A program made the position numbers and the translations under genes. A model generated the notes under the pieces. That model saw only the letters and a program-made list of their open reading frames with translations. It searched no databases and was not told the origin of the DNA. From positions 1,240,001 to 1,304,000 of the forward strand of contig NZ_CP048814.1 of NCBI RefSeq assembly GCF_014217785.1: a stretch of 64,000 nucleotides of DNA. Reading direction: 5' to 3'. The DNA comes from Rhodococcus triatomae (GTDB lineage Bacteria; Actinomycetota; Actinomycetes; Mycobacteriales; Mycobacteriaceae). Numbering within the stretch: the first letter of the stretch is position 1; every line of letters starts with the position of its first letter. Shown piece after piece: positions 1 through 64,000 of this stretch.

Positions 1-1
1 G

Positions 2-1015
2 GTCGGTGACCAGGCACTGGCGCCCGTCCTCGTCGCCACCGGCGACGCGATCGGTACGCCCGTGGACGTCAGCGAGATCGGTTCCGCCGACGAGGCCAGG
101 GACCGCGTCCGTGACGGTGACCTCGACGTCGCCGTCCTCACCGAGCCGTCCGGCGCCGCCACGGCCGTCACGAACGAGGAGATCGGCGCGAACCTGCGTG
201 CCGTCGTCGATTCGGCTGTCGCCCAGAACGCCCAGGCGCGGGCACTCACCGAGCAGGGCGTCGACTCCGCCGCGCTCGCCGAGGCCACCTCGCAGGCCAC
301 CGTCACCGTCGAGGCACTCGACCCGCCGGACCCGGAACAGGGGCAGCGGGTGGCACTGTCCGTGACGGTGGTCATCCTGCTGTACATGCAGATCCTCGGA
401 TTCGGCATGTACGTCGCGATGGGCGTCGTGGAGGAGAAGTCGAGCCGCGTCGTGGAACTGCTGCTGTCGACACTGCGGCCGCTGCAGCTGTTGTGGGGCA
501 AGGTGATCGGCATCGGTGCGGTCGGACTGCTCCAGCTGGTGGTGTACGGGATCGCCGGCGTCGCGACGGGGCTGGCCACCGGGGTCCTCACCGTCACGGG
601 CACCGCATTCGGTGTCCTGTTCGGCACCATCGGATGGTTCGTCCTCGGCTTCGCGTTCTTCGCCGTCCTCTATGCGGCCGCCGGATCGATGGTCTCGCGT
701 CAGGAGGACGTGAACGCCACCGCGACACCGCTCATGCTGGTCATCCTCGCGATGTTCTTCAGCGCCTTCACCGCGATCGGCAACCCCGACGGCACGCTGA
801 GCAACGTACTGAGCTGGATACCTCCGTTCTCCGCCATCCTCATGCCGCTGCGCATCGCGGCCGGAGTGGCGAGCCCGGCGCAGATCGTGGGCACCGCCCT
901 GTTGATGATCGCGGTCACCGCCGCACTCAGTGTGCTGGCCGCGAAGATCTACCAGCGGTCGATCCTGCGCATCGGCAAGGTGGTGTCGTGGAAGGAAGCG
1001 CTCGGACGATCCTGA
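2..1015 (+). CDS. ABC-2 type transporter permease (NatB-like), 5' end missing
   Basis: This is the C-terminal part of an integral membrane permease of an ABC exporter. The reading frame is open to the first base, so the true start lies upstream of the window. About 110 residues of extracytoplasmic, Ala/Asp/Glu-rich domain are followed by several hydrophobic segments. The first runs from about 355 (motif VALSVTVVILLYMQILGFG). The VVEEKSSRVVELLLSTLRP motif that follows is typical of NatB/ABC-2 permeases and lies just after the first of these membrane helices. An ATP-binding partner gene would be expected immediately upstream. The substrate cannot be read from sequence; the family exports Na+, drugs or lipids. 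accD3 follows after 20 bases on the same strand but is probably functionally unrelated. Confidence 0.85.
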   Translation, partial: VGDQALAPVLVATGDAIGTPVDVSEIGSADEARDRVRDGDLDVAVLTEPSGAATAVTNEEIGANLRAVVDSAVAQNAQARALTEQGVDSAALAEATSQATVTVEALDPPDPEQGQRVALSVTVVILLYMQILGFGMYVAMGVVEEKSSRVVELLLSTLRPLQLLWGKVIGIGAVGLLQLVVYGIAGVATGLATGVLTVTGTAFGVLFGTIGWFVLGFAFFAVLYAAAGSMVSRQEDVNATATPLMLVILAMFFSAFTAIGNPDGTLSNVLSWIPPFSAILMPLRIAAGVASPAQIVGTALLMIAVTAALSVLAAKIYQRSILRIGKVVSWKEALGRS

Positions 1016-1035
1016 TCCTCCGCTAATCTCGCGTC

Positions 1036-2526
1036 ATGGCCACCCGCATCGCGGCTCGCGAGATCCTGGATCTGGTGCTCGATCCCGGGAGTTTCGTCTC
1101 CTGGGATCGAGCACCCGTCGACACGAGCCCGGGCGCCGCGTACCGCGCCGATCTCGAGCGGGCGGCCGAACGCGCCGGAACGGACGAGTCGGTGATCACC
1201 GGTGCCGGCACGGTGCGGGGTCGCACCGTCGCGGTGATCGCATGCGAATTCTCGTTCCTCGCCGGATCGATCGGGGTCGCTGCCGCCGAGCGGATCACCG
1301 CCGCGATCGAACGCGCCGGCGCGGAGCGGCTTCCCCTGCTCGCCTCCCCCACGTCGGGTGGCACCCGGATGCAGGAGGGCACCGTCGCATTCGTGCAGAT
1401 GGTGAAGATCGCGGCCGCTGTCGCCGCGCACAAGGCCCTGCACCTGCCGTACCTCGTCTATCTGCGCAATCCGACGACCGGCGGCGTGTTCGCCTCCTGG
1501 GGCTCGCTCGGCCACATCACCGTCGCCGAACCCGGCGCCCTGGTCGGATTTCTCGGGCCCAGGGTGTACCAGGCGCTCTACAACGAGCCGTTCCCCGAGG
1601 GCGTGCAGACCGCGGAGAACCTCTACCGCAACGGCGTGATCGACGGGGTGGTTCCCGCCCGGCGACTGCGCACGCTCGTACACCGGGTGCTCCGTGTCCT
1701 CGTCGACGCCCCCTCGGCACGAGACGACGCCGCGCCCGACCGGGAACCGATCCCCGACCGGCCGGCGTGGGCGTCGGTCCTGCTGTCCCGACGCCCGGAT
1801 CGCCCCGGCATCCGGCAACTCCTGCGCCATGCGGCCACCGAACAGGTCCCGCTCAGTGGAACGGGGCAGGGCGAGGCCGACCGCACCGTCCTCCTCTCGC
1901 TCGCCCGGTTCCGCGGCGTGCCGTGTGTCCTGCTCGGCCAGGACCGCAGCGGGCAGTCCCTGCGGCACACGATGGGGCCGGGCGCCCTGCGCGAGGCACG
2001 CCGGGGCATGAAGCTCGCCGAGGAGCTGCAACTTCCCCTGGTCCTGGTGATCGACACCCTCGGGGCGGCGTTGTCGAAGGAAGCCGAGGAGCGTGGGCTG
2101 GCACCCGAAATCGCCCGATGCATCAGTGATCTGGTCACGCTGCGAACTCCCACGGTCTCGGTGCTGCTGGGGCAGGGCACAGGCGGCGGAGCGCTCGCCT
2201 TCCTGCCCGCGGATCGTGTCGTCGCCGCCCAGAACGGCTGGCTCGCACCGCTTCCTCCCGAGGGGGCCAGTGCCATCGTTCACCGGGACACCGCGCATGC
2301 CCCGGACATGGCCGCCGCCCAGGGGATCCGATCCCTGGACCTGCTGCGCGACGGGATCGTCGACACGATCGTCCCGGAGCTTCCGGACGCCGCCGACGAG
2401 CCGGTGGACTTCGCCAAACGAGTGGGCAGCGCCATCGCCTCGTCATTGCACGCCCTCGCCGCGTCGCCCGCGGAGGAACGGATGTCCGCACGCCTGGGCC
2501 GCTACCGCGGACTCGGGCTTCCCTGA
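1036..2526 (+). CDS. accD3: Acyl-CoA carboxylase carboxyltransferase subunit AccD3-like
   Basis: The 496-residue protein has two crotonase-fold carboxyltransferase halves. The N half carries ACEFSFLAGSIGVAAAERI and LLASPTSGGTRMQEG (residues about 75-120). The C half carries VLLGQGTGGGALAFLPADRV (about 375-395), the acyl-CoA/biotin-binding glycine signatures. Length and wording closely match mycobacterial AccD3 (Rv0904c, about 495 aa, from memory), in which alpha- and beta-type carboxyltransferase halves sit on one chain. The family transfers CO2 from carboxybiotin to an acyl-CoA in the cytoplasm; the biotinylated partner is encoded elsewhere. It marks one end of a stretch syntenic with Rv0904c-Rv0861c. 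In M. tuberculosis prrA is next to accD3; here about 15 kb of accessory genes intervene. Confidence 0.88.
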   Translation: MATRIAAREILDLVLDPGSFVSWDRAPVDTSPGAAYRADLERAAERAGTDESVITGAGTVRGRTVAVIACEFSFLAGSIGVAAAERITAAIERAGAERLPLLASPTSGGTRMQEGTVAFVQMVKIAAAVAAHKALHLPYLVYLRNPTTGGVFASWGSLGHITVAEPGALVGFLGPRVYQALYNEPFPEGVQTAENLYRNGVIDGVVPARRLRTLVHRVLRVLVDAPSARDDAAPDREPIPDRPAWASVLLSRRPDRPGIRQLLRHAATEQVPLSGTGQGEADRTVLLSLARFRGVPCVLLGQDRSGQSLRHTMGPGALREARRGMKLAEELQLPLVLVIDTLGAALSKEAEERGLAPEIARCISDLVTLRTPTVSVLLGQGTGGGALAFLPADRVVAAQNGWLAPLPPEGASAIVHRDTAHAPDMAAAQGIRSLDLLRDGIVDTIVPELPDAADEPVDFAKRVGSAIASSLHALAASPAEERMSARLGRYRGLGLP

Positions 2527-2541
2527 GCCAGTGATGTTCCC

Positions 2542-4216
<1,675 letters not shown>

Positions 4217-4244
4217 CCGAGAATGGCCGGCTGGTTCGAAATAT

Positions 4245-4256
4245 GTCAATATTGAC
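4245..4256. promoter_or_regulatory. Palindromic operator at the arsR start
   Basis: GTCAATATTGAC is a perfect 12-base palindrome ending two bases before the GTG of arsR. The surrounding ATATGTCAATA is shared with the operator at 6621-6630, suggesting both are ArsR-type sites. Because it overlaps where a -10 box for a leaderless transcript would be, binding would block transcription directly. Confidence 0.65.
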
Positions 4257-4258
4257 CG

Positions 4259-4639
4259 GTGTCGAATCAAGGGGAACTGACGCCGTCCGGCCAATCCTGT
4301 GTTCCGCTGGTGCGCGAGCCGCTGTCCGCGGAGTCGTCCGCCCAGCTGGCCACAGCATTCAAGGCGCTCGGCGACCCGGTGCGGTTGCGATTGTTGAGCT
4401 TGGTGGCCAGCCACGAGGGCGGCGAGGCGTGCGTGTGCGACATCTCCGGTTCGTTCGATCTGTCGCAGCCGACCATCTCGCACCATCTGAAGATCCTCCG
4501 GGAGGCCGGGGTCCTGGACTGCGAGCGCCGCGGCACGTGGGTGTACTACCGGGTGGTCGCGCCTACTCTTGCCCAGCTGTCCGCCGTGCTGTCTCCGGAA
4601 TCGTCGTCCCCACGAGCACAAGCACCGACACTCCGGTGA
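4259..4639 (+). CDS. arsR: ArsR/SmtB-family arsenic-responsive repressor
   Basis: A 126-residue winged-helix protein. It has the ArsR signature FKALGDPVRLRLLSLVAS (about 31-48), a metal-binding CVCD motif near residue 58, the recognition helix LSQPTISHHLKILREAGVL, and the wing GTWVYYRV. The family represses its own operon and leaves DNA when As(III)/Sb(III) bind the cysteines. The start is GTG; no Shine-Dalgarno is visible and a palindromic operator ends two bases upstream, consistent with a leaderless mRNA. Its stop overlaps the GTG of acr3 (GTGA), so the two are translationally coupled. A second arsR lies at 6657. Confidence 0.9.
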   Translation: MSNQGELTPSGQSCVPLVREPLSAESSAQLATAFKALGDPVRLRLLSLVASHEGGEACVCDISGSFDLSQPTISHHLKILREAGVLDCERRGTWVYYRVVAPTLAQLSAVLSPESSSPRAQAPTLR

Positions 4640-5727
4640 CCAGGACGGACCGGCCCGCCGCGGTCGTCGGCACGATGTCCGTACTCGACCGGTTCCTGCC
4701 GGTGTGGATCGGCGGCGCCATGGTGGTAGGCCTCCTGTTCGGCAGGATGGTTCCCACGCTCGGCGAGGCTCTCGGGCGAGTGGAGCTCGACGGGATATCG
4801 CTGCCCATCGCCGTCGGGCTGCTGGTCATGATGTATCCGGTGCTCGCGAAGGTTCGCTACGACCGGCTCGACACCGTCACCGGCGACCGCCGCCTGTTGA
4901 TCGGCTCCCTCGCGCTCAACTGGGTCGTCGGCCCGGCGTTGATGTTCGCGGTCGCCTGGCTACTCCTTCCGGACCTTCCGGAGTACCGGACCGGGCTGAT
5001 CATCGTCGGCCTGGCGCGCTGCATCGCGATGGTGATCATCTGGAACGACCTCGCGGGTGGGGACCGGGAAGCCGCCGCGGTACTCGTCGCGATCAACTCG
5101 GTGTTCCAGGTGATCATGTTCGCCGGTCTCGGCTGGTTCTACCTGTCCGTGCTGCCGGGGTGGCTGGGACTGGAACAGGCCACCATCGACACCTCACCGT
5201 GGCAGATCGCGAAGTCGGTGCTGATCTTTCTGGGCATCCCACTGGTCGCCGGCTACCTCACCCGCCGATACGGCGAGAAAGCCAAGGGCCGCACCTGGTA
5301 CGAGGACCGGTTCCTTCCCCGGATCGGACCGTGGGCGCTGTACGGATTGCTGTTCACGATCGTCGTGCTGTTCGCACTGCAGGGCGACCAGATCACCTCG
5401 CGGCCACTGGATGTCGTGCGTATCGCGGTTCCGCTGCTGGTCTATTTCGTGGTGATGTGGGGCAGCGGCATCCTGCTCGGCGCCGCGATGGGGCTCGGAT
5501 ATGCCCGCACCACCACTCTCGCGTTCACCGCCGCGGGCAACAACTTCGAGTTGGCGATCGCGGTGGCGATCGCCACCTACGGCGTGAGCTCCGGCCAGGC
5601 GCTGGCCGGGGTAGTCGGACCGTTGATCGAGGTCCCCGTACTGGTCGGCCTGGTCTACGTCGCCCTCGCACTGCGCGCACGCTTCCCCGATACACGCCGA
5701 GCACCGGCACTCACGAAGGAGTTCTGA
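4636..5727 (+). CDS. acr3: Arsenite efflux permease, ACR3 family
   Basis: A 363-residue polytopic membrane protein with about ten hydrophobic segments. ACR3 hallmarks include RMVPTLGEALGRVELDGISLPIAVGLLVMMYPVLAKVRYDRL near the N terminus, GLARCIAMVIIWNDLAGGD with the conserved Cys of the pathway, and FTAAGNNFELAIAVAIATYG near the C terminus. The family exports As(OH)3 by proton antiport. It starts at GTG within the arsR stop and is followed three bases later by arsC, so arsR-acr3-arsC is one operon. The start was set by the overlap and by the beginning of family similarity at MSVLDRFLPVWIG. Confidence 0.93.
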   Translation: MTRTDRPAAVVGTMSVLDRFLPVWIGGAMVVGLLFGRMVPTLGEALGRVELDGISLPIAVGLLVMMYPVLAKVRYDRLDTVTGDRRLLIGSLALNWVVGPALMFAVAWLLLPDLPEYRTGLIIVGLARCIAMVIIWNDLAGGDREAAAVLVAINSVFQVIMFAGLGWFYLSVLPGWLGLEQATIDTSPWQIAKSVLIFLGIPLVAGYLTRRYGEKAKGRTWYEDRFLPRIGPWALYGLLFTIVVLFALQGDQITSRPLDVVRIAVPLLVYFVVMWGSGILLGAAMGLGYARTTTLAFTAAGNNFELAIAVAIATYGVSSGQALAGVVGPLIEVPVLVGLVYVALALRARFPDTRRAPALTKEF

Positions 5728-5730
5728 ACG

Positions 5731-6144
5731 ATGCTTGCCACCGCGAGCGTGCTGTTCGTATGCGTCAAGAACGGCGGAAAATCACAGATGGCAGCCGGTC
5801 TCATGCGCGTGGCAACGGCCGATACCGTCGAGGTCCACTCGGCCGGAACCCGCCCCGGCAGCGAGATCAACGCTCTCTCTGCCGAATCCCTGATCGAAGT
5901 CGGGATCGACATCACCGACGAACGTCCGAAGCCGCTCGATCCCGACCTGATCCGCCGAGTGGACGTCGTGGTCACTCTCGGCAGCGAAGCGCGCGTCGAT
6001 GTCGGGCCGGGAGTCCGGCTCGAGAACTGGAACATCGAAGAACCGTCGTTGCGCGGTGTCGACGGGATCGAGCGGATGCGACTGATTCGGGACGAGATCG
6101 CCACTCGCGTAGACGATCTCGCCACACGACTACTCGACGAGTGA
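5731..6144 (+). CDS. arsC: Arsenate reductase, mycothiol/mycoredoxin-type (LMW-phosphatase fold)
   Basis: A 137-residue low-molecular-weight tyrosine-phosphatase-fold protein with the P-loop VCVKNGGKSQMA at residues 10-21. The nucleophile Cys11 is the only cysteine in the protein. Thioredoxin-coupled ArsC enzymes need three cysteines. A single one fits the actinobacterial mechanism, in which arsenate is joined to mycothiol and reduced with mycoredoxin, as for Corynebacterium glutamicum ArsC1/ArsC2. The usual P-loop Arg is Lys here, as I recall for that subgroup. It is the last gene of arsR-acr3-arsC and supplies arsenite to the ACR3 pump. Confidence 0.88.
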   Translation: MLATASVLFVCVKNGGKSQMAAGLMRVATADTVEVHSAGTRPGSEINALSAESLIEVGIDITDERPKPLDPDLIRRVDVVVTLGSEARVDVGPGVRLENWNIEEPSLRGVDGIERMRLIRDEIATRVDDLATRLLDE

Positions 6145-6154
6145 CGGCGAGCCG

Positions 6155-6556
6155 CTACCGCACGTCGGTCGCGGCGCTCGAGCCGAACGTGTCCGAATCC
6201 GACAGCACCGTGTACACCTCCCACCGCTCCCCATCCGGAGCGGTGACCCAGACCTTGTCCTGGGTGGCGAAGCAACATGTCGCACCGATCTCTTCGTCGG
6301 TGAACAGTCCCTCTCCGCTCAGGCGTGCGATTTCCTCGTGCACTGCCGCCGACGATTCGACCTCGACACCGAGATGGTTGATCGTGCCTCCTCGGCCCGG
6401 GTTCTCGAGCAACACCAGTTTCAACGGCGGGTCCGCGACGACGAAGTTCGCATAGCCCGGCTTCAGTTTCGCCGGACGGGTGCGGAACAGCGCGGAATAG
6501 AACGCGACCGCCTTCGGCAAGTCGTCGACATCGAGAGCGAGTTGAGCGCGTGACAT
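6155..6556 (-). CDS. arsI: ArsI/CadI-family VOC metalloprotein (C-As lyase-like)
   Basis: A 133-residue vicinal-oxygen-chelate protein beginning MSRAQLALDVDDLPKAVAFYSALF. It keeps the VOC metal ligands in NHLGVEVES and the vicinal cysteine pair in GATCCFATQDKVWVTAPDG, which binds trivalent organoarsenicals in ArsI. The family covers CadI (cadmium/arsenic-induced, M. tuberculosis Rv2641) and ArsI, which cleaves the C-As bond of methylarsenite. The ATG at 6556 was chosen over an upstream in-frame start because similarity begins there. It is transcribed toward arsC and away from the second arsR, with two palindromic operators between. Which metal matters here cannot be read from sequence. Confidence 0.85.
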   Translation of the reverse strand: MSRAQLALDVDDLPKAVAFYSALFRTRPAKLKPGYANFVVADPPLKLVLLENPGRGGTINHLGVEVESSAAVHEEIARLSGEGLFTDEEIGATCCFATQDKVWVTAPDGERWEVYTVLSDSDTFGSSAATDVR

Positions 6557-6576
6557 GAGACAGCCTCCAGGTGTGT

Positions 6577-6630
6577 GACATATGTCGAATAGGTACGCAG
6601 GCAAGGCTGACGACCTTTTCGACATATGTC
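6577..6630. promoter_or_regulatory. Twin palindromic ArsR operators (6577-6586 and 6621-6630)
   Basis: GACATATGTC occurs twice, at 6577-6586 and 6621-6630, 44 bp apart start to start. Both lie in the 100-base divergent region between arsI and arsR2. Each is a perfect 10-base palindrome. The second is embedded in TATGTCAATA, also present at the first arsR operator (4242-4251). One site lies near each gene start, so the regulator could control both directions. Confidence 0.75.
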
Positions 6631-6656
6631 AATAGATCTCGCGTAGGATCGAGCAC

Positions 6657-7016
6657 ATGCCCAAGGCGCTGCCGACCATCGACGTGAGCTCACCCGTCTG
6701 CTGCAACCCCATATCGGCCGCGCCGATGAACGACGACGCAGCACTCCAGGTCGCACTGCGCCTCAAGGCCCTGGCCGACCCGGCACGGATAAAGCTCATG
6801 TCGATCCTGCTCACCACGGAGAGCGGGGAGATCTGCACCTGCGATCTGGCCGCCGGCATCGGCCTCACCGAATCAACCGCAAGCCATCACCTCGGCCAGC
6901 TCCGCAAGGCCGGCATGGTCGAGTCCACTCGCCGAGGCATGAACGTGTATTACAGCGCCCGCAGAGACGCTCTCGACGCCCTCCGCTCGATCCTCGACCC
7001 GAACTGCTGCACTTAA
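6657..7016 (+). CDS. Second ArsR/SmtB-family repressor
   Basis: A 119-residue winged-helix repressor with cysteine clusters in three places: SPVCCNP near the N terminus, ICTCDL in the helix before the DNA-reading helix, and NCCT at the very end. The recognition region is LTESTASHHLGQLRKAGMVESTRRGMNVYYSA. The extra terminal cysteines resemble the Rv2642 type found beside cadI in M. tuberculosis, and this gene likewise sits divergently beside arsI/cadI. It probably controls arsI and itself through the two GACATATGTC sites. The metal specificity (As, Sb or Cd) is uncertain. Confidence 0.9.
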   Translation: MPKALPTIDVSSPVCCNPISAAPMNDDAALQVALRLKALADPARIKLMSILLTTESGEICTCDLAAGIGLTESTASHHLGQLRKAGMVESTRRGMNVYYSARRDALDALRSILDPNCCT

Positions 7017-7042
7017 CATTTCGCCGGACACCCACTCTTGTT

Positions 7043-7058
7043 TCGAACATTCTTTCGA
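7043..7058. promoter_or_regulatory. LexA (SOS) box upstream of the HNH gene
   Basis: TCGAACATTCTTTCGA matches the actinobacterial LexA box TCGAAC-N4-GTTCGA with one mismatch. It lies 15 bases before the ATG. A larger inverted repeat, GAACATT at 7045-7051 and AATGTTC at 7062-7068, overlaps it. M. tuberculosis 13E12-repeat genes of the same family are known to carry SOS boxes. Confidence 0.65.
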
Positions 7059-7072
7059 GGTAATGTTCGTGT

Positions 7073-8428
7073 ATGGGGTATCAGGGGGATCGTTTCCGGG
7101 AGCGGACCAGTCGTGAGTTGTTGTGTGACGCTGTCGCGTTGAGCGCGAAGATCGCGGTGTGGGAGGCGCAGCGGGTGGCTGTGGTCGCCGAGGTCGAGCG
7201 CCGGTGTACGCGGGAGGATCACGGGTTCGCGTCGACGAAGGGGTGGTTGTCGTCGGTGACGGTGGTGTCGCCGGGTGCGGCGGGGCGGATCGTGGAACTC
7301 GGTGCCGGGTTGGCCGAGCATCCCGCGGTAGCGGAGGCGTTCGATGCGGGGTGGATCGCGTTCGAGCATGCGTTGGTGATCGTCCGGTTCTGCACGAAGC
7401 CCCCGAAAGGCATGCCCGCCGAGGCTCTACCGGGGTGTGTGGCGGCGTTGCTGGCGGCGGCGGACGGGCCGTTGGCGCGTACCGACGGAGTCCGCACGGC
7501 GATTGCGAAGTTGGAGGCGATCTTCGAATCCGATGACCAGCCCGCGTCGGAGGACACCGACCGTAACGAGCTGTATGTATCGAAGACGTTGAATGGTCGG
7601 GTCGCGATTCGTGGTGACGTGGACGCAGTGACCGGGGAGATGCTGCTGACCGCCCTGTCGAAATACTCGGCACCACACCCGGCAGCGGACGGGACCCGTG
7701 ACCCGCGCACACCGTCCCGACGTCGCGCGGACGGGCTCGCCCAGTTGTTGTCGATGCTCCTCGCGTTCGGCGAGTTGGGGGTCGAGGGTGGGGAACGTCC
7801 GCACCTGTCGGTACACGTACACGCGCGGGACCTCGGCCAGGACCGGCGGGAAGAATATGCCCGCAGAACACGGCCGGCCGACAACACAGACACGCACCCC
7901 GCCGATCCTGGTGATCCTGCTGATGTCGCTGACCTCTCTGGTCTTGCCGATGTGCGGGGTATCGCGTGGTCGCCGTGGATGGGGCCCCTCACGGTCAACA
8001 CCGCACGCTTGTTGGGGTGTGATGCGCAGGTGACGGCGATCATCCTCGACGAGCACGGCGCCCCGTTGAGTGTGGGACGCACCCACCGCACCGTCACCAG
8101 GGCCCAACGCAAGGCCCTCGCCGCCCGAGACGGTGGCTGCGCCTTCCCCGGCTGCGGAGCCACCGCCGCCTGGTGCGAGGGCCACCACATCAGACATTGG
8201 GCAGACGGCGGACCCACCGACCTCGACAACCTCGTGTTGCTCTGCGGCACCCACCACCGACTACTCCACACCACGGACTGGGAAGTGACGATCGGCAAGA
8301 CCAGGCACCCGGTATTCACCCCACCGGCGAGCGTGAGCCCGCACCGGCGCCGCGTCCCGGGACACCGGCACGCTGCCGGACAACGGTTCCGATGCAACGG
8401 GGCACGAGAACGCACCCACGCGCCGTGA
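7073..8428 (+). CDS. DUF222 / HNH endonuclease of the 13E12 repeat family
   Basis: A 451-residue protein. The N-terminal DUF222 domain (about 1-300) is rich in Ala and Arg and is followed by an HNH nuclease motif near residues 345-390. There the CxxC (CAFPGC), the GHHIRHWADGGPTDLDNLVLLC block and HHRLLH provide zinc and catalytic residues. The family (REP13E12 in M. tuberculosis) is multicopy in mycolata and often associated with phage or mobile DNA; its substrate is not known. A near-consensus LexA box precedes the gene, so DNA-damage induction is likely. The codon spectrum (long runs of GTG, TCG and GGG) differs visibly from neighbouring genes, consistent with an exchangeable element. Confidence 0.88.
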   Translation: MGYQGDRFRERTSRELLCDAVALSAKIAVWEAQRVAVVAEVERRCTREDHGFASTKGWLSSVTVVSPGAAGRIVELGAGLAEHPAVAEAFDAGWIAFEHALVIVRFCTKPPKGMPAEALPGCVAALLAAADGPLARTDGVRTAIAKLEAIFESDDQPASEDTDRNELYVSKTLNGRVAIRGDVDAVTGEMLLTALSKYSAPHPAADGTRDPRTPSRRRADGLAQLLSMLLAFGELGVEGGERPHLSVHVHARDLGQDRREEYARRTRPADNTDTHPADPGDPADVADLSGLADVRGIAWSPWMGPLTVNTARLLGCDAQVTAIILDEHGAPLSVGRTHRTVTRAQRKALAARDGGCAFPGCGATAAWCEGHHIRHWADGGPTDLDNLVLLCGTHHRLLHTTDWEVTIGKTRHPVFTPPASVSPHRRRVPGHRHAAGQRFRCNGARERTHAP

Positions 8429-8434
8429 GGTCGA

Positions 8435-9109
8435 TCAGCTGCTTGCTGCCACGATCGCCGGAGTTGTCGCGGCGATCATGATCGCCGTATTCACCGCATC
8501 CACCGCCTTGCGAACGGCCTTGCCTGCCCAATCGCCCTCGGCGATCTCCTTGGCGCGCTTCTTCATCGCCCTCTTGTCCGCATTCGGAAAGAGCTTGGGA
8601 GCCACGTCGACGGCTGCGATCAAGGAAATCAATGCAGCCGTGCGATGAGTCGGCGTGATGCCGTCGACGAGCGACGCACCGATCTCGGCGCGCAAGGCGT
8701 GCTCACGGCTGCCGTCCACCTGCGGCCACCGCACCGAGGGGAAGAGCCCGAGAATCCGCGAGCGCTCCTCCCTCACCCACCCGTCCGCGACGAGGCGGGT
8801 AGCCACCTTGTCCCGAATACCCTTGGACAACTTCTCGATCGCGCTCTCCGGCTTCAGCGGACGACCCTTACCCACGATCTCGACGGCATCCCGGAGCAGC
8901 GGATCCTCCGGGAACTCCTGCGTGCGGATCACCAGCCGGCCCTTGCGCGCGTCCTCACCGGGCTCGGCCGGGGTGACGACCCCGGTCAACGCCAGATCCA
9001 GCAACACCGCACCGGCGAGCACACGAGGCAGCTTCGTGCTGTCCACCAGTGGTTTCCCGGATTCCTCGTCGAGCATGAGCAGCAGCAGATCTTCGGCGAG
9101 CAGCGTCAT
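8435..9109 (-). CDS. GPP34 (Golgi phosphoprotein 3)-family protein
   Basis: A 224-residue protein opening MTLLAEDLLLLMLDEESGK, the signature start of bacterial GPP34 proteins. The family is named for eukaryotic GOLPH3, which binds phosphatidylinositol-4-phosphate; its role in actinobacteria is not established. Family-like features are VLAGAVLLDLALTG (about 28-41) and LGLFPSVRWP near the middle. The C-terminal segment AVRKAVDAVNTAIMIAATTPAIVAASS is amphipathic to hydrophobic and could associate with membrane. The ATG at 9109 was preferred because MTLLAEDL is where family similarity starts. It converges with the HNH gene, leaving six bases between the stops. Confidence 0.8.
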   Translation of the reverse strand: MTLLAEDLLLLMLDEESGKPLVDSTKLPRVLAGAVLLDLALTGVVTPAEPGEDARKGRLVIRTQEFPEDPLLRDAVEIVGKGRPLKPESAIEKLSKGIRDKVATRLVADGWVREERSRILGLFPSVRWPQVDGSREHALRAEIGASLVDGITPTHRTAALISLIAAVDVAPKLFPNADKRAMKKRAKEIAEGDWAGKAVRKAVDAVNTAIMIAATTPAIVAASS

Positions 9110-9172
9110 GCGATCACGGTACGGTGCTTGCCCCACCTACGCAGCAGACGAAAGGGTAACAATCCGGGATCG

Positions 9173-10165
9173 TCAGGCCCTGGCCACCGCCTCCAGCTGA
9201 GGCATGATCTGGTCGAGCGAATAGGCGACCGATCGGCTCGACGGCGTGTTGAAGCCGACCACCGTCGGGTAGTCCACCACGGCGAGACCGCCGCCCTGCA
9301 CCGCGGGCAGATCGGCGAACCCGGGCAAGGCTTCGAGTTGCTCCTGCGTGCCGCCGTTCGGAAGCATCACCACCAGGTCCGCGACGAGTGCATCGACCCG
9401 CTCCGGGCTCAGCGTCAGCCTCCCGCCCACGGCCCCGGCTTCGTCCACCAGGGCGGGCGGCACCGACATCCCCAGTCGCCGGAAGGTCTGCGCGGCACCG
9501 TCGTCGGGATCCGCGACGACGATCAGCTGGTTGGTGGCGAACATGTACTGGGAGAGCACCGCAGTCTTGCCCTCGAGACCGGGGAACTCGGCGGCGAGGT
9601 CGTCGATCGCGGCGTTGCGCTCCTCGATGACCTTCGCTGCTTCGTCCTCCTTGTCGAGGATCCGGCCGAGCACGGTCAGCTGATCCTCCCAGGAATCGAC
9701 CTGCGCGTCGCCGAGTTCGGACACGGTCGGCGCGATGGTGTTCAGCCGGTCGAACCCGGTCTGCGAGGTGACGGCGAACGAGGCCAGGATGAGATCGGGC
9801 TGCAGCGCCGCGATTTCCTCCTCGGGCAACGGCGCACCGATCTGGGTGAGAGTGGACCGATCGAGTTCCTGCGCGTCCTCACTCAGGTCCTCCTGCCAGG
9901 GATACAGCCCGCGCTCGTCACCCTGGTCCCCGGCGGAGAGATAGGCGATCGGCTCGACACCGAGCTCGAGCAGTGCGTCCACCCATTGGCTACCGCCCGC
10001 GACGATCCGCTCGGGTATCCCCTCGACGGTGGTGCTTCCGAACTTGTGCTCGACGACGGTGGTGCGGTCCGACTCCGTTGTCGACTCCTCGTCGGCGCTG
10101 CATCCCGCCGACACGAGCGCGAGAACACCCACGATCCCCACCAGCATCGATTTCCCTCGGCCCAC
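9173..10165 (-). CDS. Iron-siderophore ABC transporter substrate-binding lipoprotein
   Basis: A 330-residue class III (FepB/FhuD-like) binding protein. The N-terminal signal peptide ends in the lipobox VSAGC, so the mature protein is lipid-anchored through that Cys. The fold signatures GIPERIVAGGSQWVDALLELGVEPI and ALQPDLILASF are seen, as is the C-terminal VDYPTVVGFNTPSSRSVAYSLDQIMPQLE. It should deliver ferric siderophore to a permease/ATPase pair not in the window. The start is GTG. An IdeR/DtxR-type iron box lies 20 bases upstream, so transcription is probably repressed by iron. It is a single-gene unit here. Confidence 0.88.
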   Translation of the reverse strand: MGRGKSMLVGIVGVLALVSAGCSADEESTTESDRTTVVEHKFGSTTVEGIPERIVAGGSQWVDALLELGVEPIAYLSAGDQGDERGLYPWQEDLSEDAQELDRSTLTQIGAPLPEEEIAALQPDLILASFAVTSQTGFDRLNTIAPTVSELGDAQVDSWEDQLTVLGRILDKEDEAAKVIEERNAAIDDLAAEFPGLEGKTAVLSQYMFATNQLIVVADPDDGAAQTFRRLGMSVPPALVDEAGAVGGRLTLSPERVDALVADLVVMLPNGGTQEQLEALPGFADLPAVQGGGLAVVDYPTVVGFNTPSSRSVAYSLDQIMPQLEAVARA

Positions 10166-10184
10166 AGGACACCTCCGTTGCGAC

Positions 10185-10203
10185 TTAGCTCAGGCTCACC
10201 TTT
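10185..10203. promoter_or_regulatory. IdeR/DtxR iron box
   Basis: TTAGCTCAGGCTCACCTTT matches the 19-bp consensus TTAGGTTAGGCTAACCTAA at 14 of 19 positions, including the core AGGCT and ACCT. It lies just upstream of the siderophore-binding lipoprotein gene, where an iron-loaded repressor would cover the promoter. Confidence 0.75.
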
Positions 10204-10392
10204 GCAGATGGACGGACGTTCGCCAAGATGCTGCTGCCACCGGCCCACGGACCGTTCGGCGCGGACCGAACGCCGCCGGGCGCTCCGGACCCCCGGGACG
10301 TGGCCCGGGGCGCCGACGCTGACCTACTGTGGCCTGAGACACAGGACGAGAAATGCAGGAGCCTGGAGCCCAGGCGAACGAGAGGGTGCCCG

Positions 10393-12297
10393 ATGAGCTC
10401 GACCCGGCCCACATACGAGGACGTCTACCGCGCCAGCATCGAGGAGCCCGAGCGATTCTGGCTCGAGGCGGCGGAAGCCCTGGACTGGGCCACCCCGCCG
10501 ACGCGCGCGCTCGACGACTCGGCGGCACCGCTGTATCGGTGGTTTCCGGACGGTCGGCTCAACACCGCCCACAATGCCCTCGATCGGCACGTGCTCGCCG
10601 GTCACGGTGATCGAGCGGCGCTGATCTGGGACTCCGCCATGACGGGACAGTGCCGGAGCTACACCTATGCGGAGCTGCTCGACGAGGTCGCACGGTTCGC
10701 CGGAGTGCTGCGCGCCCAGGGTGTCGCCGCGGGAGACCGCGTCGTCGTGTATCTCCCGATGATCCCCGAAGCTGCGATAGCCATGCTCGCCTGCGCCCGC
10801 ATCGGCGCCGTCCACTCCGTCGTGTTCGGCGGGTTCGCCGCGGCCGAGCTGGCCGCCCGCATCGACGACGCGGAACCCGTCGCCCTCGTCACTGCCTCGG
10901 GTGGGCTCGAACCCGGGCGGACCGTGGAATATCTGCCGATCGTGGCAAAGGCGCTGGCGCTCACCGCCACTCCCCCGCGCACCGTGATCGTGAAGGATCG
11001 GCCCGAGGTCCCCGGCTCGGCGGCCGACGCCACCGACGGCGCCAACTGGCTGGACTGGGACGCATCGATGTCCGAGGCCGCTCCCGTCGACGCCGTTCCC
11101 GTGGCCGCGACCGACCCGCTGTACATCCTCTACACCTCGGGAACGACGGGCAAACCCAAGGGAGTGGTGCGCGACAACGGCGGTCACGCCGTCGCCCTCA
11201 CGTGGTCGATGCGGTACCTGTACGACATCTCGCCCGGAGATGTGTGGTGGACAGCCTCGGACGTCGGATGGGTGGTCGGCCACTCCTACATCGTGTACGG
11301 GCCGCTCCTCGCCGGCGCCACGTCGGTGATGTACGAGGGCAAGCCCGTCGGCACTCCGGACGCGGGCGCCTTCTGGCGGGTCGTCGCCGACCACGGGGTG
11401 CGTGCGCTGTTCACGGCGCCGACCGCGATCCGGGCGATCCGCAAGGCAGATCCGGATGCGGCACTGCTCGCGCAGTACGACATCTCCTCGCTGCGTACGT
11501 TGTTCGCTGCCGGCGAGCGACTCGACCCCGACACCTACGAGTGGGCGGGCCGGGTTCTCGACCGGCCGGTGGTGGACCACTGGTGGCAGACCGAGACCGG
11601 GTGGGCGATCTGTGCGAATCTGCGTGGCCTGGAACCGATGCCGATCGTCGCCGGCTCACCGTCCGTTCCGGTTCCCGGCTATCGGGTACGGATCGTCGAC
11701 GCCGAGGGCGCTCCGGTGGCGGCAGGCACCGAAGGCAACATCGTGATCGAATTGCCCCTGCCTCCGGGCACCCTCCCCGGCCTCTGGCGGGACGAGGAAC
11801 GGTATCGGCGCTCGTACCTGTCGACGTTCGAGGGCTATTACCTCACCGGTGATTCCGGGTACATCGATGCGGACGGTTACGTGTACGTCCTCGGCCGCAG
11901 CGACGACGTCATCAACGTCGCGGGGCACCGGCTGTCCACCGGATCCATGGAGGCCGTCGTGGCGGCGCACCCGGCCGTCGCCGAATGCGCCGTCGTCGGG
12001 ATCCGGGACGAGCTCAAAGGCCAGCGCCCCAGCGGGTACGTCGTCCTGAAGGCAGGCGCCGACATCGATCCGGAACGCCTGCGCGAAGAACTGGTCGCGA
12101 TGGTTCGCGACCGGATCGGTGCCGTCGCCACCTTCCGGGACGTCACCGTCGTCGCCGCCCTGCCGAAGACCCGCTCGGGCAAGATCCTCCGAAAGACCAT
12201 GCGGCAGATCGCCGACCAGGAGGAGTACACGGTGCCGTCGACCATCGAGGATCCCGCGGTCCTCGACGCCCTGGCGGCCCAGCTGTCCGCCCGGTGA
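10393..12297 (+). CDS. prpE: Propionyl-CoA/acetyl-CoA synthetase-like acyl-CoA ligase (PrpE-type)
   Basis: A 634-residue ANL-superfamily ligase of the length usual for PrpE/Acs. It shows the P-loop ILYTSGTTGKPKGVV (about residues 250-264), the core WWTASDVGWVVGHSYIVYGPLL, the TETGWAI motif, the YYLTGDSGYIDADGYVYVLGRSDDVINVAGHRLSTG hinge region, and the C-terminal TRSGKILRK whose Lys is the catalytic, acetylation-regulated residue. It activates a short-chain acid with ATP and CoA. PrpE is preferred over Acs because of the GYYLTGDSGYID and RLSTGSMEAVVAAHP wording; sequence alone does not prove propionate specificity. The ATG at 10393 matches the family start. Upstream is the divergent iron-boxed gene. 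Confidence 0.82.
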   Translation: MSSTRPTYEDVYRASIEEPERFWLEAAEALDWATPPTRALDDSAAPLYRWFPDGRLNTAHNALDRHVLAGHGDRAALIWDSAMTGQCRSYTYAELLDEVARFAGVLRAQGVAAGDRVVVYLPMIPEAAIAMLACARIGAVHSVVFGGFAAAELAARIDDAEPVALVTASGGLEPGRTVEYLPIVAKALALTATPPRTVIVKDRPEVPGSAADATDGANWLDWDASMSEAAPVDAVPVAATDPLYILYTSGTTGKPKGVVRDNGGHAVALTWSMRYLYDISPGDVWWTASDVGWVVGHSYIVYGPLLAGATSVMYEGKPVGTPDAGAFWRVVADHGVRALFTAPTAIRAIRKADPDAALLAQYDISSLRTLFAAGERLDPDTYEWAGRVLDRPVVDHWWQTETGWAICANLRGLEPMPIVAGSPSVPVPGYRVRIVDAEGAPVAAGTEGNIVIELPLPPGTLPGLWRDEERYRRSYLSTFEGYYLTGDSGYIDADGYVYVLGRSDDVINVAGHRLSTGSMEAVVAAHPAVAECAVVGIRDELKGQRPSGYVVLKAGADIDPERLREELVAMVRDRIGAVATFRDVTVVAALPKTRSGKILRKTMRQIADQEEYTVPSTIEDPAVLDALAAQLSAR

Positions 12298-12319
12298 CGG
12301 CCGGCCCGAACCGCCGCGC

Positions 12320-13588
12320 TCAGCCGTACCAGAGCGCGGTGGTCGCCGCCACCGACGAGAGCACCTGCGGCAGGCGCACGAACGCGCGCTGCTCGAACAT
12401 CTGTTGCGACATCGGCTTGCTCATCGCGGCCCGCCACACGTCGGGCTGATTCTCCTTGAGCGAGCGGTACTGCGGCACCATGCGCTCGGTGATGTACTCC
12501 CACCGGGATTCGCGGTCCGCCCAGTTGAAGTCGGGCAGCGGCGTCTGCAGGTGCCAGGTCGGCGAGCCTGCGGGGACACCGATGTCGTCGGTGGTCAACG
12601 TCAACGGGGAGGCTTCGCGCGGCGGTACCACCCCCGGGATCGCCGGGTCCGCGCCGATGGTGCTCAGGTAGGTCAGCGCCCGGCCGACCGCTCCCCGCCC
12701 CTCGTCGGATCCGTAGGCGGCGACCCGATCCCACTGGTCCCCGATCGACTGGAACTGCTCGCGGTAGAGCAGATCCTGGTTACCGACGACGATGTTCTCG
12801 GGATCACCGGTGGCGATGAGCTTCCACGCCGTGTACGCGTTGTCGTCGATGAGACCGGCACGGTGGTACTCGTCGATCGCCGTCATCCCGCCGGCGAGAT
12901 ACGCCTCGTGCTGCGGGATGAGGTCCATGAAGATGTGCTTGCTCATCGCGACGACCTGCACCTGGAAATGGGCGATGTCCTCCGCGGTGATCAGCGCCCC
13001 GACCTCGAGCAGCGCCTGCACGTCGGAGGGCAGATGCGCCGTCGCCGGTGCGGCGGCCTCGTCGAGGGTGCCGACGATGCCCGCTACCAGATCTCGCGCC
13101 TCCCGGACCTCGAGCACGAGCCGGCCGAGGTCGACGTCCATCATTCCGGCGGCGAAGGACGGGCCGGCCATGCCGCCCTGCCCCGTCCACAGGAAGTCCG
13201 GGTGTTCGAGGGCGAGCGCCTGGTAGTAGGCGAACGTGTCGGACATGTTCTGTTCGTTGGCGGCCAGGCCGAGCTGCGGGTCCCACCGGTTCAGGTCGAG
13301 GCCGGCCTTGGTGGTGGCGACGGTCAGCCAGTACTGGTGCAGCAGGGCCGCGTAGCGCTGCGCGGGAATCCCCGACGAGCGTGCCTCCTCCAGCAGCCCA
13401 CCCAGGACGGCCGGGTCGGTGGAGAACTCCGGATTCACCCCGCCGACGTATTCGGCCTGCTCGTTGCTCCTCGGCGCGTCGAGGTACCGGTCGAGAGTGG
13501 ACGCGGGCGCGTGGACGGGAGCGGCCAGCATGGCGGCTGCGGTGGACACCGCGACCGCCAGTGCCGCGACGAGAGAACGGGTTTTCAC
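12320..13588 (-). CDS. Secreted protein of unknown function
   Basis: A 422-residue exported protein I do not recognise. The GTG start opens VKTRSLVAALAVAVSTAAAMLAAPVHA, a clear Sec signal peptide with cleavage near residue 27. The rest is acidic and helical with no further membrane segment. Recurrent Asp/Glu with His and Trp/Tyr (for example QGGMAGPSFAAGMMDVDLGR, FQVQVVAMSKHIFMDLIPQHEAYLAGG and DFNWADRESRWEYITERMVPQYRSL) suggest a folded alpha-helical domain. An ATG ten codons or so earlier is possible, but the GTG gives a better signal peptide. It converges with prpE and is divergent from the lipase-like gene. No function should be assigned. Confidence 0.75.
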   Translation of the reverse strand: MKTRSLVAALAVAVSTAAAMLAAPVHAPASTLDRYLDAPRSNEQAEYVGGVNPEFSTDPAVLGGLLEEARSSGIPAQRYAALLHQYWLTVATTKAGLDLNRWDPQLGLAANEQNMSDTFAYYQALALEHPDFLWTGQGGMAGPSFAAGMMDVDLGRLVLEVREARDLVAGIVGTLDEAAAPATAHLPSDVQALLEVGALITAEDIAHFQVQVVAMSKHIFMDLIPQHEAYLAGGMTAIDEYHRAGLIDDNAYTAWKLIATGDPENIVVGNQDLLYREQFQSIGDQWDRVAAYGSDEGRGAVGRALTYLSTIGADPAIPGVVPPREASPLTLTTDDIGVPAGSPTWHLQTPLPDFNWADRESRWEYITERMVPQYRSLKENQPDVWRAAMSKPMSQQMFEQRAFVRLPQVLSSVAATTALWYG

Positions 13589-13955
13589 GTGTGCTCCTGA
13601 CATCGATCTCGCCGAACGCGTCTCCGGCACTGCACCGGGACTTCTCGACTCGCAACTGTGTAGCAAATTCCGGGACGATACCGGTAACCTGCCGAGTCAT
13701 ATGTGATACTCGCCATAGAAAGTAACAAACAGCCTGGTGAAAGCGAGCATCACCATGGAGGGCCGAAGTCCCGCCCCTCGGGGACTCGCGCCCTCACCGC
13801 CCCCACATCCCGAGGGAACGTAGACGGCTACTGTCGGCTACCGTGATCGCGCCCGAGCACCGTCCGGGCACACGGACGCAGCAACACCAGTGTTCTGCAA
13901 CCCGTTCCACCTGCACGACACCGGCGCCACCGTGCGTCCGGCGAGAGGATCGACG
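13589..13955. other. Divergent intergenic region between two secreted-protein genes
   Basis: These 367 bases hold no open reading frame I would support. The stretch around 13660-13735 is noticeably more AT-rich than its surroundings and should contain the promoters of the secreted protein (minus) and lipase-like protein (plus). I see no convincing operator or hairpin. Confidence 0.5.
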
Positions 13956-15317
13956 ATGAAGCACAGCCCGAGGACCCTCGTCCGACGGATCGTTCCCGTC
14001 GCCGCAGCCGCGGCGATCACGTGGGCCGGGCTCGCCGCTCCCGCGCAGGCGCAGGATCCGGCGCACGAGCCTCCCCGTACCCCCGGCCTCGACGAGGTGT
14101 TCAACGGCTACGTCGTCGGCGCCATGACCGAGGGACGGATGGGGTCACCGGAGGAGATCTTCGAGGCGCTCCAGCCCGGCGACCCGTTCTACGACGAGCC
14201 CGTCCTCCGCGGCGACGAGGCACCCGGGACACTGCTCGCCGCCCAGCCCGTGACGGTGCAGTTCACCGGATACCAGCCGGGCAATCTCCGGGCCTGGAAG
14301 CTGATGTACGTCACGACCGACATCGACGGGCAGACCCGGGACATCAGCACCGGGATCCTGATGATCCCGGACGACGGCAGGGACGACGCCACCCGCCCGA
14401 TCATCGGATACCAGGAGGCGAACGACAGCGTCGGCGCCTACTGCCACCCGAGTACCCAGTGGACCGGCGGTGCACCGCTCGACGGCGCCTCCTGGTCCGC
14501 ACTCGGTCCCCTGGCCCTGCTGTTCGGCAAGGGCTACGCGGTGATGATCACCGACGTCGGCAACGACGGCGACCCGGAACCCCACGGCGTGTTCGCCGGG
14601 AAGTTCGCCGGTCACTCCAACCTCGACGGCCTGCGTGCCGCGCTCGCGGTGGACGAGGCCGGACTCGGCGCGGACTCGCCGATCTCCCTGTTCGGAATCG
14701 CAGGCGGCGGTGTCGGCGCCGCGTTCGCGGCCGAGGCACACGACGACTACGCGCCCGAGCTGAACATTCGTTCCACCGTCCTCGAGGGCATGGTCGTCAA
14801 CCAGAAGAACTTCCTCGCCACCGCCGACGGTTCGATCGGCTCGGGATTCGGGTTCGCCACGCTCCTCGGGCTGGAACCGAAGTACCCCGAGATGCGGATC
14901 GACGAGAAGCTCAACCCGGCAGGCAAGGCCCTCGCCGACTACTACCGCACGCAGTGCCAGACCCCGGCCTACTTCACGGCACCGTTCCTGCCGCTGAACA
15001 CGCTGTTCACCAGTGGTCTGCACCCGGCCGACATCCCCGAGTTCCAGCACGTCTACGAGGACAACCAGCTCGGGACCCGGGCGCCGCGGTCCGACGTGCT
15101 CATCGCCTCGTGCGCCGCCGACGACTCACCCATGTCGCTGGTTCCCGCGCAGGACGCCCGCGACCTCGCCGACAAGTACCGCGCCGGTGGCACCGAGGTC
15201 ACGTACGCACCCACCGACTGCAGCATGATCCGGTTCCTCACCGACCTCTACGGCTGGGGCACCGACCTCTTCGGTATGCAGACCGTGCCGTGGCTGGCAT
15301 CGACCCTCGAGCCCTGA
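13956..15317 (+). CDS. Secreted LIP-family lipase homologue lacking catalytic Ser and His
   Basis: A 453-residue alpha/beta-hydrolase of the secretory (LIP, Candida antarctica lipase A-like) family. The signal peptide covers about residues 1-32 and ends AAPAQAQ. Family features are present: VQFTGYQPGNLRAWKLMYVTTD, GYQEANDSVGAYCHPS, GYAVMITDVGN and DGLRAALAVDE. At the nucleophile elbow, where family members read GYSGG or GYSQGG, this protein reads FGIAGGG (246-252), so the Ser is Ala249. Near the C terminus Asp389/390 is present, but the usual His position reads PTDCSMIRF, with no His. It is therefore probably not a lipase and may bind lipid or a partner. The ATG at 13956 gives the best signal peptide. 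Confidence 0.82.
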   Translation: MKHSPRTLVRRIVPVAAAAAITWAGLAAPAQAQDPAHEPPRTPGLDEVFNGYVVGAMTEGRMGSPEEIFEALQPGDPFYDEPVLRGDEAPGTLLAAQPVTVQFTGYQPGNLRAWKLMYVTTDIDGQTRDISTGILMIPDDGRDDATRPIIGYQEANDSVGAYCHPSTQWTGGAPLDGASWSALGPLALLFGKGYAVMITDVGNDGDPEPHGVFAGKFAGHSNLDGLRAALAVDEAGLGADSPISLFGIAGGGVGAAFAAEAHDDYAPELNIRSTVLEGMVVNQKNFLATADGSIGSGFGFATLLGLEPKYPEMRIDEKLNPAGKALADYYRTQCQTPAYFTAPFLPLNTLFTSGLHPADIPEFQHVYEDNQLGTRAPRSDVLIASCAADDSPMSLVPAQDARDLADKYRAGGTEVTYAPTDCSMIRFLTDLYGWGTDLFGMQTVPWLASTLEP

Positions 15318-15353
15318 TCACCGACTGCTGACCCCCGCATGCCGTCGTGGGCG

Positions 15354-16739
15354 TCAGCGGCGGATCCGGTCGTAGCGGGCGAGCGCCACGCGGCGTTCGT
15401 CCGCGTGGTCCACGATCGGTGGCGGGTACCCCTCGGGGCGTTCTCGGAGGCGGTGCACGGCCGAACCCGCGACGCCGCGCAGTTCCGGCACCCACCGCCG
15501 GATGTAGTCGCCGTCGGGGTCGAACTTCTCTCCCTGGCTGATCGGGTTGAACACCCGGAAGAACGGGGACGCGTCCGTCCCGGTCCCGGCCGTCCACTGC
15601 CAGCCGTGCTGGTTGGAGGCCAGATCGCCGTCGACCAGTTCCGACATGAAGTGACGGGCACCCCGCCACCACGGTAAGTGCAGATCCTTGACCAGGAACG
15701 ACGCGACGATCATGCGGACCCGGTTGTGCATCCAGCCGGTCTGCGCGAGCTGGCGCATACCGGCGTCGACGATCGGGTATCCCGTCCGTCCCGACGTCCA
15801 CGCGCGGAAGGCCTCCTCGGTGTCCGGGCCGCTGTCGAAGCGGTACGCGTCGAATCGGCGATCGTAGTTCTGCCGGGCCGTCTCCGGATGATGGTGGAGG
15901 AAGTCCGCGTAGAACTCGCGCCACGCGAGTTGCCGCCGGTACTGCTCGGCTCCGGTGCCGCGACGGCGCGCCAGGTCGGCGAGCATCGTGCGCGGATGGA
16001 TGCTCCCGAACTTCAGGTGCACCGACATGACGCTGGTCGCGTCGAGGTCGGGCCGGTCGCGGGATTCGTCGTAGCCGACGAGATCCTCGTCCAGGAATCG
16101 CTGCCACCGTGCGAGCGCCGCCTCCTCCCCCGCCTCCGGCAGGTCGACGCGCGGTGCGGACGTCGCCGTGGCGTCGATTCGCGACAGTGCCACCTGCCCG
16201 AGGTCGATCCGTGCGGGATCCACCCAGGAGGCGGTGTCGGCGCCGGTGCGCGCCGGCCCACGCCACCCGTGGTCGAGCCAGCGCCGGAAGTACGGGGTGA
16301 ACACCCGGTACGGGTCGCCGTCGTCCTTGCGCACGCGACCCGGCGCGATCGCATACGGCGAGCCCGTGGCGACCAGATCGACGTGCTCGGCCACGGCGCG
16401 GTCCCGGGCCCGCCCGTACGGGCCGTGGTCGGCGCTGACATGGACGGCCGGCGCGGACACCGCTCGGGCGACGGCCGGGACCACCGCGGCCGGGTCACCC
16501 GAGACGATCAGGAGACGCCCACCCAGCTGCCGGTCCAAGGCACGGAGCGAGGCGAACAGGAACTCGCGGCGCCGAGCGCCCGCGGGAGACAGCAACCGGT
16601 CGTCGAGGACGAACAACGCCAGCACGCTGCGGTCCCCGTGGTCGCCGCCGGAGTCGCCGGCAGCGGAACTCAGCGCGGGATGGTCACCGAGGCGCAGGTC
16701 GCGGCGGAACCACAGCACGGTCGGGCCGACTCCGCCCAC
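15354..16739 (-). CDS. phrB: Deoxyribodipyrimidine photo-lyase (class I CPD photolyase)
   Basis: A 461-residue photolyase/cryptochrome. The N-terminal antenna domain starts [17 protein letters not shown]. The C-terminal FAD domain carries [61 protein letters not shown] and the flavin-site stretch [25 protein letters not shown]. The enzyme repairs cyclobutane pyrimidine dimers with blue light through reduced FAD. Length and motifs are standard, with no missing key residue seen. The frame begins [10 protein letters not shown]; a start a few codons later is possible. It ends close to the pseudo-lipase gene and follows mscS with 21 bases between. Confidence 0.93.
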
Positions 16740-16760
16740 GCCTGCCGCCCCCGTTCCCCG

Positions 16761-17696
16761 TCAGGCCCCGTTGCGGGACGAGGTGAGCACCGACACGTAG
16801 GGCGCCTCGACGTCGTCCTGCTCGAACGCCACCAGAGCGGCCCGCGTGAACGCGCGCTGCACCGCCCACTGGCGACCCGGCTTGACCTTCGCGGTGATCC
16901 GCAACATCACCGACTCGGCGGTCACCGAGTTCACACCGAGCATCTCCGGCTCGTCGAGCACGTCCTCCACGATCGCGTCCGCGCGGGCGGACTCGAGGAC
17001 GGCCCGCAGCGCCACCTCACAGGCACGGTGCACGTTGGCGGCGTGCGCGATCGGAAGATCGACCACCGCCACCGCGTAGCCCTGGCTCATGTTGCCGACC
17101 CGGATGATCTCGCCGTTGCGGCAGTACCAGAGCGTGCCGCCGACGTCGCGGATGGTGGTGACCCGCAGGCCCACCGACTCGACGGTGCCGGTGGCCTCAC
17201 CGAGATCGACGACGTCACCGACGCCGTACTGGTCCTCGAGCAGCATGAAGATTCCGGAGAGGAAATCGCGCACCAGGTTCTGTGCGCCGAAGCCGAGCGC
17301 GACGCCGATGATGCCCGCGGACGCGATGAACGGCGTGACGTTCACCCCGAGCGTGCCGAGGATCTGGAGCACCACCCAGACCAGGACGACGATCGACACG
17401 GTCGACTTGAGGACCGAGCCGATCGTGCGGGCCCGTTGTGCCCGTCGCTCGGCGACCACGGGATCCTTGAGGCCGCGCGGCGCCCGCTCCTGGAGGGGAC
17501 GCAACAGCGGCGGGGTACCGGACGAGCGAGGCCTGGTCATCCGGTCGATGAGCCGGTGCGCAGCGAATCTCAGGACGATCGCGAGAACGACGTAGACCGC
17601 GATCTGGATCGGCCGCTCCACGAGCCAGGTGCGGCTCGTCTCGGTCAGTTCGAAAGCGTGCAGTTCCCCGATGGACAGTCGTTGAATCATCCCCAT
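16761..17696 (-). CDS. Mechanosensitive ion channel, MscS family
   Basis: A 311-residue protein with an N-terminal membrane helix ([19 protein letters not shown]) and a second and third hydrophobic segment. The pore-lining TM3 is [58 protein letters not shown]. The beta-domain that follows includes [25 protein letters not shown]. The family opens under membrane tension to release solutes on osmotic downshock. It starts at 17696 and is divergent from prrA, sharing the 102-base region with the three 14-bp palindromes. It may therefore be co-regulated with prrAB. Confidence 0.88.
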
Positions 17697-17725
17697 GCAG
17701 TGTACGGATCACGAAGGCGCCACCG

Positions 17726-17789
17726 GTGCACGAGTGCACCGCTCCATCCGGTGCACGAGTGCACCGCCGCACCCCGTGCACGAGTGCAC
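17726..17789. repeat. Three 14-bp palindromes at exact 25-bp spacing upstream of prrA
   Basis: GTGCACGAGTGCAC occurs identically at 17726-17739, 17751-17764 and 17776-17789. Each is GTGCAC-GA-GTGCAC, an inverted repeat with a two-base centre. Start-to-start distance is 25 in both cases and the spacers (CGCTCCATCCG and CGCCGCACCCC) differ, so the palindrome itself is conserved. The last copy ends nine bases before the prrA GTG and the first begins 29 bases from the mscS start. This looks like an operator array. Confidence 0.9.
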
Positions 17790-17798
17790 AATAGCCGT

Positions 17799-18497
17799 GT
17801 GAACGAATCCACCAGTGTCCTCGTCGTCGACGACGACGAGGACGTGCGTACCTCGCTCGAGCGCGGGCTGCGACTGTCCGGGTTCACCGTCGTGACGGCG
17901 GTCGACGGCGCGGACGCCCTGCGCAAGGTCAACGAACTCCGCCCCGATGCGATGGTGCTGGACATGAACATGCCCGTCCTCGACGGCACCGGCGTGGTCA
18001 CCGCGCTGCGGGCGATGAGCAACGACATCCCGGTGTGTGTACTCAGCGCACGCAGCACCGTCGACGACCGGATCTCCGGACTCGAATCGGGCGCCGACGA
18101 CTATCTCGTGAAACCGTTCGTGCTGGCCGAACTGATCGCCCGGATCCGGGCGATGTTGCGTCGCCGCGGCGCCGCTCCGCCGTCCGACGCGACGGCACCG
18201 GTACGGATCGGCGGTCTCGACATCGATCTCGCCGGTCACCGGGTGCGCCGGGACGGCTCGGAGATCCCCCTCACCAAACGCGAGTTCGAACTCCTCGACG
18301 TACTGGCCCGCAACCAGGGCATCGTGCTCAGTCGTGAGCGGCTGCTCGAACTGGTGTGGGGGTACGACTTCGTCGCGGACACGAATGTGGTCGACGTGTT
18401 CGTCGGCTACCTGCGCCGCAAGTTCGAGACCGACGGGGCGCCGCGGATCCTGCACACCGTGCGCGGCGTGGGTTTCGTGTTGCGGGAGCCGGAGTGA
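17799..18497 (+). CDS. prrA: Response regulator PrrA (OmpR family)
   Basis: A 232-residue response regulator. The receiver has the acidic pocket DDDED at 11-15, phospho-acceptor Asp55 in [11 protein letters not shown] and Lys105 in DYLVKPF. The C-terminal winged helix has [53 protein letters not shown]. Sequence and length match M. tuberculosis PrrA (Rv0903c, from memory) almost word for word; there the system is essential and affects early intracellular growth. The start is GTG with no Shine-Dalgarno visible, nine bases after the last palindrome, so the transcript may be leaderless. Its stop overlaps the prrB GTG. Confidence 0.93.
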
Positions 18498-19819
18498 GGC
18501 TGCCACTGTCGCTCCGCACCCGCGTGGCCGTCGCGACCGGGCTCGGCGCGACGATCATCGTCGCCGCACTCGGTGTCCTCGTCGCCCACGCGATCGCTCA
18601 GAACAACCTCGCCCAACTGGACCGCCGGCTGGAAGCGGCCTCGAGCATCTTCGTCCCCAACGCCGCGATCGCCGGTCCCTTCCTGGGTGCCTTCGGCGAC
18701 GAGGGCGCCTTCGCCGTGACGATTCGGGACAACGGGGGCGGCGTGCGCTCGAGCACACCGACGCGGCTGCCCGAGCTCGACAACGGCGCCCACACCGTAC
18801 GCATCGACGACATCGCCTTCCGCACCTACACCGCGACCGTTCCCGCCACCGACTTCCGGATCTCGATCGCGGTCCCGTTCGCCGAGGCGCAGGACGTGAC
18901 GAGCGACCAGCAGCAGCAGGTGGTGATCGTCGGTGTCCTCGCGGTGGCTGCTGCCAGTGCGCTCGGCTGGCTGTTCGGCGGCCGCGCCGTGCGCCCGCTG
19001 GTGGATCTGACCCGTCGGATCGCGAACCGCGAACCCGACCTCACCCCGGCCTCGTCCGGCGTCCGGGAGGCGGACGCGCTCGCCACGGCCGCCGAGTCGA
19101 TGCTGCGGGACGTGGCGGACGCCCAGGAAGCCACCACGGCCGCGCTGGCGACGGCCCGGGATTTCGCCGCGGTCTCCGCGCACGAGTTACGCACCCCGCT
19201 CACCGCCATGCGGACGGACATCGAGGTGCTGAGCACCCTCGAGCTCACCGAGGAGCAGCGTACCGAGATCCTCGCCGACCTGGCCCGAGCCCAACTACGG
19301 ATCGAGGCGACCCTGTCGGACCTGGAGCGGCTCGCGAAGGGCGAGTTGTCCACCGAGAAGGACTTCGCGAACACCGACCTCCGCGACATCGCCGACCTCG
19401 CCGCACAGGACGCGCGGCGGCACTTCCCCGACGCCGCGGTGACGGTCCACGCCGAGCCGGTGATGGTGCGTGGCCTGCCCGGCGGGCTGCGGCTGACCCT
19501 CGACAATGCCGTCAGCAACGCTCTCCGGCACGGACAGGCGCGCACCGTGGAGATCCGGTTGCACCGCGGCGCCGACGGGATGGTGACAATCCTCGTCGAC
19601 GACGACGGGCACGGGATTCCCGACGCCGAACGCGCCGCGGTGTTCGAGCGGTTCCGGCGCGGCAGCGCTGCCGTGAAGAGCGGTTCCGGGCTGGGCCTCG
19701 CGCTCGTCGCCCAACAGGCCGCCCTGCACGGGGGGCGCGCCTACTTCACCGACAGCCCGCTCGGTGGCGCCCGCCTCGTCGTCGAACTCCCCATCGCGCG
19801 CGGACCGAACGGGAACTGA
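18494..19819 (+). CDS. prrB: Sensor histidine kinase PrrB
   Basis: A 441-residue membrane kinase. TM1 is about residues 11-35, the extracytoplasmic sensor about 36-140, and TM2 about 142-161. A HAMP-like linker ([20 protein letters not shown]) follows. The dimerisation/phosphoacceptor site is [18 protein letters not shown] with His230. The ATPase has the N box [12 protein letters not shown], the G1 box DDDGHGIPD and the G2 box GSGLGLALV. It phosphorylates PrrA and starts at a GTG inside the prrA stop (GTGA overlap). Synteny with Rv0902c supports the name. It converges with the FKBP gene, with a strong hairpin between. Confidence 0.93.
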
Positions 19820-19870
19820 ACCGCACCCGCACTTCCGGTCGGCGCACCCCGAGGCAGCGCCCCGAACGAC

Positions 19871-19924
19871 TCCGGCCGAATGCCACCGCCGTCCCCGAAC
19901 AGGGGCGGGTGACATTCGGCCGGA
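19871..19924. terminator. Bidirectional hairpin between prrB and FKBP
   Basis: The arms TCCGGCCGAATGCCACC (from 19871) and its near-perfect complement ending at 19924 form a 17-bp stem with one mismatch and a long loop. The hairpin lies between two convergent genes, where a two-way terminator is expected. Confidence 0.65.
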
Positions 19925-19975
19925 AGGACACGTGCGGAAGGGACCGCAGGCCCCGTGCTCAGGGCCTGACGGCGC

Positions 19976-20338
19976 TCACTCCTTGGCGTCGAGCAGATCG
20001 ATCACGAAGACCAGGGTCTTGCCGGAGAGCGGGTGACCCGAACCGGCGGGGCCGTAGGCCAGCTCCGGCGGGATGGTCAGCTGGCGACGGCCGCCGACCT
20101 TCATGCCGGGAATGCCGTCCTGCCAGCCCTTGATCAGGCCGCGCAGCGGGAACTGGATGGACTGGCCGCGGCTCCACGAGGAGTCGAACTCCTCGCCGCT
20201 GTCGAACTCGACGCCCACGTAGTGGACGTCGACGGTGCCACCGGGGATTGCCTCGGCGCCCTCGCCGACGACGAGGTCCTTCACCACCAGATCCGTGGGC
20301 GCCGGTCCGCCCTGGAACTCGATCTCGGGCTTGCTCAT
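19976..20338 (-). CDS. FKBP-type peptidyl-prolyl cis-trans isomerase
   Basis: A 120-residue single-domain FKBP. The active-site residues are in VDVHYVGVEFDSGEEFDSSWSRGQSIQFPLRGLIKGWQDGIPGMKVGGRRQLTIPPELAYG and LVFVIDLLDA. No signal peptide is present, so it acts in the cytoplasm, catalysing proline isomerisation during folding. The ATG at 20338 (MSKPEIEFQGG) matches the family start. It follows gltA2 on the same strand with 56 bases between and may be co-transcribed. Confidence 0.92.
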   Translation of the reverse strand: MSKPEIEFQGGPAPTDLVVKDLVVGEGAEAIPGGTVDVHYVGVEFDSGEEFDSSWSRGQSIQFPLRGLIKGWQDGIPGMKVGGRRQLTIPPELAYGPAGSGHPLSGKTLVFVIDLLDAKE

Positions 20339-20394
20339 GCTTCTCCTCGTCGAGATCGACCGCGCCACGGCCGAGAACCTCGACAGTCGGGGAC

Positions 20395-21690
20395 TCAGCG
20401 GTGTGCCGCGTCCTTGTAATCACGCTCGGTGTGCCCGGTGTAGATCTGCCGGGGGCGACCGATCTTGGTGGTCGGGTCCTCGTGCATCTCGCGCCAGTGG
20501 GCAATCCACCCCGGCAAGCGTCCCATAGCGAACAACACCGTGAACATACGCGTCGGGAAGCCCATCGCGCGGTAGATCAGGCCGGTGTAGAAGTCGACGT
20601 TCGGGTACAGCTTGCGCTCGATGAAGTAGTCGTCGGTGAGCGCGGCGTCCTCGAGCTTCATCGCGATCTCGAGCAGTTCGTCGTCACCGCCGAGCTTCTC
20701 CAGGATGGTGTGGGCCGTCTTCTTGACGATCGCCGCACGCGGGTCGTAGTTGCGGTAGACGCGGTGCCCGAAGCCCATGAGCTTCACCCCGTCTTCCTTG
20801 TTCTTGACCTTGCGCACGAACTCGGTGGCGTCGCCACCGGAAGCCTTGATGTCGTCGAGCATCTCGAGGACGGCCTGGTTCGCACCACCGTGCAGCGGGC
20901 CCCACAGCGCGTTGATGCCACCGGAGATCGACGTGAACAGGTTGGCGTCGGACGAACCGACCAGGCGCACCGTCGACGTCGAGCAGTTCTGCTCGTGATC
21001 GGCGTGCAGGATCAGCAGCATGTCGAGGGCGCGCGCGATCTCGGGATCGATCTCGTACGGCTCCGCGGGGAATCCGAAGGTCATCCGCAGGAAGTTCTCG
21101 ACCAGGTTGAGCGAGTTGTCCGGGTACAGGAAGGGCTGCCCGACGGACTTCTTGTAGGCGTAGGCCGCGATCGTGGGGAGCTTCGCGAGCAGGCGGATCG
21201 TGGACAGCTCGACCTGCTCGGGGTCGGCCGGGTCCAGCGAGTCCTGGTAGTACGCCGACAGCGCGTTGACGGCGCTCGAGAGCACCGGCATCGGGTGTGC
21301 GTTGCGAGGGAAGCCGTCGAAGAAGCGCTTGAGATCCTCGTGCAGCATGGTGTGCCGGCGGATGCGGTCGGTGAACGAGTCGAGTTCCGCGGTGGAGGGC
21401 AGCTCGCCGTAGATCAGCAGGTAGCTGACCTCGAGGAACGTCGATTTCTCCGCGAGCTGCTCGATCGGGTAGCCGCGGTAACGGAGGATGCCGTGTTCAC
21501 CGTCGATGTAGGTGATCGCGGACTTGGTGGAGGCGGTGTTGACGAAGCCCGGGTCCAGGGTGGCGTACCCGGTGCTGGCCAACAGTTTGCCCAGCTCGAT
21601 CCCGTCGTTGCCCTCGGTTGCCTTGGCAATCGACATCGTGTGCTCACCACCTGGGTAGGTAAGCGTGGGCTTTGTGTCATTGTCAGGCAC
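20395..21690 (-). CDS. gltA: Citrate synthase GltA2 (type II)
   Basis: A 431-residue hexameric-type citrate synthase, the same length as M. tuberculosis GltA2 (Rv0896). Catalytic motifs are LILHADHEQNCSTSTVRLVGS, the substrate-binding GPLHGGANQAVLEML and MGFGHRVYRNYDPRA. The C-terminal end is FAMGRLPGWIAHWREM...GRPRQIYTGHTERDY. It condenses acetyl-CoA with oxaloacetate at the entry of the TCA cycle. The ATG start opens MPDNDTKPTLTYPGGEHTM. A second, shorter citrate synthase (citA) lies at 25204. Confidence 0.95.
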   Translation of the reverse strand: MPDNDTKPTLTYPGGEHTMSIAKATEGNDGIELGKLLASTGYATLDPGFVNTASTKSAITYIDGEHGILRYRGYPIEQLAEKSTFLEVSYLLIYGELPSTAELDSFTDRIRRHTMLHEDLKRFFDGFPRNAHPMPVLSSAVNALSAYYQDSLDPADPEQVELSTIRLLAKLPTIAAYAYKKSVGQPFLYPDNSLNLVENFLRMTFGFPAEPYEIDPEIARALDMLLILHADHEQNCSTSTVRLVGSSDANLFTSISGGINALWGPLHGGANQAVLEMLDDIKASGGDATEFVRKVKNKEDGVKLMGFGHRVYRNYDPRAAIVKKTAHTILEKLGGDDELLEIAMKLEDAALTDDYFIERKLYPNVDFYTGLIYRAMGFPTRMFTVLFAMGRLPGWIAHWREMHEDPTTKIGRPRQIYTGHTERDYKDAAHR

Positions 21691-21992
21691 GAAGCATCCC
21701 TCTCAAGCTCAAACCATTTGGGTAACAACCTTCGGTCATTGAGAAACTAGTCCCATTGGCGAACAGGCGCCCACGGAGGGTAGTTCGTCCGACCCGGATC
21801 CGGCGACCCGTCCTCGCACGACTTTCCTCCGGATTTCCCATCCTACCTGCGCAAACCGGGATTATCACAGGACCGGGGCCCAGTACTATCGGCAGACGGC
21901 CGCAGGCCGTTACACAACCGACCGTGCAGAATGTGGGATCAGAGCCGACGCCACGCCGTTACTCCCACACCGCCGTCACTCCCACACCGCCG
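21691..21992. other. Region upstream of gltA2
   Basis: These 302 bases separate gltA2 (minus) from the end of the aldose-epimerase gene. The AT-rich part around 21695-21760 should hold the gltA2 promoter. The distal end contains the 17-bp stop-codon repeat (21955-22005). No further gene is supported. Confidence 0.5.
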
Positions 21993-22005
21993 TCACTCCC
22001 ACACG
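21955..22005 (-). repeat. 17-bp tandem repeat (x3) spanning the aldose-epimerase stop codon
   Basis: Three copies of a 17-bp unit occupy 21955-21971, 21972-21988 and 21989-22005. On the coding (minus) strand each carries the last codons GTG TGG GAG followed by a stop: TGA at 21993-21995 (the real one), TGA at 21976-21978 and TAA at 21959-21961. Because 17 is not a multiple of three, the three stops fall in three different frames. Confidence 0.92.
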
Positions 22006-22925
22006 GCCGCCAGGCCCCAGCTGCCCTCCCACGATCGGTCCGGCGCGAGGACGACGACGTCGACACCCGAATTGAAGGCGTCGGGCGGGCACGTCATCGG
22101 CTCCACCGCGAGGGCGCGCCCGCGGCCCGGGAACGGCTTGCCGACCTCGTCCCCGGCCGTGAACACCTGCAACCAGCGGAAGGCCGGGGACGTCCACAAC
22201 TCGGTGGCGATGCCGTCCGGCGAGCTCAGACGGTGCCGCGCCCGCCCGTCGCCGTCCGGGAGCAGCGCGCTGAACGGGGTGTCGAGGACGACGCCGCGCA
22301 GCGGCCGCGGGGAGGTGAAGTCGAACCGCGAACCAGCGACCGGCTGTGACGGCGCGGCAGGGATCATCCGATCGTCCAGCGGGAGCCGGGTACCCGCCGC
22401 CAAGGTGAGCGAACACTCGTCGACGGGGAAGTCCCCGGCCCTGAGGTACGGGTGGACACCCAGCCCGAACGGGGCGGGCACCACGCCGGTGTTCACGGCC
22501 GTGTGCGTGACGGTCAGCCCGTCGGCCGCGAGCCGGTAGGTCACGGTGGTGTGGAGCGGGTACGGCCAGCCCTCGTGCAGGCCGATGTCGACGGCCAGCG
22601 TGACCCGGTCCGGCGCGCGATCGGTCACCCGCCACGGCAGGCGCCGGACGAACCCGTGACTGGCATTGCCGAGTGCGGGTTCGGTGATCGCCAACCGGTG
22701 GGGGACGCCGTCGAAGTCGAACCGGCCGTCGCGGATCCGATTGGGCCAGGGCGCGAGGATCGAGCCCGCGCCGAGCGGCGGGCGGGCGGTGACGTCCCAC
22801 GTCTCGGTGAGTGCGCGCGGCGTTCCGGTGCCTTCCCGCTCCAGCGCGGCGAGCGCGGCTCCGGCGGAGAGCACGACCGCGCGATATCCCCCACCACGAA
22901 TCTCGTACGACACCGGCTCGGCCAT
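21993..22925 (-). CDS. Aldose 1-epimerase family protein
   Basis: A 310-residue galactose-mutarotase-fold protein. The two catalytic-type histidines lie in LGNASHGFVRRLPWR and FGLGVHPYLRAGD, and the acidic residue in the C-terminal AVEPMTCPPDAFNSG. The family interconverts alpha and beta anomers of hexoses; the subgroup (bacterial GalM-like/YphB) is not defined for substrate. The ATG at 22925 opens MAEPVSYEIRGGGYRAVVLSAGAALAAL, where family similarity begins. Its stop codon is inside a three-copy 17-bp repeat. It lies downstream of an MFS gene on the same strand, with 62 bases between. Confidence 0.85.
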   Translation of the reverse strand: MAEPVSYEIRGGGYRAVVLSAGAALAALEREGTGTPRALTETWDVTARPPLGAGSILAPWPNRIRDGRFDFDGVPHRLAITEPALGNASHGFVRRLPWRVTDRAPDRVTLAVDIGLHEGWPYPLHTTVTYRLAADGLTVTHTAVNTGVVPAPFGLGVHPYLRAGDFPVDECSLTLAAGTRLPLDDRMIPAAPSQPVAGSRFDFTSPRPLRGVVLDTPFSALLPDGDGRARHRLSSPDGIATELWTSPAFRWLQVFTAGDEVGKPFPGRGRALAVEPMTCPPDAFNSGVDVVVLAPDRSWEGSWGLAAVWE

Positions 22926-22987
22926 GCACCCATAGTGCACGAATTCCACCGTCCCGCAACGACGATCCACGTCGTCCGGATGCGCCG

Positions 22988-24247
22988 TCAGCGCTGCACG
23001 CGGTAGCGCACCAGCATCGGGAAGGCGAACGCCGCGATCACCACGCCCACGACGACGAGGATTCCGCCACCGGCGGCGGCCACGGCGGTTCCGGCCGCGT
23101 ACGCCGCGGCACCGTGCGCGACGTCACCGATCCGCGGGCCACCGGCGACCACGACGATGAACACGCCCTGCAACCGGCCGCGCATCTCGTCGGTGGCGAC
23201 CTGCTGGAGCATCGTGCTGCGGAACGCCGCCGAGATCATGTCGACCGCACCACCGAACGCCAGGAAGGCCAACGCGGCCCACAGGAACACCGCGCTCGAG
23301 CCGGGCGCGGCCAGCCCGACGACGACACCGAAGCCCACCATCGCCAGGCCCCACAGGACGATGCACACGATCACCGCGAGCCCCTGTCTGCGGACCCGTG
23401 GCAACCAGCCGGAGAAGACGCCGCCGAGTACCGCGCCCACGGACATCGCCGCGAACAGCAGACCGAGGGCGAGTCCCCCGGACGACGGGTCACCGAACGT
23501 CTCGTGGGCGATCTGCGGGAACAGCGCCCGCGGCATACCGAACACCATGGCGATGATGTCCACGACGAACGAGGCGAGCAGCACCTTCTGCGTCGCCAGG
23601 TAGGCGAACCCCGCGAACACCTCCCGGAGCCCGGCCCGCCGGGACTCGCCGGTGGGTCTGAGGGCGGGCAGCCTGTAGGCCGCCCACAGCGTGGCGAGCA
23701 GTGCCACCGAGTCGAGGAGGTACAGCGTCGACAGTCCGACGACCGGGATCATCACGCCGGCCAGCAGTGGGCCCGCGATCGCGCCGAACTGCATCACCGT
23801 CATGTTGAGCGAGTTGGCGGCAGGCAGCTGCGTCGCCGGTATCAGCCTCGGGATGATCGCGCTGCGCGTCGGCTGGTTGACCGCGAAGAACGCCTGCTGC
23901 AAGGCGAGCAGCGACAGCACCACCCACACGTTGTCCAGGCCCGCCGCGGCCTGCGCCCAGAACAGCACGGCGGTGATCCCGAGGCCGCCCGAGGTGATCA
24001 TCAGCAGGGTCCGGCGGTCCATCGCGTCCGCGAGCGCGCCGCCCCACAGCCCGAAGACGATGAGCGGAACGAGGGCGAACGCCCCCGTCAGGCCGACGTA
24101 CGCCGAACTGCCGGTGATGTCGAACACCTGCTGCGGCACGGCGACGATGCTGAGCTGGCCGCCGATGACGGTGACGATGCCCGCCGTCCACAGTCGGCGA
24201 TAGTCCGTGTTGCGCAGCGGCGTGGTGTCGGCGAGGAAACGCCTCAC
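22988..24247 (-). CDS. Major facilitator superfamily transporter
   Basis: A 419-residue polytopic protein with about 12 hydrophobic segments. MFS_3-type features include LRNTDYRRLWTAGIVTVIGGQLSIVAVPQQVFDITGSS at the N terminus and LWGGALADAMDRRTLLM (the loop 2-3 signature). The second half carries GGVFSGWLPRVRRQGLAVIV. Substrate is unknown; relatives are drug or siderophore exporters. The GTG at 24247 opens VRRFLADTTPLRNTDYRRLW and lies downstream of the pdxH stop. Longer readings would overlap pdxH in another frame and were rejected. Confidence 0.85.
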   Translation of the reverse strand: MRRFLADTTPLRNTDYRRLWTAGIVTVIGGQLSIVAVPQQVFDITGSSAYVGLTGAFALVPLIVFGLWGGALADAMDRRTLLMITSGGLGITAVLFWAQAAAGLDNVWVVLSLLALQQAFFAVNQPTRSAIIPRLIPATQLPAANSLNMTVMQFGAIAGPLLAGVMIPVVGLSTLYLLDSVALLATLWAAYRLPALRPTGESRRAGLREVFAGFAYLATQKVLLASFVVDIIAMVFGMPRALFPQIAHETFGDPSSGGLALGLLFAAMSVGAVLGGVFSGWLPRVRRQGLAVIVCIVLWGLAMVGFGVVVGLAAPGSSAVFLWAALAFLAFGGAVDMISAAFRSTMLQQVATDEMRGRLQGVFIVVVAGGPRIGDVAHGAAAYAAGTAVAAAGGGILVVVGVVIAAFAFPMLVRYRVQR

Positions 24248-24284
24248 CGGCTTCCTCCGGCGTGAACTCCCCACGGCACCGCGC

Positions 24285-24974
24285 TCACGGTTGCAGCCTC
24301 TCCACGCGCCATCGGCCGTCCGCCTGCGTGGCCCGGATGCGGTTGTGCATGCGGTCGGCCCGGCCCTGCCAGAACTCGACCGACTCCGGCCGCAGGAGCA
24401 GCCCGCCCCAGAACGGCGGGACCGGAATGCGACCGGAACCGAACCGGTGCCCCGCCTCCACCAGTGCCGCGTCGAGGTCGGCGCGGGAGGCGATCGGGCG
24501 GGACTGGCGTGAGGCCCACGCACCGAGCTGGGATCCGCGGGGACGGCTGCTCCAGTACTCCTCGGTGACCGTGGGGTCCACCTTCTCCACCCGCCCGCAC
24601 ACCGTCACCTGGTGGGCGAGCGGCGCCCAGGTGAACGTCGCCGCGGCGTACGGGGATGCGGCGAGCTGGCGGGCCTTGTCGGAGTCGTAGTTGGTGAAGA
24701 ACAGCACGCCGTCCTCGCTCAGTCCCTTGCAGAGAACGGTGCGGGTGCGAGGCCGACCGTCGTGGTCGACGGTGGCGAGAGTCATGGCGTTGGGTTCGGG
24801 GAGTTCCGCCTCGACGGCGGCCTCGAGCCAGACCCGCAGCAACGGCAGCCAGCCGTCGGCCACCGCGTCCGCGTCGAGGTGCGGTTCCTCCGCGCGGGCC
24901 CCGCGTTCCCCGTATCCCACCCGCATGCCCGCGAGGTCGCGGCCGCGGTTCGTCGGATCGATATCAGATGCCAC
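24285..24974 (-). CDS. pdxH: Pyridoxine/pyridoxamine 5'-phosphate oxidase
   Basis: A 229-residue flavoprotein of normal PdxH length. FMN and substrate motifs seen are [47 protein letters not shown], the [21 protein letters not shown] block, and the C-terminal [30 protein letters not shown]. It makes pyridoxal 5'-phosphate from the pyridoxine or pyridoxamine phosphate with O2 in the cytoplasm. The MFS gene follows 37 bases downstream. citA is divergent; serC, a PLP-dependent enzyme, lies two genes away. Confidence 0.94.
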
Positions 24975-25203
24975 GGAGCGGAACGCTACTCTTGGGTACG
25001 CGACCGTCGGCGGCGTGGTGAGACCGGCTAGAGTTCACGTCGACATCATCTGGCACGGGGCATCGCAGACGCGAGCTGTGCAGGTGGAACAGTCGATTGC
25101 GTGGCCCGGCGCGCTCATCCCGCGCGCACCCGAAGCGCAGACAACGAACGTGTGGACAGTGCCGCTCGGACCGGGGGCACTCGACCGAGGAGAGTTCACG
25201 AGC

Positions 25204-26328
25204 ATGGCAGCGAGCGCAGTGCCGGAGGATTTCGTCAGCGGACTCGAAGGCGTCGTCGCCTTCACCAGTGACATCGCCGAACCGGACAAGGACGGCGGTG
25301 CCCTGCGGTACCGCGGCGTCGACATCGAGGACCTGGTCGGCCGCCAGGTGACTTTCGGCAACGTGTGGGCGCTGCTCGTGGACGGGCGCTTCGGCCCCGG
25401 CCTCCCGCCCGCCGAGCCGTTCCCCCTCCCCATCCACACCGGCGACGTCCGCGTCGACGTGCAGGCCGGACTCGCGATGCTGGCCCCGATCTGGGGATAC
25501 GAGCCGCTGCTGGACATCGACGACGACACCGCGCGGGAGAACCTGGCCCGCGCCTCGGTGATGGCGCTGTCCTACGTGGCCCAGTCCGCCCGCGGCATCT
25601 ACGTGCCCGCCGTTCCGCAGAAGCGCATCGACGAGGCGAAGACCGTCACGGAGCGGTTCATGGTCCGTTGGAAGGGCGAGCCGGATCCGGCGCACGTCGA
25701 GGCGATCGACGCGTACTGGGTGTCCGCCGCCGAGCACGGCATGAATGCCTCCACCTTCACCGCCCGGGTCATCGCCTCGACGGGAGCGGACGTCGCGGCG
25801 TCCCTGTCGGGCGCCATCGGTGCCATGTCCGGCCCGCTGCACGGCGGTGCCCCGGCCCGGGTGCTGCCGATGATCGAGGAGACCGAGAAGACCGGCGACG
25901 CGCGCGCACTGGTCAAGGGCATCCTCGACCGCAAGGAAAAGCTGATGGGCTTCGGGCACCGGGTGTACCGGGCCGAGGACCCCCGTGCCCGTGTGCTCCG
26001 CGCCACCGCCAAGCGCCTGAACGCGCCCCGATACGAGGCTGCGGCCGCGCTCGAACAGGCCGCGCTCGCGGAGCTGCGCGAACGCCGCCCGGACCGCGCG
26101 ATCGAGACCAACGTCGAGTTCTGGGCCGCGGTCATCCTCGACTTCGCCGAGGTGCCGGCGCACATGATGCCGGCGATGTTCACCTGTGGCCGCACCGCCG
26201 GATGGTGCGCACACATCCTGGAACAGAAGCGTCTGGGCAAGCTCGTCCGCCCCGCCGCGATCTACACCGGCCCCGCTCCCCGCGACCCCGATTCGGTCGA
26301 GGGTTGGGACCAGATCTCGCACAGCTAG
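25204..26328 (+). CDS. citA: Citrate synthase CitA (short type)
   Basis: A 374-residue citrate synthase, close to M. tuberculosis CitA (Rv0889c, about 373 aa). Motifs are ISAAEHGMNASTFTARVIASTGAD-like AEHGMNASTFTAR, GPLHGGAPARVLPM and MGFGHRVYRAEDPRARV. The end carries MFTCGRTAGWCAHILEQKRLGKLVRPAAIYTGP. It is a second TCA-entry enzyme beside gltA2; methylcitrate synthase activity is an alternative not excluded by sequence. The ATG at 25204 matches the family start (MAASAVPEDFVSGLEGVVAF). Upstream 229 bases are shared with the divergent pdxH. serC follows after 45 bases. Confidence 0.92.
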   Translation: MAASAVPEDFVSGLEGVVAFTSDIAEPDKDGGALRYRGVDIEDLVGRQVTFGNVWALLVDGRFGPGLPPAEPFPLPIHTGDVRVDVQAGLAMLAPIWGYEPLLDIDDDTARENLARASVMALSYVAQSARGIYVPAVPQKRIDEAKTVTERFMVRWKGEPDPAHVEAIDAYWVSAAEHGMNASTFTARVIASTGADVAASLSGAIGAMSGPLHGGAPARVLPMIEETEKTGDARALVKGILDRKEKLMGFGHRVYRAEDPRARVLRATAKRLNAPRYEAAAALEQAALAELRERRPDRAIETNVEFWAAVILDFAEVPAHMMPAMFTCGRTAGWCAHILEQKRLGKLVRPAAIYTGPAPRDPDSVEGWDQISHS

Positions 26329-27489
<1,161 letters not shown>

Positions 27490-27513
27490 TCGACCGGCCG
27501 GGTTCCGGCTCCT

Positions 27514-27561
27514 GACAACGCAATGCGCCCCACCTTCGAAGGTGGGGCGCATTGCGTTGTC
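27514..27561. terminator. Perfect 48-base palindrome, two-way terminator
   Basis: Positions 27514-27561 read identically on both strands: 24-base arms centred on TTCGAA at 27535-27540 with no mismatch. As RNA it gives a stem of about 21-22 bp with a short loop. It lies between the convergent serC and sfnG stops. Confidence 0.9.
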
Positions 27562-27596
27562 GCAGGTCGCAACCGGTCGCAATAGGCAGCAGCCGG

Positions 27597-28718
27597 TCAG
27601 ACGCCGACGAGCTCGCGATCTCCGCTCTCGGCAGCTTCGAGTTCGCGGACCAGCGGCAGGACGTTGGCCCCGAAATACTCGATCTCCTCCTGGAAGTGGA
27701 GGAACCCGCCGAGGATCAGGTCGACGCCGCGGCGCCGGTACTCGACGATGCGGTGCGCGATCTGCTCGGGCGTACCGATCAGCTGGGTCCGGAATCCGTC
27801 GTTGTACTGGACCAGGTCCTCGAACGACGAATCCGCCCACATACCCGTCTTGTCGGCGGTCGAGTTTCCGGCCTGCTGGACGGCGGAGCGGAATCCTTCC
27901 ACGGCAGGCTTGTTCGCCTTGTCGACGATCTCGCGGAGGGTGTCGCGGGCCTCCTTCTCGGTGTCCCGCGCGATGATGAAGCCGTTGAGCCCGAACTTGA
28001 CCTCCCGCTCGGCCTCCCGTGCATGCCGACGCAGGTCGAGGATCTGCTCGGTGACACCGTCGTAGTCCTTCCCGTTCGAGAAGTACCAGTCCGCGTAGCG
28101 GCCGCCGTTGACCCGTGCCGCCGACGAATTGCCACCCTGGAACAACTCGGGATTGGGACGCTCCGGCGAGTTCAGTGGCTTCGGCTTGAGCGTGAAATCG
28201 TGGATCCGGTAGAAGTCCCCGCGGAAGTCGACGTCGTCCTCGGTCCAGATCTTGCGGAGCACCTGCAGGAACTCGCCACTGCGCCGATAGCGTTCGTCGT
28301 GCTCGAGCCACGGCTCGCCGAGGTGCGTGAACTCGTCCTTGAACCAGCCGCTGACGACGTTGACGGCGAACCGTCCGTTCGACAGGTGGTCGGCGGTGGC
28401 GCCGAGCTTGGCCAGGACGGCCGGCTGCCAGAGCCCTGGATGCACCGCGGCGATCACCTTCAGCCGCTCGGTCGCCAGCAGGAGCGCGAGACTGAAGCTG
28501 GTCGATTCGTGCTGGTACTCGGCACCGTAACTGGCCTCGTATCGCACCTGGCTGAGGGCGTACTCGAAGCCGTTGTCCTCGGCGGTCCGGGCCAGCTTCT
28601 TGTTGTACTCGTAATCCCAGCTGGTCCGCTGTTCGATGTCGGACGTGACGAGACCCCCGCTGACATTGGGCACCCAGTAGGCGAACTTGACCTCGTCCGT
28701 GACGCGTTCGGTAGACAT
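27597..28718 (-). CDS. sfnG: FMNH2-dependent dimethyl sulfone monooxygenase
   Basis: A 373-residue luciferase-like monooxygenase matching SfnG: VKFAYWVPNVSGGLVTSDIEQRT at the N terminus, GAEYQHESTSFSLALLLATE, AVNVVSGWFKDEFTHLGEPWLEHDERYRRS, SSFEDLVQYNDGFRTQLIGTP and GGFLHFQEEIEYFGANVLPLVRELE. It oxidises dimethyl sulfone to methanesulfinate with reduced FMN, opening organosulfur compounds as sulfur sources. The flavin reductase partner is not in the window. The ATG at 28718 (MSTERVTDEVKF) is close to the family start. It is divergent from sfnB; both interrupt the serC-sepH synteny. Confidence 0.92.
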   Translation of the reverse strand: MSTERVTDEVKFAYWVPNVSGGLVTSDIEQRTSWDYEYNKKLARTAEDNGFEYALSQVRYEASYGAEYQHESTSFSLALLLATERLKVIAAVHPGLWQPAVLAKLGATADHLSNGRFAVNVVSGWFKDEFTHLGEPWLEHDERYRRSGEFLQVLRKIWTEDDVDFRGDFYRIHDFTLKPKPLNSPERPNPELFQGGNSSAARVNGGRYADWYFSNGKDYDGVTEQILDLRRHAREAEREVKFGLNGFIIARDTEKEARDTLREIVDKANKPAVEGFRSAVQQAGNSTADKTGMWADSSFEDLVQYNDGFRTQLIGTPEQIAHRIVEYRRRGVDLILGGFLHFQEEIEYFGANVLPLVRELEAAESGDRELVGV

Positions 28719-28724
28719 GGCTGT

Positions 28725-28847
28725 ATGGAACGCGCGCACCGACTCGACGCCCAGGGTTGTGATCGTGACGCACCGAACCCTTCCCCGCCGGACTCACCGG
28801 CGTCAGGCTGTGCCCGGCACACCTCTACCTGCAGGAAGTACGCATGA
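28725..28847 (+). other. Possible 40-codon upstream ORF coupled to sfnB
   Basis: An ATG at 28725 opens 40 codons encoding a peptide with three cysteines, two of them near the end (GCARHTSTCRKYA). Its TGA overlaps the sfnB ATG (ATGA). A cysteine-containing leader in front of a sulfur gene could couple or attenuate sfnB translation, but a short frame of this length also occurs by chance in GC-rich DNA. Confidence 0.3.
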
Positions 28848-30070
28848 CCATCGTCGACAGCACGTCCGCCACGACGCCCGGCCGCCTCACCGGCCCCGAG
28901 CACGCACTCACGACGGCGCGCGAGCTCGCCGCACAGTTCGCCCCGGGAGCCGCCGACCGCGATGCGCGGCGAGTGCTGCCGCACGAGCAGATCCGTGCCC
29001 TCGCCGCGTCCGGGCTGCTCGCGTCGACCGTGCCCGCCGAGCACGGCGGTATCGACGTGAGCACCGAGACACTGACCGAGATCTTCCGAATCCTCGCCGA
29101 GGCGGACCCGAGCGTCGCGCAGATCCCGCACAGCCACTTCACGTTCCTCGAAGTGCTCCGGTTGCAGGCCACCGAGGCCCAGCGCAGCTACTTCTACGGG
29201 GAAGTCCTCGCCGGGAAGACGTTCGCCAACGCCCAGAGCGAACGCGGCACGACCACGATCGACCGGGACGACACCACCCTCACCTCACGAAGCGAGGACT
29301 ACGTTCTCGACGGGCGCAAGTACTACAGCACCGGAGCTCTGTTCGCGGACTGGATCGCGGTGCGGGCGAGCTTCGACGGCGCGGAGTCCCCCGCCGGGCG
29401 GCCGGCCAAGGCGGTGGCATTCGTCCCGAGGGACACCCCAGGGGTCACGGTCGAGGACGACTGGGACGGCCTGGGCCAGAAGACCACCGCCAGCGGCACC
29501 GTCACCCTCGACCACGTGAGCGTCCCGGCGGCGCACGTCGTCGCGTACTCGCCGATCTTCGACGTGCCCACCACCTACGGCGCGCAGGCACAGATCCTGC
29601 ACGCGGCGATCGACGCCGGGATCGCCGTGGCGGCCCTGGCCGAGGGTGTCGCCGCCGCCCGTGCCGCCCGCCCATACTTCGAGGCGGACGTCGATCGTGC
29701 GGTGGACGATCCACTGCTGATCCAGGCGGCGGGCGAGGCCACGGTCACCGTGCGCGGGGCGCTCGCGCTGCTGGGCGAGGGCGCCAGGGCCGTCGACGCC
29801 GCCCGACGTGACCTCACCGAGCACAGCGCCGCCGAGGCGTCGATCGCGGCGGCAGCGGCCAAGGTCGCGGCGGCCCGTGCGTCGCTCGAGGCGTCGACCG
29901 TCCTGTTCGAACTCGGCGGTACGCGAAGCGCTTCGGAGTCCGCCAATCGCTCCCGCCACTGGCGCGACGCGCGCACCCACACGCTGCACGACCCGACACG
30001 CTGGAAGCTGCAGCACATCGGGCGATGGGCGCTGTCCGGCACGCTCCCGCCGAGGCATGGACTGCTCTGA
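28844..30070 (+). CDS. sfnB: SfnB-family sulfur acquisition oxidoreductase (acyl-CoA dehydrogenase fold)
   Basis: A 408-residue acyl-CoA-dehydrogenase-fold flavoprotein. SfnB-like wording includes LPHEQIRALAASGLLASTVPAEHGG, ADPSVAQIPHSHFTFLEVLRLQATEAQRSYFYGEVLAGKTFANAQSERGT, DYVLDGRKYYSTGALFADWIAVRA, and ANRSRHWRDARTHTLHDPTRWKLQHIGRW at the C terminus. The family includes DszC-type flavin monooxygenases; SfnB is needed for growth on sulfones but its exact reaction is less clear. It is divergent from sfnG, 125 bases away. The stop at 30068 lies inside a 28-bp tandem repeat. Confidence 0.87.
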   Translation: MTIVDSTSATTPGRLTGPEHALTTARELAAQFAPGAADRDARRVLPHEQIRALAASGLLASTVPAEHGGIDVSTETLTEIFRILAEADPSVAQIPHSHFTFLEVLRLQATEAQRSYFYGEVLAGKTFANAQSERGTTTIDRDDTTLTSRSEDYVLDGRKYYSTGALFADWIAVRASFDGAESPAGRPAKAVAFVPRDTPGVTVEDDWDGLGQKTTASGTVTLDHVSVPAAHVVAYSPIFDVPTTYGAQAQILHAAIDAGIAVAALAEGVAAARAARPYFEADVDRAVDDPLLIQAAGEATVTVRGALALLGEGARAVDAARRDLTEHSAAEASIAAAAAKVAAARASLEASTVLFELGGTRSASESANRSRHWRDARTHTLHDPTRWKLQHIGRWALSGTLPPRHGLL

Positions 30071-30140
30071 CGAGAAGTCGTGACACGGACTCCTCTGACG
30101 AGCAGTCGCGACACGGACTCCCCTGACGAGCAGTCGCGAC
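30065..30140 (+). repeat. 28-bp tandem repeat (x2.7) spanning the sfnB stop codon
   Basis: Copies begin at 30065, 30093 and 30121 (the last is 20 bases). The first carries the final Leu codon and the sfnB stop (CTC TGA, 30065-30070). The same TGA recurs at 30096-30098 and 30124-30126. Period 28 puts the three stops in three frames. A few substitutions separate the copies. Confidence 0.88.
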
Positions 30141-30253
30141 TCCCCTGACCGGACAACTCCGCGCCGGTGCGTGCGTGTCCTCCCCGAGAGTGCGTCACAA
30201 GTCGATTACAGTCGGGACGGACATCGCGAGCCGGCGCGATAGGGAGGTTCAAA

Positions 30254-31138
30254 GTGCGAGAGCTTCGAGTGATCGGTCTCGAGCCTGACGGCTCGCATGT
30301 GGTCTGCGCCGATCCGTCGACCGGCGAGAAATTCCGGCTACCCGCCGATGACAAGCTCCGTGCGGCTTCCCGCGGAGACATCGCTCGACTCGGCCAGATT
30401 GAGATCGAAATGGACAGTCAGCTCAGGCCCCGCGAAATCCAGGCCCGCATCCGTGCCGGCGCTTCCGTCGACGAAGTCGCCGAGGAGGCAGGCATCCCCC
30501 TCGCCAAGGTCGAACGCTTCGCCTACCCGGTTCTGCTCGAGCGCTCCCGCGCGGCGGACATGGCCCAGGGCGGCCACCCCGTCCGCGGCGACGGTCCCGC
30601 CGTGGAAACACTGTCCGAGATCGTCGCCCAGGCGTTCCGTGCACGCGGTCACAATCTCGACGACGCCGCGTGGGACGCATGGCGCGACGAGGAGAACCAC
30701 TGGGTGGCCCAGTTGCAGTGGCAGGCGGGCCGAACCACGAACTCGGCACACTGGCGGTACCAGCCGGATGCGCACGGCGGCACCATCGTCGCCCTCGACG
30801 ACACCGCGTTCGATCTGATCGATCCCGATTTCGGCCGCCCCCTGCGAGGGCTCTCCGCGGTCGCGGGCGGCGATCCCGACCAGCTCGAGCTCGCCGAGTA
30901 CCCGGCCGAGCAGGTGTCCGATCCCGAGGTGGGACCGGAGCCGGAGATCATCGACGCAGAAACCACCGAGGTGGAGGATGCGCCGGTACCGGAATCCGGA
31001 TCGGCGCCCGAACCGGATGCGACCGCAGCCAACCCGAAGGTCGCCCCGCATCACGCGACCAACAAGGACAAGCGCGGCAAGCCGTCCCTCCCCTCGTGGG
31101 ACGATGTGCTGCTCGGCGTCCGCAGCAGCGGTCGCTGA
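30254..31138 (+). CDS. sepH: Cell-division regulator SepH (DUF3071)
   Basis: A 294-residue protein. The N-terminal DUF3071 region opens VRELRVIGLEPDGSHVVCADPSTGEKFRLPADDKLRAA and contains a helix-turn-helix-like segment (LRPREIQARIRAGASVDEVAEEAGIPLAKVERFAYPV). A variable acidic/proline tail (about 215-275) follows, then the conserved C-terminal PSWDDVLLGVRSSGR. In Streptomyces and Mycobacterium SepH binds FtsZ and stimulates its assembly. The GTG start at 30254 is preceded by GGGAGG. It is the homologue of Rv0883c in position and orientation. Confidence 0.93.
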   Translation: MRELRVIGLEPDGSHVVCADPSTGEKFRLPADDKLRAASRGDIARLGQIEIEMDSQLRPREIQARIRAGASVDEVAEEAGIPLAKVERFAYPVLLERSRAADMAQGGHPVRGDGPAVETLSEIVAQAFRARGHNLDDAAWDAWRDEENHWVAQLQWQAGRTTNSAHWRYQPDAHGGTIVALDDTAFDLIDPDFGRPLRGLSAVAGGDPDQLELAEYPAEQVSDPEVGPEPEIIDAETTEVEDAPVPESGSAPEPDATAANPKVAPHHATNKDKRGKPSLPSWDDVLLGVRSSGR

Positions 31139-31177
31139 CACGTAGACGCGCACCCTGAGGTCGGACAGGGAGGTTCG

Positions 31178-31879
31178 GTGGGGGCGGAGCTGTCGACGAT
31201 CTGGTACGTCGATTCGCCGCGCCCCGCGCTCGCATTACGCGGGTATCCCGCGCCCGACGCGCGGTCCGGGCAGGCAATCGCACGCGTTCTGTTCGACGAC
31301 GACGTGACGCCCCTCGGGCAGGTACCCCTCGCCCACGTGGCGGCCGGGACTCCCGATGTCCTGTACGTCGGCGTGTATCCGGGCGTGACAGTGGTGTGTG
31401 CCGATTTCCCCGCGACGATGCTGCCGTCGGAGTTACCGGAACACTGGCGACGTGCCGGATCGTCCGGGCGCACGCTGTTCGTCGCCTCGTCCGTGGCGGG
31501 CGCACGCGCAGGTTTCGCGGAGTGGCGGGGTGAGGAACTGCGCCGATCGTTCAGCGCCGATGCCGCCGACATCTTCGAGGATATCGGTGTCCCGCAGGTG
31601 TGGGAGCGACCGTTCTGGGCGGGCGAGTTTCCGATGACGTATCCGCTCGACGTGTTCCCCGACCCGCAGATGCTGCCCTTCCACCCTCAGCGATTCGCCG
31701 AGGCCGCGAACCGCGCATGGCTCGGATTTCGCTACACAGCAGTACAACCCGACGACGCCATCGACCCGGCCCGGCTACTCGTCCACGGTTTCCGGGCCGG
31801 AGCACCCGTCGCTCCCGCGCCGCCGCAGGTCCCCGAAACCCGGAATCCGGATCCGGCCCCCCCCGGCCGATCACGGTGA
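31178..31879 (+). CDS. DUF6928-like protein of unknown function, probably frameshifted at its C terminus
   Basis: As read it encodes 233 residues: TIWYVDSPRPALALRGYPAPDARSGQ at the N terminus, LYVGVYPGVTVVCADF, SVAGARAGFAEWRGEELRRSFS and WAGEFPMTYPLDVFPDPQMLPFHPQRFAEAANRAWLGF. I recognise the family only as one of unknown function (probably DUF6928). The start is GTG at 31178 with GGGAGG upstream, 39 bases after sepH. A run of eight C (31857-31864) precedes an abrupt Pro-rich end. With seven C the frame continues to 31943 as 254 residues, ending SPSLLRWLGFKA, and that stop lies in a tandem repeat. Either the assembly has one extra C or the tract is slippery. Confidence 0.75.
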   Translation: MGAELSTIWYVDSPRPALALRGYPAPDARSGQAIARVLFDDDVTPLGQVPLAHVAAGTPDVLYVGVYPGVTVVCADFPATMLPSELPEHWRRAGSSGRTLFVASSVAGARAGFAEWRGEELRRSFSADAADIFEDIGVPQVWERPFWAGEFPMTYPLDVFPDPQMLPFHPQRFAEAANRAWLGFRYTAVQPDDAIDPARLLVHGFRAGAPVAPAPPQVPETRNPDPAPPGRSR

Positions 31880-31937
31880 GCAGAGCCCGGCCCCGGCCAA
31901 GCGGTCACCGAGCTTGCTGCGCTGGCTGGGCTTCAAG

Positions 31938-31981
31938 GCGTGACGACAATGCACAGGCGTGACGACAATGCACAGGCGTGA
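31938..31981 (+). repeat. 19-bp tandem repeat (x2.3) containing stop codons
   Basis: The unit GCGTGACGACAATGCACAG occurs at 31938-31956 and 31957-31975 with a third start at 31976. Each begins with Ala-stop (GCG TGA), giving TGA at 31941, 31960 and 31979 in three successive frames. The first is the stop that the frame-corrected upstream gene would use. Confidence 0.92.
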
Positions 31982-31983
31982 TG

Positions 31984-32265
31984 TCAGGACGCCCCGGCGA
32001 GCGCGGCCACCCAGCCGACGGGTATGCCCGCACAGATTCCGTAGACCACCCACCGCCAGGTCGGCCGGGTCCGCCAGTGCCACACCGTGAGAACCACGCC
32101 GACACCGACGATCACGTTGAGTACCACCGCGAGTACCACGCTGACCCGCGCCAACTGCGACGCGAACACGATCGCGGCCGTGGCCACCACCACGGTCGAG
32201 AAGAGGGACACGAGCAGTCCGGTACCCCAGGGCGTCGGCGGCCGAAACGGCGTATATCGCGTCAT
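31984..32265 (-). CDS. Small membrane protein, Rv0882/DUF2537-like
   Basis: A 93-residue protein with three hydrophobic segments: PWGTGLLVSLFSTVVVATAAIVFASQL, VVLAVVLNVIVGVGVVLTVWHW and WRWVVYGICAGIPVGWVAAL. Size, topology and place next to the TrmH-type gene match Rv0882, a family of unknown function (DUF2537, from memory). The ATG at 32265 overlaps the stop of the upstream methyltransferase gene by four bases, so translation is coupled. Confidence 0.82.
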   Translation of the reverse strand: MTRYTPFRPPTPWGTGLLVSLFSTVVVATAAIVFASQLARVSVVLAVVLNVIVGVGVVLTVWHWRTRPTWRWVVYGICAGIPVGWVAALAGAS

Positions 32266-33068
32266 CGTCCGGTCCGCACCCGCTCGTAGAACGCCATCGC
32301 GGCGGCCGTGGCCACGTTCAGCGAATCCGTGCCCGGCGCCATCGGGATCCGAGCCCGGACGTCGGTGGCACGCATGGCGTGTTCGGTGAGGCCCGGCCCC
32401 TCCGCGCCGAGCAGCAGCGCCACCTTCTCCCCCGTCATCGCGTCCGCGAGAGTGATCGCACCGGGATCCGGTGTCAGTGAGATCAACTGGAAACCCTTGT
32501 CCCGGAAATGCTCCAGATCGTAGGGCCAGCGCGGGACGTGCGCGAACGGAACGCGCAGCACGTGCCCCATCGAGACGCGCACGGAACGCCGGTACAGCGG
32601 GTCTGCGGTGCCCTTGCCGAACAGCACCCCGTCGACGCCGAGCCCGGCGGCATTGCGGAACATGGAGCCGAGGTTCTCGTGGTCGTTGACCCCCTCGAGT
32701 ACGGCGACGGTGCGGGCACCGTCCAGGACCTCGTCCACGGAGAGCGTGGCGGGGCGGTGCGCCGCCGCGAGGACCCCGCGGTTGAGGTGGAACCCGACGA
32801 CCTCGGCCATCAACTCGGCGGAGGCGCGATAGAACGGCACGTCGACGCCGTCGAGATCCTCCTCGAGTTCGGCCAGACGCCGATCCACGCCGAGAAGGGC
32901 GAACGCGGAGAAGCGGGACGTGAGCATCCGCTGGACGACGAGTACGCCCTCGGCGATCACCAGCCCCTTGCCGTCCGGCAGGTCCGGCCGCCGATCCGAC
33001 GAGTTCAGGTCGCGGAAGTCGTCCAGCCGGGGATCGGCCGGGTCGTCGATGTCGATAACATGTGCCAC
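32262..33068 (-). CDS. SpoU/TrmH-family RNA 2'-O-methyltransferase (Rv0881 homologue)
   Basis: A 268-residue SPOUT methyltransferase. The N-terminal substrate-binding segment is LVIAEGVLVVQRMLTSRF. The catalytic knot has VAVLEGVNDHENLGSMFRNAAGLGVDGVLF, VALLLGAEGPGLTEHAM and RIPMAPGTDSLNVATAAAMAFYE. The family methylates ribose 2'-OH in rRNA or tRNA with S-adenosylmethionine; the site here is unknown. The GTG at 33068 (VAHVIDIDDPADPRLDDF) is preferred; upstream in-frame residues look non-coding. It overlaps the DUF2537 gene by four bases. Confidence 0.9.
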   Translation of the reverse strand: MAHVIDIDDPADPRLDDFRDLNSSDRRPDLPDGKGLVIAEGVLVVQRMLTSRFSAFALLGVDRRLAELEEDLDGVDVPFYRASAELMAEVVGFHLNRGVLAAAHRPATLSVDEVLDGARTVAVLEGVNDHENLGSMFRNAAGLGVDGVLFGKGTADPLYRRSVRVSMGHVLRVPFAHVPRWPYDLEHFRDKGFQLISLTPDPGAITLADAMTGEKVALLLGAEGPGLTEHAMRATDVRARIPMAPGTDSLNVATAAAMAFYERVRTGR

Positions 33069-33228
33069 CGCTCTATCGTCCCGTATCCCGATCAGCGCCC
33101 GTCGGCACCCTCTCACCTGGGGCCCGACCCTTGCGCCCTCTCCGGCTCCGTGCACCCCGTCCAGCCGGCAACGGACGAACTGGAGGTGCAGACAGCTGGG
33201 CCGAGTGCGAGGGCGCCGAGCGGCCTTC

Positions 33229-34614
33229 TCATGTTCGCCGAGCGTCGCTTCCCGCCTCGACGGCCTGTTCCGTGGCGTCACAGACGACCGTATTGCGCAG
33301 TTCGACGATCGGTAGGTACCGCCCCGACGAAGGGCGGCGCACTCTCAGCCGCAACTGTTCGTGCCGCATCAGGTAGGCCGCCGCGAGCAGCCCGCTGAGA
33401 AGCGAGATCACCCCGCCCACGACGAGGGGTGCTCGCGGATCGAGAACGTCGGCGAGCCACCCGAGTACCGGGCTGCCGAGGGGCGTGCCGCCGAGGAAGC
33501 ACAGCATATAGATCCCCATCACGCGCCCTCGCATCTCGGAAGGCACGGACATCTGCAGAATGTTCATCGCGGCGGTGGTGAAGGTGAGAGTCAGTGCGCC
33601 GGTCGGCACGAGCATGATCGCGACCAGGGCGTAGGTCGGCATCACGCCGACAGCGATCTCGAAGACGCCGAACCCGGCGGCCGCACCGAGCAGGGTCCGC
33701 AGCCGCGGCGGTGTCTTGCGCCGGGCGGCGAGCGCCGCTCCCGCGAGGGTTCCGATCGCCAGCGTGGTCGAGAGCAGCCCGTACGCGTCCGCCCCGTGCC
33801 CGAACGTGTTGCGCGCCATCACCGCCAGGCTGATGGGGAAGTTCAGGCCGAACGTCGACACCATGAACACCGCGGCCATGAGGACACGGAGATCCGCCCG
33901 CCCCCACACGTACCGGAAGCCCTCGCGAACCTGGCCCTTCGCCCGTTCCGTCGCCGGCGCCGGCATCAGTTCGTCCACGCGCATCAGCAGCAGTCCGACG
34001 AGGACCGCGGCGAACGTGACGACGTTGAGCAGGAACACCCACCCCGTGCCGATCAGGGTGATGAGGACGCCGGAGACGGCGGGGCCGATGATCCGGGCCG
34101 TGTTGAAGGTCATGGAGTTCAACGCGATCGCGTTGGACAGACGCTCCGGGCCGACCATCTCGATGGTGAACGACTGCCGCACCGGCGCGTCGATCGCCGA
34201 CGCACAGCCCAGGACGAATGCGATGAGGTACACGTGCCACAGATCGACGACGCCGCCGACGTCCAGGACACCGAGTACCAACGCGCACAGCGCCATCGCC
34301 ACCTGCGTCACCATGAGGATGCGGCGCTTGTCGTACCGATCGGCGAGTACCCCGCCCCACACGGACAGGAACAGCGTGGGCCCGAACTGCAACGCCATCA
34401 CGATGCCGACGGCCAGGGCGTTGCCGTCGGAGAGAGTCAGGACCAGCCAGTCCTGGGCGACCCGCTGCATCCACGTGCCGACCAGCGACACGATCTGCCC
34501 GGACGCCCACAGCCGGTAGTTCCGCGTTCTCAGCGCCGCGAACATTCCCGGCCGATCCGCCGGAGCGGGCTCGGTCTCGGGATCGGCAGGCACCGTTCCA
34601 TCTTGCACCCGCAC
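33229..34614 (-). CDS. Major facilitator superfamily exporter (MFS_3/EntS-like)
   Basis: A 461-residue transporter with 10-12 hydrophobic segments. The start is LRTRNYRLWASGQIVSLVGTWMQRVAQDWLVLTL; SVWGGVLADRYDKRRILM is the loop 2-3 motif. It also has APVRQSFTIEMVGPERLSNAIALNSMTFNTARIIGPAVSG and SVPSEMRGRVMGIYMLCFLGGTPLGSPVLGW. The subgroup exports siderophores or drugs; the substrate here is unknown. The start is GTG. The divergence from a typical length is a roughly 40-residue Arg-rich cytoplasmic tail. marR lies 67 bases upstream of nothing else on this strand, so it may regulate this gene. Confidence 0.87.
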   Translation of the reverse strand: MRVQDGTVPADPETEPAPADRPGMFAALRTRNYRLWASGQIVSLVGTWMQRVAQDWLVLTLSDGNALAVGIVMALQFGPTLFLSVWGGVLADRYDKRRILMVTQVAMALCALVLGVLDVGGVVDLWHVYLIAFVLGCASAIDAPVRQSFTIEMVGPERLSNAIALNSMTFNTARIIGPAVSGVLITLIGTGWVFLLNVVTFAAVLVGLLLMRVDELMPAPATERAKGQVREGFRYVWGRADLRVLMAAVFMVSTFGLNFPISLAVMARNTFGHGADAYGLLSTTLAIGTLAGAALAARRKTPPRLRTLLGAAAGFGVFEIAVGVMPTYALVAIMLVPTGALTLTFTTAAMNILQMSVPSEMRGRVMGIYMLCFLGGTPLGSPVLGWLADVLDPRAPLVVGGVISLLSGLLAAAYLMRHEQLRLRVRRPSSGRYLPIVELRNTVVCDATEQAVEAGSDARRT

Positions 34615-34681
34615 CGACGTGAGGTGGAGCTCGACCTCCCCGTGCTCTACGCCGGGTCGGTCACACGACCCGCGTCACACG

Positions 34682-35119
34682 TCACTCGGAGTCGCTGAGC
34701 ATCTCGGTCATGATGTCGACGGCGGCGCGCAACGTGGCGAGCTTCTCCTCGTCGAGGCGGGCGAGCTGCTCGTTCATCCACACCTCGCGAGCGTGCGTCT
34801 CGTCGGCGATGAGCGCCTCACCGGACTCGGACAGCGTCACGATGATCTGGCGGCCGTCGGTGGGGTGCGGTGCACGCCCGACGAGTCCTGCCTCCACGAG
34901 CGAGGCGATCACGCGCGTCATCGACGGCGGCTGGACACTTTCCCGCGCCGCCAGGTGCCCCGGGGTCATCGCGCCTTCGCGGGCGAGCGTCGCGAGAGCG
35001 GAGAGCTGCGTCAGCGTCACCTGAGCGTCGGCACGACGGCCGCGCAGCTGCCGCGTGAGGCGCACGACCGCCAGGGACAGGTCGCTGGCGAGAGCGCGAG
35101 AATCCGTGGTCACGCGCAT
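34682..35119 (-). CDS. MarR-family transcriptional regulator (Rv0880 homologue)
   Basis: A 145-residue winged-helix dimer. The N-terminal helix is DLSLAVVRLTRQLRGRR, the DNA-reading part is MTPGHLAARESVQPPSMTRVIASLVEAGLVGRAPHPTDGRQIIVTLSESG, and the C-terminal dimer helix is LARLDEEKLATLRAAVDIMTEML. Size and position match Rv0880. The family usually represses a neighbouring transporter and is released by small aromatic ligands; the adjacent MFS gene is a natural target. The ATG at 35119 matches the family start (MRVTTDSRALASDLS). Confidence 0.92.
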   Translation of the reverse strand: MRVTTDSRALASDLSLAVVRLTRQLRGRRADAQVTLTQLSALATLAREGAMTPGHLAARESVQPPSMTRVIASLVEAGLVGRAPHPTDGRQIIVTLSESGEALIADETHAREVWMNEQLARLDEEKLATLRAAVDIMTEMLSDSE

Positions 35120-35147
35120 GACAATAGTGCAGAAGCCGGGAAGTAGC

Positions 35148-36602
35148 TCACGTAACCGCGTCGGTGATCGGCCCGACGGCGAAATAGGCCACGAACAGCG
35201 CCGCCACAATCCACAGCAAGGGGTGAATCTTCTTTGCTCCCCCGCTCGCCGCGTGGAGGACGACCCACGAGATGAAGCCGACGCCGATACCGTTGGCGAT
35301 CGAGTACGTGAACGGCATCACCGTGATGGTGAGGAATGCGGGCAGTGCCACCGCGAACTTGGAGAAATCGATGTCGCGCACCTGCGCGATCATCAGCGCA
35401 CCCACCACGACCAGGGCCGGGGCGGCCGCCTCGATCGGGACCACCGAGTACAGCGGCGTGAGGAACATGGCCGCGAGGAACAGCAAGCCGGTGATCACGT
35501 TCGCCAGGCCGGTGCGTGCCCCCTCGGCGATGCCCGAGGCGGATTCGACGAACACGGTGTTCGAGGACGCCGACGCGGTACCGCCGGCGACCGCGCCGGC
35601 GCCCTCGACGACGAGGGCGCGCCCGACCCGCGGCAGCGTTCCGTTCTTGTCGGTCAGTCCGGCTTCCTTGCCGAGCCCCGTCATCGTGCCCATGGCGTCG
35701 AAGAAGTTCGCCAGCACGAGGGTGAACACGAGCAGGCTGGCCGCCAGGACACCGATGCGGGTGAACGCGCCGAGGAGGCTGACCTCGCCGACCAGGCTGA
35801 GATCGGGAAGTTCGGCGACGACACCGGGCGACTCCGGGGTCGACAGGTTCCAGCCCTTCGGATTGGTGCCGAGCGAGGGCCCGACGTTCGCGACGGCCTC
35901 GACGACCGCGGCGACGACCGTGGTGACGACGATGCCGATGAGCAGGCCGCCACGCACCTTCCTGGCCACGAGCACGCCCATCAGCAGCAGGCCGAAGACG
36001 AACACCGCCGTCGGCCAGGACGCGATCGATCCGTCGATACCGAGGCCGACCGGGACGGTCGTTCCCGCCGCGTCCGGGACCCGGCGGACGAATCCGGCGT
36101 CGACCAGGCCGATGAACGCGATGAACATGCCGATGCCCGCGGCGATCGCCGACTTGAGTTCCGGCGGAATCGCGTTGAACACCGCGGTCCGGAACCCGGT
36201 GAGCGCGAGGATGACGATGATGACGCCGTTGATGACCACCAGACCCATCGCCTCGGGCCAGGTGACCTGCGGAGCGATCGTCACGGCGAGAAGGCTGTTG
36301 ATACCCAGGCCTGCCGCGAGAGCGAACGGGTAGTTGGCGACGATCCCGAAGACGATGCTCATCAGACCGGCGACGAGCGCGGTGACCGCGGCGACCTGGT
36401 TGACGGGGAGGATGTTGCCGAGGACGTCGGTCTTGGCCACCGCGTCGTCGGGCGAGAAGCTACCCAGGATCAGTGGGTTGAGGACGACGATGTAGGCCAT
36501 CGCGACGAACGTGACGACACCGCCGCGGACCTCGGTACCGATCGTCGAGCCACGCTCGGAAATCTTGAAATAGTTGTCGAGCAGCTTCGACCCGGCACTC
36601 AT
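35148..36602 (-). CDS. NCS2-family purine permease (AzgA/PbuG-like)
   Basis: A 484-residue transporter with about 12-14 membrane segments. Family motifs are RGGVVTFVAMAYIVVLNPLIL at the N terminus, YPFALAAGLGINSLLAVTI, VLANFFDAMGTMTGLGKEAGLTD, GTASASSNTVFVESASGIAEGARTGLANVITG and PFTYSIANGIGVGF. It is predicted to import hypoxanthine, guanine or adenine with protons. The ATG is at 36602 (MSAGSKLLDNYFKISERGS). It is divergent from the DUF2530 gene, 113 bases away. I looked for a purine riboswitch there and see none. Confidence 0.9.
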   Translation of the reverse strand: MSAGSKLLDNYFKISERGSTIGTEVRGGVVTFVAMAYIVVLNPLILGSFSPDDAVAKTDVLGNILPVNQVAAVTALVAGLMSIVFGIVANYPFALAAGLGINSLLAVTIAPQVTWPEAMGLVVINGVIIVILALTGFRTAVFNAIPPELKSAIAAGIGMFIAFIGLVDAGFVRRVPDAAGTTVPVGLGIDGSIASWPTAVFVFGLLLMGVLVARKVRGGLLIGIVVTTVVAAVVEAVANVGPSLGTNPKGWNLSTPESPGVVAELPDLSLVGEVSLLGAFTRIGVLAASLLVFTLVLANFFDAMGTMTGLGKEAGLTDKNGTLPRVGRALVVEGAGAVAGGTASASSNTVFVESASGIAEGARTGLANVITGLLFLAAMFLTPLYSVVPIEAAAPALVVVGALMIAQVRDIDFSKFAVALPAFLTITVMPFTYSIANGIGVGFISWVVLHAASGGAKKIHPLLWIVAALFVAYFAVGPITDAVT

Positions 36603-36715
36603 CGTCTCTTCTTTCGCCTGCTGATTGACGCCTGCTGGTGACGCGGACGTGTGGGCGCCTCGCGCCGACGCGCACTGGGAGAATAAGTCACGCGGCGAGG
36701 GGTACAGTCGCGAAC

Positions 36716-36964
36716 GTGGACGATCGCTCCGACCCGAGGCAGCGCCTCGCCCGTCTCTCCGACCCTCGACCAGCACTGATCGTGGGCACGTCGGCGTGGG
36801 CGGTCGCGGTCGTCGTGGTGATCGTCACGGGTGAGAAGTGGTCGGAAGCACTGCCGATCTGTCTGGCCGGAATCGCCGTGGGGGCCCTGGGATACGGACT
36901 TTTCCGACTCCAACGGCGGGCCGCGCTCCGCGGCGACCGCGGCGCACAGCAGGGCCTCGTGTAG
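36716..36964 (+). CDS. DUF2530 small membrane protein (Rv0879c homologue)
   Basis: An 82-residue protein with two hydrophobic segments (PALIVGTSAWAVAVVVVIVTGEKW and ALPICLAGIAVGALGYGLFRLQ) and basic ends. Size, topology and neighbours match Rv0879c (DUF2530). Function unknown. The GTG at 36716 was chosen because upstream in-frame residues are unlike the family; it begins VDDRSDPRQRLARLSDP. Confidence 0.85.
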   Translation: MDDRSDPRQRLARLSDPRPALIVGTSAWAVAVVVVIVTGEKWSEALPICLAGIAVGALGYGLFRLQRRAALRGDRGAQQGLV

Positions 36965-36992
36965 CACCCTCGGGACAGCGGTCGGGCCTCGG

Positions 36993-37538
36993 TCAGGCCG
37001 GTTGCCTGCGCGCCGAGACCCACCGGGCGATCAGGACACACGCCATGGCCCAAGCCACTCCGAACACCCACCCGGCCAGGACGTCGGTGAGCCAGTGCGC
37101 GGCGAGGTAGAGACGCGAACACCCGATCGCACACGTGTAGAGAGCCAGCAGCACCCAGGTCACCCGGAGTACCGGTGCCGGCAGTGGGGTCCGGGCGAGG
37201 ACGACGGCGACGAGGACCACGAAGGCCGCCGTCATCATGGCGTGACCGGACGGGAACGAGTACGAGTCGATGTCGACGAGGCGTTCCGGGACGGGGGGAC
37301 GCTCCCGCGCGAACAGGCGCTTGAGCCCGCTCATGACGAGGAGAACGCCCAGCATTCCGGCGCCGACCAGTACGGCATCGGCCCGGCGCGCCCGGATCCA
37401 GAGCGCGAGCACCACGACCGCCGACGCCACCCACATCGCGAGCGTCCCACCGGTGTGCGTGAACACGGTGACCGCATCCACCAGCCACGCCGAACGGGCG
37501 TGAACGGCCCCGTCGAGTACCTCGAGATCCACGCTCAT
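36993..37538 (-). CDS. PAP2-superfamily membrane phosphatase
   Basis: A 181-residue polytopic phosphatase. The three-part PAP2 active site is complete: KRLFARERPP (KX6RP), YSFPSGHAMM (PSGH) and SRLYLAAHWLTDVLAG (SRX5HX3D). About five membrane segments surround it. The family removes phosphate from lipid phosphates such as phosphatidate or undecaprenyl diphosphate; the substrate is not readable. It overlaps the stop of the upstream ATPase gene by four bases, so the two are coupled. Confidence 0.9.
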   Translation of the reverse strand: MSVDLEVLDGAVHARSAWLVDAVTVFTHTGGTLAMWVASAVVVLALWIRARRADAVLVGAGMLGVLLVMSGLKRLFARERPPVPERLVDIDSYSFPSGHAMMTAAFVVLVAVVLARTPLPAPVLRVTWVLLALYTCAIGCSRLYLAAHWLTDVLAGWVFGVAWAMACVLIARWVSARRQPA

Positions 37539-40270
37539 CTCCGACGCGCGGCCTCACTCGCCGCCACCGGCCACCGCCACTCCGTCGTGCAGTGCGTGGT
37601 GCCGTCCTCGTCCACCCACCAGGGCACGTCGACCTCGCCGTCGACCGCTCCGCCGACGCGAACGGCGAGTCGCTCGTGGACGGTCACCGGGCCGTCGGGG
37701 ACATCGGTGCCGGCCAGCGCCGCCGCGAGGACGGCGCCGGGCTCGTCCGCCCACCTGGTCACGCGGCCGGTCCCGATCACGACACCGTGCACCACCGAAC
37801 CGGCGGTCGGGAGGTCCAGAAGATCCGCCAACGCGTCCGCGGTGTCCGGGGTGCCCACCACCAACCGGGACGGCGGGACCACCGCGGCGAGCCAGGGCCG
37901 GTCGAGCACCATCGCATCGTCCGGGTCCGCGACGGTCCCGTCGAGCGTGCGCACGCCGGGCGGCAGGTCGATGTCGTCGAGGTCGAGGACTCCGTGGCGG
38001 GCCGCCTCACCCAGCAAGCGGTGGGCTCGGGTCACGACTCCCGGTGCGGGACTGCGCGTGGCGTCCGCCAGCCGCTGCAGGAGCAGGTCCGCGAACTCCG
38101 CCGAATCCACCCGGGCCGGTGCCAGGGTGGCACGAAGGACCTCGGCGTCGGGGTGATCGGCGATGTCGAGCAGACCTGCGAACACCCGGTCCTCCGGAGC
38201 GCGGAGCGTGCCCCAGGCGACACCGTCGAGCACCGCGTGCCTGCGCAGCCACCACGCGGTGTAGCCGTGCGGGTCGGCCAGGAGCGGACGCGTCGACGGG
38301 TCCTGCGCGAGCAACGTCAGCGCCTGCCGCCAGCGGGCCGGATCGACGAGATCGAGATCCCGGACCGCCTCCAGCACCTCGGGATCCTCGCCGAGACTCC
38401 CCCACCACGCCTGTTCGTCGTCGAGGTCGTGGTCCGGCCCCGACGGGAGTTCGACGCGCAGCACCGTGAACCCGGCACCGACACCGACCGCACGCAACGC
38501 CCGCTCCCCGACCCGCTCCGCGAACGCCGCATCGACACAACCGAACGGGGAATCCTCGTCGAGGACGTCGGCGAGCGGTGCGTCCGGCAACAGCAGCTCG
38601 TCGGCGGGGCGGAGTTCGCCGTCCGCGTCCGGAATCGGCAGGCGCCCGAGCCACGACGGCAACGTCCCGGGCGCCGCGCCGTTCGCCAACGACAGCACGG
38701 TCGCGGCGAGTTCGGTTGCGGTGCCTGAACTCTCGATCTCGTCGCCGCCGGGGTGACCGTCCTCGAAGTCGCCGTCCTCGAGCTCCTCGATCCTGGCCAG
38801 GAGCGCGGGATCGGACAACAGGTCCACCGGAGTGGCGGCGGCGGCGCCGAGCCGTGCCAGCAGGGGATGCGCCGCCTCGGGATGCACCACCCGAGCCCAG
38901 TCGACGACAGGTCCGGCATCCATCCCCGTGCCCAGCAGCACCGTGCGCGGGCCGGTCACGGTGCTGCCGTCGCACAGCGGTACGGGAATCGCCGACAGTT
39001 CCTCCGCGACCACGGAGTCCACGACGAGCGGCTCGAGCGCCGCGTACAACGCTCGCCACCAGGACGGTTCACGTCGCACTCCGGCGAGTAGTTCGGCGAT
39101 GCGAGCGGGACCGATCCGGTGCACGTCGACCGCGGCCAGCGCCTGCTGGTGCCGGGGCGACGACAGGTCGGGAATCACGAGATCCCCGACCACGTCGGAC
39201 AGTGCGGCGGCCAGGGCGTCGTCGAGACCGGGCACCAGGTGCGCCCGCGGTGGAGCGACCACGGCCACGCCGCCGACGGAGGGATCCGGAACGACCGGAA
39301 GCCACTGTGCGTCACGTAATTCGGCCAGCAAGGCCTCGCGCAACAGGCCGTCGACCTCGCTGCGTGCGAAGGTCGGAGCCGGCACCAGCGCGGTGCGTTG
39401 TGCCGCGGGCACGGCCGCCACCAGCCCCGCGTAGCCCCGGGCGAGCCGCTGCACCGGGGCACCGGGCAGTACGCGGCGGCGGTCCGGCTGCATCGCCACG
39501 TCGCCGATCACGAGGGCGGGAAGGGACAGCTGCTCGTCGGAACGGGTCGGTGCCCGCAGCACGTCCTCCCCTACCGGACGGACGATTCCGTCCCGCACCG
39601 GCACGAACCATCGCGCATGCTCGGTGTCGTACCGCCACCAGGTCCGGCTCCCGATCCGCACCTCGACGAGACCGGAGTCGAGTGCACGCTCGGCGCGCTC
39701 GACCACGGTGTCGCCCACGGTGATCGCGTGCAGCGCCGGCAGCTCGAGCAGCAGATCGGTGGCCTCCTCGGCCATCGCGTCCAGGAGCCGGTCCGCGTCG
39801 ATGTCGGCACGCAGCCGGATCACGACCTCGGTGGCGAATCCCGCCCGCGGAGCCGGGGCCGACGGCCAGGCCAGCCGCAGCACCGGTACCCCGTCCTCCG
39901 GAACGGGCAGTCCGGCCGCCGTCAGAGCCCGCCCCGTGCGCTCCGCGGAGAACTCGATCGAACCGGTCGACGAGCGCACCTCGACCTCGTCACCGACGGA
40001 CCGCACCGCGGTGAAGCCGACGCCGAACCGGCCGACCCCCTCTCGCTTGCCGGAGGCGCGCAACGCGGACAGCGCCTGCACTCCTTGCTCGTCGAGGGGG
40101 GCACCGCTGTTCGCCACGGACAGCAGGTCGCCGTCCACCCGGACGTCCAGGAATCCGGGGACACCGGCGCGTGCCGCGGTATCGGCCGCGTTCTGCGCCA
40201 GTTCGGTGAGCAATCGGTCCCGATACCCGGACCGCACGAGATCGGACTCGGTGGCGGCGTCCTCACGCAA
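37535..40270 (-). CDS. Large GHKL-type ATPase protein with sacsin N-terminal-like domain
   Basis: As called from the first canonical start (TTG at 40270) it has 911 residues. The first 170 form an Hsp90/sacsin-type ATP pocket: DRLLTELAQNAADTAARAGVPGF (N box), FLDVRVDGDLLSVANSGAPLDEQGV (G1-like) and GKREGVGRFGVGFTAVRSVGDEVEV (G2-like). The rest is Ala/Leu/Asp-rich without recognised motifs. Homologues that I recall carry a conserved DPFGT...LRxxxLxxW...REDA segment before this point. That segment is encoded in frame here (up to about 40336) but with no ATG, GTG or TTG, so the start is uncertain. Function unknown, perhaps chaperone-like. It is downstream of DUF3027 and coupled to the PAP2 gene. 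Confidence 0.8.
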   Translation of the reverse strand: MREDAATESDLVRSGYRDRLLTELAQNAADTAARAGVPGFLDVRVDGDLLSVANSGAPLDEQGVQALSALRASGKREGVGRFGVGFTAVRSVGDEVEVRSSTGSIEFSAERTGRALTAAGLPVPEDGVPVLRLAWPSAPAPRAGFATEVVIRLRADIDADRLLDAMAEEATDLLLELPALHAITVGDTVVERAERALDSGLVEVRIGSRTWWRYDTEHARWFVPVRDGIVRPVGEDVLRAPTRSDEQLSLPALVIGDVAMQPDRRRVLPGAPVQRLARGYAGLVAAVPAAQRTALVPAPTFARSEVDGLLREALLAELRDAQWLPVVPDPSVGGVAVVAPPRAHLVPGLDDALAAALSDVVGDLVIPDLSSPRHQQALAAVDVHRIGPARIAELLAGVRREPSWWRALYAALEPLVVDSVVAEELSAIPVPLCDGSTVTGPRTVLLGTGMDAGPVVDWARVVHPEAAHPLLARLGAAAATPVDLLSDPALLARIEELEDGDFEDGHPGGDEIESSGTATELAATVLSLANGAAPGTLPSWLGRLPIPDADGELRPADELLLPDAPLADVLDEDSPFGCVDAAFAERVGERALRAVGVGAGFTVLRVELPSGPDHDLDDEQAWWGSLGEDPEVLEAVRDLDLVDPARWRQALTLLAQDPSTRPLLADPHGYTAWWLRRHAVLDGVAWGTLRAPEDRVFAGLLDIADHPDAEVLRATLAPARVDSAEFADLLLQRLADATRSPAPGVVTRAHRLLGEAARHGVLDLDDIDLPPGVRTLDGTVADPDDAMVLDRPWLAAVVPPSRLVVGTPDTADALADLLDLPTAGSVVHGVVIGTGRVTRWADEPGAVLAAALAGTDVPDGPVTVHERLAVRVGGAVDGEVDVPWWVDEDGTTHCTTEWRWPVAASEAARRR

Positions 40271-40338
40271 CCGGGTCGGTGAACTCCGCCAGCCCTCCAG
40301 CGTCGCGGCACGCAGGCCGGCGGTGCCGAACGGATCGG

Positions 40339-41175
40339 CTAGCTCGACGATGTGCTGTCCTGCATCGAGGGACTCTCGGGCGTCTCGGTGGTCTCGGGCG
40401 TCTCGGTCGTGTCAGGTGTCTGGGACGTCGTCACCGTGACGACCTCCACCGCACCGTCGTCGTACGCGTCGTAGCGCGGGCTACCGCCACCGGTGGGCAG
40501 CAGGGTGTCCGAATGTGCGCCACACCCGTACTCGGCGTGGACGACCTGCCCGTCGGCGGACATCTCGTTGCCACACACGCCGAACGCCGCCTGCAGCGAA
40601 CCGGCCAGGGGCAGGTAGAAGCCGCAGAGACCGCAGGTGGAGGGCGCGGCCTTCGCCATCTCGGTATCGGGGCCGTGATCGCCCTCGTACCAGCGTTCGG
40701 CGGCGTCCAGTCGACCTTCCCGGCTCATCACCCGGGCGCGGCCCAGGCCGACCTCGAGCGCGGTGTCGTCGACGACCGGGTCGCCCGTGGCCATGAAACC
40801 GGGGACCAGGCGCGGGTCGTCGGGGAACGGCGCGAGCAGGTCGCCGGGAGACAGGTCACCGGGCCGGATCCGCTCGTTCCACGGCACCCACTCGGGCGCG
40901 ACGAGGGCGTCCGGCCCCGGCAGCAGCACGAGTTCGCTGATCGTCGCGTGGTCGGACTCCGGATATGCGGCAACCACCACCGCCCACTGCCAGCCGTGGT
41001 AACCGGCCAGGTCGGCGGTGAATCGATGCGTGGCGGCCCACTCGTCCTCGTAGGCGACACCGAGATAGTCGCCCACGCCGCCTTCGTGCAGTGCGACCAC
41101 CGCATCTCGGGCGAGGTCTACCGCGTCGGCGAGGACGCGTGGTACCGAGCGTTCGGGCGAAGAAGCAACACTCAC
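40339..41175 (-). CDS. DUF3027 protein
   Basis: A 278-residue protein of unknown function. The recognisable block is VGDYLGVAYEDEWAATHRFTADLAGYHGWQWAVVVAAYPESDHATISELVLLPGPDALVAPEWVPWNERIRPGDLSPGDLL. It is followed by a cysteine-rich, probably zinc-binding segment (TCGLCGFYLPLAGSLQAAFGVCGNEMSADGQVVHAEYGCGAHSD). The tail is low complexity (about 40 Thr/Pro/Glu residues in TPETTE-like repeats). GTG at 41175 is preferred; a GTG six codons earlier is possible. The next gene's coding frame appears to overlap its end. Confidence 0.88.
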   Translation of the reverse strand: MSVASSPERSVPRVLADAVDLARDAVVALHEGGVGDYLGVAYEDEWAATHRFTADLAGYHGWQWAVVVAAYPESDHATISELVLLPGPDALVAPEWVPWNERIRPGDLSPGDLLAPFPDDPRLVPGFMATGDPVVDDTALEVGLGRARVMSREGRLDAAERWYEGDHGPDTEMAKAAPSTCGLCGFYLPLAGSLQAAFGVCGNEMSADGQVVHAEYGCGAHSDTLLPTGGGSPRYDAYDDGAVEVVTVTTSQTPDTTETPETTETPESPSMQDSTSSS

Positions 41176-41233
41176 CCGTCCAGTTTGCCGCACCCGGGCC
41201 CCGGACGTTCACCTGGGCTGCCATCCTGGACCG

Positions 41234-42058
41234 ATGATCCGCCGCCGCGCCCTCTCCGCGACCGTCGTCTCGATCGCCGCCGCCGCGCTCGTCGCCGGCT
41301 GCTCGGCGGAGGACGGACCGCCCGCGGACGCCTCGGCCGCCGCGAACGGCCCGGTCACCGACCTGCGGGTGGAGGTGGTGCGGACCCTTCCCCACGATCC
41401 GGATGCCTTCACCCAGGGCCTCGAGATCTCCGGCGACGAGATCTTCGAGGGCACCGGCCTGGTCGGCGAGTCCTGGGTCGAGGCCCGGGACCTCGACACC
41501 GGAACCCCGCGGGTGCGGGTGGATCTTCCCGCGCCGTTGTTCGGCGAGGGCATCACGGTGGACGAGGACTCACTGTGGCAGCTCACGTGGCGCAACGGGA
41601 TCGCGATCGAACGGGATCGGGACACTCTCGTCGAGCGCAGGCAGATCCCGATCGAGGGTGAGGGCTGGGGCATCTGCCGCAGCGGCGACCGGCTCGTGAC
41701 CTCCGACGGCTCCGACACCCTGACTTTCCGCGACCGCGACACGTTCGACCCGGTGGACACGGTCCGGGTCACGGACCACACCGGTGGCGTCGACAGACTC
41801 AACGAACTCGAGTGCACCGACGACGGAGCGGTCTACGCCAACATCTGGACCGAGGACACGATCGTGCGGATCGATCCCGGCACCGGGGCGGTCACCGCGC
41901 GGATCGACGCCGGGCAGTTGCGTGCGTCACTCGACATCGATGCCGGTGAGCGGCCCGCGGACGTCCTCAACGGCATCGCCGCCGTCCCCGGCACGGATCG
42001 GTTCCTGGTCACCGGCAAGTACTGGCCGAGCATGTTCGAGGTCCGATTCGTTCCGTGA
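41234..42058 (+). CDS. Glutaminyl-peptide cyclotransferase-family lipoprotein
   Basis: A 274-residue exported protein with signal peptide and lipobox (ALVAGCS, Cys about residue 22). A five-bladed beta-propeller of the plant/bacterial QC type follows, with blocks RTLPHDPDAFTQGLEISGDEIFEGTGLVGES, LTWRNGIAIERDRDTL, GEGWGICRSGDRLVTSDGSDTLTFRD, LNELECTDDGAVYANIWTEDTIVRIDP and LNGIAAVPGTDRFLVTGKYWPSMFEVRF. The family converts N-terminal Gln to pyroglutamate; activity in actinobacteria is presumed. It starts at ATG 41234 and is divergent from DUF3027. Confidence 0.87.
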   Translation: MIRRRALSATVVSIAAAALVAGCSAEDGPPADASAAANGPVTDLRVEVVRTLPHDPDAFTQGLEISGDEIFEGTGLVGESWVEARDLDTGTPRVRVDLPAPLFGEGITVDEDSLWQLTWRNGIAIERDRDTLVERRQIPIEGEGWGICRSGDRLVTSDGSDTLTFRDRDTFDPVDTVRVTDHTGGVDRLNELECTDDGAVYANIWTEDTIVRIDPGTGAVTARIDAGQLRASLDIDAGERPADVLNGIAAVPGTDRFLVTGKYWPSMFEVRFVP

Positions 42059-42128
42059 CGGGCCGAGTGACCAGTAACCGGCGGGCGGGTGTGGGCGTTC
42101 GCTCCCGGACTAGGACAGAATTGGAACC

Positions 42129-43838
42129 GTGACCGGACCGAGTGACCGCAACGAACCTGATCCACGTCGGCACGCCGGCAGGGATCGGTCGGGGCAGCGC
42201 CCGGACGGTCCGGCTCCGACGCGCCGGATGGAGGGCGATCCGTCGGCCCACCCCGGCTACGACCGGTACCCACCGGCCAGTCGGCAGTCGGCGCGGCGCA
42301 CCCCGCTCCCGCCGCTGCACCCGGTCGGCGACAACGGCGCCCGGCGTGACCCCCAGGACACCCCCCGCGACCCGAAGGGCACACCGAAGGCTCCCCCGAT
42401 GCCGCGCAAGCTGACCGTGACCCGTGTCGCGGCGATGCGCAGCCGCGAACTGACCAACAGGGGCATCGCGACGTTCCAGCGAGCCGCCAAGGCCGACGGG
42501 GCGGACAAGTCCGGCCTCACCGCCTTGACGTACGCGGTCATGGCGAACTTCGCGACCGACGCCGCGATCGCCGTCGCACTGGCGAACACGCTGTTCTTCT
42601 CGGCGGCGACGGGCGAGGACAAGACGAAGGTCGCCCTCTACCTGTTGATCACGATCGCACCGTTCGCGGTGATCGCTCCGGTGATCGGTCCGCTCCTCGA
42701 CCGGCTCCAGCACGGACGCAGGCTCGCCTTGGCCACCTCGTTCGCGTTGCGCACGGTGCTGGCGATATTGCTGGTCTTCAACTTCGACAGTTGGATCCTG
42801 TATCCGGCCGCGCTGGGCATGATGGTGCTGAGCAAGTCGTTCTCGGTGCTCAAGAGCGCGGTGACACCACGTGTGCTCCCCCCGGAGATCGACCTGGTCC
42901 GGGTCAATTCCCGACTGACCGTGTTCGGTCTCATCGGTGGCACGATCGGCGCGGGCGCCGTCGCAGCGGCGCTGGCGGCGCTGACCGGTTCGGCCGGTGC
43001 ACTGTGGTTCGCGGCCCTCGTCACCGCGCTCGGCACCTACCTGAGCATGCGGATCCCGTCCTGGGTCGAGGTCACCGAGGGTGAGGTGCCCGCGACGATC
43101 ACCTATCACGGTGACGATGCCCGCACCGCCGTCATCGATCCGGTGACCACCCCGGTCCAGCCGGACAAGCGGCGGCAGCCGCTGGGCCGGTCGGTGATCG
43201 TCGGCCTCTGGGGCAACGGAACCATCCGCGTTCTCACCGGCTTCCTCACGCTGTACATCGCCTTCGTGGCCAAGGCGACCACCGAACACGAACCGCTGAT
43301 GCAGGCCGCGATGCTGGGCCTGGTGGGCGCGGCAGCCGGTATCGGCAACTTCGCCGGCAACGCGACCGGAGCGCGACTGAGACTGGGCCGTCCCGCCCTC
43401 ATCGTCGTCCGCTGCACCGGCGCGGTGTGGGTGGTGGCCGTCCTCGCCGCCGTCACCGACAACCTGCTGGCCGCGGCGCTGGCGGCACTCGTCGCCTCGG
43501 CGGCGAGCGCCCTGGCCAAGGTCTCGCTCGACGCCTCCCTCCAGCACGATCTCCCGGAGGAGTCGATCGCGTCCGGATTCGGCCGCTCCGAGACGGTGCT
43601 CCAGTTGAGCTGGGTCGTCGGCGGCACCCTGGGGGTGCTCCTGCCCACCACCTTCTGGATCGGCTTCACCGTGGTGTCGGTGGTGCTGACCCTCGGTCTG
43701 CTCCAGACAGTGCTGTCCTACCGTGGAAGCACACTGCTGCCCGGGCTGGGCGGCAAGCGACCGAACCTCGCGAAGCAGGAAGTGACCGAGCCCCTCTCGA
43801 CCCACCGGGTCGACCGACCGACGGGAACCGTGAAGTAA
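42129..43838 (+). CDS. Conserved MFS-type membrane protein (Rv0876c homologue)
   Basis: A 569-residue polytopic protein. About 95 residues of Pro/Arg/Asp-rich, disordered N terminus precede RVAAMRSRELTNRGIATFQRAAKADGADKSGLTALTYAVMANFATDAAIAVALANTLFF. Transmembrane segments continue to about residue 530, including LKSAVTPRVLPPEIDLVRVNSRLTVFGLIGGTIGAG. The length, disordered N terminus and downstream DUF2771 gene match Rv0876c. The substrate is unknown. GTG start at 42129. The DUF2771 gene begins on the base after its stop, so they are co-transcribed. Confidence 0.88.
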   Translation: MTGPSDRNEPDPRRHAGRDRSGQRPDGPAPTRRMEGDPSAHPGYDRYPPASRQSARRTPLPPLHPVGDNGARRDPQDTPRDPKGTPKAPPMPRKLTVTRVAAMRSRELTNRGIATFQRAAKADGADKSGLTALTYAVMANFATDAAIAVALANTLFFSAATGEDKTKVALYLLITIAPFAVIAPVIGPLLDRLQHGRRLALATSFALRTVLAILLVFNFDSWILYPAALGMMVLSKSFSVLKSAVTPRVLPPEIDLVRVNSRLTVFGLIGGTIGAGAVAAALAALTGSAGALWFAALVTALGTYLSMRIPSWVEVTEGEVPATITYHGDDARTAVIDPVTTPVQPDKRRQPLGRSVIVGLWGNGTIRVLTGFLTLYIAFVAKATTEHEPLMQAAMLGLVGAAAGIGNFAGNATGARLRLGRPALIVVRCTGAVWVVAVLAAVTDNLLAAALAALVASAASALAKVSLDASLQHDLPEESIASGFGRSETVLQLSWVVGGTLGVLLPTTFWIGFTVVSVVLTLGLLQTVLSYRGSTLLPGLGGKRPNLAKQEVTEPLSTHRVDRPTGTVK

Positions 43839-44330
43839 GTGAACATGCAGGCACGCACCAAGAAGATCGTCATCGCGGTCGCCGCCGGGCTGCTCGTCAC
43901 CCTGGTGGCCTTCACTGCGGTGCTGACGGTGCTGATCCGCAACTCGGATCCGCGGCCGGTGACCGTCACCGCGTTCGCCGACGGCACGTCCGTGACGGTC
44001 CCGCCGTTCCAGTACTGCACCATGGATCTGCAGGACTGCACCGAGGGGGACGTCACGATTCTCGAGCTCCGGCCGGGATCGCCGCTGCAGCTGTCACTGC
44101 CCAGTGAGGTCTCCTCGGTGCGCTGGCGCCTGCTCGCCGTGTACGAGACCGCGGACGGCGGCACCGTCGAGGAACAGCTCTTCGCACCCGGAGACGCCTC
44201 TGCGGTGACGGTGCCCTCGTCGATCGAGAATCCGTTGATCGGCGTCGAGATCCAGCTTCCGTCCTCCGTGGTGGACGAGCAGGAGCGCCCGTTCGTGCAC
44301 GCAGTCTGGTCGATCCAGACCCTGGTGTAG
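43839..44330 (+). CDS. DUF2771 protein (Rv0875c homologue), membrane-anchored
   Basis: A 163-residue protein with one N-terminal membrane segment (IVIAVAAGLLVTLVAFTAVLTVLI) and an extracytoplasmic beta-rich domain. PFQYCTMDLQDCTEGDV carries two conserved cysteines likely to form a disulfide, and RPGSPLQLSLPSEVSSVRWRLLAVYETADG follows. Function unknown. GTG start directly after the stop of the MFS gene. Its own stop (TAG, 44328) is the first of three in a tandem repeat, followed by a strong hairpin. Confidence 0.88.
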   Translation: MNMQARTKKIVIAVAAGLLVTLVAFTAVLTVLIRNSDPRPVTVTAFADGTSVTVPPFQYCTMDLQDCTEGDVTILELRPGSPLQLSLPSEVSSVRWRLLAVYETADGGTVEEQLFAPGDASAVTVPSSIENPLIGVEIQLPSSVVDEQERPFVHAVWSIQTLV

Positions 44331-44378
44331 CGAACGGCAGAGCTGCATAGCGACACGGCAGAGCTGCATAGCGAACGG
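44328..44378 (+). repeat. 20/21-bp tandem repeat (x2.5) spanning the DUF2771 stop codon
   Basis: TAGCGA-containing units begin at 44328, 44348 and 44369, each opening with the gene's own stop TAG. The shared part CGGCAGAGCTGCATAGCGA is identical in the two full copies. One unit is 20 and one 21 bases, so the stops fall in two frames. Confidence 0.9.
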
Positions 44379-44419
44379 CGAGGCCGCGGCGACCGAGTTC
44401 GGTCTCCGCGGCCTCGCCG
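44376..44419. terminator. Strong hairpin between DUF2771 and cspB
   Basis: The arms CGGCGAGGCCGCGG (44376-44389) and CCGCGGCCTCGCCG (44406-44419) pair perfectly. An inner GACCGA-GT-TCGGTC extends the stem after one mismatch. It lies between convergent genes and can serve both. Confidence 0.88.
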
Positions 44420-44443
44420 TGTCGTGTCGCTGTCGGTGTCTGC

Positions 44444-44851
44444 TCAGCTGTCCAGCTCGCGCGCGACCGCCCGCACGACTTCCGAGATCCGCTGCGCGGT
44501 CTTGCGGTCCGGGTAGCGCCCCTTGCGCAGATCCGGCTGCACCTTCGCCTCGAGGAGCGTGATCATGTCCTCGACCATCCCGTGCAACTCGTCCGGCGTG
44601 TGCTTCTTGGCGGCCGGCTCCCGACGGGTGGCCGCACGCAGGGACGGGGCCGGATCGAGCACCTTCAGGCTCAGTGCCTGCGGCCCGCGCCTCCCGGCGG
44701 CCATCCCGAACTCCACGCGCTGGCCGGCCTTGAGGCCCTCGACGCCCGCGGGCAGCGCGGACGCACGTACATACACGTCCTCACCGTCCTCCTGCGACAG
44801 AAAGCCAAAGCCCTTCTCGACGTCGTACCACTTCACCTTGCCGGTCGGCAC
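44444..44851 (-). CDS. cspB: Cold-shock-domain protein CspB-like (135 aa)
   Basis: Residues 1-66 form a cold-shock domain: [36 protein letters not shown] has the RNP1-type KGFGFL; the second RNA-binding strand reads DVYVRAS rather than the usual DVFVH. The 70-residue C-terminal extension is helical and charged ([53 protein letters not shown]). Total length 135 equals M. tuberculosis CspB (Rv0871). It should bind single-stranded RNA or DNA. The GTG at 44851 (VPTGKVKW) was chosen as the usual family start; a GTG three codons earlier is possible. Confidence 0.9.
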
Positions 44852-45062
44852 CGTGTTCACCCGCTCCGCTGACAGCAGCCGCACTCCGTGTGAATGCGGC
44901 CCGTGGATAATGCAAAACAACGCGCCCTACCTGGTTGCAGGACGCGCCGATACTTCGAGTCTAGCCTGTGCTCCGGGCGCCGGGCACGCCCTTTCCCGGG
45001 GCGCGGGCGGGCCGCGGTAGGCGACACGTCGCTGTGCAGCGGGAGTGGCATAACGTGGAGTC

Positions 45063-45278
45063 GTGACCAGAGCTCCCAAACACTCGCCAGCGCTCTTCTA
45101 CTCGGCCGTCGTGTCGTTCGTGGTCGGGCTCGCCGCCATCGTGGCGGTCTTCCTCCTGCACGCGTTCTCCGACGACGCCCCGAACCTGGCGCTCTACGTG
45201 GTCGCGATGTTCGCCTGCCCGCTCGGGTTCCTGCTCGCTATCGTCTATGCCCTGACCTCCGGTCGCCGAAGTCGGTGA
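45063..45278 (+). CDS. Small two-helix membrane protein, unknown function
   Basis: A 71-residue protein with two hydrophobic segments (ALFYSAVVSFVVGLAAIVAVFLLHAF and LALYVVAMFACPLGFLLAIVYAL) and a basic C terminus. I do not recognise a family with certainty. It starts at GTG 45063 and is followed 43 bases later by the YccF gene on the same strand, likely in one unit. Confidence 0.75.
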   Translation: MTRAPKHSPALFYSAVVSFVVGLAAIVAVFLLHAFSDDAPNLALYVVAMFACPLGFLLAIVYALTSGRRSR

Positions 45279-45321
45279 CGCCCTCGGGCACCCCCGGCCG
45301 GCCCCTCGAAAGGACTCGATC

Positions 45322-45717
45322 GTGCGGATCCTGCTGAACATCATCTGGCTGGTCTTCGGTGGCCTCTGGCTGGCGCTGGGCTACTTCGTCGCCGGAATCA
45401 TCTGCTGCATCCTCATCATCACCATCCCGTTCGGGATCGCAGCGTTCCGCATCGGCGTCTACGCACTGTGGCCGTTCGGAAAGACCGTGGTGGACAAGCC
45501 GACCTCCGGAGTCGGCTCACTGATCGGAAACGTCATCTGGCTGATCGTGGCCGGCATCTGGCTTGCCATCGGCCACGTCGTCTCCGCGATCGCGATGGCG
45601 ATCACGATCATCGGCATTCCCCTCGCGATCGCGAACCTGAAGATGATCCCCATCTCCCTGATGCCACTCGGCAAGGACATCGTCGACGTCGACGCACGGC
45701 CCACGCAGTGGAACTGA
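45322..45717 (+). CDS. YccF-domain membrane protein (Rv0870c homologue)
   Basis: A 131-residue protein with two tandem YccF domains. Each has the pattern N-x-IWL-hydrophobic-GxWLA-G: LLNIIWLVFGGLWLALGYFVAGIICCILIITIPFGIAAFRIGVYALWPFGKTVV and then IGNVIWLIVAGIWLAIGHVVSAIAMAITIIGIPLAIANLKMIPISLMPLGKDIV. About four membrane segments. Function unknown. GTG start with GAAAGGA upstream. Its stop is within a 23-bp repeat. Confidence 0.88.
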   Translation: MRILLNIIWLVFGGLWLALGYFVAGIICCILIITIPFGIAAFRIGVYALWPFGKTVVDKPTSGVGSLIGNVIWLIVAGIWLAIGHVVSAIAMAITIIGIPLAIANLKMIPISLMPLGKDIVDVDARPTQWN

Positions 45718-45794
45718 GTGCGACCCGCACGTGGAACCGAGTGCGACCCGCACGTGGAACCGAGTGCCACCCGCACGTGGAACCGAGCGCGACC
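45708..45794 (+). repeat. 23-bp tandem repeat (x3.8) overlapping the YccF-gene stop
   Basis: Units begin at 45708, 45731, 45754 and 45777. The first contains the last codons TGG AAC and the stop TGA (45715-45717); in later copies TGA has become CGA. Each full unit also contains GTGCG-ACC-CGCAC or a near variant, a small hairpin. Copies differ by one or two bases. Confidence 0.9.
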
Positions 45795-46054
45795 ATTCCC
45801 CACTCGATGTGACCTTCCTCACATAACGAGCCTATAACGGACAGGTGTACGGCAGCTCTCGGCCACCGTTCGGGCCGACTAGCTGGGAAGAGGCGATGCG
45901 GGCCGAAAGCCGGACCGGAACAACGGGAGACGCGCCGCGTTACCAAATGGTGACACGAGGGCCGAGGAGCGTTACCGTCGTCTCCGGTCGAGGAAACCTC
46001 GGCCAGATCCGGTCCCGCCGCGCCAAACCCTGTCCCGTGGGAACCGGATTCCCG
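45795..46054. other. Upstream part of the rpf leader region
   Basis: No gene is supported here. The AT-richer stretch near 45812-45840 (CTCACATAACGAGCCTATAAC) is a likely promoter area. The GC-rich part after 45930 (TTACCAAATGG, then GGTGACACGAGG) may be promoter and 5' untranslated leader of rpf ahead of the riboswitch. Confidence 0.4.
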
Positions 46055-46250
46055 ACGAAGCAATCCGAGGGACGGGGACGGGGGACCCACAGTCCTCCAG
46101 GAGACTCCGGTTTCCGCACAGGACACCGGCCGCGACATGCACCGCATGCCACGGCCTCGGGGTGAAGCCAGGCCCTTTCCCGCCAGGAAAGGCGAGGCCG
46201 AGCGACCTCTCAGCTCGAACCCGACAGCTGACCTCGCAGGCGCGCGTGGA
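46055..46250 (+). ncRNA. ydaO-yuaA (c-di-AMP) riboswitch upstream of rpf
   Basis: Conserved ydaO blocks are in the right order: GACGGGGGACCCA near 46075-46090, CCTCGGGGTGAAGCC (46156-46170), and CGAACCCGACAGCTGACC followed by TCGCAGGCG (46216-46242). The element ends about 20 bases before the rpf ATG. In actinobacteria this riboswitch binds c-di-AMP and turns off expression of rpf-type cell-wall hydrolases. Boundaries are approximate. Confidence 0.85.
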
Positions 46251-46266
46251 GAGGATCTCGACCATC

Positions 46267-46833
46267 ATGAGCGGACGCCATCGCAAGCCCACGAACACTG
46301 GCCGCAACGTCGCCAAGGTCGCCGTCACCGGCGCCATCATGGGTGTCGCCGGAGCCGCATTCGCCGGCACCGCCAACGCTGCACCCGATTCCGACTGGGA
46401 CCGCCTCGCACAGTGCGAGTCCGGCGGCAACTGGGCCATCAACACCGGAAACGGATACCAGGGTGGGCTGCAGTTCTCGCCCAGCACCTGGAACGCACAC
46501 GGCGGCGGAGAATTCGCCGCCTCCGCCCACAACGCCAGCCGCGAACAGCAGATCGTCGTCGCCGAGCGCGTCCTCGAGTCCCAGGGCTGGGGCGCCTGGC
46601 CGTCCTGCTCGTCCAGCCTCGGCCTGTCGAGCGCTCCGACGCAGCGTCAGGCCCCGGCAACGGCAGCGGAGACCACTCCCGCACCGGCCGTCACCGAGGT
46701 TCCGACCGTCGACGGTGCCGCCCAGGTCCAGGACGTCATCGACACCGCGATCGAGACCGTCCGTGCGCAGGGCATCGAACTCGACCCGCAGGTCCTCGCG
46801 TTCATCGACGCGAACCGCCACCTGCTGAAGTAA
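46267..46833 (+). CDS. rpfA: Resuscitation-promoting factor (RpfA-type)
   Basis: A 188-residue secreted muralytic enzyme. The signal peptide covers residues 1-38 (basic start, then VAVTGAIMGVAGAAFAGTANA). The Rpf lysozyme-like domain (about 40-115) reads DSDWDRLAQCESGGNWAINTGNGYQGGLQFSPSTWNAHGGGEFAASAHNASREQQIVVAERVLESQGWGAWPSCSSSLG with catalytic Glu51 and the conserved Cys pair. An Ala/Pro/Thr linker and a short helical end follow. It cleaves peptidoglycan to allow growth from dormancy. A c-di-AMP riboswitch precedes it. It is the Rv0867c position but lacks that protein's long Pro-Ala tail. Confidence 0.93.
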   Translation: MSGRHRKPTNTGRNVAKVAVTGAIMGVAGAAFAGTANAAPDSDWDRLAQCESGGNWAINTGNGYQGGLQFSPSTWNAHGGGEFAASAHNASREQQIVVAERVLESQGWGAWPSCSSSLGLSSAPTQRQAPATAAETTPAPAVTEVPTVDGAAQVQDVIDTAIETVRAQGIELDPQVLAFIDANRHLLK

Positions 46834-46846
46834 GACAGCTTCACCG

Positions 46847-46895
46847 GATGAATGGCACTTTCATCGCCCCTGAGGCGATGAAAGTGCCATTCATC
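46847..46895. terminator. Perfect 22-bp hairpin after rpf
   Basis: Arms 46847-46868 and 46874-46895 are exactly complementary (22 bp) with a five-base loop. It lies 13 bases after the rpf stop and is followed by TTGTC. A strong intrinsic or structural terminator. Confidence 0.92.
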
Positions 46896-46950
46896 TTGTC
46901 GTGAACCCCGCGGATCGCGAGCGAACACACGCGGCACACGCGACATAACA

Positions 46951-46995
46951 CGACGGAAAGGCCCCGCACCGGTGTGGTGCGGGGCCTTTCCGTCG
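46951..46995. terminator. Perfect 20-bp hairpin serving the opposite strand
   Basis: Arms 46951-46970 and 46976-46995 pair perfectly around the loop GGTGT. It is nine bases from the stop of the minus-strand small gene at 47005, so it probably terminates that transcript and backs up the rpf one. Confidence 0.92.
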
Positions 46996-47004
46996 GATGC
47001 CGTG

Positions 47005-47193
47005 TCAGCGATTGATGACGGTGTGCGGGTGCGCGTAGGGCAGGGACTCGACAGGAAGCGGGAATTCGGTGTCCTCACCGAACGGCGACAGACCGCCTGC
47101 ACGGGACGACGACAACTCCGTCACCGCATGGTCACCGTCAGCGACGTCCGGCCAGCCTGGATCCACATACTGATTCTTCGCTTTGTTAGCCAC
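47005..47193 (-). CDS. Small hypothetical protein in the Rv0863 position
   Basis: A 62-residue hydrophilic protein opening [62 protein letters not shown]. No signal peptide or membrane segment. Its place and orientation opposite the Rv0862c homologue match Rv0863, and the end resembles it as I recall. It starts at GTG, divergent from 47254, with its own hairpin terminator downstream, which supports it being a real gene. Confidence 0.72.
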
Positions 47194-47253
47194 GCAGACA
47201 TTTTGACACCAGCCTTCGTCGCAGTACAGCCCAGGTCACTAATCTGAGGGGCG

Positions 47254-49563
47254 ATGACCGACACAGCCCCCCGACCGGAGCGCCCTCGCGGCACCCGGCA
47301 GCCTGCCGCGAACCTCGCGGAATGGCTGTCGGGTCGCAGCGACGACGAACTCGCCGACCTGCTACGGCTGCGACCGGACCTGGCGGTGCCGCCCCCGGCG
47401 ACGGTCGCCGTACTCGCAGGCAGAGCCGAACAGCGCACCTCGGTGATGCGGGTCGCGGACGGCCTGACGTCGCTGCACTTCTCCGTCATCGAACTGCTCG
47501 CGCTCGAACGGGCCGAGGAGGCGCCGGTCACGTTCGACGTGCTCCGGGACGCCGTCAACGGGCGGGTCCCGGTCAAGGAATTGCGGCGGGTGCTGGACAT
47601 GCTTCGCGCCCGGGCCCTCGTCTGGGGTGACGACACCGGGCTGCGCCTCGTCCCGGCCGCGACGTCGGCACTGCCCTGGCGGGTGGGACGGGCCATCGAC
47701 GGAGCGACGACGCTCGGTGAAGACGAGATCGTCGCGGCCCTGGAGCGGATCGAGCCCGCGGAACGGAACCTCCTCGACACACTCGCCGGTTCCAGTCCGC
47801 TCGGGCGCACCAGGGACGCCGCGCCCGGCACACCCCCGGACCGCCCGGTGCAACGCCTGCTGGCGGCACAGCTACTGCGCTGGATCGACGACGACACCGT
47901 CGAACTCCCCCACGAGGTGGGTCAGGTACTCCGCGGCGAGGTCGCCTACGACCCCGCGAGCCTGCGGCCACCGCCGGTGCGGACGACGCATCACAAGCCC
48001 GCCGACGTGAACGCGGCGGCCGCGGGCGAGGCGCTCGAGCTCATTCGGCACGGTGAGGACGTCCTCGCGGCACTCGGGGCCTCCCCCGCGCCCGTGTTGC
48101 GTGCCGGCGGGCTGGGGGTGCGCGAGCTCAAGCGACTGGTGAAGGCGACCGGTATCGACGAGACCCGGCTCGGGGTGGTCGTGGAGATCCTGGTCGCCGC
48201 CGGGCTGGTCGCCGCCGGCCCGCCCGATCCGCCGGTGTCCGACACCGGCGACAGTTACTGGGCGCCGACGACGGCAGCCGACTCGTGGTTGAACGCGTCC
48301 ACCGCGCACCGCTGGTACACGCTCGCCGGTGCGTGGTACGAGATGCCCCGTATGCCCTGGTTCATCGGCCAGCGAGATTCCGCCGACAAGCCGATCGCAG
48401 CGCTCTCGGAGGAGGGCCGCGCACCCTCGGCGCCCGAGGATCGTCGCGCGATCCTCTCGGTGCTCGCCGAGCTCGAACCGGGCGACGCGGTTCCGCCGGC
48501 CGACGTGAGCGTCTCCCTCTCCTGGCAGCGGCCCCGGTGGTCGTCTCGGCTGCGTACCCGGTCCGTGGAGAACACGCTGCACGAGGCCGCGGCGGTGGGG
48601 CTGGTTGCTCGCGGGGCACTGAGCTCTCCGGGGCGAGCGCTGCTCCACGGCGGCGACACCGAGGCCCAGATGGCGCAGGTGCTGCCCGATCCGATCGACT
48701 ACGTACTGGTGCAGGCCGATCTCACGATCGTCGCGCCCGGCCCGCTCACCGCGGACCTGCTGGACCGGGTCACCCTGGTGGCGGACATCGAGTCCGCGGG
48801 TGCGGCGTCGATGTACCGGATCAGCGAGGACAGCATCCGACGGGCGCTCGACGCGGGCATGACCGCTGCCGAGATCCGCGCCCTGTTCGGCACCCACTCA
48901 CGCACACCGGTGCCCCAGTCCCTCACCTACCTGGTGGACGACGTCGCGCGCCGACACGGGAGGCTCCGGGCCGGAGTCGCGTCGTCGTTCCTGCGCTGCG
49001 AAGATCCTGCTCTGCTCGCCGAGGTTCTCGCCTCACCGGTCGCGGAGGCGCTCGCGTTGCGCGCCCTGGCACCCACTGTCGCGGTGTCCCAGGCGCCCCT
49101 GCGGGCCGTGCTGGAGGAGTTGCGCGCCGCGGGATTCGCTCCGGCAGGCGAGGATTCGTCCGGAGCCCTGGTCGACCTGCGCCCCCGCGGCGCGCGGGTG
49201 CCGGTGCGGCGGAACCGCTCGGGACGTACCCGCGCAGTCGCGACTCCGGACGCGGAGCAACTGGCCTCGATGGTACGCACCATGCGGGCGGGCGACCTCG
49301 CCGCGGACACCGGAAAGACCTCGGGCATCCGCTCGGACGGGTCCCGCGCCAGCAGCGCGGCCACCGTCGCGATGCTGGCGACGGCCGCCCGAAACCGGAC
49401 CAGTGTCGCGATCGGCTACGTCGATGCGCAGGGTGTGGCGATGCACCGGATCGTCGACCCCATCGGGGTGGGAGGCGGCCAACTCGAGGCCTTCGATCCC
49501 GGCACCGGCGCGGTCCGCAGGTTCACCCTGCACCGGATCATCTCGGTGCGCCCCGTGGAATAG
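47254..49563 (+). CDS. Helicase-associated domain protein (Rv0862c homologue)
   Basis: A 769-residue protein of the Helicase_C_3/XPB-Ssl2-like family that lacks Walker motifs. The start is RQPAANLAEWLSGRSDDELADLLRLRPDLAVPPPATVAVLAGRAEQRTSV. Middle segments resemble winged helices (FHFSVIELLALERAEEAPVTFDVL-like LHFSVIELLALE). The family core is VLPDPIDYVLVQADLTIVAPGPLTADL, SMYRISEDSIRRALDAGMTAAEI and VPQSLTYLVDDVARRHGRL. The end IGVGGGQLEAFDPGTGAVRRFTLHRIISVRPVE resembles a WYL-type domain. In M. tuberculosis it is next to ercc3; here the sulfonate cluster separates them. Role unknown, perhaps DNA repair. Confidence 0.88.
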   Translation: MTDTAPRPERPRGTRQPAANLAEWLSGRSDDELADLLRLRPDLAVPPPATVAVLAGRAEQRTSVMRVADGLTSLHFSVIELLALERAEEAPVTFDVLRDAVNGRVPVKELRRVLDMLRARALVWGDDTGLRLVPAATSALPWRVGRAIDGATTLGEDEIVAALERIEPAERNLLDTLAGSSPLGRTRDAAPGTPPDRPVQRLLAAQLLRWIDDDTVELPHEVGQVLRGEVAYDPASLRPPPVRTTHHKPADVNAAAAGEALELIRHGEDVLAALGASPAPVLRAGGLGVRELKRLVKATGIDETRLGVVVEILVAAGLVAAGPPDPPVSDTGDSYWAPTTAADSWLNASTAHRWYTLAGAWYEMPRMPWFIGQRDSADKPIAALSEEGRAPSAPEDRRAILSVLAELEPGDAVPPADVSVSLSWQRPRWSSRLRTRSVENTLHEAAAVGLVARGALSSPGRALLHGGDTEAQMAQVLPDPIDYVLVQADLTIVAPGPLTADLLDRVTLVADIESAGAASMYRISEDSIRRALDAGMTAAEIRALFGTHSRTPVPQSLTYLVDDVARRHGRLRAGVASSFLRCEDPALLAEVLASPVAEALALRALAPTVAVSQAPLRAVLEELRAAGFAPAGEDSSGALVDLRPRGARVPVRRNRSGRTRAVATPDAEQLASMVRTMRAGDLAADTGKTSGIRSDGSRASSAATVAMLATAARNRTSVAIGYVDAQGVAMHRIVDPIGVGGGQLEAFDPGTGAVRRFTLHRIISVRPVE

Positions 49564-49629
49564 TCGGGACGTGGAATAGTCGGGACGTGGAATAGTCGGA
49601 ACACGGCATAGTCGGGACGCGGAGTACCA
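49555..49629 (+). repeat. 16-bp tandem repeat (x4.7) spanning the stop codon of the Rv0862c homologue
   Basis: GTGGAATAGTCGGGAC and close variants begin at 49555, 49571, 49587, 49603 and 49619. The first carries Val-Glu-stop; TAG recurs at 49561, 49577, 49593 and 49609. A period of 16 moves each stop one frame on, so all three frames are closed within 35 bases. Confidence 0.93.
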
Positions 49630-49651
49630 GGACCGCTGCGTGATCGAAAAC

Positions 49652-50284
49652 TCAGAGGACCTCGAAGCAATACAGTCGTCCGTACTCCTCGTACTCCATC
49701 GGAGCGAGGGCCTCGTCGCAGGACGAGGCACCACCGAGGTCGTCGATCCGGTGGACCACCCGGATCACCATGTCTGCTCCGGACTCTCCCGCGGACACGG
49801 CGCACGAGGCCGCCACGATCTCGACACCGACCTCGCTGACCGCGTAGCAACGTCCCTCGTGGAAGTTCGCCATGAGGCAGAGCGCCTTACCGTCTCGCGA
49901 GAGAACGCTGTCGAACACCCCGCATTCGTCGGGACCGGATCCGGTGTTCGCGACCTCGTAGATGGCGCGTTCGTCGGCACAATCACGCCGGGTGGGCACC
50001 GAATCCAGTTCCGAGAGCGGCACACTCCCGCTGGGCACCGCTGCCTCGAGACAGTCGCCGACCTCGAATGCGGTCGCCTGCCTGTCCGCCACCACGTTCA
50101 CACCCACCCGCGCCACTGCGCCGAGCACCACGAGCACGCCGATCACGCCGATCACGCCGATCACGGCCACCGCGATGATCCAGCCCTTGCGTGACTTCTT
50201 CGGCGGCGGAAATCCACCGCCCGGCGGGAAGGAGTGCCCACCGGGGAACTGCCCGAACGGCGGCTGCTGCGGTGGCTGTGTCAT
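49652..50284 (-). CDS. Membrane-anchored LppU/SCO3897-like protein
   Basis: A 210-residue protein. A Pro/Gly/Gln-rich cytoplasmic N terminus (QPPFGQFPGGHSFPPGGGFPPPKK) is followed by one membrane helix (GWIIAVAVIGVIGVIGVLVVLGAVA). The outer domain has paired cysteines (FEVGDCLEAAV, RRDCADERAIYEV, DECGVFDSVL, CLMANFHEGRCYAV, SSCDEAL and LYCFEV). The pattern fits the LppU/SCO3897 family of unknown function found in actinobacterial envelopes. ATG at 50284 (MTQPPQQPP). Confidence 0.78.
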   Translation of the reverse strand: MTQPPQQPPFGQFPGGHSFPPGGGFPPPKKSRKGWIIAVAVIGVIGVIGVLVVLGAVARVGVNVVADRQATAFEVGDCLEAAVPSGSVPLSELDSVPTRRDCADERAIYEVANTGSGPDECGVFDSVLSRDGKALCLMANFHEGRCYAVSEVGVEIVAASCAVSAGESGADMVIRVVHRIDDLGGASSCDEALAPMEYEEYGRLYCFEVL

Positions 50285-50335
50285 GCCCACATCCAAGCAG
50301 ACCCACCCGACGCCTCGGCGGACCTACAGCCCCTG

Positions 50336-53300
50336 TCAGCCGGCCGGGACGGCCTCGTCTCCGCTCGGTGCGTATGCGTCCCACAGTTTTCGATACGCTC
50401 CGGCGCGATTGAGCAGTTCGGCGTGGGTGCCGACCTCGAGAACGACACCGTCGCCGAGCACGACGACACGATCCGCTCGGACCGCGGTCGCCAGCCGGTG
50501 CGCCACGATCACCGTCGTCCGGCGCCGGGTGAGCACATCGGTGGCGGCACGCACCCGCTGCTCGGTCGCCAGGTCGAGCGACGCGGTGGCCTCGTCCAGC
50601 AGCAGGATGTCCGGGTCCACCAGTTCGGCCCTGGCGAGCGCCAACAGCTGGCGCTGACCGGCGGACAGGTTGCGCCCGTGCTCCCCGATCGGCTGCAGAT
50701 ACCCCAGTGCCAGCTCGGCGATCATCTCGTGTGCGCCGACGGCCCGTGCCGCGGCTTCGATCTCGGCATCCCTCGCCCCGGGACGGCCGTAGGCGATGGC
50801 ATCGCGCACGGTGGCCCCGAACAGGTGCGGTTCCTGCGGGACGACACCGAGTCGCCGCCGGAACGATCCGAGATCGTATGCTCGCGTGTCGGTTCCGTCC
50901 ACAAGTACCGCTCCGGAGGTCGGATCGTAGAATCGCGCGAGGAGCTTGAGGACCGTGGACTTGCCGGCACCGGTCCGGCCGACCAGCGCCACGGTCTCGC
51001 CCGCAGCGATGTGCAGGGACACCCCGCGCAACGCCTCACCGGCGCCGGTTCCGTATCCGAAGTGCACGTCGTCGAACTCGATCTCGCCCCGCAGCCGCGG
51101 TGCCGGTATCGGTCTGGCTGCCTGCGGCGTGGTGGTCGGCGTGCGCATCAGGCCCCGTAGCCTACCGAGCCCGATCACTGCCTGCTGATAGCCGTCGAAG
51201 ACCTGGGACAGCTGCTGGACCGGCGCGAAGAACAACTCGACGTACAGGACGAACGCAATGAGGGTGCCCACCGTGAGCGTCCCGTCGTGAACGCGGCCCA
51301 CGCCGATCGCGAGCACCAGTCCGGTCGTCACGACCGACAGGAACTCCACGAACGGGAAGTACAGCGCCATGTAACGCTGTGCCCGCAGCCGCGAATCGCG
51401 AAATGCCCACGCGCGCTGTGAGAACTGGACCGAGTTGTACGCCTCCCGCCGGTAGACCTGGGTGACGCGGATGTTGGTGACGTTCTCCTGCAGATACGCG
51501 TTGACGATGCCGACCCGGTCCCGCGCCTCGGCATAGGCGGGCACCGACTTACGACGGAAGATCACCGTCGCCACGACCAGTATCGGAGCGATCAGCAGCA
51601 GCACCGCGGCGAGCTCGACGTCGATCACCAGCAGGGTGATCAGGACGCCGACCATCGTGGCGGCGCTCACCACCGCTGTCGCCAGACCCGTCTGCAGGAA
51701 GTTGGACAGGCTGTCGACGTCGGTGGTCATCCTCGTCATGATGCGTCCGCCGAGCTCGCGCTCGTAGTACTGCAATCCGAGGCGCTGCAACTGTGCGAAC
51801 GTCTTGACCCGCAAGGTGTACAGCAGACGCTCGCCGGTCCGCCCGGTGACCCGCACCTGCGCGACACCCACCGCCCAGTTCGCGAGGACGACGGCGAGCG
51901 TGGCCGCCGCTGCCCACCCCAGTACGGTGCCCGATCCGTCGAGCACACCGTGATCGACGCCGAAACGCACCAGTACCGGGACGGCGATCTGTGCCAGAGC
52001 GTCGAGCCCGACCAGCACGAGGCCCGCTGCGAGTGGCCACGCGAACGGCGCGACCAGTCGGCCGAGCCCGAAACTCGGATCGGCGGCACGGGTCTGCACC
52101 CGGTCGACCTCCGGGTCGCCGGTCGGCGTCGGAAGTTCCGCAATCCGTGCCAGCACCTGCTCGCTGGGCGGGGCCGCGGACAGCACGCTGCCGCCCCCCG
52201 CACCACCGCGTCCCGGTCCGCTCGAACCTGCCGCCGCAGTGGCGAACGCGGCCGCAGCCCGGGCACCGAGGCCACCTTCCCCGGCATCCGCATCCTCACG
52301 GCGCCACAGTTCTTCGGTGATGTCGGACTCTCCGCTCACCGCTGGCACGGACGCGCGATTCACGGCCTCCGCGGTGTCCTCCCCACCGCGAAGCAGGGTC
52401 CGGAACAACGCGCATCGTTCGTCCAGTTCGGCAGTGGTACCGATGTCGACCATCCGGCCACCGTCGAGGACGGCGACGCGATCGGCCAGCGTCAGCGTCG
52501 AGCGTCGGTGGGCGGTGATCAACGTCGTGCGGCCCGTCGTCTCGGCGTGCATACCTCGGTGGATCTGCGCTTCGACCCGGGCGTCGACTGCGGACGTGGC
52601 GTCGTCGAGGACGAGGATCCGTGGGTCGGTGACCAGCGCCCGTGCCAACGCGATCCGCTGGCGCTGACCGCCCGACAGAGTCACACCCTGTTCGCCGACC
52701 ACGGTGTCGAGCCCCTCGGGAAGTGCGTCCACGAAGTCCTCGGCCGCAGCGATCCGCAGTACTTCACGAATACGCTCCTCGTCGACGTCCGGACGGCCGT
52801 AGGCGACGTTCGCACGAATCGTGTCGGACATGAGGTAGCTCTCCTCGAACACCACCCCCGACGCCGACCGCAGCGATGCCGACGACAGGGCGCGGGTGTC
52901 CACGCCGCCGACGGCCACCGAGCCGGAGTCCACGTCGTAGAGCCGCGGAACCAGCATGGCGAGAGTCGATTTGCCCGATCCGGCCGATCCGACGATCGCG
53001 ACCGTCTCACCCGGCTCGATACGCAGTGACAGCCCGTCGAGGAGTCGACGTCCCGGCACGTATCCGAAACCGACCGCGTCGAACTCGATGGACAGTGGCC
53101 CCTGCGGCAGGGCCACGGCATCCGCTGCGTCGGTGACGGAGGGCTCGTTGTCGATGACCTCCCGGATGCGTTCGACGGCGGCGCGCCCCTGCTGGCTCGC
53201 GGTCAGCAACGTCGCCAGTTGACGGACGGGGGCCGCGAATCCGGCGAGGTACGCGGTGAACGCGACGAACGTGCCGAGACTCAGCTCGCCGCGCAGCGCG

Positions 53301-54130
53301 AGCCAGCCGCCCACGACGAGGACGAATGCCTGCCCGATCATCGGAACCGACTGCAACGCAGGGTTGTACCGGCTCGTGAACCGGATGACACGGAGCCGCG
53401 AACGGAACAGGTTGCCCGCCCTGGCCTCCAGATCCGCGAGTTCACGCTCTTCCTGGCCGAAGCCCTTCACCACCCGCACGCCGGTGACGGCCGCCTCGAC
53501 GCCACCGGCGACGACCGCCGACTGCTCCTGTGCATGCCAGTTCGCCGGGAACAGATCGGCGCGGCTGCGCAGCGAGATGAACCAGAGGGCAGGCAGGATC
53601 GCGAGCGCCACCAACGTCAGAGTCGGCGACAGCACTGCCATCACGGACAGCGACATGACGAACATGAGCAGATTCCCCGTCATGTGCGGGAACATCTGCA
53701 GCAGCATCTGGACGAGCGTGATGTCGGAGATCGAGCGGCTCACCACCTGCCCCGTCTGCAGCCCGTCCTGCTTGACGCCGTCCAGTCTCAGCAGGGAGCG
53801 GAATGCGTCCCCGCGCAGTTCGTACTGGACGCCGAGCGAGACCCGCCCCGATCGATACCGCCGGGTGTATGCGGCGACGAACCGGACCAGCGCCAGGAAC
53901 ACCAGCAGCGCGATCCAGATCCCGAGCGGCGACTCGTCCGCCACGCCGTCGAAGGAGTCGACGACGTGGCGGACGGCCAGCGGAATGGCGGCGGTGGCTG
54001 CCGCGGCAACCACCGCCGCACCGTACGCGAGGACGAAGTCGCGACGTTGCCGCAGACAATAGCCGAAAAGGTAACGAAGCCAACCGGTGTCGGCGGCAGC
54101 TCCGGCAGCTCCCGTACTGGCGATCGTCAC
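50336..54130 (-). CDS. Fused double ABC exporter (TMD-NBD-TMD-NBD)
   Basis: A 1264-residue protein made of two complete type IV ABC exporter halves. Half 1: membrane domain about 20-320, Walker A GSAGSGKST, signature TLSGGQRQR, Walker B ILVLDDATSA. Half 2: membrane domain about 690-960, Walker A GRTGAGKST, signature NLSAGQRQL, Walker B ILLLDEATAS. Half 1 has DD before the ATS where half 2 has the catalytic DE, so site 1 is probably degenerate and site 2 hydrolyses. A Gly/Ala-rich linker (about 590-670) joins the halves. The GTG start at 54130 overlaps the stop of the flavin monooxygenase gene by four bases, placing it at the end of the ssu-type operon. Substrate unknown. Confidence 0.9.
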   Translation of the reverse strand: MTIASTGAAGAAADTGWLRYLFGYCLRQRRDFVLAYGAAVVAAAATAAIPLAVRHVVDSFDGVADESPLGIWIALLVFLALVRFVAAYTRRYRSGRVSLGVQYELRGDAFRSLLRLDGVKQDGLQTGQVVSRSISDITLVQMLLQMFPHMTGNLLMFVMSLSVMAVLSPTLTLVALAILPALWFISLRSRADLFPANWHAQEQSAVVAGGVEAAVTGVRVVKGFGQEERELADLEARAGNLFRSRLRVIRFTSRYNPALQSVPMIGQAFVLVVGGWLALRGELSLGTFVAFTAYLAGFAAPVRQLATLLTASQQGRAAVERIREVIDNEPSVTDAADAVALPQGPLSIEFDAVGFGYVPGRRLLDGLSLRIEPGETVAIVGSAGSGKSTLAMLVPRLYDVDSGSVAVGGVDTRALSSASLRSASGVVFEESYLMSDTIRANVAYGRPDVDEERIREVLRIAAAEDFVDALPEGLDTVVGEQGVTLSGGQRQRIALARALVTDPRILVLDDATSAVDARVEAQIHRGMHAETTGRTTLITAHRRSTLTLADRVAVLDGGRMVDIGTTAELDERCALFRTLLRGGEDTAEAVNRASVPAVSGESDITEELWRREDADAGEGGLGARAAAAFATAAAGSSGPGRGGAGGGSVLSAAPPSEQVLARIAELPTPTGDPEVDRVQTRAADPSFGLGRLVAPFAWPLAAGLVLVGLDALAQIAVPVLVRFGVDHGVLDGSGTVLGWAAAATLAVVLANWAVGVAQVRVTGRTGERLLYTLRVKTFAQLQRLGLQYYERELGGRIMTRMTTDVDSLSNFLQTGLATAVVSAATMVGVLITLLVIDVELAAVLLLIAPILVVATVIFRRKSVPAYAEARDRVGIVNAYLQENVTNIRVTQVYRREAYNSVQFSQRAWAFRDSRLRAQRYMALYFPFVEFLSVVTTGLVLAIGVGRVHDGTLTVGTLIAFVLYVELFFAPVQQLSQVFDGYQQAVIGLGRLRGLMRTPTTTPQAARPIPAPRLRGEIEFDDVHFGYGTGAGEALRGVSLHIAAGETVALVGRTGAGKSTVLKLLARFYDPTSGAVLVDGTDTRAYDLGSFRRRLGVVPQEPHLFGATVRDAIAYGRPGARDAEIEAAARAVGAHEMIAELALGYLQPIGEHGRNLSAGQRQLLALARAELVDPDILLLDEATASLDLATEQRVRAATDVLTRRRTTVIVAHRLATAVRADRVVVLGDGVVLEVGTHAELLNRAGAYRKLWDAYAPSGDEAVPAG

Positions 54131-55479
54131 CGGGCAGACACCAGCGCGGACTCCTCGGTGAACTGGTTCTCCGGACGAGCCAGACCGTAGTGACCACGCA
54201 GCGTCGACTCGGTGTACTCGGTGCGCAGCAGACCACGCTCCTGCAGGATCGGCACCACCTGGTCGACGAACTTCTCCAACCCGGACGGCAGCACGGCCGG
54301 CATGATGTTGAAGCCGTCGGCTGCGTCGTTGGTGAACCAGTGCTCGATGGTGTCGGCAACCTGCTGCGCGGTTCCCGCGAACGTCCGGTGACCACGACCG
54401 CCACCGAGCCGTCCGATGAGCTGTCGCACGGTCAGCTTCTCCCGGCGAGCGAGTTCGACGATCAGCGTGTACCTGCTCTTCGCTCCCTCGATCTCGTCCT
54501 CGGAGGGCAGATCCTCGGGCAGTTCCTCGTCGAGTGCCAGCTCGTGCGGCTCGACGCCGAACCGCGAGGCCAGCTGTGCACGCGCGTACTCCGGCGAGAT
54601 CAGCCGCTCCAACTCCGCCTCGAGCTCTCGGGCCTCCTCTTCGGTGTCGCCGATGACCGGGACGATGCCCGGCAGAATCAACACCTGCTCGGGATCGCGG
54701 CCCACCCGCGAGACTCGGTCCTTGACGTCCGCGTAGAACGCCTTGCCCTCCTCCAGGGTGGGCTGTGCCGTGAAGATCGCCTCCGAGTACCTGGCCGCGA
54801 ACTCCTTGCCATCCTCCGACGACCCGGCCTGCACCAGTAGCGGGTATCCCTGCGGCGAACGCGGCACGTTCAGCGGACCGCGAACCTTGAAGAACTCGCC
54901 TTCGTGGCCGATGACGTGCACCTTCGACGAGTCGCCGTGAATGGCGGCGTCCTTGTCGGCGACGATCGCGTCGTCCTCCCAGCTGTCCCACAGCTTGGTC
55001 GACACCTCGACGAACTCGGCCGCGCGCTCGTAGCGAGTGCGGTGCGCCGGGGTGTCGTCGAGTCCGAAGTTCTGCGCGGCCTCGGCGCCGGCGGTGGTGA
55101 CGATGTTCCATCCCGCGCGGCCACCGCTGACGAAGTCGAGCGAGGCGAACCGCCGGGCCAGGTTGAACGGCTCGTTGTAGCTGGTCGATGCCGTGGCGAT
55201 CAGCCCGATCTTCTTCGTGGCCGCTGCGATGGCGGTGAGGATGATCGTCGGCTCGAGCTTGCCGCTGGGGCGCCGTTCGGTGTGGGTGAACAGCACGGGG
55301 CTGTCCGCGAGGAAGACCGAATCGAACTTGCCTCGCTCCGCCGTCTGTGCGAGTGAAATGTAGTGATCGATATCGAGATTCGCGTTCGGGTCACTTTCGG
55401 GCAGGCGCCAGGCCGCCTCGTGGTGGCCGGTTGCCATGAGAAAGGCGTTCAGATGCAGCTTCCGTCGTGATGTACCCAT
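54127..55479 (-). CDS. LLM-class flavin-dependent monooxygenase (NtaA/SnaA/DszA family)
   Basis: A 450-residue enzyme of the NtaA/SnaA/DszA/SoxA group: KLHLNAFLMATGHHEAAWRLPESDPNANLDIDHYISLAQTAERGKFDSVFLAD, SGGRAGWNIVTTAGAEAAQNFGL, RYERAAEFVEVSTKLWDSWEDDAI, GYPLLVQAGSSEDGKEFAARYSEAIF and AADGFNIMPAVLPSGLEKFVDQVVPILQERGL. It uses FMNH2 and O2. Lying behind ssuA-ssuC-ssuB, it most likely cleaves a carbon-sulfur bond of an imported sulfonate or sulfone, but nitrilotriacetate-type substrates cannot be excluded. ATG start at 55479. Nine bases separate it from ssuB. Confidence 0.88.
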   Translation of the reverse strand: MGTSRRKLHLNAFLMATGHHEAAWRLPESDPNANLDIDHYISLAQTAERGKFDSVFLADSPVLFTHTERRPSGKLEPTIILTAIAAATKKIGLIATASTSYNEPFNLARRFASLDFVSGGRAGWNIVTTAGAEAAQNFGLDDTPAHRTRYERAAEFVEVSTKLWDSWEDDAIVADKDAAIHGDSSKVHVIGHEGEFFKVRGPLNVPRSPQGYPLLVQAGSSEDGKEFAARYSEAIFTAQPTLEEGKAFYADVKDRVSRVGRDPEQVLILPGIVPVIGDTEEEARELEAELERLISPEYARAQLASRFGVEPHELALDEELPEDLPSEDEIEGAKSRYTLIVELARREKLTVRQLIGRLGGGRGHRTFAGTAQQVADTIEHWFTNDAADGFNIMPAVLPSGLEKFVDQVVPILQERGLLRTEYTESTLRGHYGLARPENQFTEESALVSAR

Positions 55480-55488
55480 GGTTGCTCC

Positions 55489-56223
55489 TCAGTGTGCTGC
55501 CGCTGCGACGCCGAGTGCGCCGAGCAGCATGTGTCGAAAATCCTGGAATGCGCTGTCCGCGAGCGATCGCGGCGAGGGGAGGTCGACGAACTCGTCCACC
55601 GAGATGCGACCGTTGTCGATGACGAGGACCCGGTCGGCGAGGATGATCGCCTCGTCGACGTCGTGCGTGACGAGGAGGACAGCCGGGCGATGCCGGTCGA
55701 TCAGCTCCTGGAGCAGTCCGTGCATCTTGATCCGGGTCAACGCGTCGAGTGCTCCGAACGGCTCGTCCGCCAGGAACAGTGCGGGCTCACGCACCAGGGC
55801 GCGGGCCAGGGCGACACGCTGCTGTTCACCACCGGACAGTTCCTTCGGCCACGCCGATTCACGTCCCGACAGGCCGACCTCGTCGAGCGCCGCGACACCC
55901 CGCTCCGTGCCACCACTGCCGAGCCCGAGAGTGACGTTGTCGAGGACACGCAGCCACGGCAGCAGCCGCGAATCCTGGAACGCGACCGACACGTCGGTGG
56001 GGACGATCAACGAACCTTCACGATCCTCCACGTCGTAGTCCAGTCCGGCGAGGGCACGCAGCAAGGTGCTCTTGCCCGAGCCGCTCTTGCCCAGCAGAGC
56101 GACGAACTGGCCGTCGGGGATCTCCAGGTCGATGTGGTCGAGGACGACCTTCTCGCCGAAACGGCGGACCAGTCCGCGTACCTCGACGGTGGGCCGATCT
56201 ATCCGGCCAGTGTCTTGCGCCAT
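55489..56223 (-). CDS. ssuB: Sulfonate-type ABC transporter ATP-binding protein
   Basis: A 244-residue ATPase: Walker A LLGKSGSGKSTLLRAL, Q loop VAFQDSRLLPWL, signature ELSGGEQQRVALARALV, Walker B LFLADEPFGALDALTR, and H loop VLLVTHDVDEAI. The short length and the DSRLLPWL Q-loop wording are typical of the SsuB/TauB group. It overlaps the end of the permease gene by 25 bases and precedes the flavin monooxygenase. Confidence 0.92.
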   Translation of the reverse strand: MAQDTGRIDRPTVEVRGLVRRFGEKVVLDHIDLEIPDGQFVALLGKSGSGKSTLLRALAGLDYDVEDREGSLIVPTDVSVAFQDSRLLPWLRVLDNVTLGLGSGGTERGVAALDEVGLSGRESAWPKELSGGEQQRVALARALVREPALFLADEPFGALDALTRIKMHGLLQELIDRHRPAVLLVTHDVDEAIILADRVLVIDNGRISVDEFVDLPSPRSLADSAFQDFRHMLLGALGVAAAAH

Positions 56224-57062
56224 GACAGGGCCCTCCTCTCCGCGATGCGCAGCAGTGCGTCGGACGTGAGTCCGAAGACGCCGTAGACGAAGAGACCGAC
56301 GAGAATGACATCGGACTGGCCGTAGTTCTGAGCGTTGAACATCATCTTCCCGAGACCGGTGATCGCGTTGATGCTCTCGACCACGATCAGCGTCAGCCAG
56401 GCTCCGGTGATCGACAACCGCAGGCCGAGGAAGAATCCGGGCAGTGCCCCGGGAAGGACGACCTTGCGGATGAACGTGGCACGAGACAGACCCAGCACCT
56501 CGGCCAACTCGACGTATCGGTTGTCGATCGACGTCAGCGAGTTGTGGGTCTGGATGTACATCGTGACGATCGCGCCGAGCGCGATGATCGTGATCTTGAA
56601 CGTCTCCCCGATGCCGAGCCAGAGAATCAACAGGGGGATGAGGCCGAGTGTCGGAATCGCACGCTTGAGCTGAATCGGCCCGTCGATGAGGGCGTCACCG
56701 ACTCGGGTGAGTCCGGCTGCCACCGCCAATGCCGTTCCGATGACGACACCGATCGCGAAACCGGTGACCGCCCGGGCCAGCGAGGCCACGATGTGCTGCT
56801 GCAGGACACCGGTGGAGATCAACTCGAACGTCGTGGCGACAACGGTCCAGGGGGCGGAGAGCTTGCGTTCGTCGATCAGCCCGAGTGCGCTGCCGGCTGC
56901 CCAGATCGCCAGCAGCAGAAATACTCCCGACAATCTCGCGAACGGGAAGGACTTGCGGAGCCCGAGCCGACGGACATCCCGGCTGCTTCCGGCGACCGGG
57001 GCAACCGAGGGTTCCCGGGGTGCCAGCCGTGGCGGAGGCGGAGCGGAGAGCGTGTTCGTCAT
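56199..57062 (-). CDS. ssuC: Sulfonate-type ABC transporter permease
   Basis: A 287-residue permease with six membrane segments. The TauC/SsuC-type start is FARLSGVFLLLAIWAAGSALGL after a Pro/Arg-rich N tail. The coupling loop (EAA-like) is VELAEVLGLSRATFIRKVVLPGALPGFFLGLRLSITGAWLTLIVVE. It forms the channel for SsuA-delivered substrate. Overlaps at both ends (four bases with ssuA, 25 with ssuB) show tight coupling. Confidence 0.92.
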   Translation of the reverse strand: MTNTLSAPPPPRLAPREPSVAPVAGSSRDVRRLGLRKSFPFARLSGVFLLLAIWAAGSALGLIDERKLSAPWTVVATTFELISTGVLQQHIVASLARAVTGFAIGVVIGTALAVAAGLTRVGDALIDGPIQLKRAIPTLGLIPLLILWLGIGETFKITIIALGAIVTMYIQTHNSLTSIDNRYVELAEVLGLSRATFIRKVVLPGALPGFFLGLRLSITGAWLTLIVVESINAITGLGKMMFNAQNYGQSDVILVGLFVYGVFGLTSDALLRIAERRALSWRKTLAG

Positions 57063-58126
57063 CCCTCGACTCCTGTCCGGTACTCGGCAGGAACCGCATC
57101 GGACGCGACGGTTTCGAAGCGGCGGTCGAACAGTTTCTCGGCGTCGAACTTCTCGAAATAGCCGCTCTCGTCGAGCAGATCAATGGTCTCCTGCGTCCAG
57201 GCGACCGCCTCGTCCCAGCTGGCCGGATAGTTCGGGCGTTGTGCGACGGTCTCGATGATCCGCTGGGCGTCCTCGACGGAGACTCCCTCGCTGTCGACGT
57301 AGTACTTCCGGGCCCACTCGTCCTTGTTCTCCCACGTCCACACGTCGGCACGGGCCCAGAGCGGAATGAATGCCTTGATCGCCGCCGCCTTCGCCGGATC
57401 CTCCAGGACCTCGACGGGTGCCCACAGAATCGACAGGAGATCGAGCGCCTCCGTGGGGATTCCACGTGCACCGTCCGCGCCGTACTGGTCGAGATACTTG
57501 GTGATCGCGGGCTCGCTCAGCACGGCGGCATCGACCTGCTTGGCTTGCAGTGCGGTGAGGAACTGCGGGCTGGGCAGCTCGATGAACTCGACCTCGTCGA
57601 GTCCGATACCCTCGGCCGCGAGAGTACGCAGGACGACGACGCCTTGGGCCTGCCCGGGCGAGATGGCGATCTTCTTGCCGCGGAGATCGGAGAGCGTTTC
57701 GATATCGGTTTCGGGCGCCGTCGCGATCTGGTACGACGCGATCTCCTTCTCGCGCACCGCAACGATCCGCGCGTCGAGACCGGTCGCCTCGGCTTGAATC
57801 GGCGGAATCGCCGCGTTCGTCGCCAGGTCGACGGCACCACCACGGAAGGCCTGGATGACGTCGGGTCCACCCTGGACGTCGGGCCAGTCCGAGACGGTGA
57901 ACGGCAGATCGTCGAACAGGTCGGTGACCTGGCTCTGGATACGGGCGGTCTTCACGGCGACACTGAGCGAGACACCCTCCGGCACTTCGTCGGGAATCGG
58001 ATCCGACGCAGAGAGCGTATCGCCCCCTGAACCTGTTGAGCAGGAGGCTATTCCGACGGCGAGCAGACCGGCGAGCGCAATGCGCGACAGCCGGCGAGCG
58101 CGTGGAAGCAGGGCAGATCGAGACAT
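57059..58126 (-). CDS. ssuA: Sulfonate-type ABC transporter substrate-binding lipoprotein
   Basis: A 355-residue lipoprotein: the signal peptide ends in the lipobox GIASCS (Cys about residue 29). It has a two-lobed NMT1/SsuA fold with SDWPDVQGGPDVIQAFRGGAVDLATNAAIPPIQAEATGLD, TLSDLRGKKIAISPGQAQGVVVLRTLAAEGIGLDEVEFIELPSPQFLTALQAKQVDAAVLSEP and DWTWENKDEWARKYYVDSEGV-like WTWENKDEWARKYY. It captures a sulfonate or related compound outside the membrane. First gene of the operon ssuA-ssuC-ssuB-monooxygenase-exporter. The ATG at 58126 (MSRSALLPRARRLSR) gives the proper signal peptide. A leader ORF lies upstream. Confidence 0.9.
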   Translation of the reverse strand: MSRSALLPRARRLSRIALAGLLAVGIASCSTGSGGDTLSASDPIPDEVPEGVSLSVAVKTARIQSQVTDLFDDLPFTVSDWPDVQGGPDVIQAFRGGAVDLATNAAIPPIQAEATGLDARIVAVREKEIASYQIATAPETDIETLSDLRGKKIAISPGQAQGVVVLRTLAAEGIGLDEVEFIELPSPQFLTALQAKQVDAAVLSEPAITKYLDQYGADGARGIPTEALDLLSILWAPVEVLEDPAKAAAIKAFIPLWARADVWTWENKDEWARKYYVDSEGVSVEDAQRIIETVAQRPNYPASWDEAVAWTQETIDLLDESGYFEKFDAEKLFDRRFETVASDAVPAEYRTGVEG

Positions 58127-58176
58127 GGATGGTCCTCGGTGAAGGGAGTACGGGAAAGTAGAAGGCAGAAGAGAAT

Positions 58177-58193
58177 TCGGCTCTGCAGGCCGA
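58177..58193. promoter_or_regulatory. Small near-palindrome between leader ORF and ssuA
   Basis: TCGGCTCTGCAGGCCGA pairs TCGGC with GCCGA around CTGCAG. It lies between the candidate leader peptide stop and ssuA, where an attenuator stem would be. Weak on its own. Confidence 0.3.
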
Positions 58194-58209
58194 GTGCACG
58201 AGCTGGTCG

Positions 58210-58284
58210 TCAGCGACGACAGCGGGGAACGCCGGTGAGCCGACAACGGCCCGGGCGCCGACACGAGCGGCGCGCAGCATGCAT
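58210..58284 (-). CDS. Candidate Cys-containing leader peptide of the ssu operon
   Basis: An ATG at 58284 opens a 24-codon ORF, MHAARRSCRRPGRC...RCRR, with three cysteines (positions 8, 14 and 22) and eight or more arginines. It lies 83 bases upstream of ssuA on the same strand. Mycobacteria use short cysteine-rich leader ORFs as cysteine-responsive attenuators in front of sulfur-assimilation operons; this one has the right place, size and composition. The cysteines are spread rather than consecutive. GAGG directly precedes the ATG, too close for an ordinary ribosome site, so leaderless initiation may apply. Confidence 0.45.
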   Translation of the reverse strand: MHAARRSCRRPGRCRLTGVPRCRR

Positions 58285-58313
58285 CCTCGAGGTGTTCACA
58301 TCAATAACCTTGT

Positions 58314-58325
58314 ATTCCAAGGAAT
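58314..58325. promoter_or_regulatory. Inverted repeat in the ssuA/ROK intergenic region
   Basis: ATTCC-AA-GGAAT at 58314-58325, flanked by CCTTG...CAAGG, sits in the AT-rich part of the 250-base gap between ssuA and the ROK gene end. It lies about 30 bases upstream of the leader ORF, where a promoter or operator is expected. Confidence 0.4.
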
Positions 58326-58376
58326 TCTGAGTAAACATTGCGTCTTGCCGAATTAAGTCGGCGCGTGTGATGCGTG

Positions 58377-59582
58377 TCACGAGATGTCGGCGAGCGGGTG
58401 CACGAAGCTGTCGAGCGGGGATCGGTAGAGCTCGGCGAGGACGACCGCCCCGGCCGACACCGGCAATGCCCGTCCGGGAAAGCTGGTGGGAACCACCGAG
58501 GTTGAGGGATCGAGACAGGTCGCGGACGCATCGGCGACGCCGCGTCGCAGCGCGTCGAGGCAGGCGGGCAGATTGTTGACGCCCTGCTCGCACACGACGA
58601 GAACCTCGGGGTCGAAGAGATCGAGTAGCCGGGCCGCGACCACGCCGACCGTGTAGGCGCGACGGGTGAGCAGCGCCAGGGCTTCCGGCCTCCCGCCGGT
58701 GGCCGCGGCGAGCAGGTCCGCGAAGACCGGGCGCGCCACGATGCCCGCTTCCACTGCGCGTCGCGCGAGCGCCCGGTCCGACACGGTCGCCTGCACGCAT
58801 CCGGTGCGTCCGCAGGCGCATACCTCGTGACTGTCCTCCAGCGGGACGTGCGCGACGGCACCGGCTGCAGCGTGCGGGCCGCGGTGCACCACTCCTCCGG
58901 TGGCGAAGCCGGCATCGACGACGTTGCCGACGAACAGTTGCACCACACTCTCGCGAGCGCGGGGGTCCCCGAAGAGGACCTCGGCGTCGACGAGCGCCCG
59001 GGCGTGCGAGTCGACACGGGCCGCGAGGCCGGTCCGATGCTCGAGATCGGTCCGCACCGGGTATCCCCGCCACGCTGCGATCGGATGGTCGCGGACCACC
59101 CCGGACGCCGAGTCGATCCATCCGCCGGCGGCGAACCCGATCCCGATCGCGGTGTGCGGGTGGTCGAGTTCGTCGGCCAGTCCGTCCAGCGACTCGACGG
59201 CGTCCGCGAGGACCTGCGCCGGTCCGCGACCGGTGTGCTCGGCGCGCCTGCTCGCGAGGACCTCGCCGCGCAGGTTCACCAGGGCGGTGGTGACGTGGGT
59301 GAAGGCCAGATGGATGCCGTAGACGAGGTAGCGGTTCTCGTCGAGCGCGACGGGGACATGAGGACGGCCGAGGCCGCTGGGTCCGGCGATCTCGGGGAGT
59401 TCGCGGAGCAGGCCGTGACCGAGGAGATGGCTGCTCGCCGTGGAGACGGTCGCCGGCGAGAGACCGGTGATCCGGGCGACGGTGCTCCGGGCGATGGGCC
59501 CACGGTCCAGGACGGCACGCAGGACGGTCCCGGCACTGGCACCGGGTACCCGGGAGCGACCCGGGACGCGATCGGTCCGCAT
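58377..59582 (-). CDS. ROK-family transcriptional regulator
   Basis: A 401-residue protein with an N-terminal helix-turn-helix (GTVLRAVLDRGPIARSTVARITGLSPATVSTASSHLLGHGLLRE) and a C-terminal ROK/sugar-kinase-fold domain. The ROK zinc motif is complete in CACGRTGCVQATVS. The phosphate loop region (VYGIHLAFTHVTTALVNLRGE) lacks the canonical DxGxT, so it is a sensor rather than a kinase. It stands upstream of the ssu operon on the same strand and is a candidate regulator of it. The ATG at 59582 (MRTDRVPGRSRVPG) is supported by the position of the HTH. It is divergent from the XPB gene. Confidence 0.88.
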   Translation of the reverse strand: MRTDRVPGRSRVPGASAGTVLRAVLDRGPIARSTVARITGLSPATVSTASSHLLGHGLLRELPEIAGPSGLGRPHVPVALDENRYLVYGIHLAFTHVTTALVNLRGEVLASRRAEHTGRGPAQVLADAVESLDGLADELDHPHTAIGIGFAAGGWIDSASGVVRDHPIAAWRGYPVRTDLEHRTGLAARVDSHARALVDAEVLFGDPRARESVVQLFVGNVVDAGFATGGVVHRGPHAAAGAVAHVPLEDSHEVCACGRTGCVQATVSDRALARRAVEAGIVARPVFADLLAAATGGRPEALALLTRRAYTVGVVAARLLDLFDPEVLVVCEQGVNNLPACLDALRRGVADASATCLDPSTSVVPTSFPGRALPVSAGAVVLAELYRSPLDSFVHPLADIS

Positions 59583-59834
59583 CGGATCCCCTTCCGTGAA
59601 CGTCGCTCGCCGTGGACCTGCACCAGGGCGGACCATGATCACGTTCACACTGCCCGCGCCACTCCACCTGGGTACGGCGACCGTATCGGCGGTGAATACC
59701 CTGGTCAACGGACTCGCTAGCGCTGAATAAAACTCCGTCGTGCGGTGTTGAGACAACGACGACGTGGCGCAGTCACCCATGTCACGAGCAGAATGGAAAG
59801 GCTGGCCGCACCCGGCCCCGACGAGGAGGTATCC

Positions 59835-61514
59835 GTGACCGACGGACCGTTGATCGTGCAATCCGACAAGACCCTGCTGTTGGAAGTCGATCACGAGCAC
59901 GCGAACGACGCCCGCCAGGCCATCGCCCCCTTCGCCGAACTCGAGCGGGCACCCGAACACGTCCACACCTACCGCATCACCCCGCTCGCGCTCTGGAACG
60001 CGCGCGCCGCCGGGCACGACGCGGAACAGGTCGTGGACGCGCTGGTCACGTTCTCCCGGTTCGCGGTGCCCCAGCCGTTGCTGGTGGACATCGTCGACAC
60101 GATGGCACGGTACGGCCGCCTCCAGCTCGTGAAGAACCCCGCACACGGCCTGACCCTGGTCAGTCTGGATCGCGCGGTTCTCACCGAGGTCACGCGGCAC
60201 AAGAAGATCGCCCCCATGCTCGGCGCCAAGGTCGACGAGGACACGGTGATCGTCCACCCGTCGGAACGTGGCCGCCTCAAGCAGATGCTGCTCAAGGTGG
60301 GCTGGCCGGCGGAGGACCTCGCGGGATACGTCGACGGCGAGGCGCACGCGATCGACCTCGACTTCGACGGCAGCACGCCCGGCTCGGCGGACGGTACGTG
60401 GGAACTGCGCGACTATCAGGAGATGGCGGCGGACTCGTTCTGGGCCGGCGGCTCCGGTGTCGTCGTCCTGCCCTGTGGTGCCGGGAAGACGATGGTCGGT
60501 GCCGCCGCCATGGCGAGGGCGAAGGCCACGACGCTGATCCTGGTCACCAACACCGTGGCCGGCCGGCAGTGGAAGCGCGAGCTCATCGCCCGCACGTCCC
60601 TCACCGAGGAGGAGATCGGCGAGTACTCGGGCGAGAAGAAGGAGATCCGCCCGGTCACCATCGCCACCTATCAGGTCATCACGCGCAAGAGCAAGGGCGA
60701 GTACAAGCACCTGGAGCTGTTCGACTCGCGCGACTGGGGCCTGGTCATCTACGACGAGGTGCACCTGCTGCCCGCGCCCGTGTTCCGGATGACCGCGGAT
60801 CTGCAGTCGCGTCGGCGCCTCGGGCTCACCGCGACACTCGTCCGCGAGGACGGCCGCGAGGGGGACGTCTTCTCCCTCATCGGCCCCAAACGCTACGACG
60901 CACCGTGGAAGGACATCGAGGCGCAGGGCTGGATCGCGCCCGCGGACTGCGTCGAGGTCCGGGTGACGATGACCGACGCGGAGCGGATGGCCTACGCCGT
61001 CGCCGAGCCGGAGGAACGGTACAAGCTGTGTTCGACGGCGCACACGAAGATCCCGGTCGTGAAGTCGATCCTCGCCAAGCACACCGATGCACCCACCCTC
61101 GTCATCGGCGCGTACCTCGACCAGCTCGACGAGCTCGGTGAGGCGCTGAACGCGCCGGTCATCAAGGGGTCGACCAAGACGAGGGAACGCGAGGAGCTGT
61201 TCGACAAGTTCCGTACCGGCGAGCTCCAGACGCTGGTCGTCAGCAAGGTCGCGAACTTCTCCATCGATCTGCCCGAGGCGTCCGTCGCAGTTCAGGTGTC
61301 CGGCACCTTCGGATCCCGCCAGGAGGAGGCGCAGCGGCTCGGGCGGCTCCTGCGCCCCAAGCAGGACGGGGGCCAGGCGCACTTCTACTCGGTGGTCGCC
61401 AGGGACACCCTCGACGCGGAGTATGCGGCACACCGGCAGCGGTTCCTCGCCGAACAGGGATACGCGTACCGCATCACCGACGCGGACGACCTCCTCGGCC
61501 CCGCCATCGGGTGA
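59835..61514 (+). CDS. ercc3: XPB/Rad25-type DNA helicase (Ercc3)
   Basis: A 559-residue superfamily 2 helicase: an N-terminal damage-recognition-like domain (GPLIVQSDKTLLLEVDHEHANDARQAIAPFAELERAPEHVHTYRITPLALWNARAAG), Walker A LPCGAGKTMVG, DEVH box IYDEVHLLPAPVF, GLTATLVREDGRE, and motif VI EEAQRLGRLLRPK. It unwinds 3'-5' using ATP, probably in repair. It is homologous to Rv0861c. The GTG start at 59835 is six bases after the strong ribosome site GAGGAGGT. Confidence 0.94.
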   Translation: MTDGPLIVQSDKTLLLEVDHEHANDARQAIAPFAELERAPEHVHTYRITPLALWNARAAGHDAEQVVDALVTFSRFAVPQPLLVDIVDTMARYGRLQLVKNPAHGLTLVSLDRAVLTEVTRHKKIAPMLGAKVDEDTVIVHPSERGRLKQMLLKVGWPAEDLAGYVDGEAHAIDLDFDGSTPGSADGTWELRDYQEMAADSFWAGGSGVVVLPCGAGKTMVGAAAMARAKATTLILVTNTVAGRQWKRELIARTSLTEEEIGEYSGEKKEIRPVTIATYQVITRKSKGEYKHLELFDSRDWGLVIYDEVHLLPAPVFRMTADLQSRRRLGLTATLVREDGREGDVFSLIGPKRYDAPWKDIEAQGWIAPADCVEVRVTMTDAERMAYAVAEPEERYKLCSTAHTKIPVVKSILAKHTDAPTLVIGAYLDQLDELGEALNAPVIKGSTKTREREELFDKFRTGELQTLVVSKVANFSIDLPEASVAVQVSGTFGSRQEEAQRLGRLLRPKQDGGQAHFYSVVARDTLDAEYAAHRQRFLAEQGYAYRITDADDLLGPAIG

Positions 61515-61515
61515 G

Positions 61516-62181
61516 TCACCGGCCGCTGGGCGCGTATTCCTGCTCCGGGCGGCCGGTGCTGCCGTACCGCAGCTGCATCCGCAGCCGTCCCTTCGCGACC
61601 AGCGCGGCGAGGTAGCGCTGGGCCGTCGCCCGCGAGATGCCGATCGCGGCGGCGACCTCGGCCGCGGACAGCGGCTCGGGCGCCCGGGCGAGCAGGTCGA
61701 CGATCTTCCGGCGCGTGACGGACTGCTGCGGGGACGCTTCCCGCGGTGGAGCCGACCGGAGAGCGGCGACGGCACTGTCGATCCGTCCCTGATCGAGTTC
61801 GGCGGCGTCGACGATGCGGCGGTAGTGCGCATAGGCACCGAGTCGGCGTGCCAGTTCGGTATTGGTGAACGGTTTGACCAGATACACCAGCGCACCTGCC
61901 GCCATGGCGTCCCGGACCGCACGTCCCTCCGTCGCCGCGCCCAGAACGAAGGCATCGCAGCGTAATTCGCGAACGAAATCGATTCCCGAGCCGTCCGGAA
62001 GATAGACGTCGACGAGCGCGAGATCGACCGCGTGCTCCTCGACCGCCGCGCGTGCGGCGTCCAGGGTGCCCACCGTGGCGACGACCCGGAAGCCGATGAC
62101 CGCCGAGGCTGTTCCGGCGTGCAGTTCGGCGACCCGGAAGTCGTCGTCCACCACCAGCACGGCCAGTTCGGCGCCACTCAT
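61516..62181 (-). CDS. Response regulator, CitB/DcuR family
   Basis: A 221-residue regulator. The receiver has the acidic pair in LVVDDDFRVAELHAGT, phospho-Asp in LALVDVYLPDGSGID and Lys in VYLVKPFTN. The C-terminal domain is winged-helix rather than NarL-type (RRKIVDLLARAPEPLSAAEVAAAIGISRATAQRYLAALVAKGRLRMQLRYGSTGRPEQEYA), as in CitB/DcuR/DctR. It should activate transport genes for citrate or C4-dicarboxylates. Its ATG overlaps the kinase stop by four bases. The divergent longer reading frame was rejected. Confidence 0.92.
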   Translation of the reverse strand: MSGAELAVLVVDDDFRVAELHAGTASAVIGFRVVATVGTLDAARAAVEEHAVDLALVDVYLPDGSGIDFVRELRCDAFVLGAATEGRAVRDAMAAGALVYLVKPFTNTELARRLGAYAHYRRIVDAAELDQGRIDSAVAALRSAPPREASPQQSVTRRKIVDLLARAPEPLSAAEVAAAIGISRATAQRYLAALVAKGRLRMQLRYGSTGRPEQEYAPSGR

Positions 62182-63851
62182 GCCGTCCCTCCTTCGCACA
62201 CGTTCCGTAGCGTCGCCACGAATACCGCGCCGCCCGTGGGATTGTCGCCGGTACGCCTCCCGCCGGGGTCGCCGACGACGACGTCGCCGTCGTACCGGCG
62301 GGCCAGCTGCCGGCTCAACGCGAGCCCGATACCGCGGCCACCCGGGCGATCTCCGGCGGGTTTCGTCGTCACCCCCTCGCGGAACACGTCGTCCGGCTCG
62401 TCCACCTCGAGGCCCGGGCCGGTGTCGGCCACGGTGACGATCAGATCGCCGGCGTGCTCGACCAGTTCGATCTCCACCTCCGCGGGCCGTGCCTCTCCGG
62501 CGGCCGCCGCGTCCACTGCATTGTCGACGAGATTGCCGGCCACCGTCGTCACGTCGACCGGTTCGAGCAGACTGCCCGTCACCCACGTGTTCGCACCGAG
62601 CACCAGATTCACGCCCCGTTCGCGCGCGTGCGCGGCCTTCGCCATGAGAAATGCCCGCAGATACGGGTCCTCGACCGTCTCGATGCCCGGAAGGTCCTCA
62701 CCGAGGGGTCCCCCTTCGACGAGTCGGTCGAGGTACGCGGCCGCAGCCTCCGTCTCGCCGCCGGCCAGCAGCCCGTGGAGCAGGTGCAGCCGGTTCGCGA
62801 ACTCGTGCCGCTGTGCGCGCAGGACGGCGCCGAGGGAACGCACCGCGTCGAGTTCCCGGGTCAGGGTCTGGACGTCCGTGCGGTCCCGCACCGACATCAC
62901 CGTTCCCAGGTCGATGCCGTCGCGTTCGACCCGGCTGGCCATCGCGAGGACGACCCGGTCCCCCACCGCCGCGGCGACCGGCTCGTCGGGCAGCGTGCGC
63001 AGCACCTCCCGGAGCCGGGGCGTCAGCCCGATCTCGTCGACGTCGTCGCCCGGACCACCGTGGAGTTGCAGCAGGCGGACCGCCTCCGCCGTCGCCACCG
63101 TGACCGTGCCGTCGCCGTCCTCACCGACGACCCCCTCGCCGAGCCCGTGCAGGACGGCCTCCTGCTCGCGGACCATCTGGGCGAGCTGCTCCGGTTCCAG
63201 CCCCAGCGTCAGGCGCTTCCAGCGGGCGGCGAGCAACGCCGACCCGACGATGCCGGCGAGCAGCGCCAGCCCGGCGACCAGTGCCGTCCAGCGCAGGTCG
63301 GACCACAGATCCGCGCGCACCTGCTCGGTGGACACCCCGACGCTGACCTCGCCGACGACGGCTCCGCTGCCGGGATCGGTGACCGGCACCTTCGCCCGCA
63401 CCGAGTCCCCGAGTGTCCCCCGTTCGCGGACCACGACCTCACGCCCTGCCAGCGCCTCGTCCGGATCGGTGCTCACGCGCAGACCGAGCAGAGCAGGGTC
63501 CGGATGCGCCAGCCGCAGCCCCTTCTCGTCGGTGACGACGACGAACAGCGACTCGGTGGCGGTCCGGATCGACTCGGCGGTGCGCTGCACGACGCCGTCG
63601 ACGAGTTCGGGATTTCCCGGGCCGACCACCCCGTCGTCGGCGGCGGCGAGGCGGCCGACGTCCGCGCGCACCATCGGATCCGCGGCCACCGACCGCGCCA
63701 CGGCCAGTGCGCGCTGACCGTGTTCGTCGGTCACCCGCCCCTCGGTGGTGCTGGCGAAGAACCCGTATCCGACGACGAGCGCCACTCCGACGACGGCCGT
63801 CTGCAACACGAGGACCTGGGTCCGCAGCCTCACGTTCGCTCCCGGTCGCAC
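62178..63851 (-). CDS. Sensor histidine kinase, CitA/DcuS family
   Basis: A 557-residue kinase: TM1 (LVLQTAVVGVALVVGYGFFAS), a periplasmic PASTA-free Cache/PDC sensor (about 35-175) with the citrate/dicarboxylate-type LFVVVTDEKGLRLAHPDPALLGLRVSTDP, TM2 (WTALVAGLALLAGIVGSALLAA), a PAS-like segment, and the Spo0B-type phosphoacceptor LRAQRHEFANRLHLLHGLL. The ATPase has TTVAGNLVDNAVDAA, VADTGPGLE and GGRGIGLALSRQLARR. It phosphorylates the neighbouring CitB-type regulator. GTG start at 63851; a GTG seven codons later is possible. It stands directly upstream of a probable citrate transporter. Confidence 0.92.
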   Translation of the reverse strand: MRPGANVRLRTQVLVLQTAVVGVALVVGYGFFASTTEGRVTDEHGQRALAVARSVAADPMVRADVGRLAAADDGVVGPGNPELVDGVVQRTAESIRTATESLFVVVTDEKGLRLAHPDPALLGLRVSTDPDEALAGREVVVRERGTLGDSVRAKVPVTDPGSGAVVGEVSVGVSTEQVRADLWSDLRWTALVAGLALLAGIVGSALLAARWKRLTLGLEPEQLAQMVREQEAVLHGLGEGVVGEDGDGTVTVATAEAVRLLQLHGGPGDDVDEIGLTPRLREVLRTLPDEPVAAAVGDRVVLAMASRVERDGIDLGTVMSVRDRTDVQTLTRELDAVRSLGAVLRAQRHEFANRLHLLHGLLAGGETEAAAAYLDRLVEGGPLGEDLPGIETVEDPYLRAFLMAKAAHARERGVNLVLGANTWVTGSLLEPVDVTTVAGNLVDNAVDAAAAGEARPAEVEIELVEHAGDLIVTVADTGPGLEVDEPDDVFREGVTTKPAGDRPGGRGIGLALSRQLARRYDGDVVVGDPGGRRTGDNPTGGAVFVATLRNVCEGGTA

Positions 63852-63879
63852 ATCACCTCAGTCTGCACGGCTCACCGGG

Positions 63880-64000
63880 CTATCCCAACGGAATCTGGCC
63901 GAGGACGACGCCGACGACGAGCATCACGATCGACACCAGCGCCGCTCGCCAGAGCACCTTGCGGTGGTGGTCGGCCAGCGAGACCCCGGCCAGAGTCACC
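63880..64000 (-). CDS. C-terminal end of a probable CitMHS-family citrate transporter
   Basis: The last 40 codons of a minus-strand gene run off the window edge: LAGVSLADHHRKVLWRAALVSIVMLVVGVVLGQIPLG, then TAG at 63880-63882. One final membrane segment after a basic HHRK loop fits the end of CitMHS (Mg-citrate:H+) transporters. It is preceded on the same strand by nothing visible and is followed by the CitAB-type kinase gene 28 bases later, which supports citrate transport. The identification rests on a short tail. Confidence 0.6.
   Translation of the reverse strand, partial: VTLAGVSLADHHRKVLWRAALVSIVMLVVGVVLGQIPLG

Follow-up and report, generated by a model that had tools for sequence, protein, structure and literature searches.

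Among described systems, the closest precedent for the repeats reported here appears, by analogy, to be the tandem repeats of archaeal Borgs. These are head-to-tail arrays of independent origins, fast-evolving, with units of 18-21 nt in the examples given (PMC9879509; like the other papers cited, drawn on here in extract). The lengths of Borg units that lie inside ORFs are all divisible by three, and the arrays counted in that work are perfect and A-rich, comprise at least three units and at least 50 nt, and are often flanked by partial repeats (PMC9879509). Bacterial VNTR loci, including MIRU-VNTR, likewise consist of tandem units located within genes or next to them, and their copy number varies among relatives; according to the extract of PMC2734929, MIRU are 40-100 bp long and scattered over 41 places, and the repeat structure of the rnc-fpg array of Mycobacterium tuberculosis begins 40 bp past a stop. 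The TAACTGA direct repeats of marine Beggiatoaceae contain stop codons, and 13 sets of them overlap the stop of the upstream gene (PMC4679880, in extract). A search of the open-access literature, with subscription journals mostly outside its reach, returned no report of stop-spanning tandem arrays in Rhodococcus in the titles and abstract openings among the matches listed.

The window, a 64,000-nt stretch of the Rhodococcus triatomae chromosome, contains six such arrays (Table 1). As in Borgs, the first unit lies partly inside the gene end, and in this genome the stop falls within the first copy in 30/32 array-gene pairs. Unlike the Borg arrays, those found here lie in a GC-rich chromosome, are mostly imperfect and have about 2-5 copies, and exact duplications over a stop often have no flanking partial repeats. 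They also differ from TAACTGA, which is one fixed heptamer found mostly closely upstream of start codons (PMC4679880, in extract).

Table 1. Tandem arrays at gene ends in the window (positions are those of the window)
Array	Position	Strand	Relation to gene	Basis
17-bp, 3.3 copies	21954..22009	-	spans TGA 21993-21995 of aldose 1-epimerase gene 21993-22949	TRF, direct reading, Pfam Aldose_epim
28-bp, 2.9 copies	30059..30140	+	spans TGA 30068-30070 of SfnB-family gene 28844-30070	TRF, direct reading
19-bp, 2.4 copies, perfect	31936..31981	+	first TGA 31941-31943 is the end of near-identical protein P0001	TRF, direct reading
20/21-bp, 2.5 copies	44328..44379	+	starts at TAG 44328-44330 of DUF2771 gene 43839-44330	TRF, direct reading
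23-bp, 4 copies	45704..45794	+	spans TGA 45715-45717 of YccF gene 45322-45717	TRF, direct reading
16-bp, 4.4 copies	49554..49623	+	spans TAG 49561-49563 of helicase-C/WYL gene 47254-49563	TRF, direct reading

The arrays had been proposed in an earlier, sequence-only reading of the window, and all six were recovered with TRF and by direct reading, with agreement in both period and stop placement. The claim that each array carries the stop of a gene holds for five of the six at the level of predicted genes. The sixth had been assigned to a DUF6928-like gene, but the frame carrying DUF6928 in the window ends at 31879, 57 nt upstream of the array, and the first TGA of the array terminates a different frame. 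As the C-terminus of P0001 (254 aa; 100% identity, 98% query coverage) reaches exactly this TGA, the array lies at the stop of a near-identical protein; it was treated as intergenic in all statistics. The SfnB-family assignment is given by a score exceeding the cut-off of NCBIfam TIGR04022, and the helicase-C/WYL gene is the one previously named an Rv0862c homologue. Later copies of the YccF unit were confirmed to read CGA.

All six arrays consist of head-to-tail copies of a 16-28 bp unit, within the range of about 10-100 bp that defines minisatellites or VNTRs. The units had been called unrelated to one another. They are indeed not one family, since few words are common to unit pairs, though short words are shared somewhat more often than by chance: in a comparison of 27 arrays from the genome sample, a 10-mer was common to 2/351 pairs (0.6 in shuffled units), a 9-mer to 5/351 (2.3) and an 8-mer to 16/351 (8.0). 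With units of this size and so few shared 10-mers, membership of the longer MIRU family was rejected.

The frequency of such arrays was assessed in a genome sample of 60 other 20-kb stretches, representing ~25% of the genome (sample GC 68.7%). Genes were called with our own caller, which recovered 46/48 listed stops with one extra in an annotated 50-kb stretch of E. coli K-12. Given that the window was chosen for the pattern, window-free counts are preferred where they exist; the window is included in the uniform null, the zero-homology test, the hairpin and termini tests, and the register counts of 32 and 49 pairs. Among arrays with periods of 12-35 bp in the 60 stretches, 18 spanned only a stop and one only a start. 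Under a null of permissible placement, 6.7 of the 58 gap arrays in these stretches would be expected to cover a stop, and 15 did (p=0.002), so that overlap with stops is greater than chance; stop-spanning arrays also exceed the uniform null. Stop-straddling tandem repeats are therefore real and commoner at gene ends than chance. Across all 61 stretches, 64 exact tandem duplications of 12-80 bp were observed, and none in a first-order Markov resample. The five stop arrays in the 64 kb of the window exceed the rate elsewhere (P=0.006), a figure of little weight in a window selected for its cluster. In a window-inclusive count, TAG ends 9/27 stop rows (26 arrays) and 212/1188 genes.

Whether the stop codon itself attracts duplication was judged from array density and unit register. 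At a score of at least 40, window-free, arrays are as dense over the stop (16 in 11.8 kb) as over the 40 nt that follow it (33 in 24.0 kb), a ratio of 0.99 for gaps that measure 25 nt or more once contracted. At a score of at least 60 the window-free ratio is 1.59 (p=0.29); with the window included the density over the stop is 2.3-fold that of the next 40 nt (p=0.02), which speaks against the explanation preferred below. Relative to background, the zone over the stop is enriched 2.8-fold (p=0.006) and the first 40 nt 1.7-fold (p=0.096; score of at least 60, window-free). Unit edges are uniformly distributed around the stop (window-free KS p=0.82 and 0.68 at scores of at least 50 and 60, respectively). 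The stop lies within the first copy in 20/22 window-free pairs at a score of at least 60, and, with the window included and a score of at least 50, in the 30/32 own pairs given above and in 45/49 pairs across all sampled genomes (KS p=0.78 and 0.61, respectively). Duplication directed at the stop finds no support in the random unit edges or in the window-free density, which over the stop resembles that of the 40 nt beyond it, and a mechanism measured from the stop was ruled out by the random register. The arrays are not targeted to the stop codon as such. Hence, of the duplication process targeted to gene 3' ends that the sequence-only reading put forward, the bias of arrays towards these ends stands, genome-wide and in the genus, and the aiming at the stop codon does not; a general mutational bias at 3' ends is still compatible with the data.

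Head-to-tail repetition of stretches of ~15-30 bp occurs at many places in the genome, in units that do not form one family, and the arrays are probably ordinary minisatellites of VNTR type that are tolerated at gene 3' ends since the first copy preserves the protein. A first duplication would presumably arise by an error of replication or break repair, and further copies may be added by slippage. Selection would then sort the arrays, leaving those inside genes nearly all with a period divisible by three, and few at starts; the period is divisible by three in 62/65 in-gene arrays, and one start-only array was found against 5.2 expected (uniform null, window included). A unit straddling the stop would be harmless because the C-terminal codons and the stop remain in the first copy, and extra copies would merely extend the 3' untranslated region. 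Arrays would therefore gather between ~20 nt upstream and 40 nt downstream of the stop, the stop being included through its position and not through recognition. Tolerance also predicts enrichment of in-gene arrays at both termini, and 12/62 were found within 60 nt of the start and 12/62 within 60 nt of the stop (4.3 expected for each). Freedom from promoter constraint does not wholly account for the 3' bias, as distant non-coding DNA free of promoters is not rich in arrays: in convergent gaps of this genome, the DNA lying over 40 nt away from any stop holds no arrays in 8.0 kb at a score of at least 60 and two in 7.9 kb at a score of at least 40 (window-free). The arrays provide a measured example of how selection may filter short tandem duplications over the length of a bacterial gene, units across the stop being a harmless class.

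A difficulty for tolerance is the distribution of the bias among genomes, since tolerance should hold in all of them. Stop enrichment was found in this genome, in same-genus samples (7/12 gap arrays cover a stop, 1.5 expected) and in G037. It was missing in G035, G039 and G047 (1/21 gap arrays) and in Nocardia loci (0/3), which counts against tolerance; in these three genomes and Nocardia together, the first 40 nt past stops show a 2.4-fold enrichment (p=0.025, score of at least 40), but hardly any arrays lie over the stop itself (one in 13.8 kb). This lineage limit, together with the enrichment over and just past the stop, would suit a mutational process of the lineage that duplicates short stretches in tandem, preferentially at gene 3' ends, for instance a repair in which staggered nicks or breaks at transcription termination sites are filled in and then joined by Ku/LigD with no need of homology, a reading that we regard as unlikely. 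The genome encodes Ku, and zero flanking homology was seen in 7/11 exact duplications of under three copies that span a stop and in 4/44 elsewhere. However, this test was picked after seeing the data and is a lead only, one of the seven cases (L077) is part of a longer imperfect array, simulation of a homology-free process gives zero flanking homology in just ~50%, and there was no replicate in other genomes, where 0/39 exact duplications with fewer than three copies span a stop. Ku and NucS were found in 8/8 genomes tested, with and without stop bias, so that the presence of NHEJ or NucS was ruled out as the cause of the lineage differences. The random register around the stop shows nothing linked to termination, and hairpins downstream of the arrays are not special. 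The narrower proposal that in Rhodococcus-type genomes a lineage-specific, homology-free process seeds duplications of 15-30 bp around gene 3' ends, by mutation and not by tolerance alone, is slightly less likely again. A mutational origin of the 3' bias would imply that small duplications linked to gene ends have a source so far unrecognised.

A further explanation is that selection maintains stops in several frames to catch frameshifted ribosomes, as the sequence-only reading also suggested, or ribosomes that read through. It would account for the stops in later copies of five of the six window arrays and for their periods, mostly not multiples of three. It is very improbable, because periods divisible by three, for whose depletion that reading advised looking, show no depletion in the stop arrays that lie outside the window (6/18, in a flat distribution with 6, 7 and 5 arrays at remainders 0, 1 and 2, respectively) or at a score of at least 40 (8/26), and later copies retain the stop about as well as other triplets: 26/33 (79%) against 76.6% identity at a score of at least 60, and 30/41 (73%) against 73.0% at a score of at least 50, both window-free. 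In YccF, moreover, copies 2-4 have CGA throughout. On neither ground can the arrays be classed as under selection for stops, and striking as they look, they require no stop-codon function. A role as transcription terminators or 3'-end RNA elements might be read from the CGCAC/GTGCG inverted pair in the YccF unit and a 14-bp GC-rich inverted repeat 3' of the DUF2771 array, but is hardly to be expected of units that form no single family and whose best folding energy inside the arrays spans -1.5 to -27.4 kcal/mol. Rfam gave no match at gathering score in the window, and the best 40-nt folding energy 3' of stop arrays equals that at other gene ends (p=0.62 for tandem and 0.87 for convergent neighbours), so that intrinsic terminators were rejected for want of a special stable hairpin just past the arrays. 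Least probable of all is an assembly artefact; the window represents one assembly with no close strain for comparison, but similar arrays occur at gene ends in independent assemblies of the genus, and sister species of the G017 clade differ by whole units at one gene end.

Copy-number change is known from this related clade and not from the arrays of the window; the longest matches of the window in 60 relatives (about 1.2-1.3 kb) are 74-75% identical and shorter ones up to 87%. In the G017 clade, 3/4 stop arrays checked vary by whole units in sister species, in copy number or in span. At one gene end, a count by eye gave four copies in two of five species, two copies in one and a single copy in the other two; a second has a 24-bp unit in three species that is missing in two, and at a third the array of one sister out of four is shorter by a single 15-bp period, as judged by span. 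Arrays of the kind found in the window are candidate VNTR-type markers for Rhodococcus. An intergenic array of G017 (L142, near 16920), which is not a stop array, has a shorter span in each of four sisters, the difference being 14 to 53 bases.

All six tandem arrays placed at gene 3' ends in the window by the sequence-only reading (periods of 17, 28, 19, 20/21, 23 and 16 bp) were recovered by TRF, and direct reading agrees on their periods and stop codons. The genes concerned encode aldose 1-epimerase, SfnB-family oxidoreductase, DUF6928, DUF2771, YccF and helicase-C/WYL proteins. That the stop lies inside the array at each of the six genes stands on direct reading, but not for the reading frame of the DUF6928 gene in the window, which stops at 31879, with the array starting 57 nt beyond. 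Unlike this frame, the C-terminus of a near-identical database protein, P0001 (254 aa; 100% identity to the window protein at 98% query coverage), reaches the first TGA of the array, and two relatives, P0002 and P0003, have a tail similar to that of P0001. The disagreement in frame may be genuine or due to a sequencing error. The array units of different genes are not one family; 16 of 351 unit pairs share 8-mers, somewhat above the 8.0 found for shuffled units. A perfect GC-rich inverted repeat lies between convergent genes, its first arm starting within the final bases of the DUF2771 array.

The window covers bases 1,240,001-1,304,000 of the source genome, a single contig of 4.77 Mb. By one protein, its closest named relatives are Rhodococcus records (73% and 70% identity), in a search that may omit records lying very near this genome. 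From across the genome, 60 stretches of 20 kb were sampled, giving with the window 1.264 Mb (68.7% GC). Genes were predicted using our own codon-usage caller (1240 genes initially, 1243 in the final version), which found 46 of the 48 stops in an annotated 50-kb stretch of E. coli and called one additional stop. The whole sample including the window contains 137 arrays with a period of 12-35 and a score of at least 60, of which 24 overlap a stop only, 1 a start only and 2 both, while 44 are intergenic, 65 in-gene and 1 at an edge; if arrays were placed uniformly, 4.4 would cover stops and 5.2 starts. The final gene calls, applied without the window, give 130 arrays, and the respective numbers are 18, 1, 3, 43, 64 and 1. 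Under a stricter null, in which arrays were contracted to one copy beforehand and the unit was placed anywhere in the gap between genes, with stop overlap allowed but positions over a start or up to 12 nt before it barred, 15 of 58 gap arrays outside the window overlap a stop versus 6.7 expected (p = 0.0021). Sixteen stop arrays remain when high-score genes alone are considered. Thus, as judged by the window-free counts, the stricter null and the high-score genes, the stop bias is real outside the window.

The comparison of array density left out the window, required a score of at least 40 and used gaps that measured 25 nt or more once arrays had been contracted. The 16 arrays in 11.8 kb over stops and 33 in 24.0 kb of the first 40 nt past them, against 49 in 88.9 kb of other non-coding DNA, put the density of the zone surrounding the stop at ~2.5 times background. 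Density over the stop itself does not exceed that of the following 40 nt (ratio 0.99); at a score of at least 60, the ratio is 1.59 (p = 0.29) outside the window and 2.30 (p = 0.02) when the window is counted. The register of the repeats is random, unit edges outside the window being uniform around the stop (KS p = 0.68 and 0.82 at scores of at least 60 and 50), and of the array-gene pairs at these two cut-offs, 20 of 22 and 25 of 27 have the stop in the first copy. In-gene arrays are also enriched close to both gene termini.

Selection for multi-frame stop arrays had been proposed, and a test for depletion of periods divisible by three suggested. No such depletion was seen, as stop arrays outside the window number 6, 7 and 5 for remainders 0, 1 and 2. 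Nor is the stop better conserved in later copies than other triplets are: with the window excluded, 26 of 33 places in the expected register have one, versus 76.6% identity of other triplets, and in 33 of 45 with the window included (some misses being register shifts, e.g. two in the DUF2771 array), versus 72.7%. Period remainders and stop retention hence give no sign of this selection. Hairpins downstream of stop arrays did not differ from those at control gene ends, and no Rfam family reached its gathering score in the window.

The sample contains 64 exact duplications, and a Markov resample gave 0. When duplications with under three copies are considered, 7 of 11 stop-spanning cases have zero flanking homology versus 4 of 44 others (p = 4e-4), where a homology-free process is expected to give about half. 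This hints at a different origin of the stop duplications, the cases being few and the test having been found by looking. In other genomes, none of 39 such duplications spans a stop, which leaves the result without a replicate.

The samples from other genomes are small. In 16 same-genus genomes (0.80 Mb pooled), 7 of 12 gap arrays overlap a stop versus 1.5 expected, three of the seven coming from G006 (two adjoining) and two from G017. Two different 21-bp arrays adjoin in a sampled stretch of G006 (L127:15070-15191), both classed as stop-spanning. Genome G037 has 3 of 4 over a stop versus 0.4 expected. The count is 1 of 21 versus 2.0 expected in G035, G039 and G047 together, with 9 of 13 intergenic arrays of G047 (score of at least 50) within a single 20-kb stretch, and 0 of 3 versus 0.4 expected in Nocardia loci, which represent one region round one gene in many species. 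Where stop enrichment is missing, genomes still show a 2.4-fold enrichment in the first 40 nt past stops, with 1 array in 13.8 kb over stops (score of at least 40). All eight genomes tested have both Ku and NucS, so the presence of either was rejected as the explanation of the lineage difference.

None of 60 relatives searched was close enough for comparing the arrays of the window. Four stop arrays were compared across sister species in the G017 clade, and whole-unit changes between species were observed. At one gene end, five species carry 4, 4, 2, 1 and 1 copies (counted by eye, degenerate partial copies excluded); at another, a 24-bp unit is found in three species and missing from two; at the third, one of four sisters is shorter by exactly one 15-bp period, as judged by spans only. 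The fourth showed no unit-sized change, with alignment through it in one sister only.

The arrays are probably minisatellites sorted by selection, whereby in-gene arrays would be retained when frame-preserving, arrays over starts would be purged, and those over or just past stops would be harmless. The array distribution, the random register, the unconserved stops and, in a related clade, the whole-unit changes between species are observed steps of this reading; that the arrays are neutral, and how the first duplication arose at the molecular level, are what we infer. A mutational bias towards gene 3' ends, akin to the targeted duplication suggested earlier, is an unlikely rival, kept in view by two features that tolerance explains poorly: arrays are scarce deeper in convergent gaps, and lineages differ. 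The arrays are classed with an already known kind, mycobacterial VNTR loci being the closest bacterial one (PMC2734929); the gene-end bias is the feature for which no description in this genus was found in the literature searched.

Other repeats were noted in the window. The GCAGGTCACA copies, upstream of genes for an ArsR-family regulator and an SBF-family symporter, look like an operator array. The near-palindromes round GTGCACGAGTGCAC are operator-like and lie directly upstream of an MscS-like gene, in the gap towards a histidine kinase gene; an ORF predicted over them is a doubtful gene call, matching no Pfam family.

Repeats and associated genes in the window
Position	Strand	Feature	Detail
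4155-4216		GCAGGTCACA repeats	six copies, 10-bp period
4310-4639		ArsR-family regulator	
16761-17696	minus	MscS-like gene	
17709-18506		predicted ORF	
17723-17789		GTGCACGAGTGCAC near-palindromes	three, 25-bp spacing
18494-19819		histidine kinase gene	
31178-31981		DUF6928 gene region	end frame differs from P0001
44376-44419		14-bp inverted repeat	arms 44376-44389 and 44406-44419
50119-50165		9-bp unit repeat	~5 copies, within predicted gene
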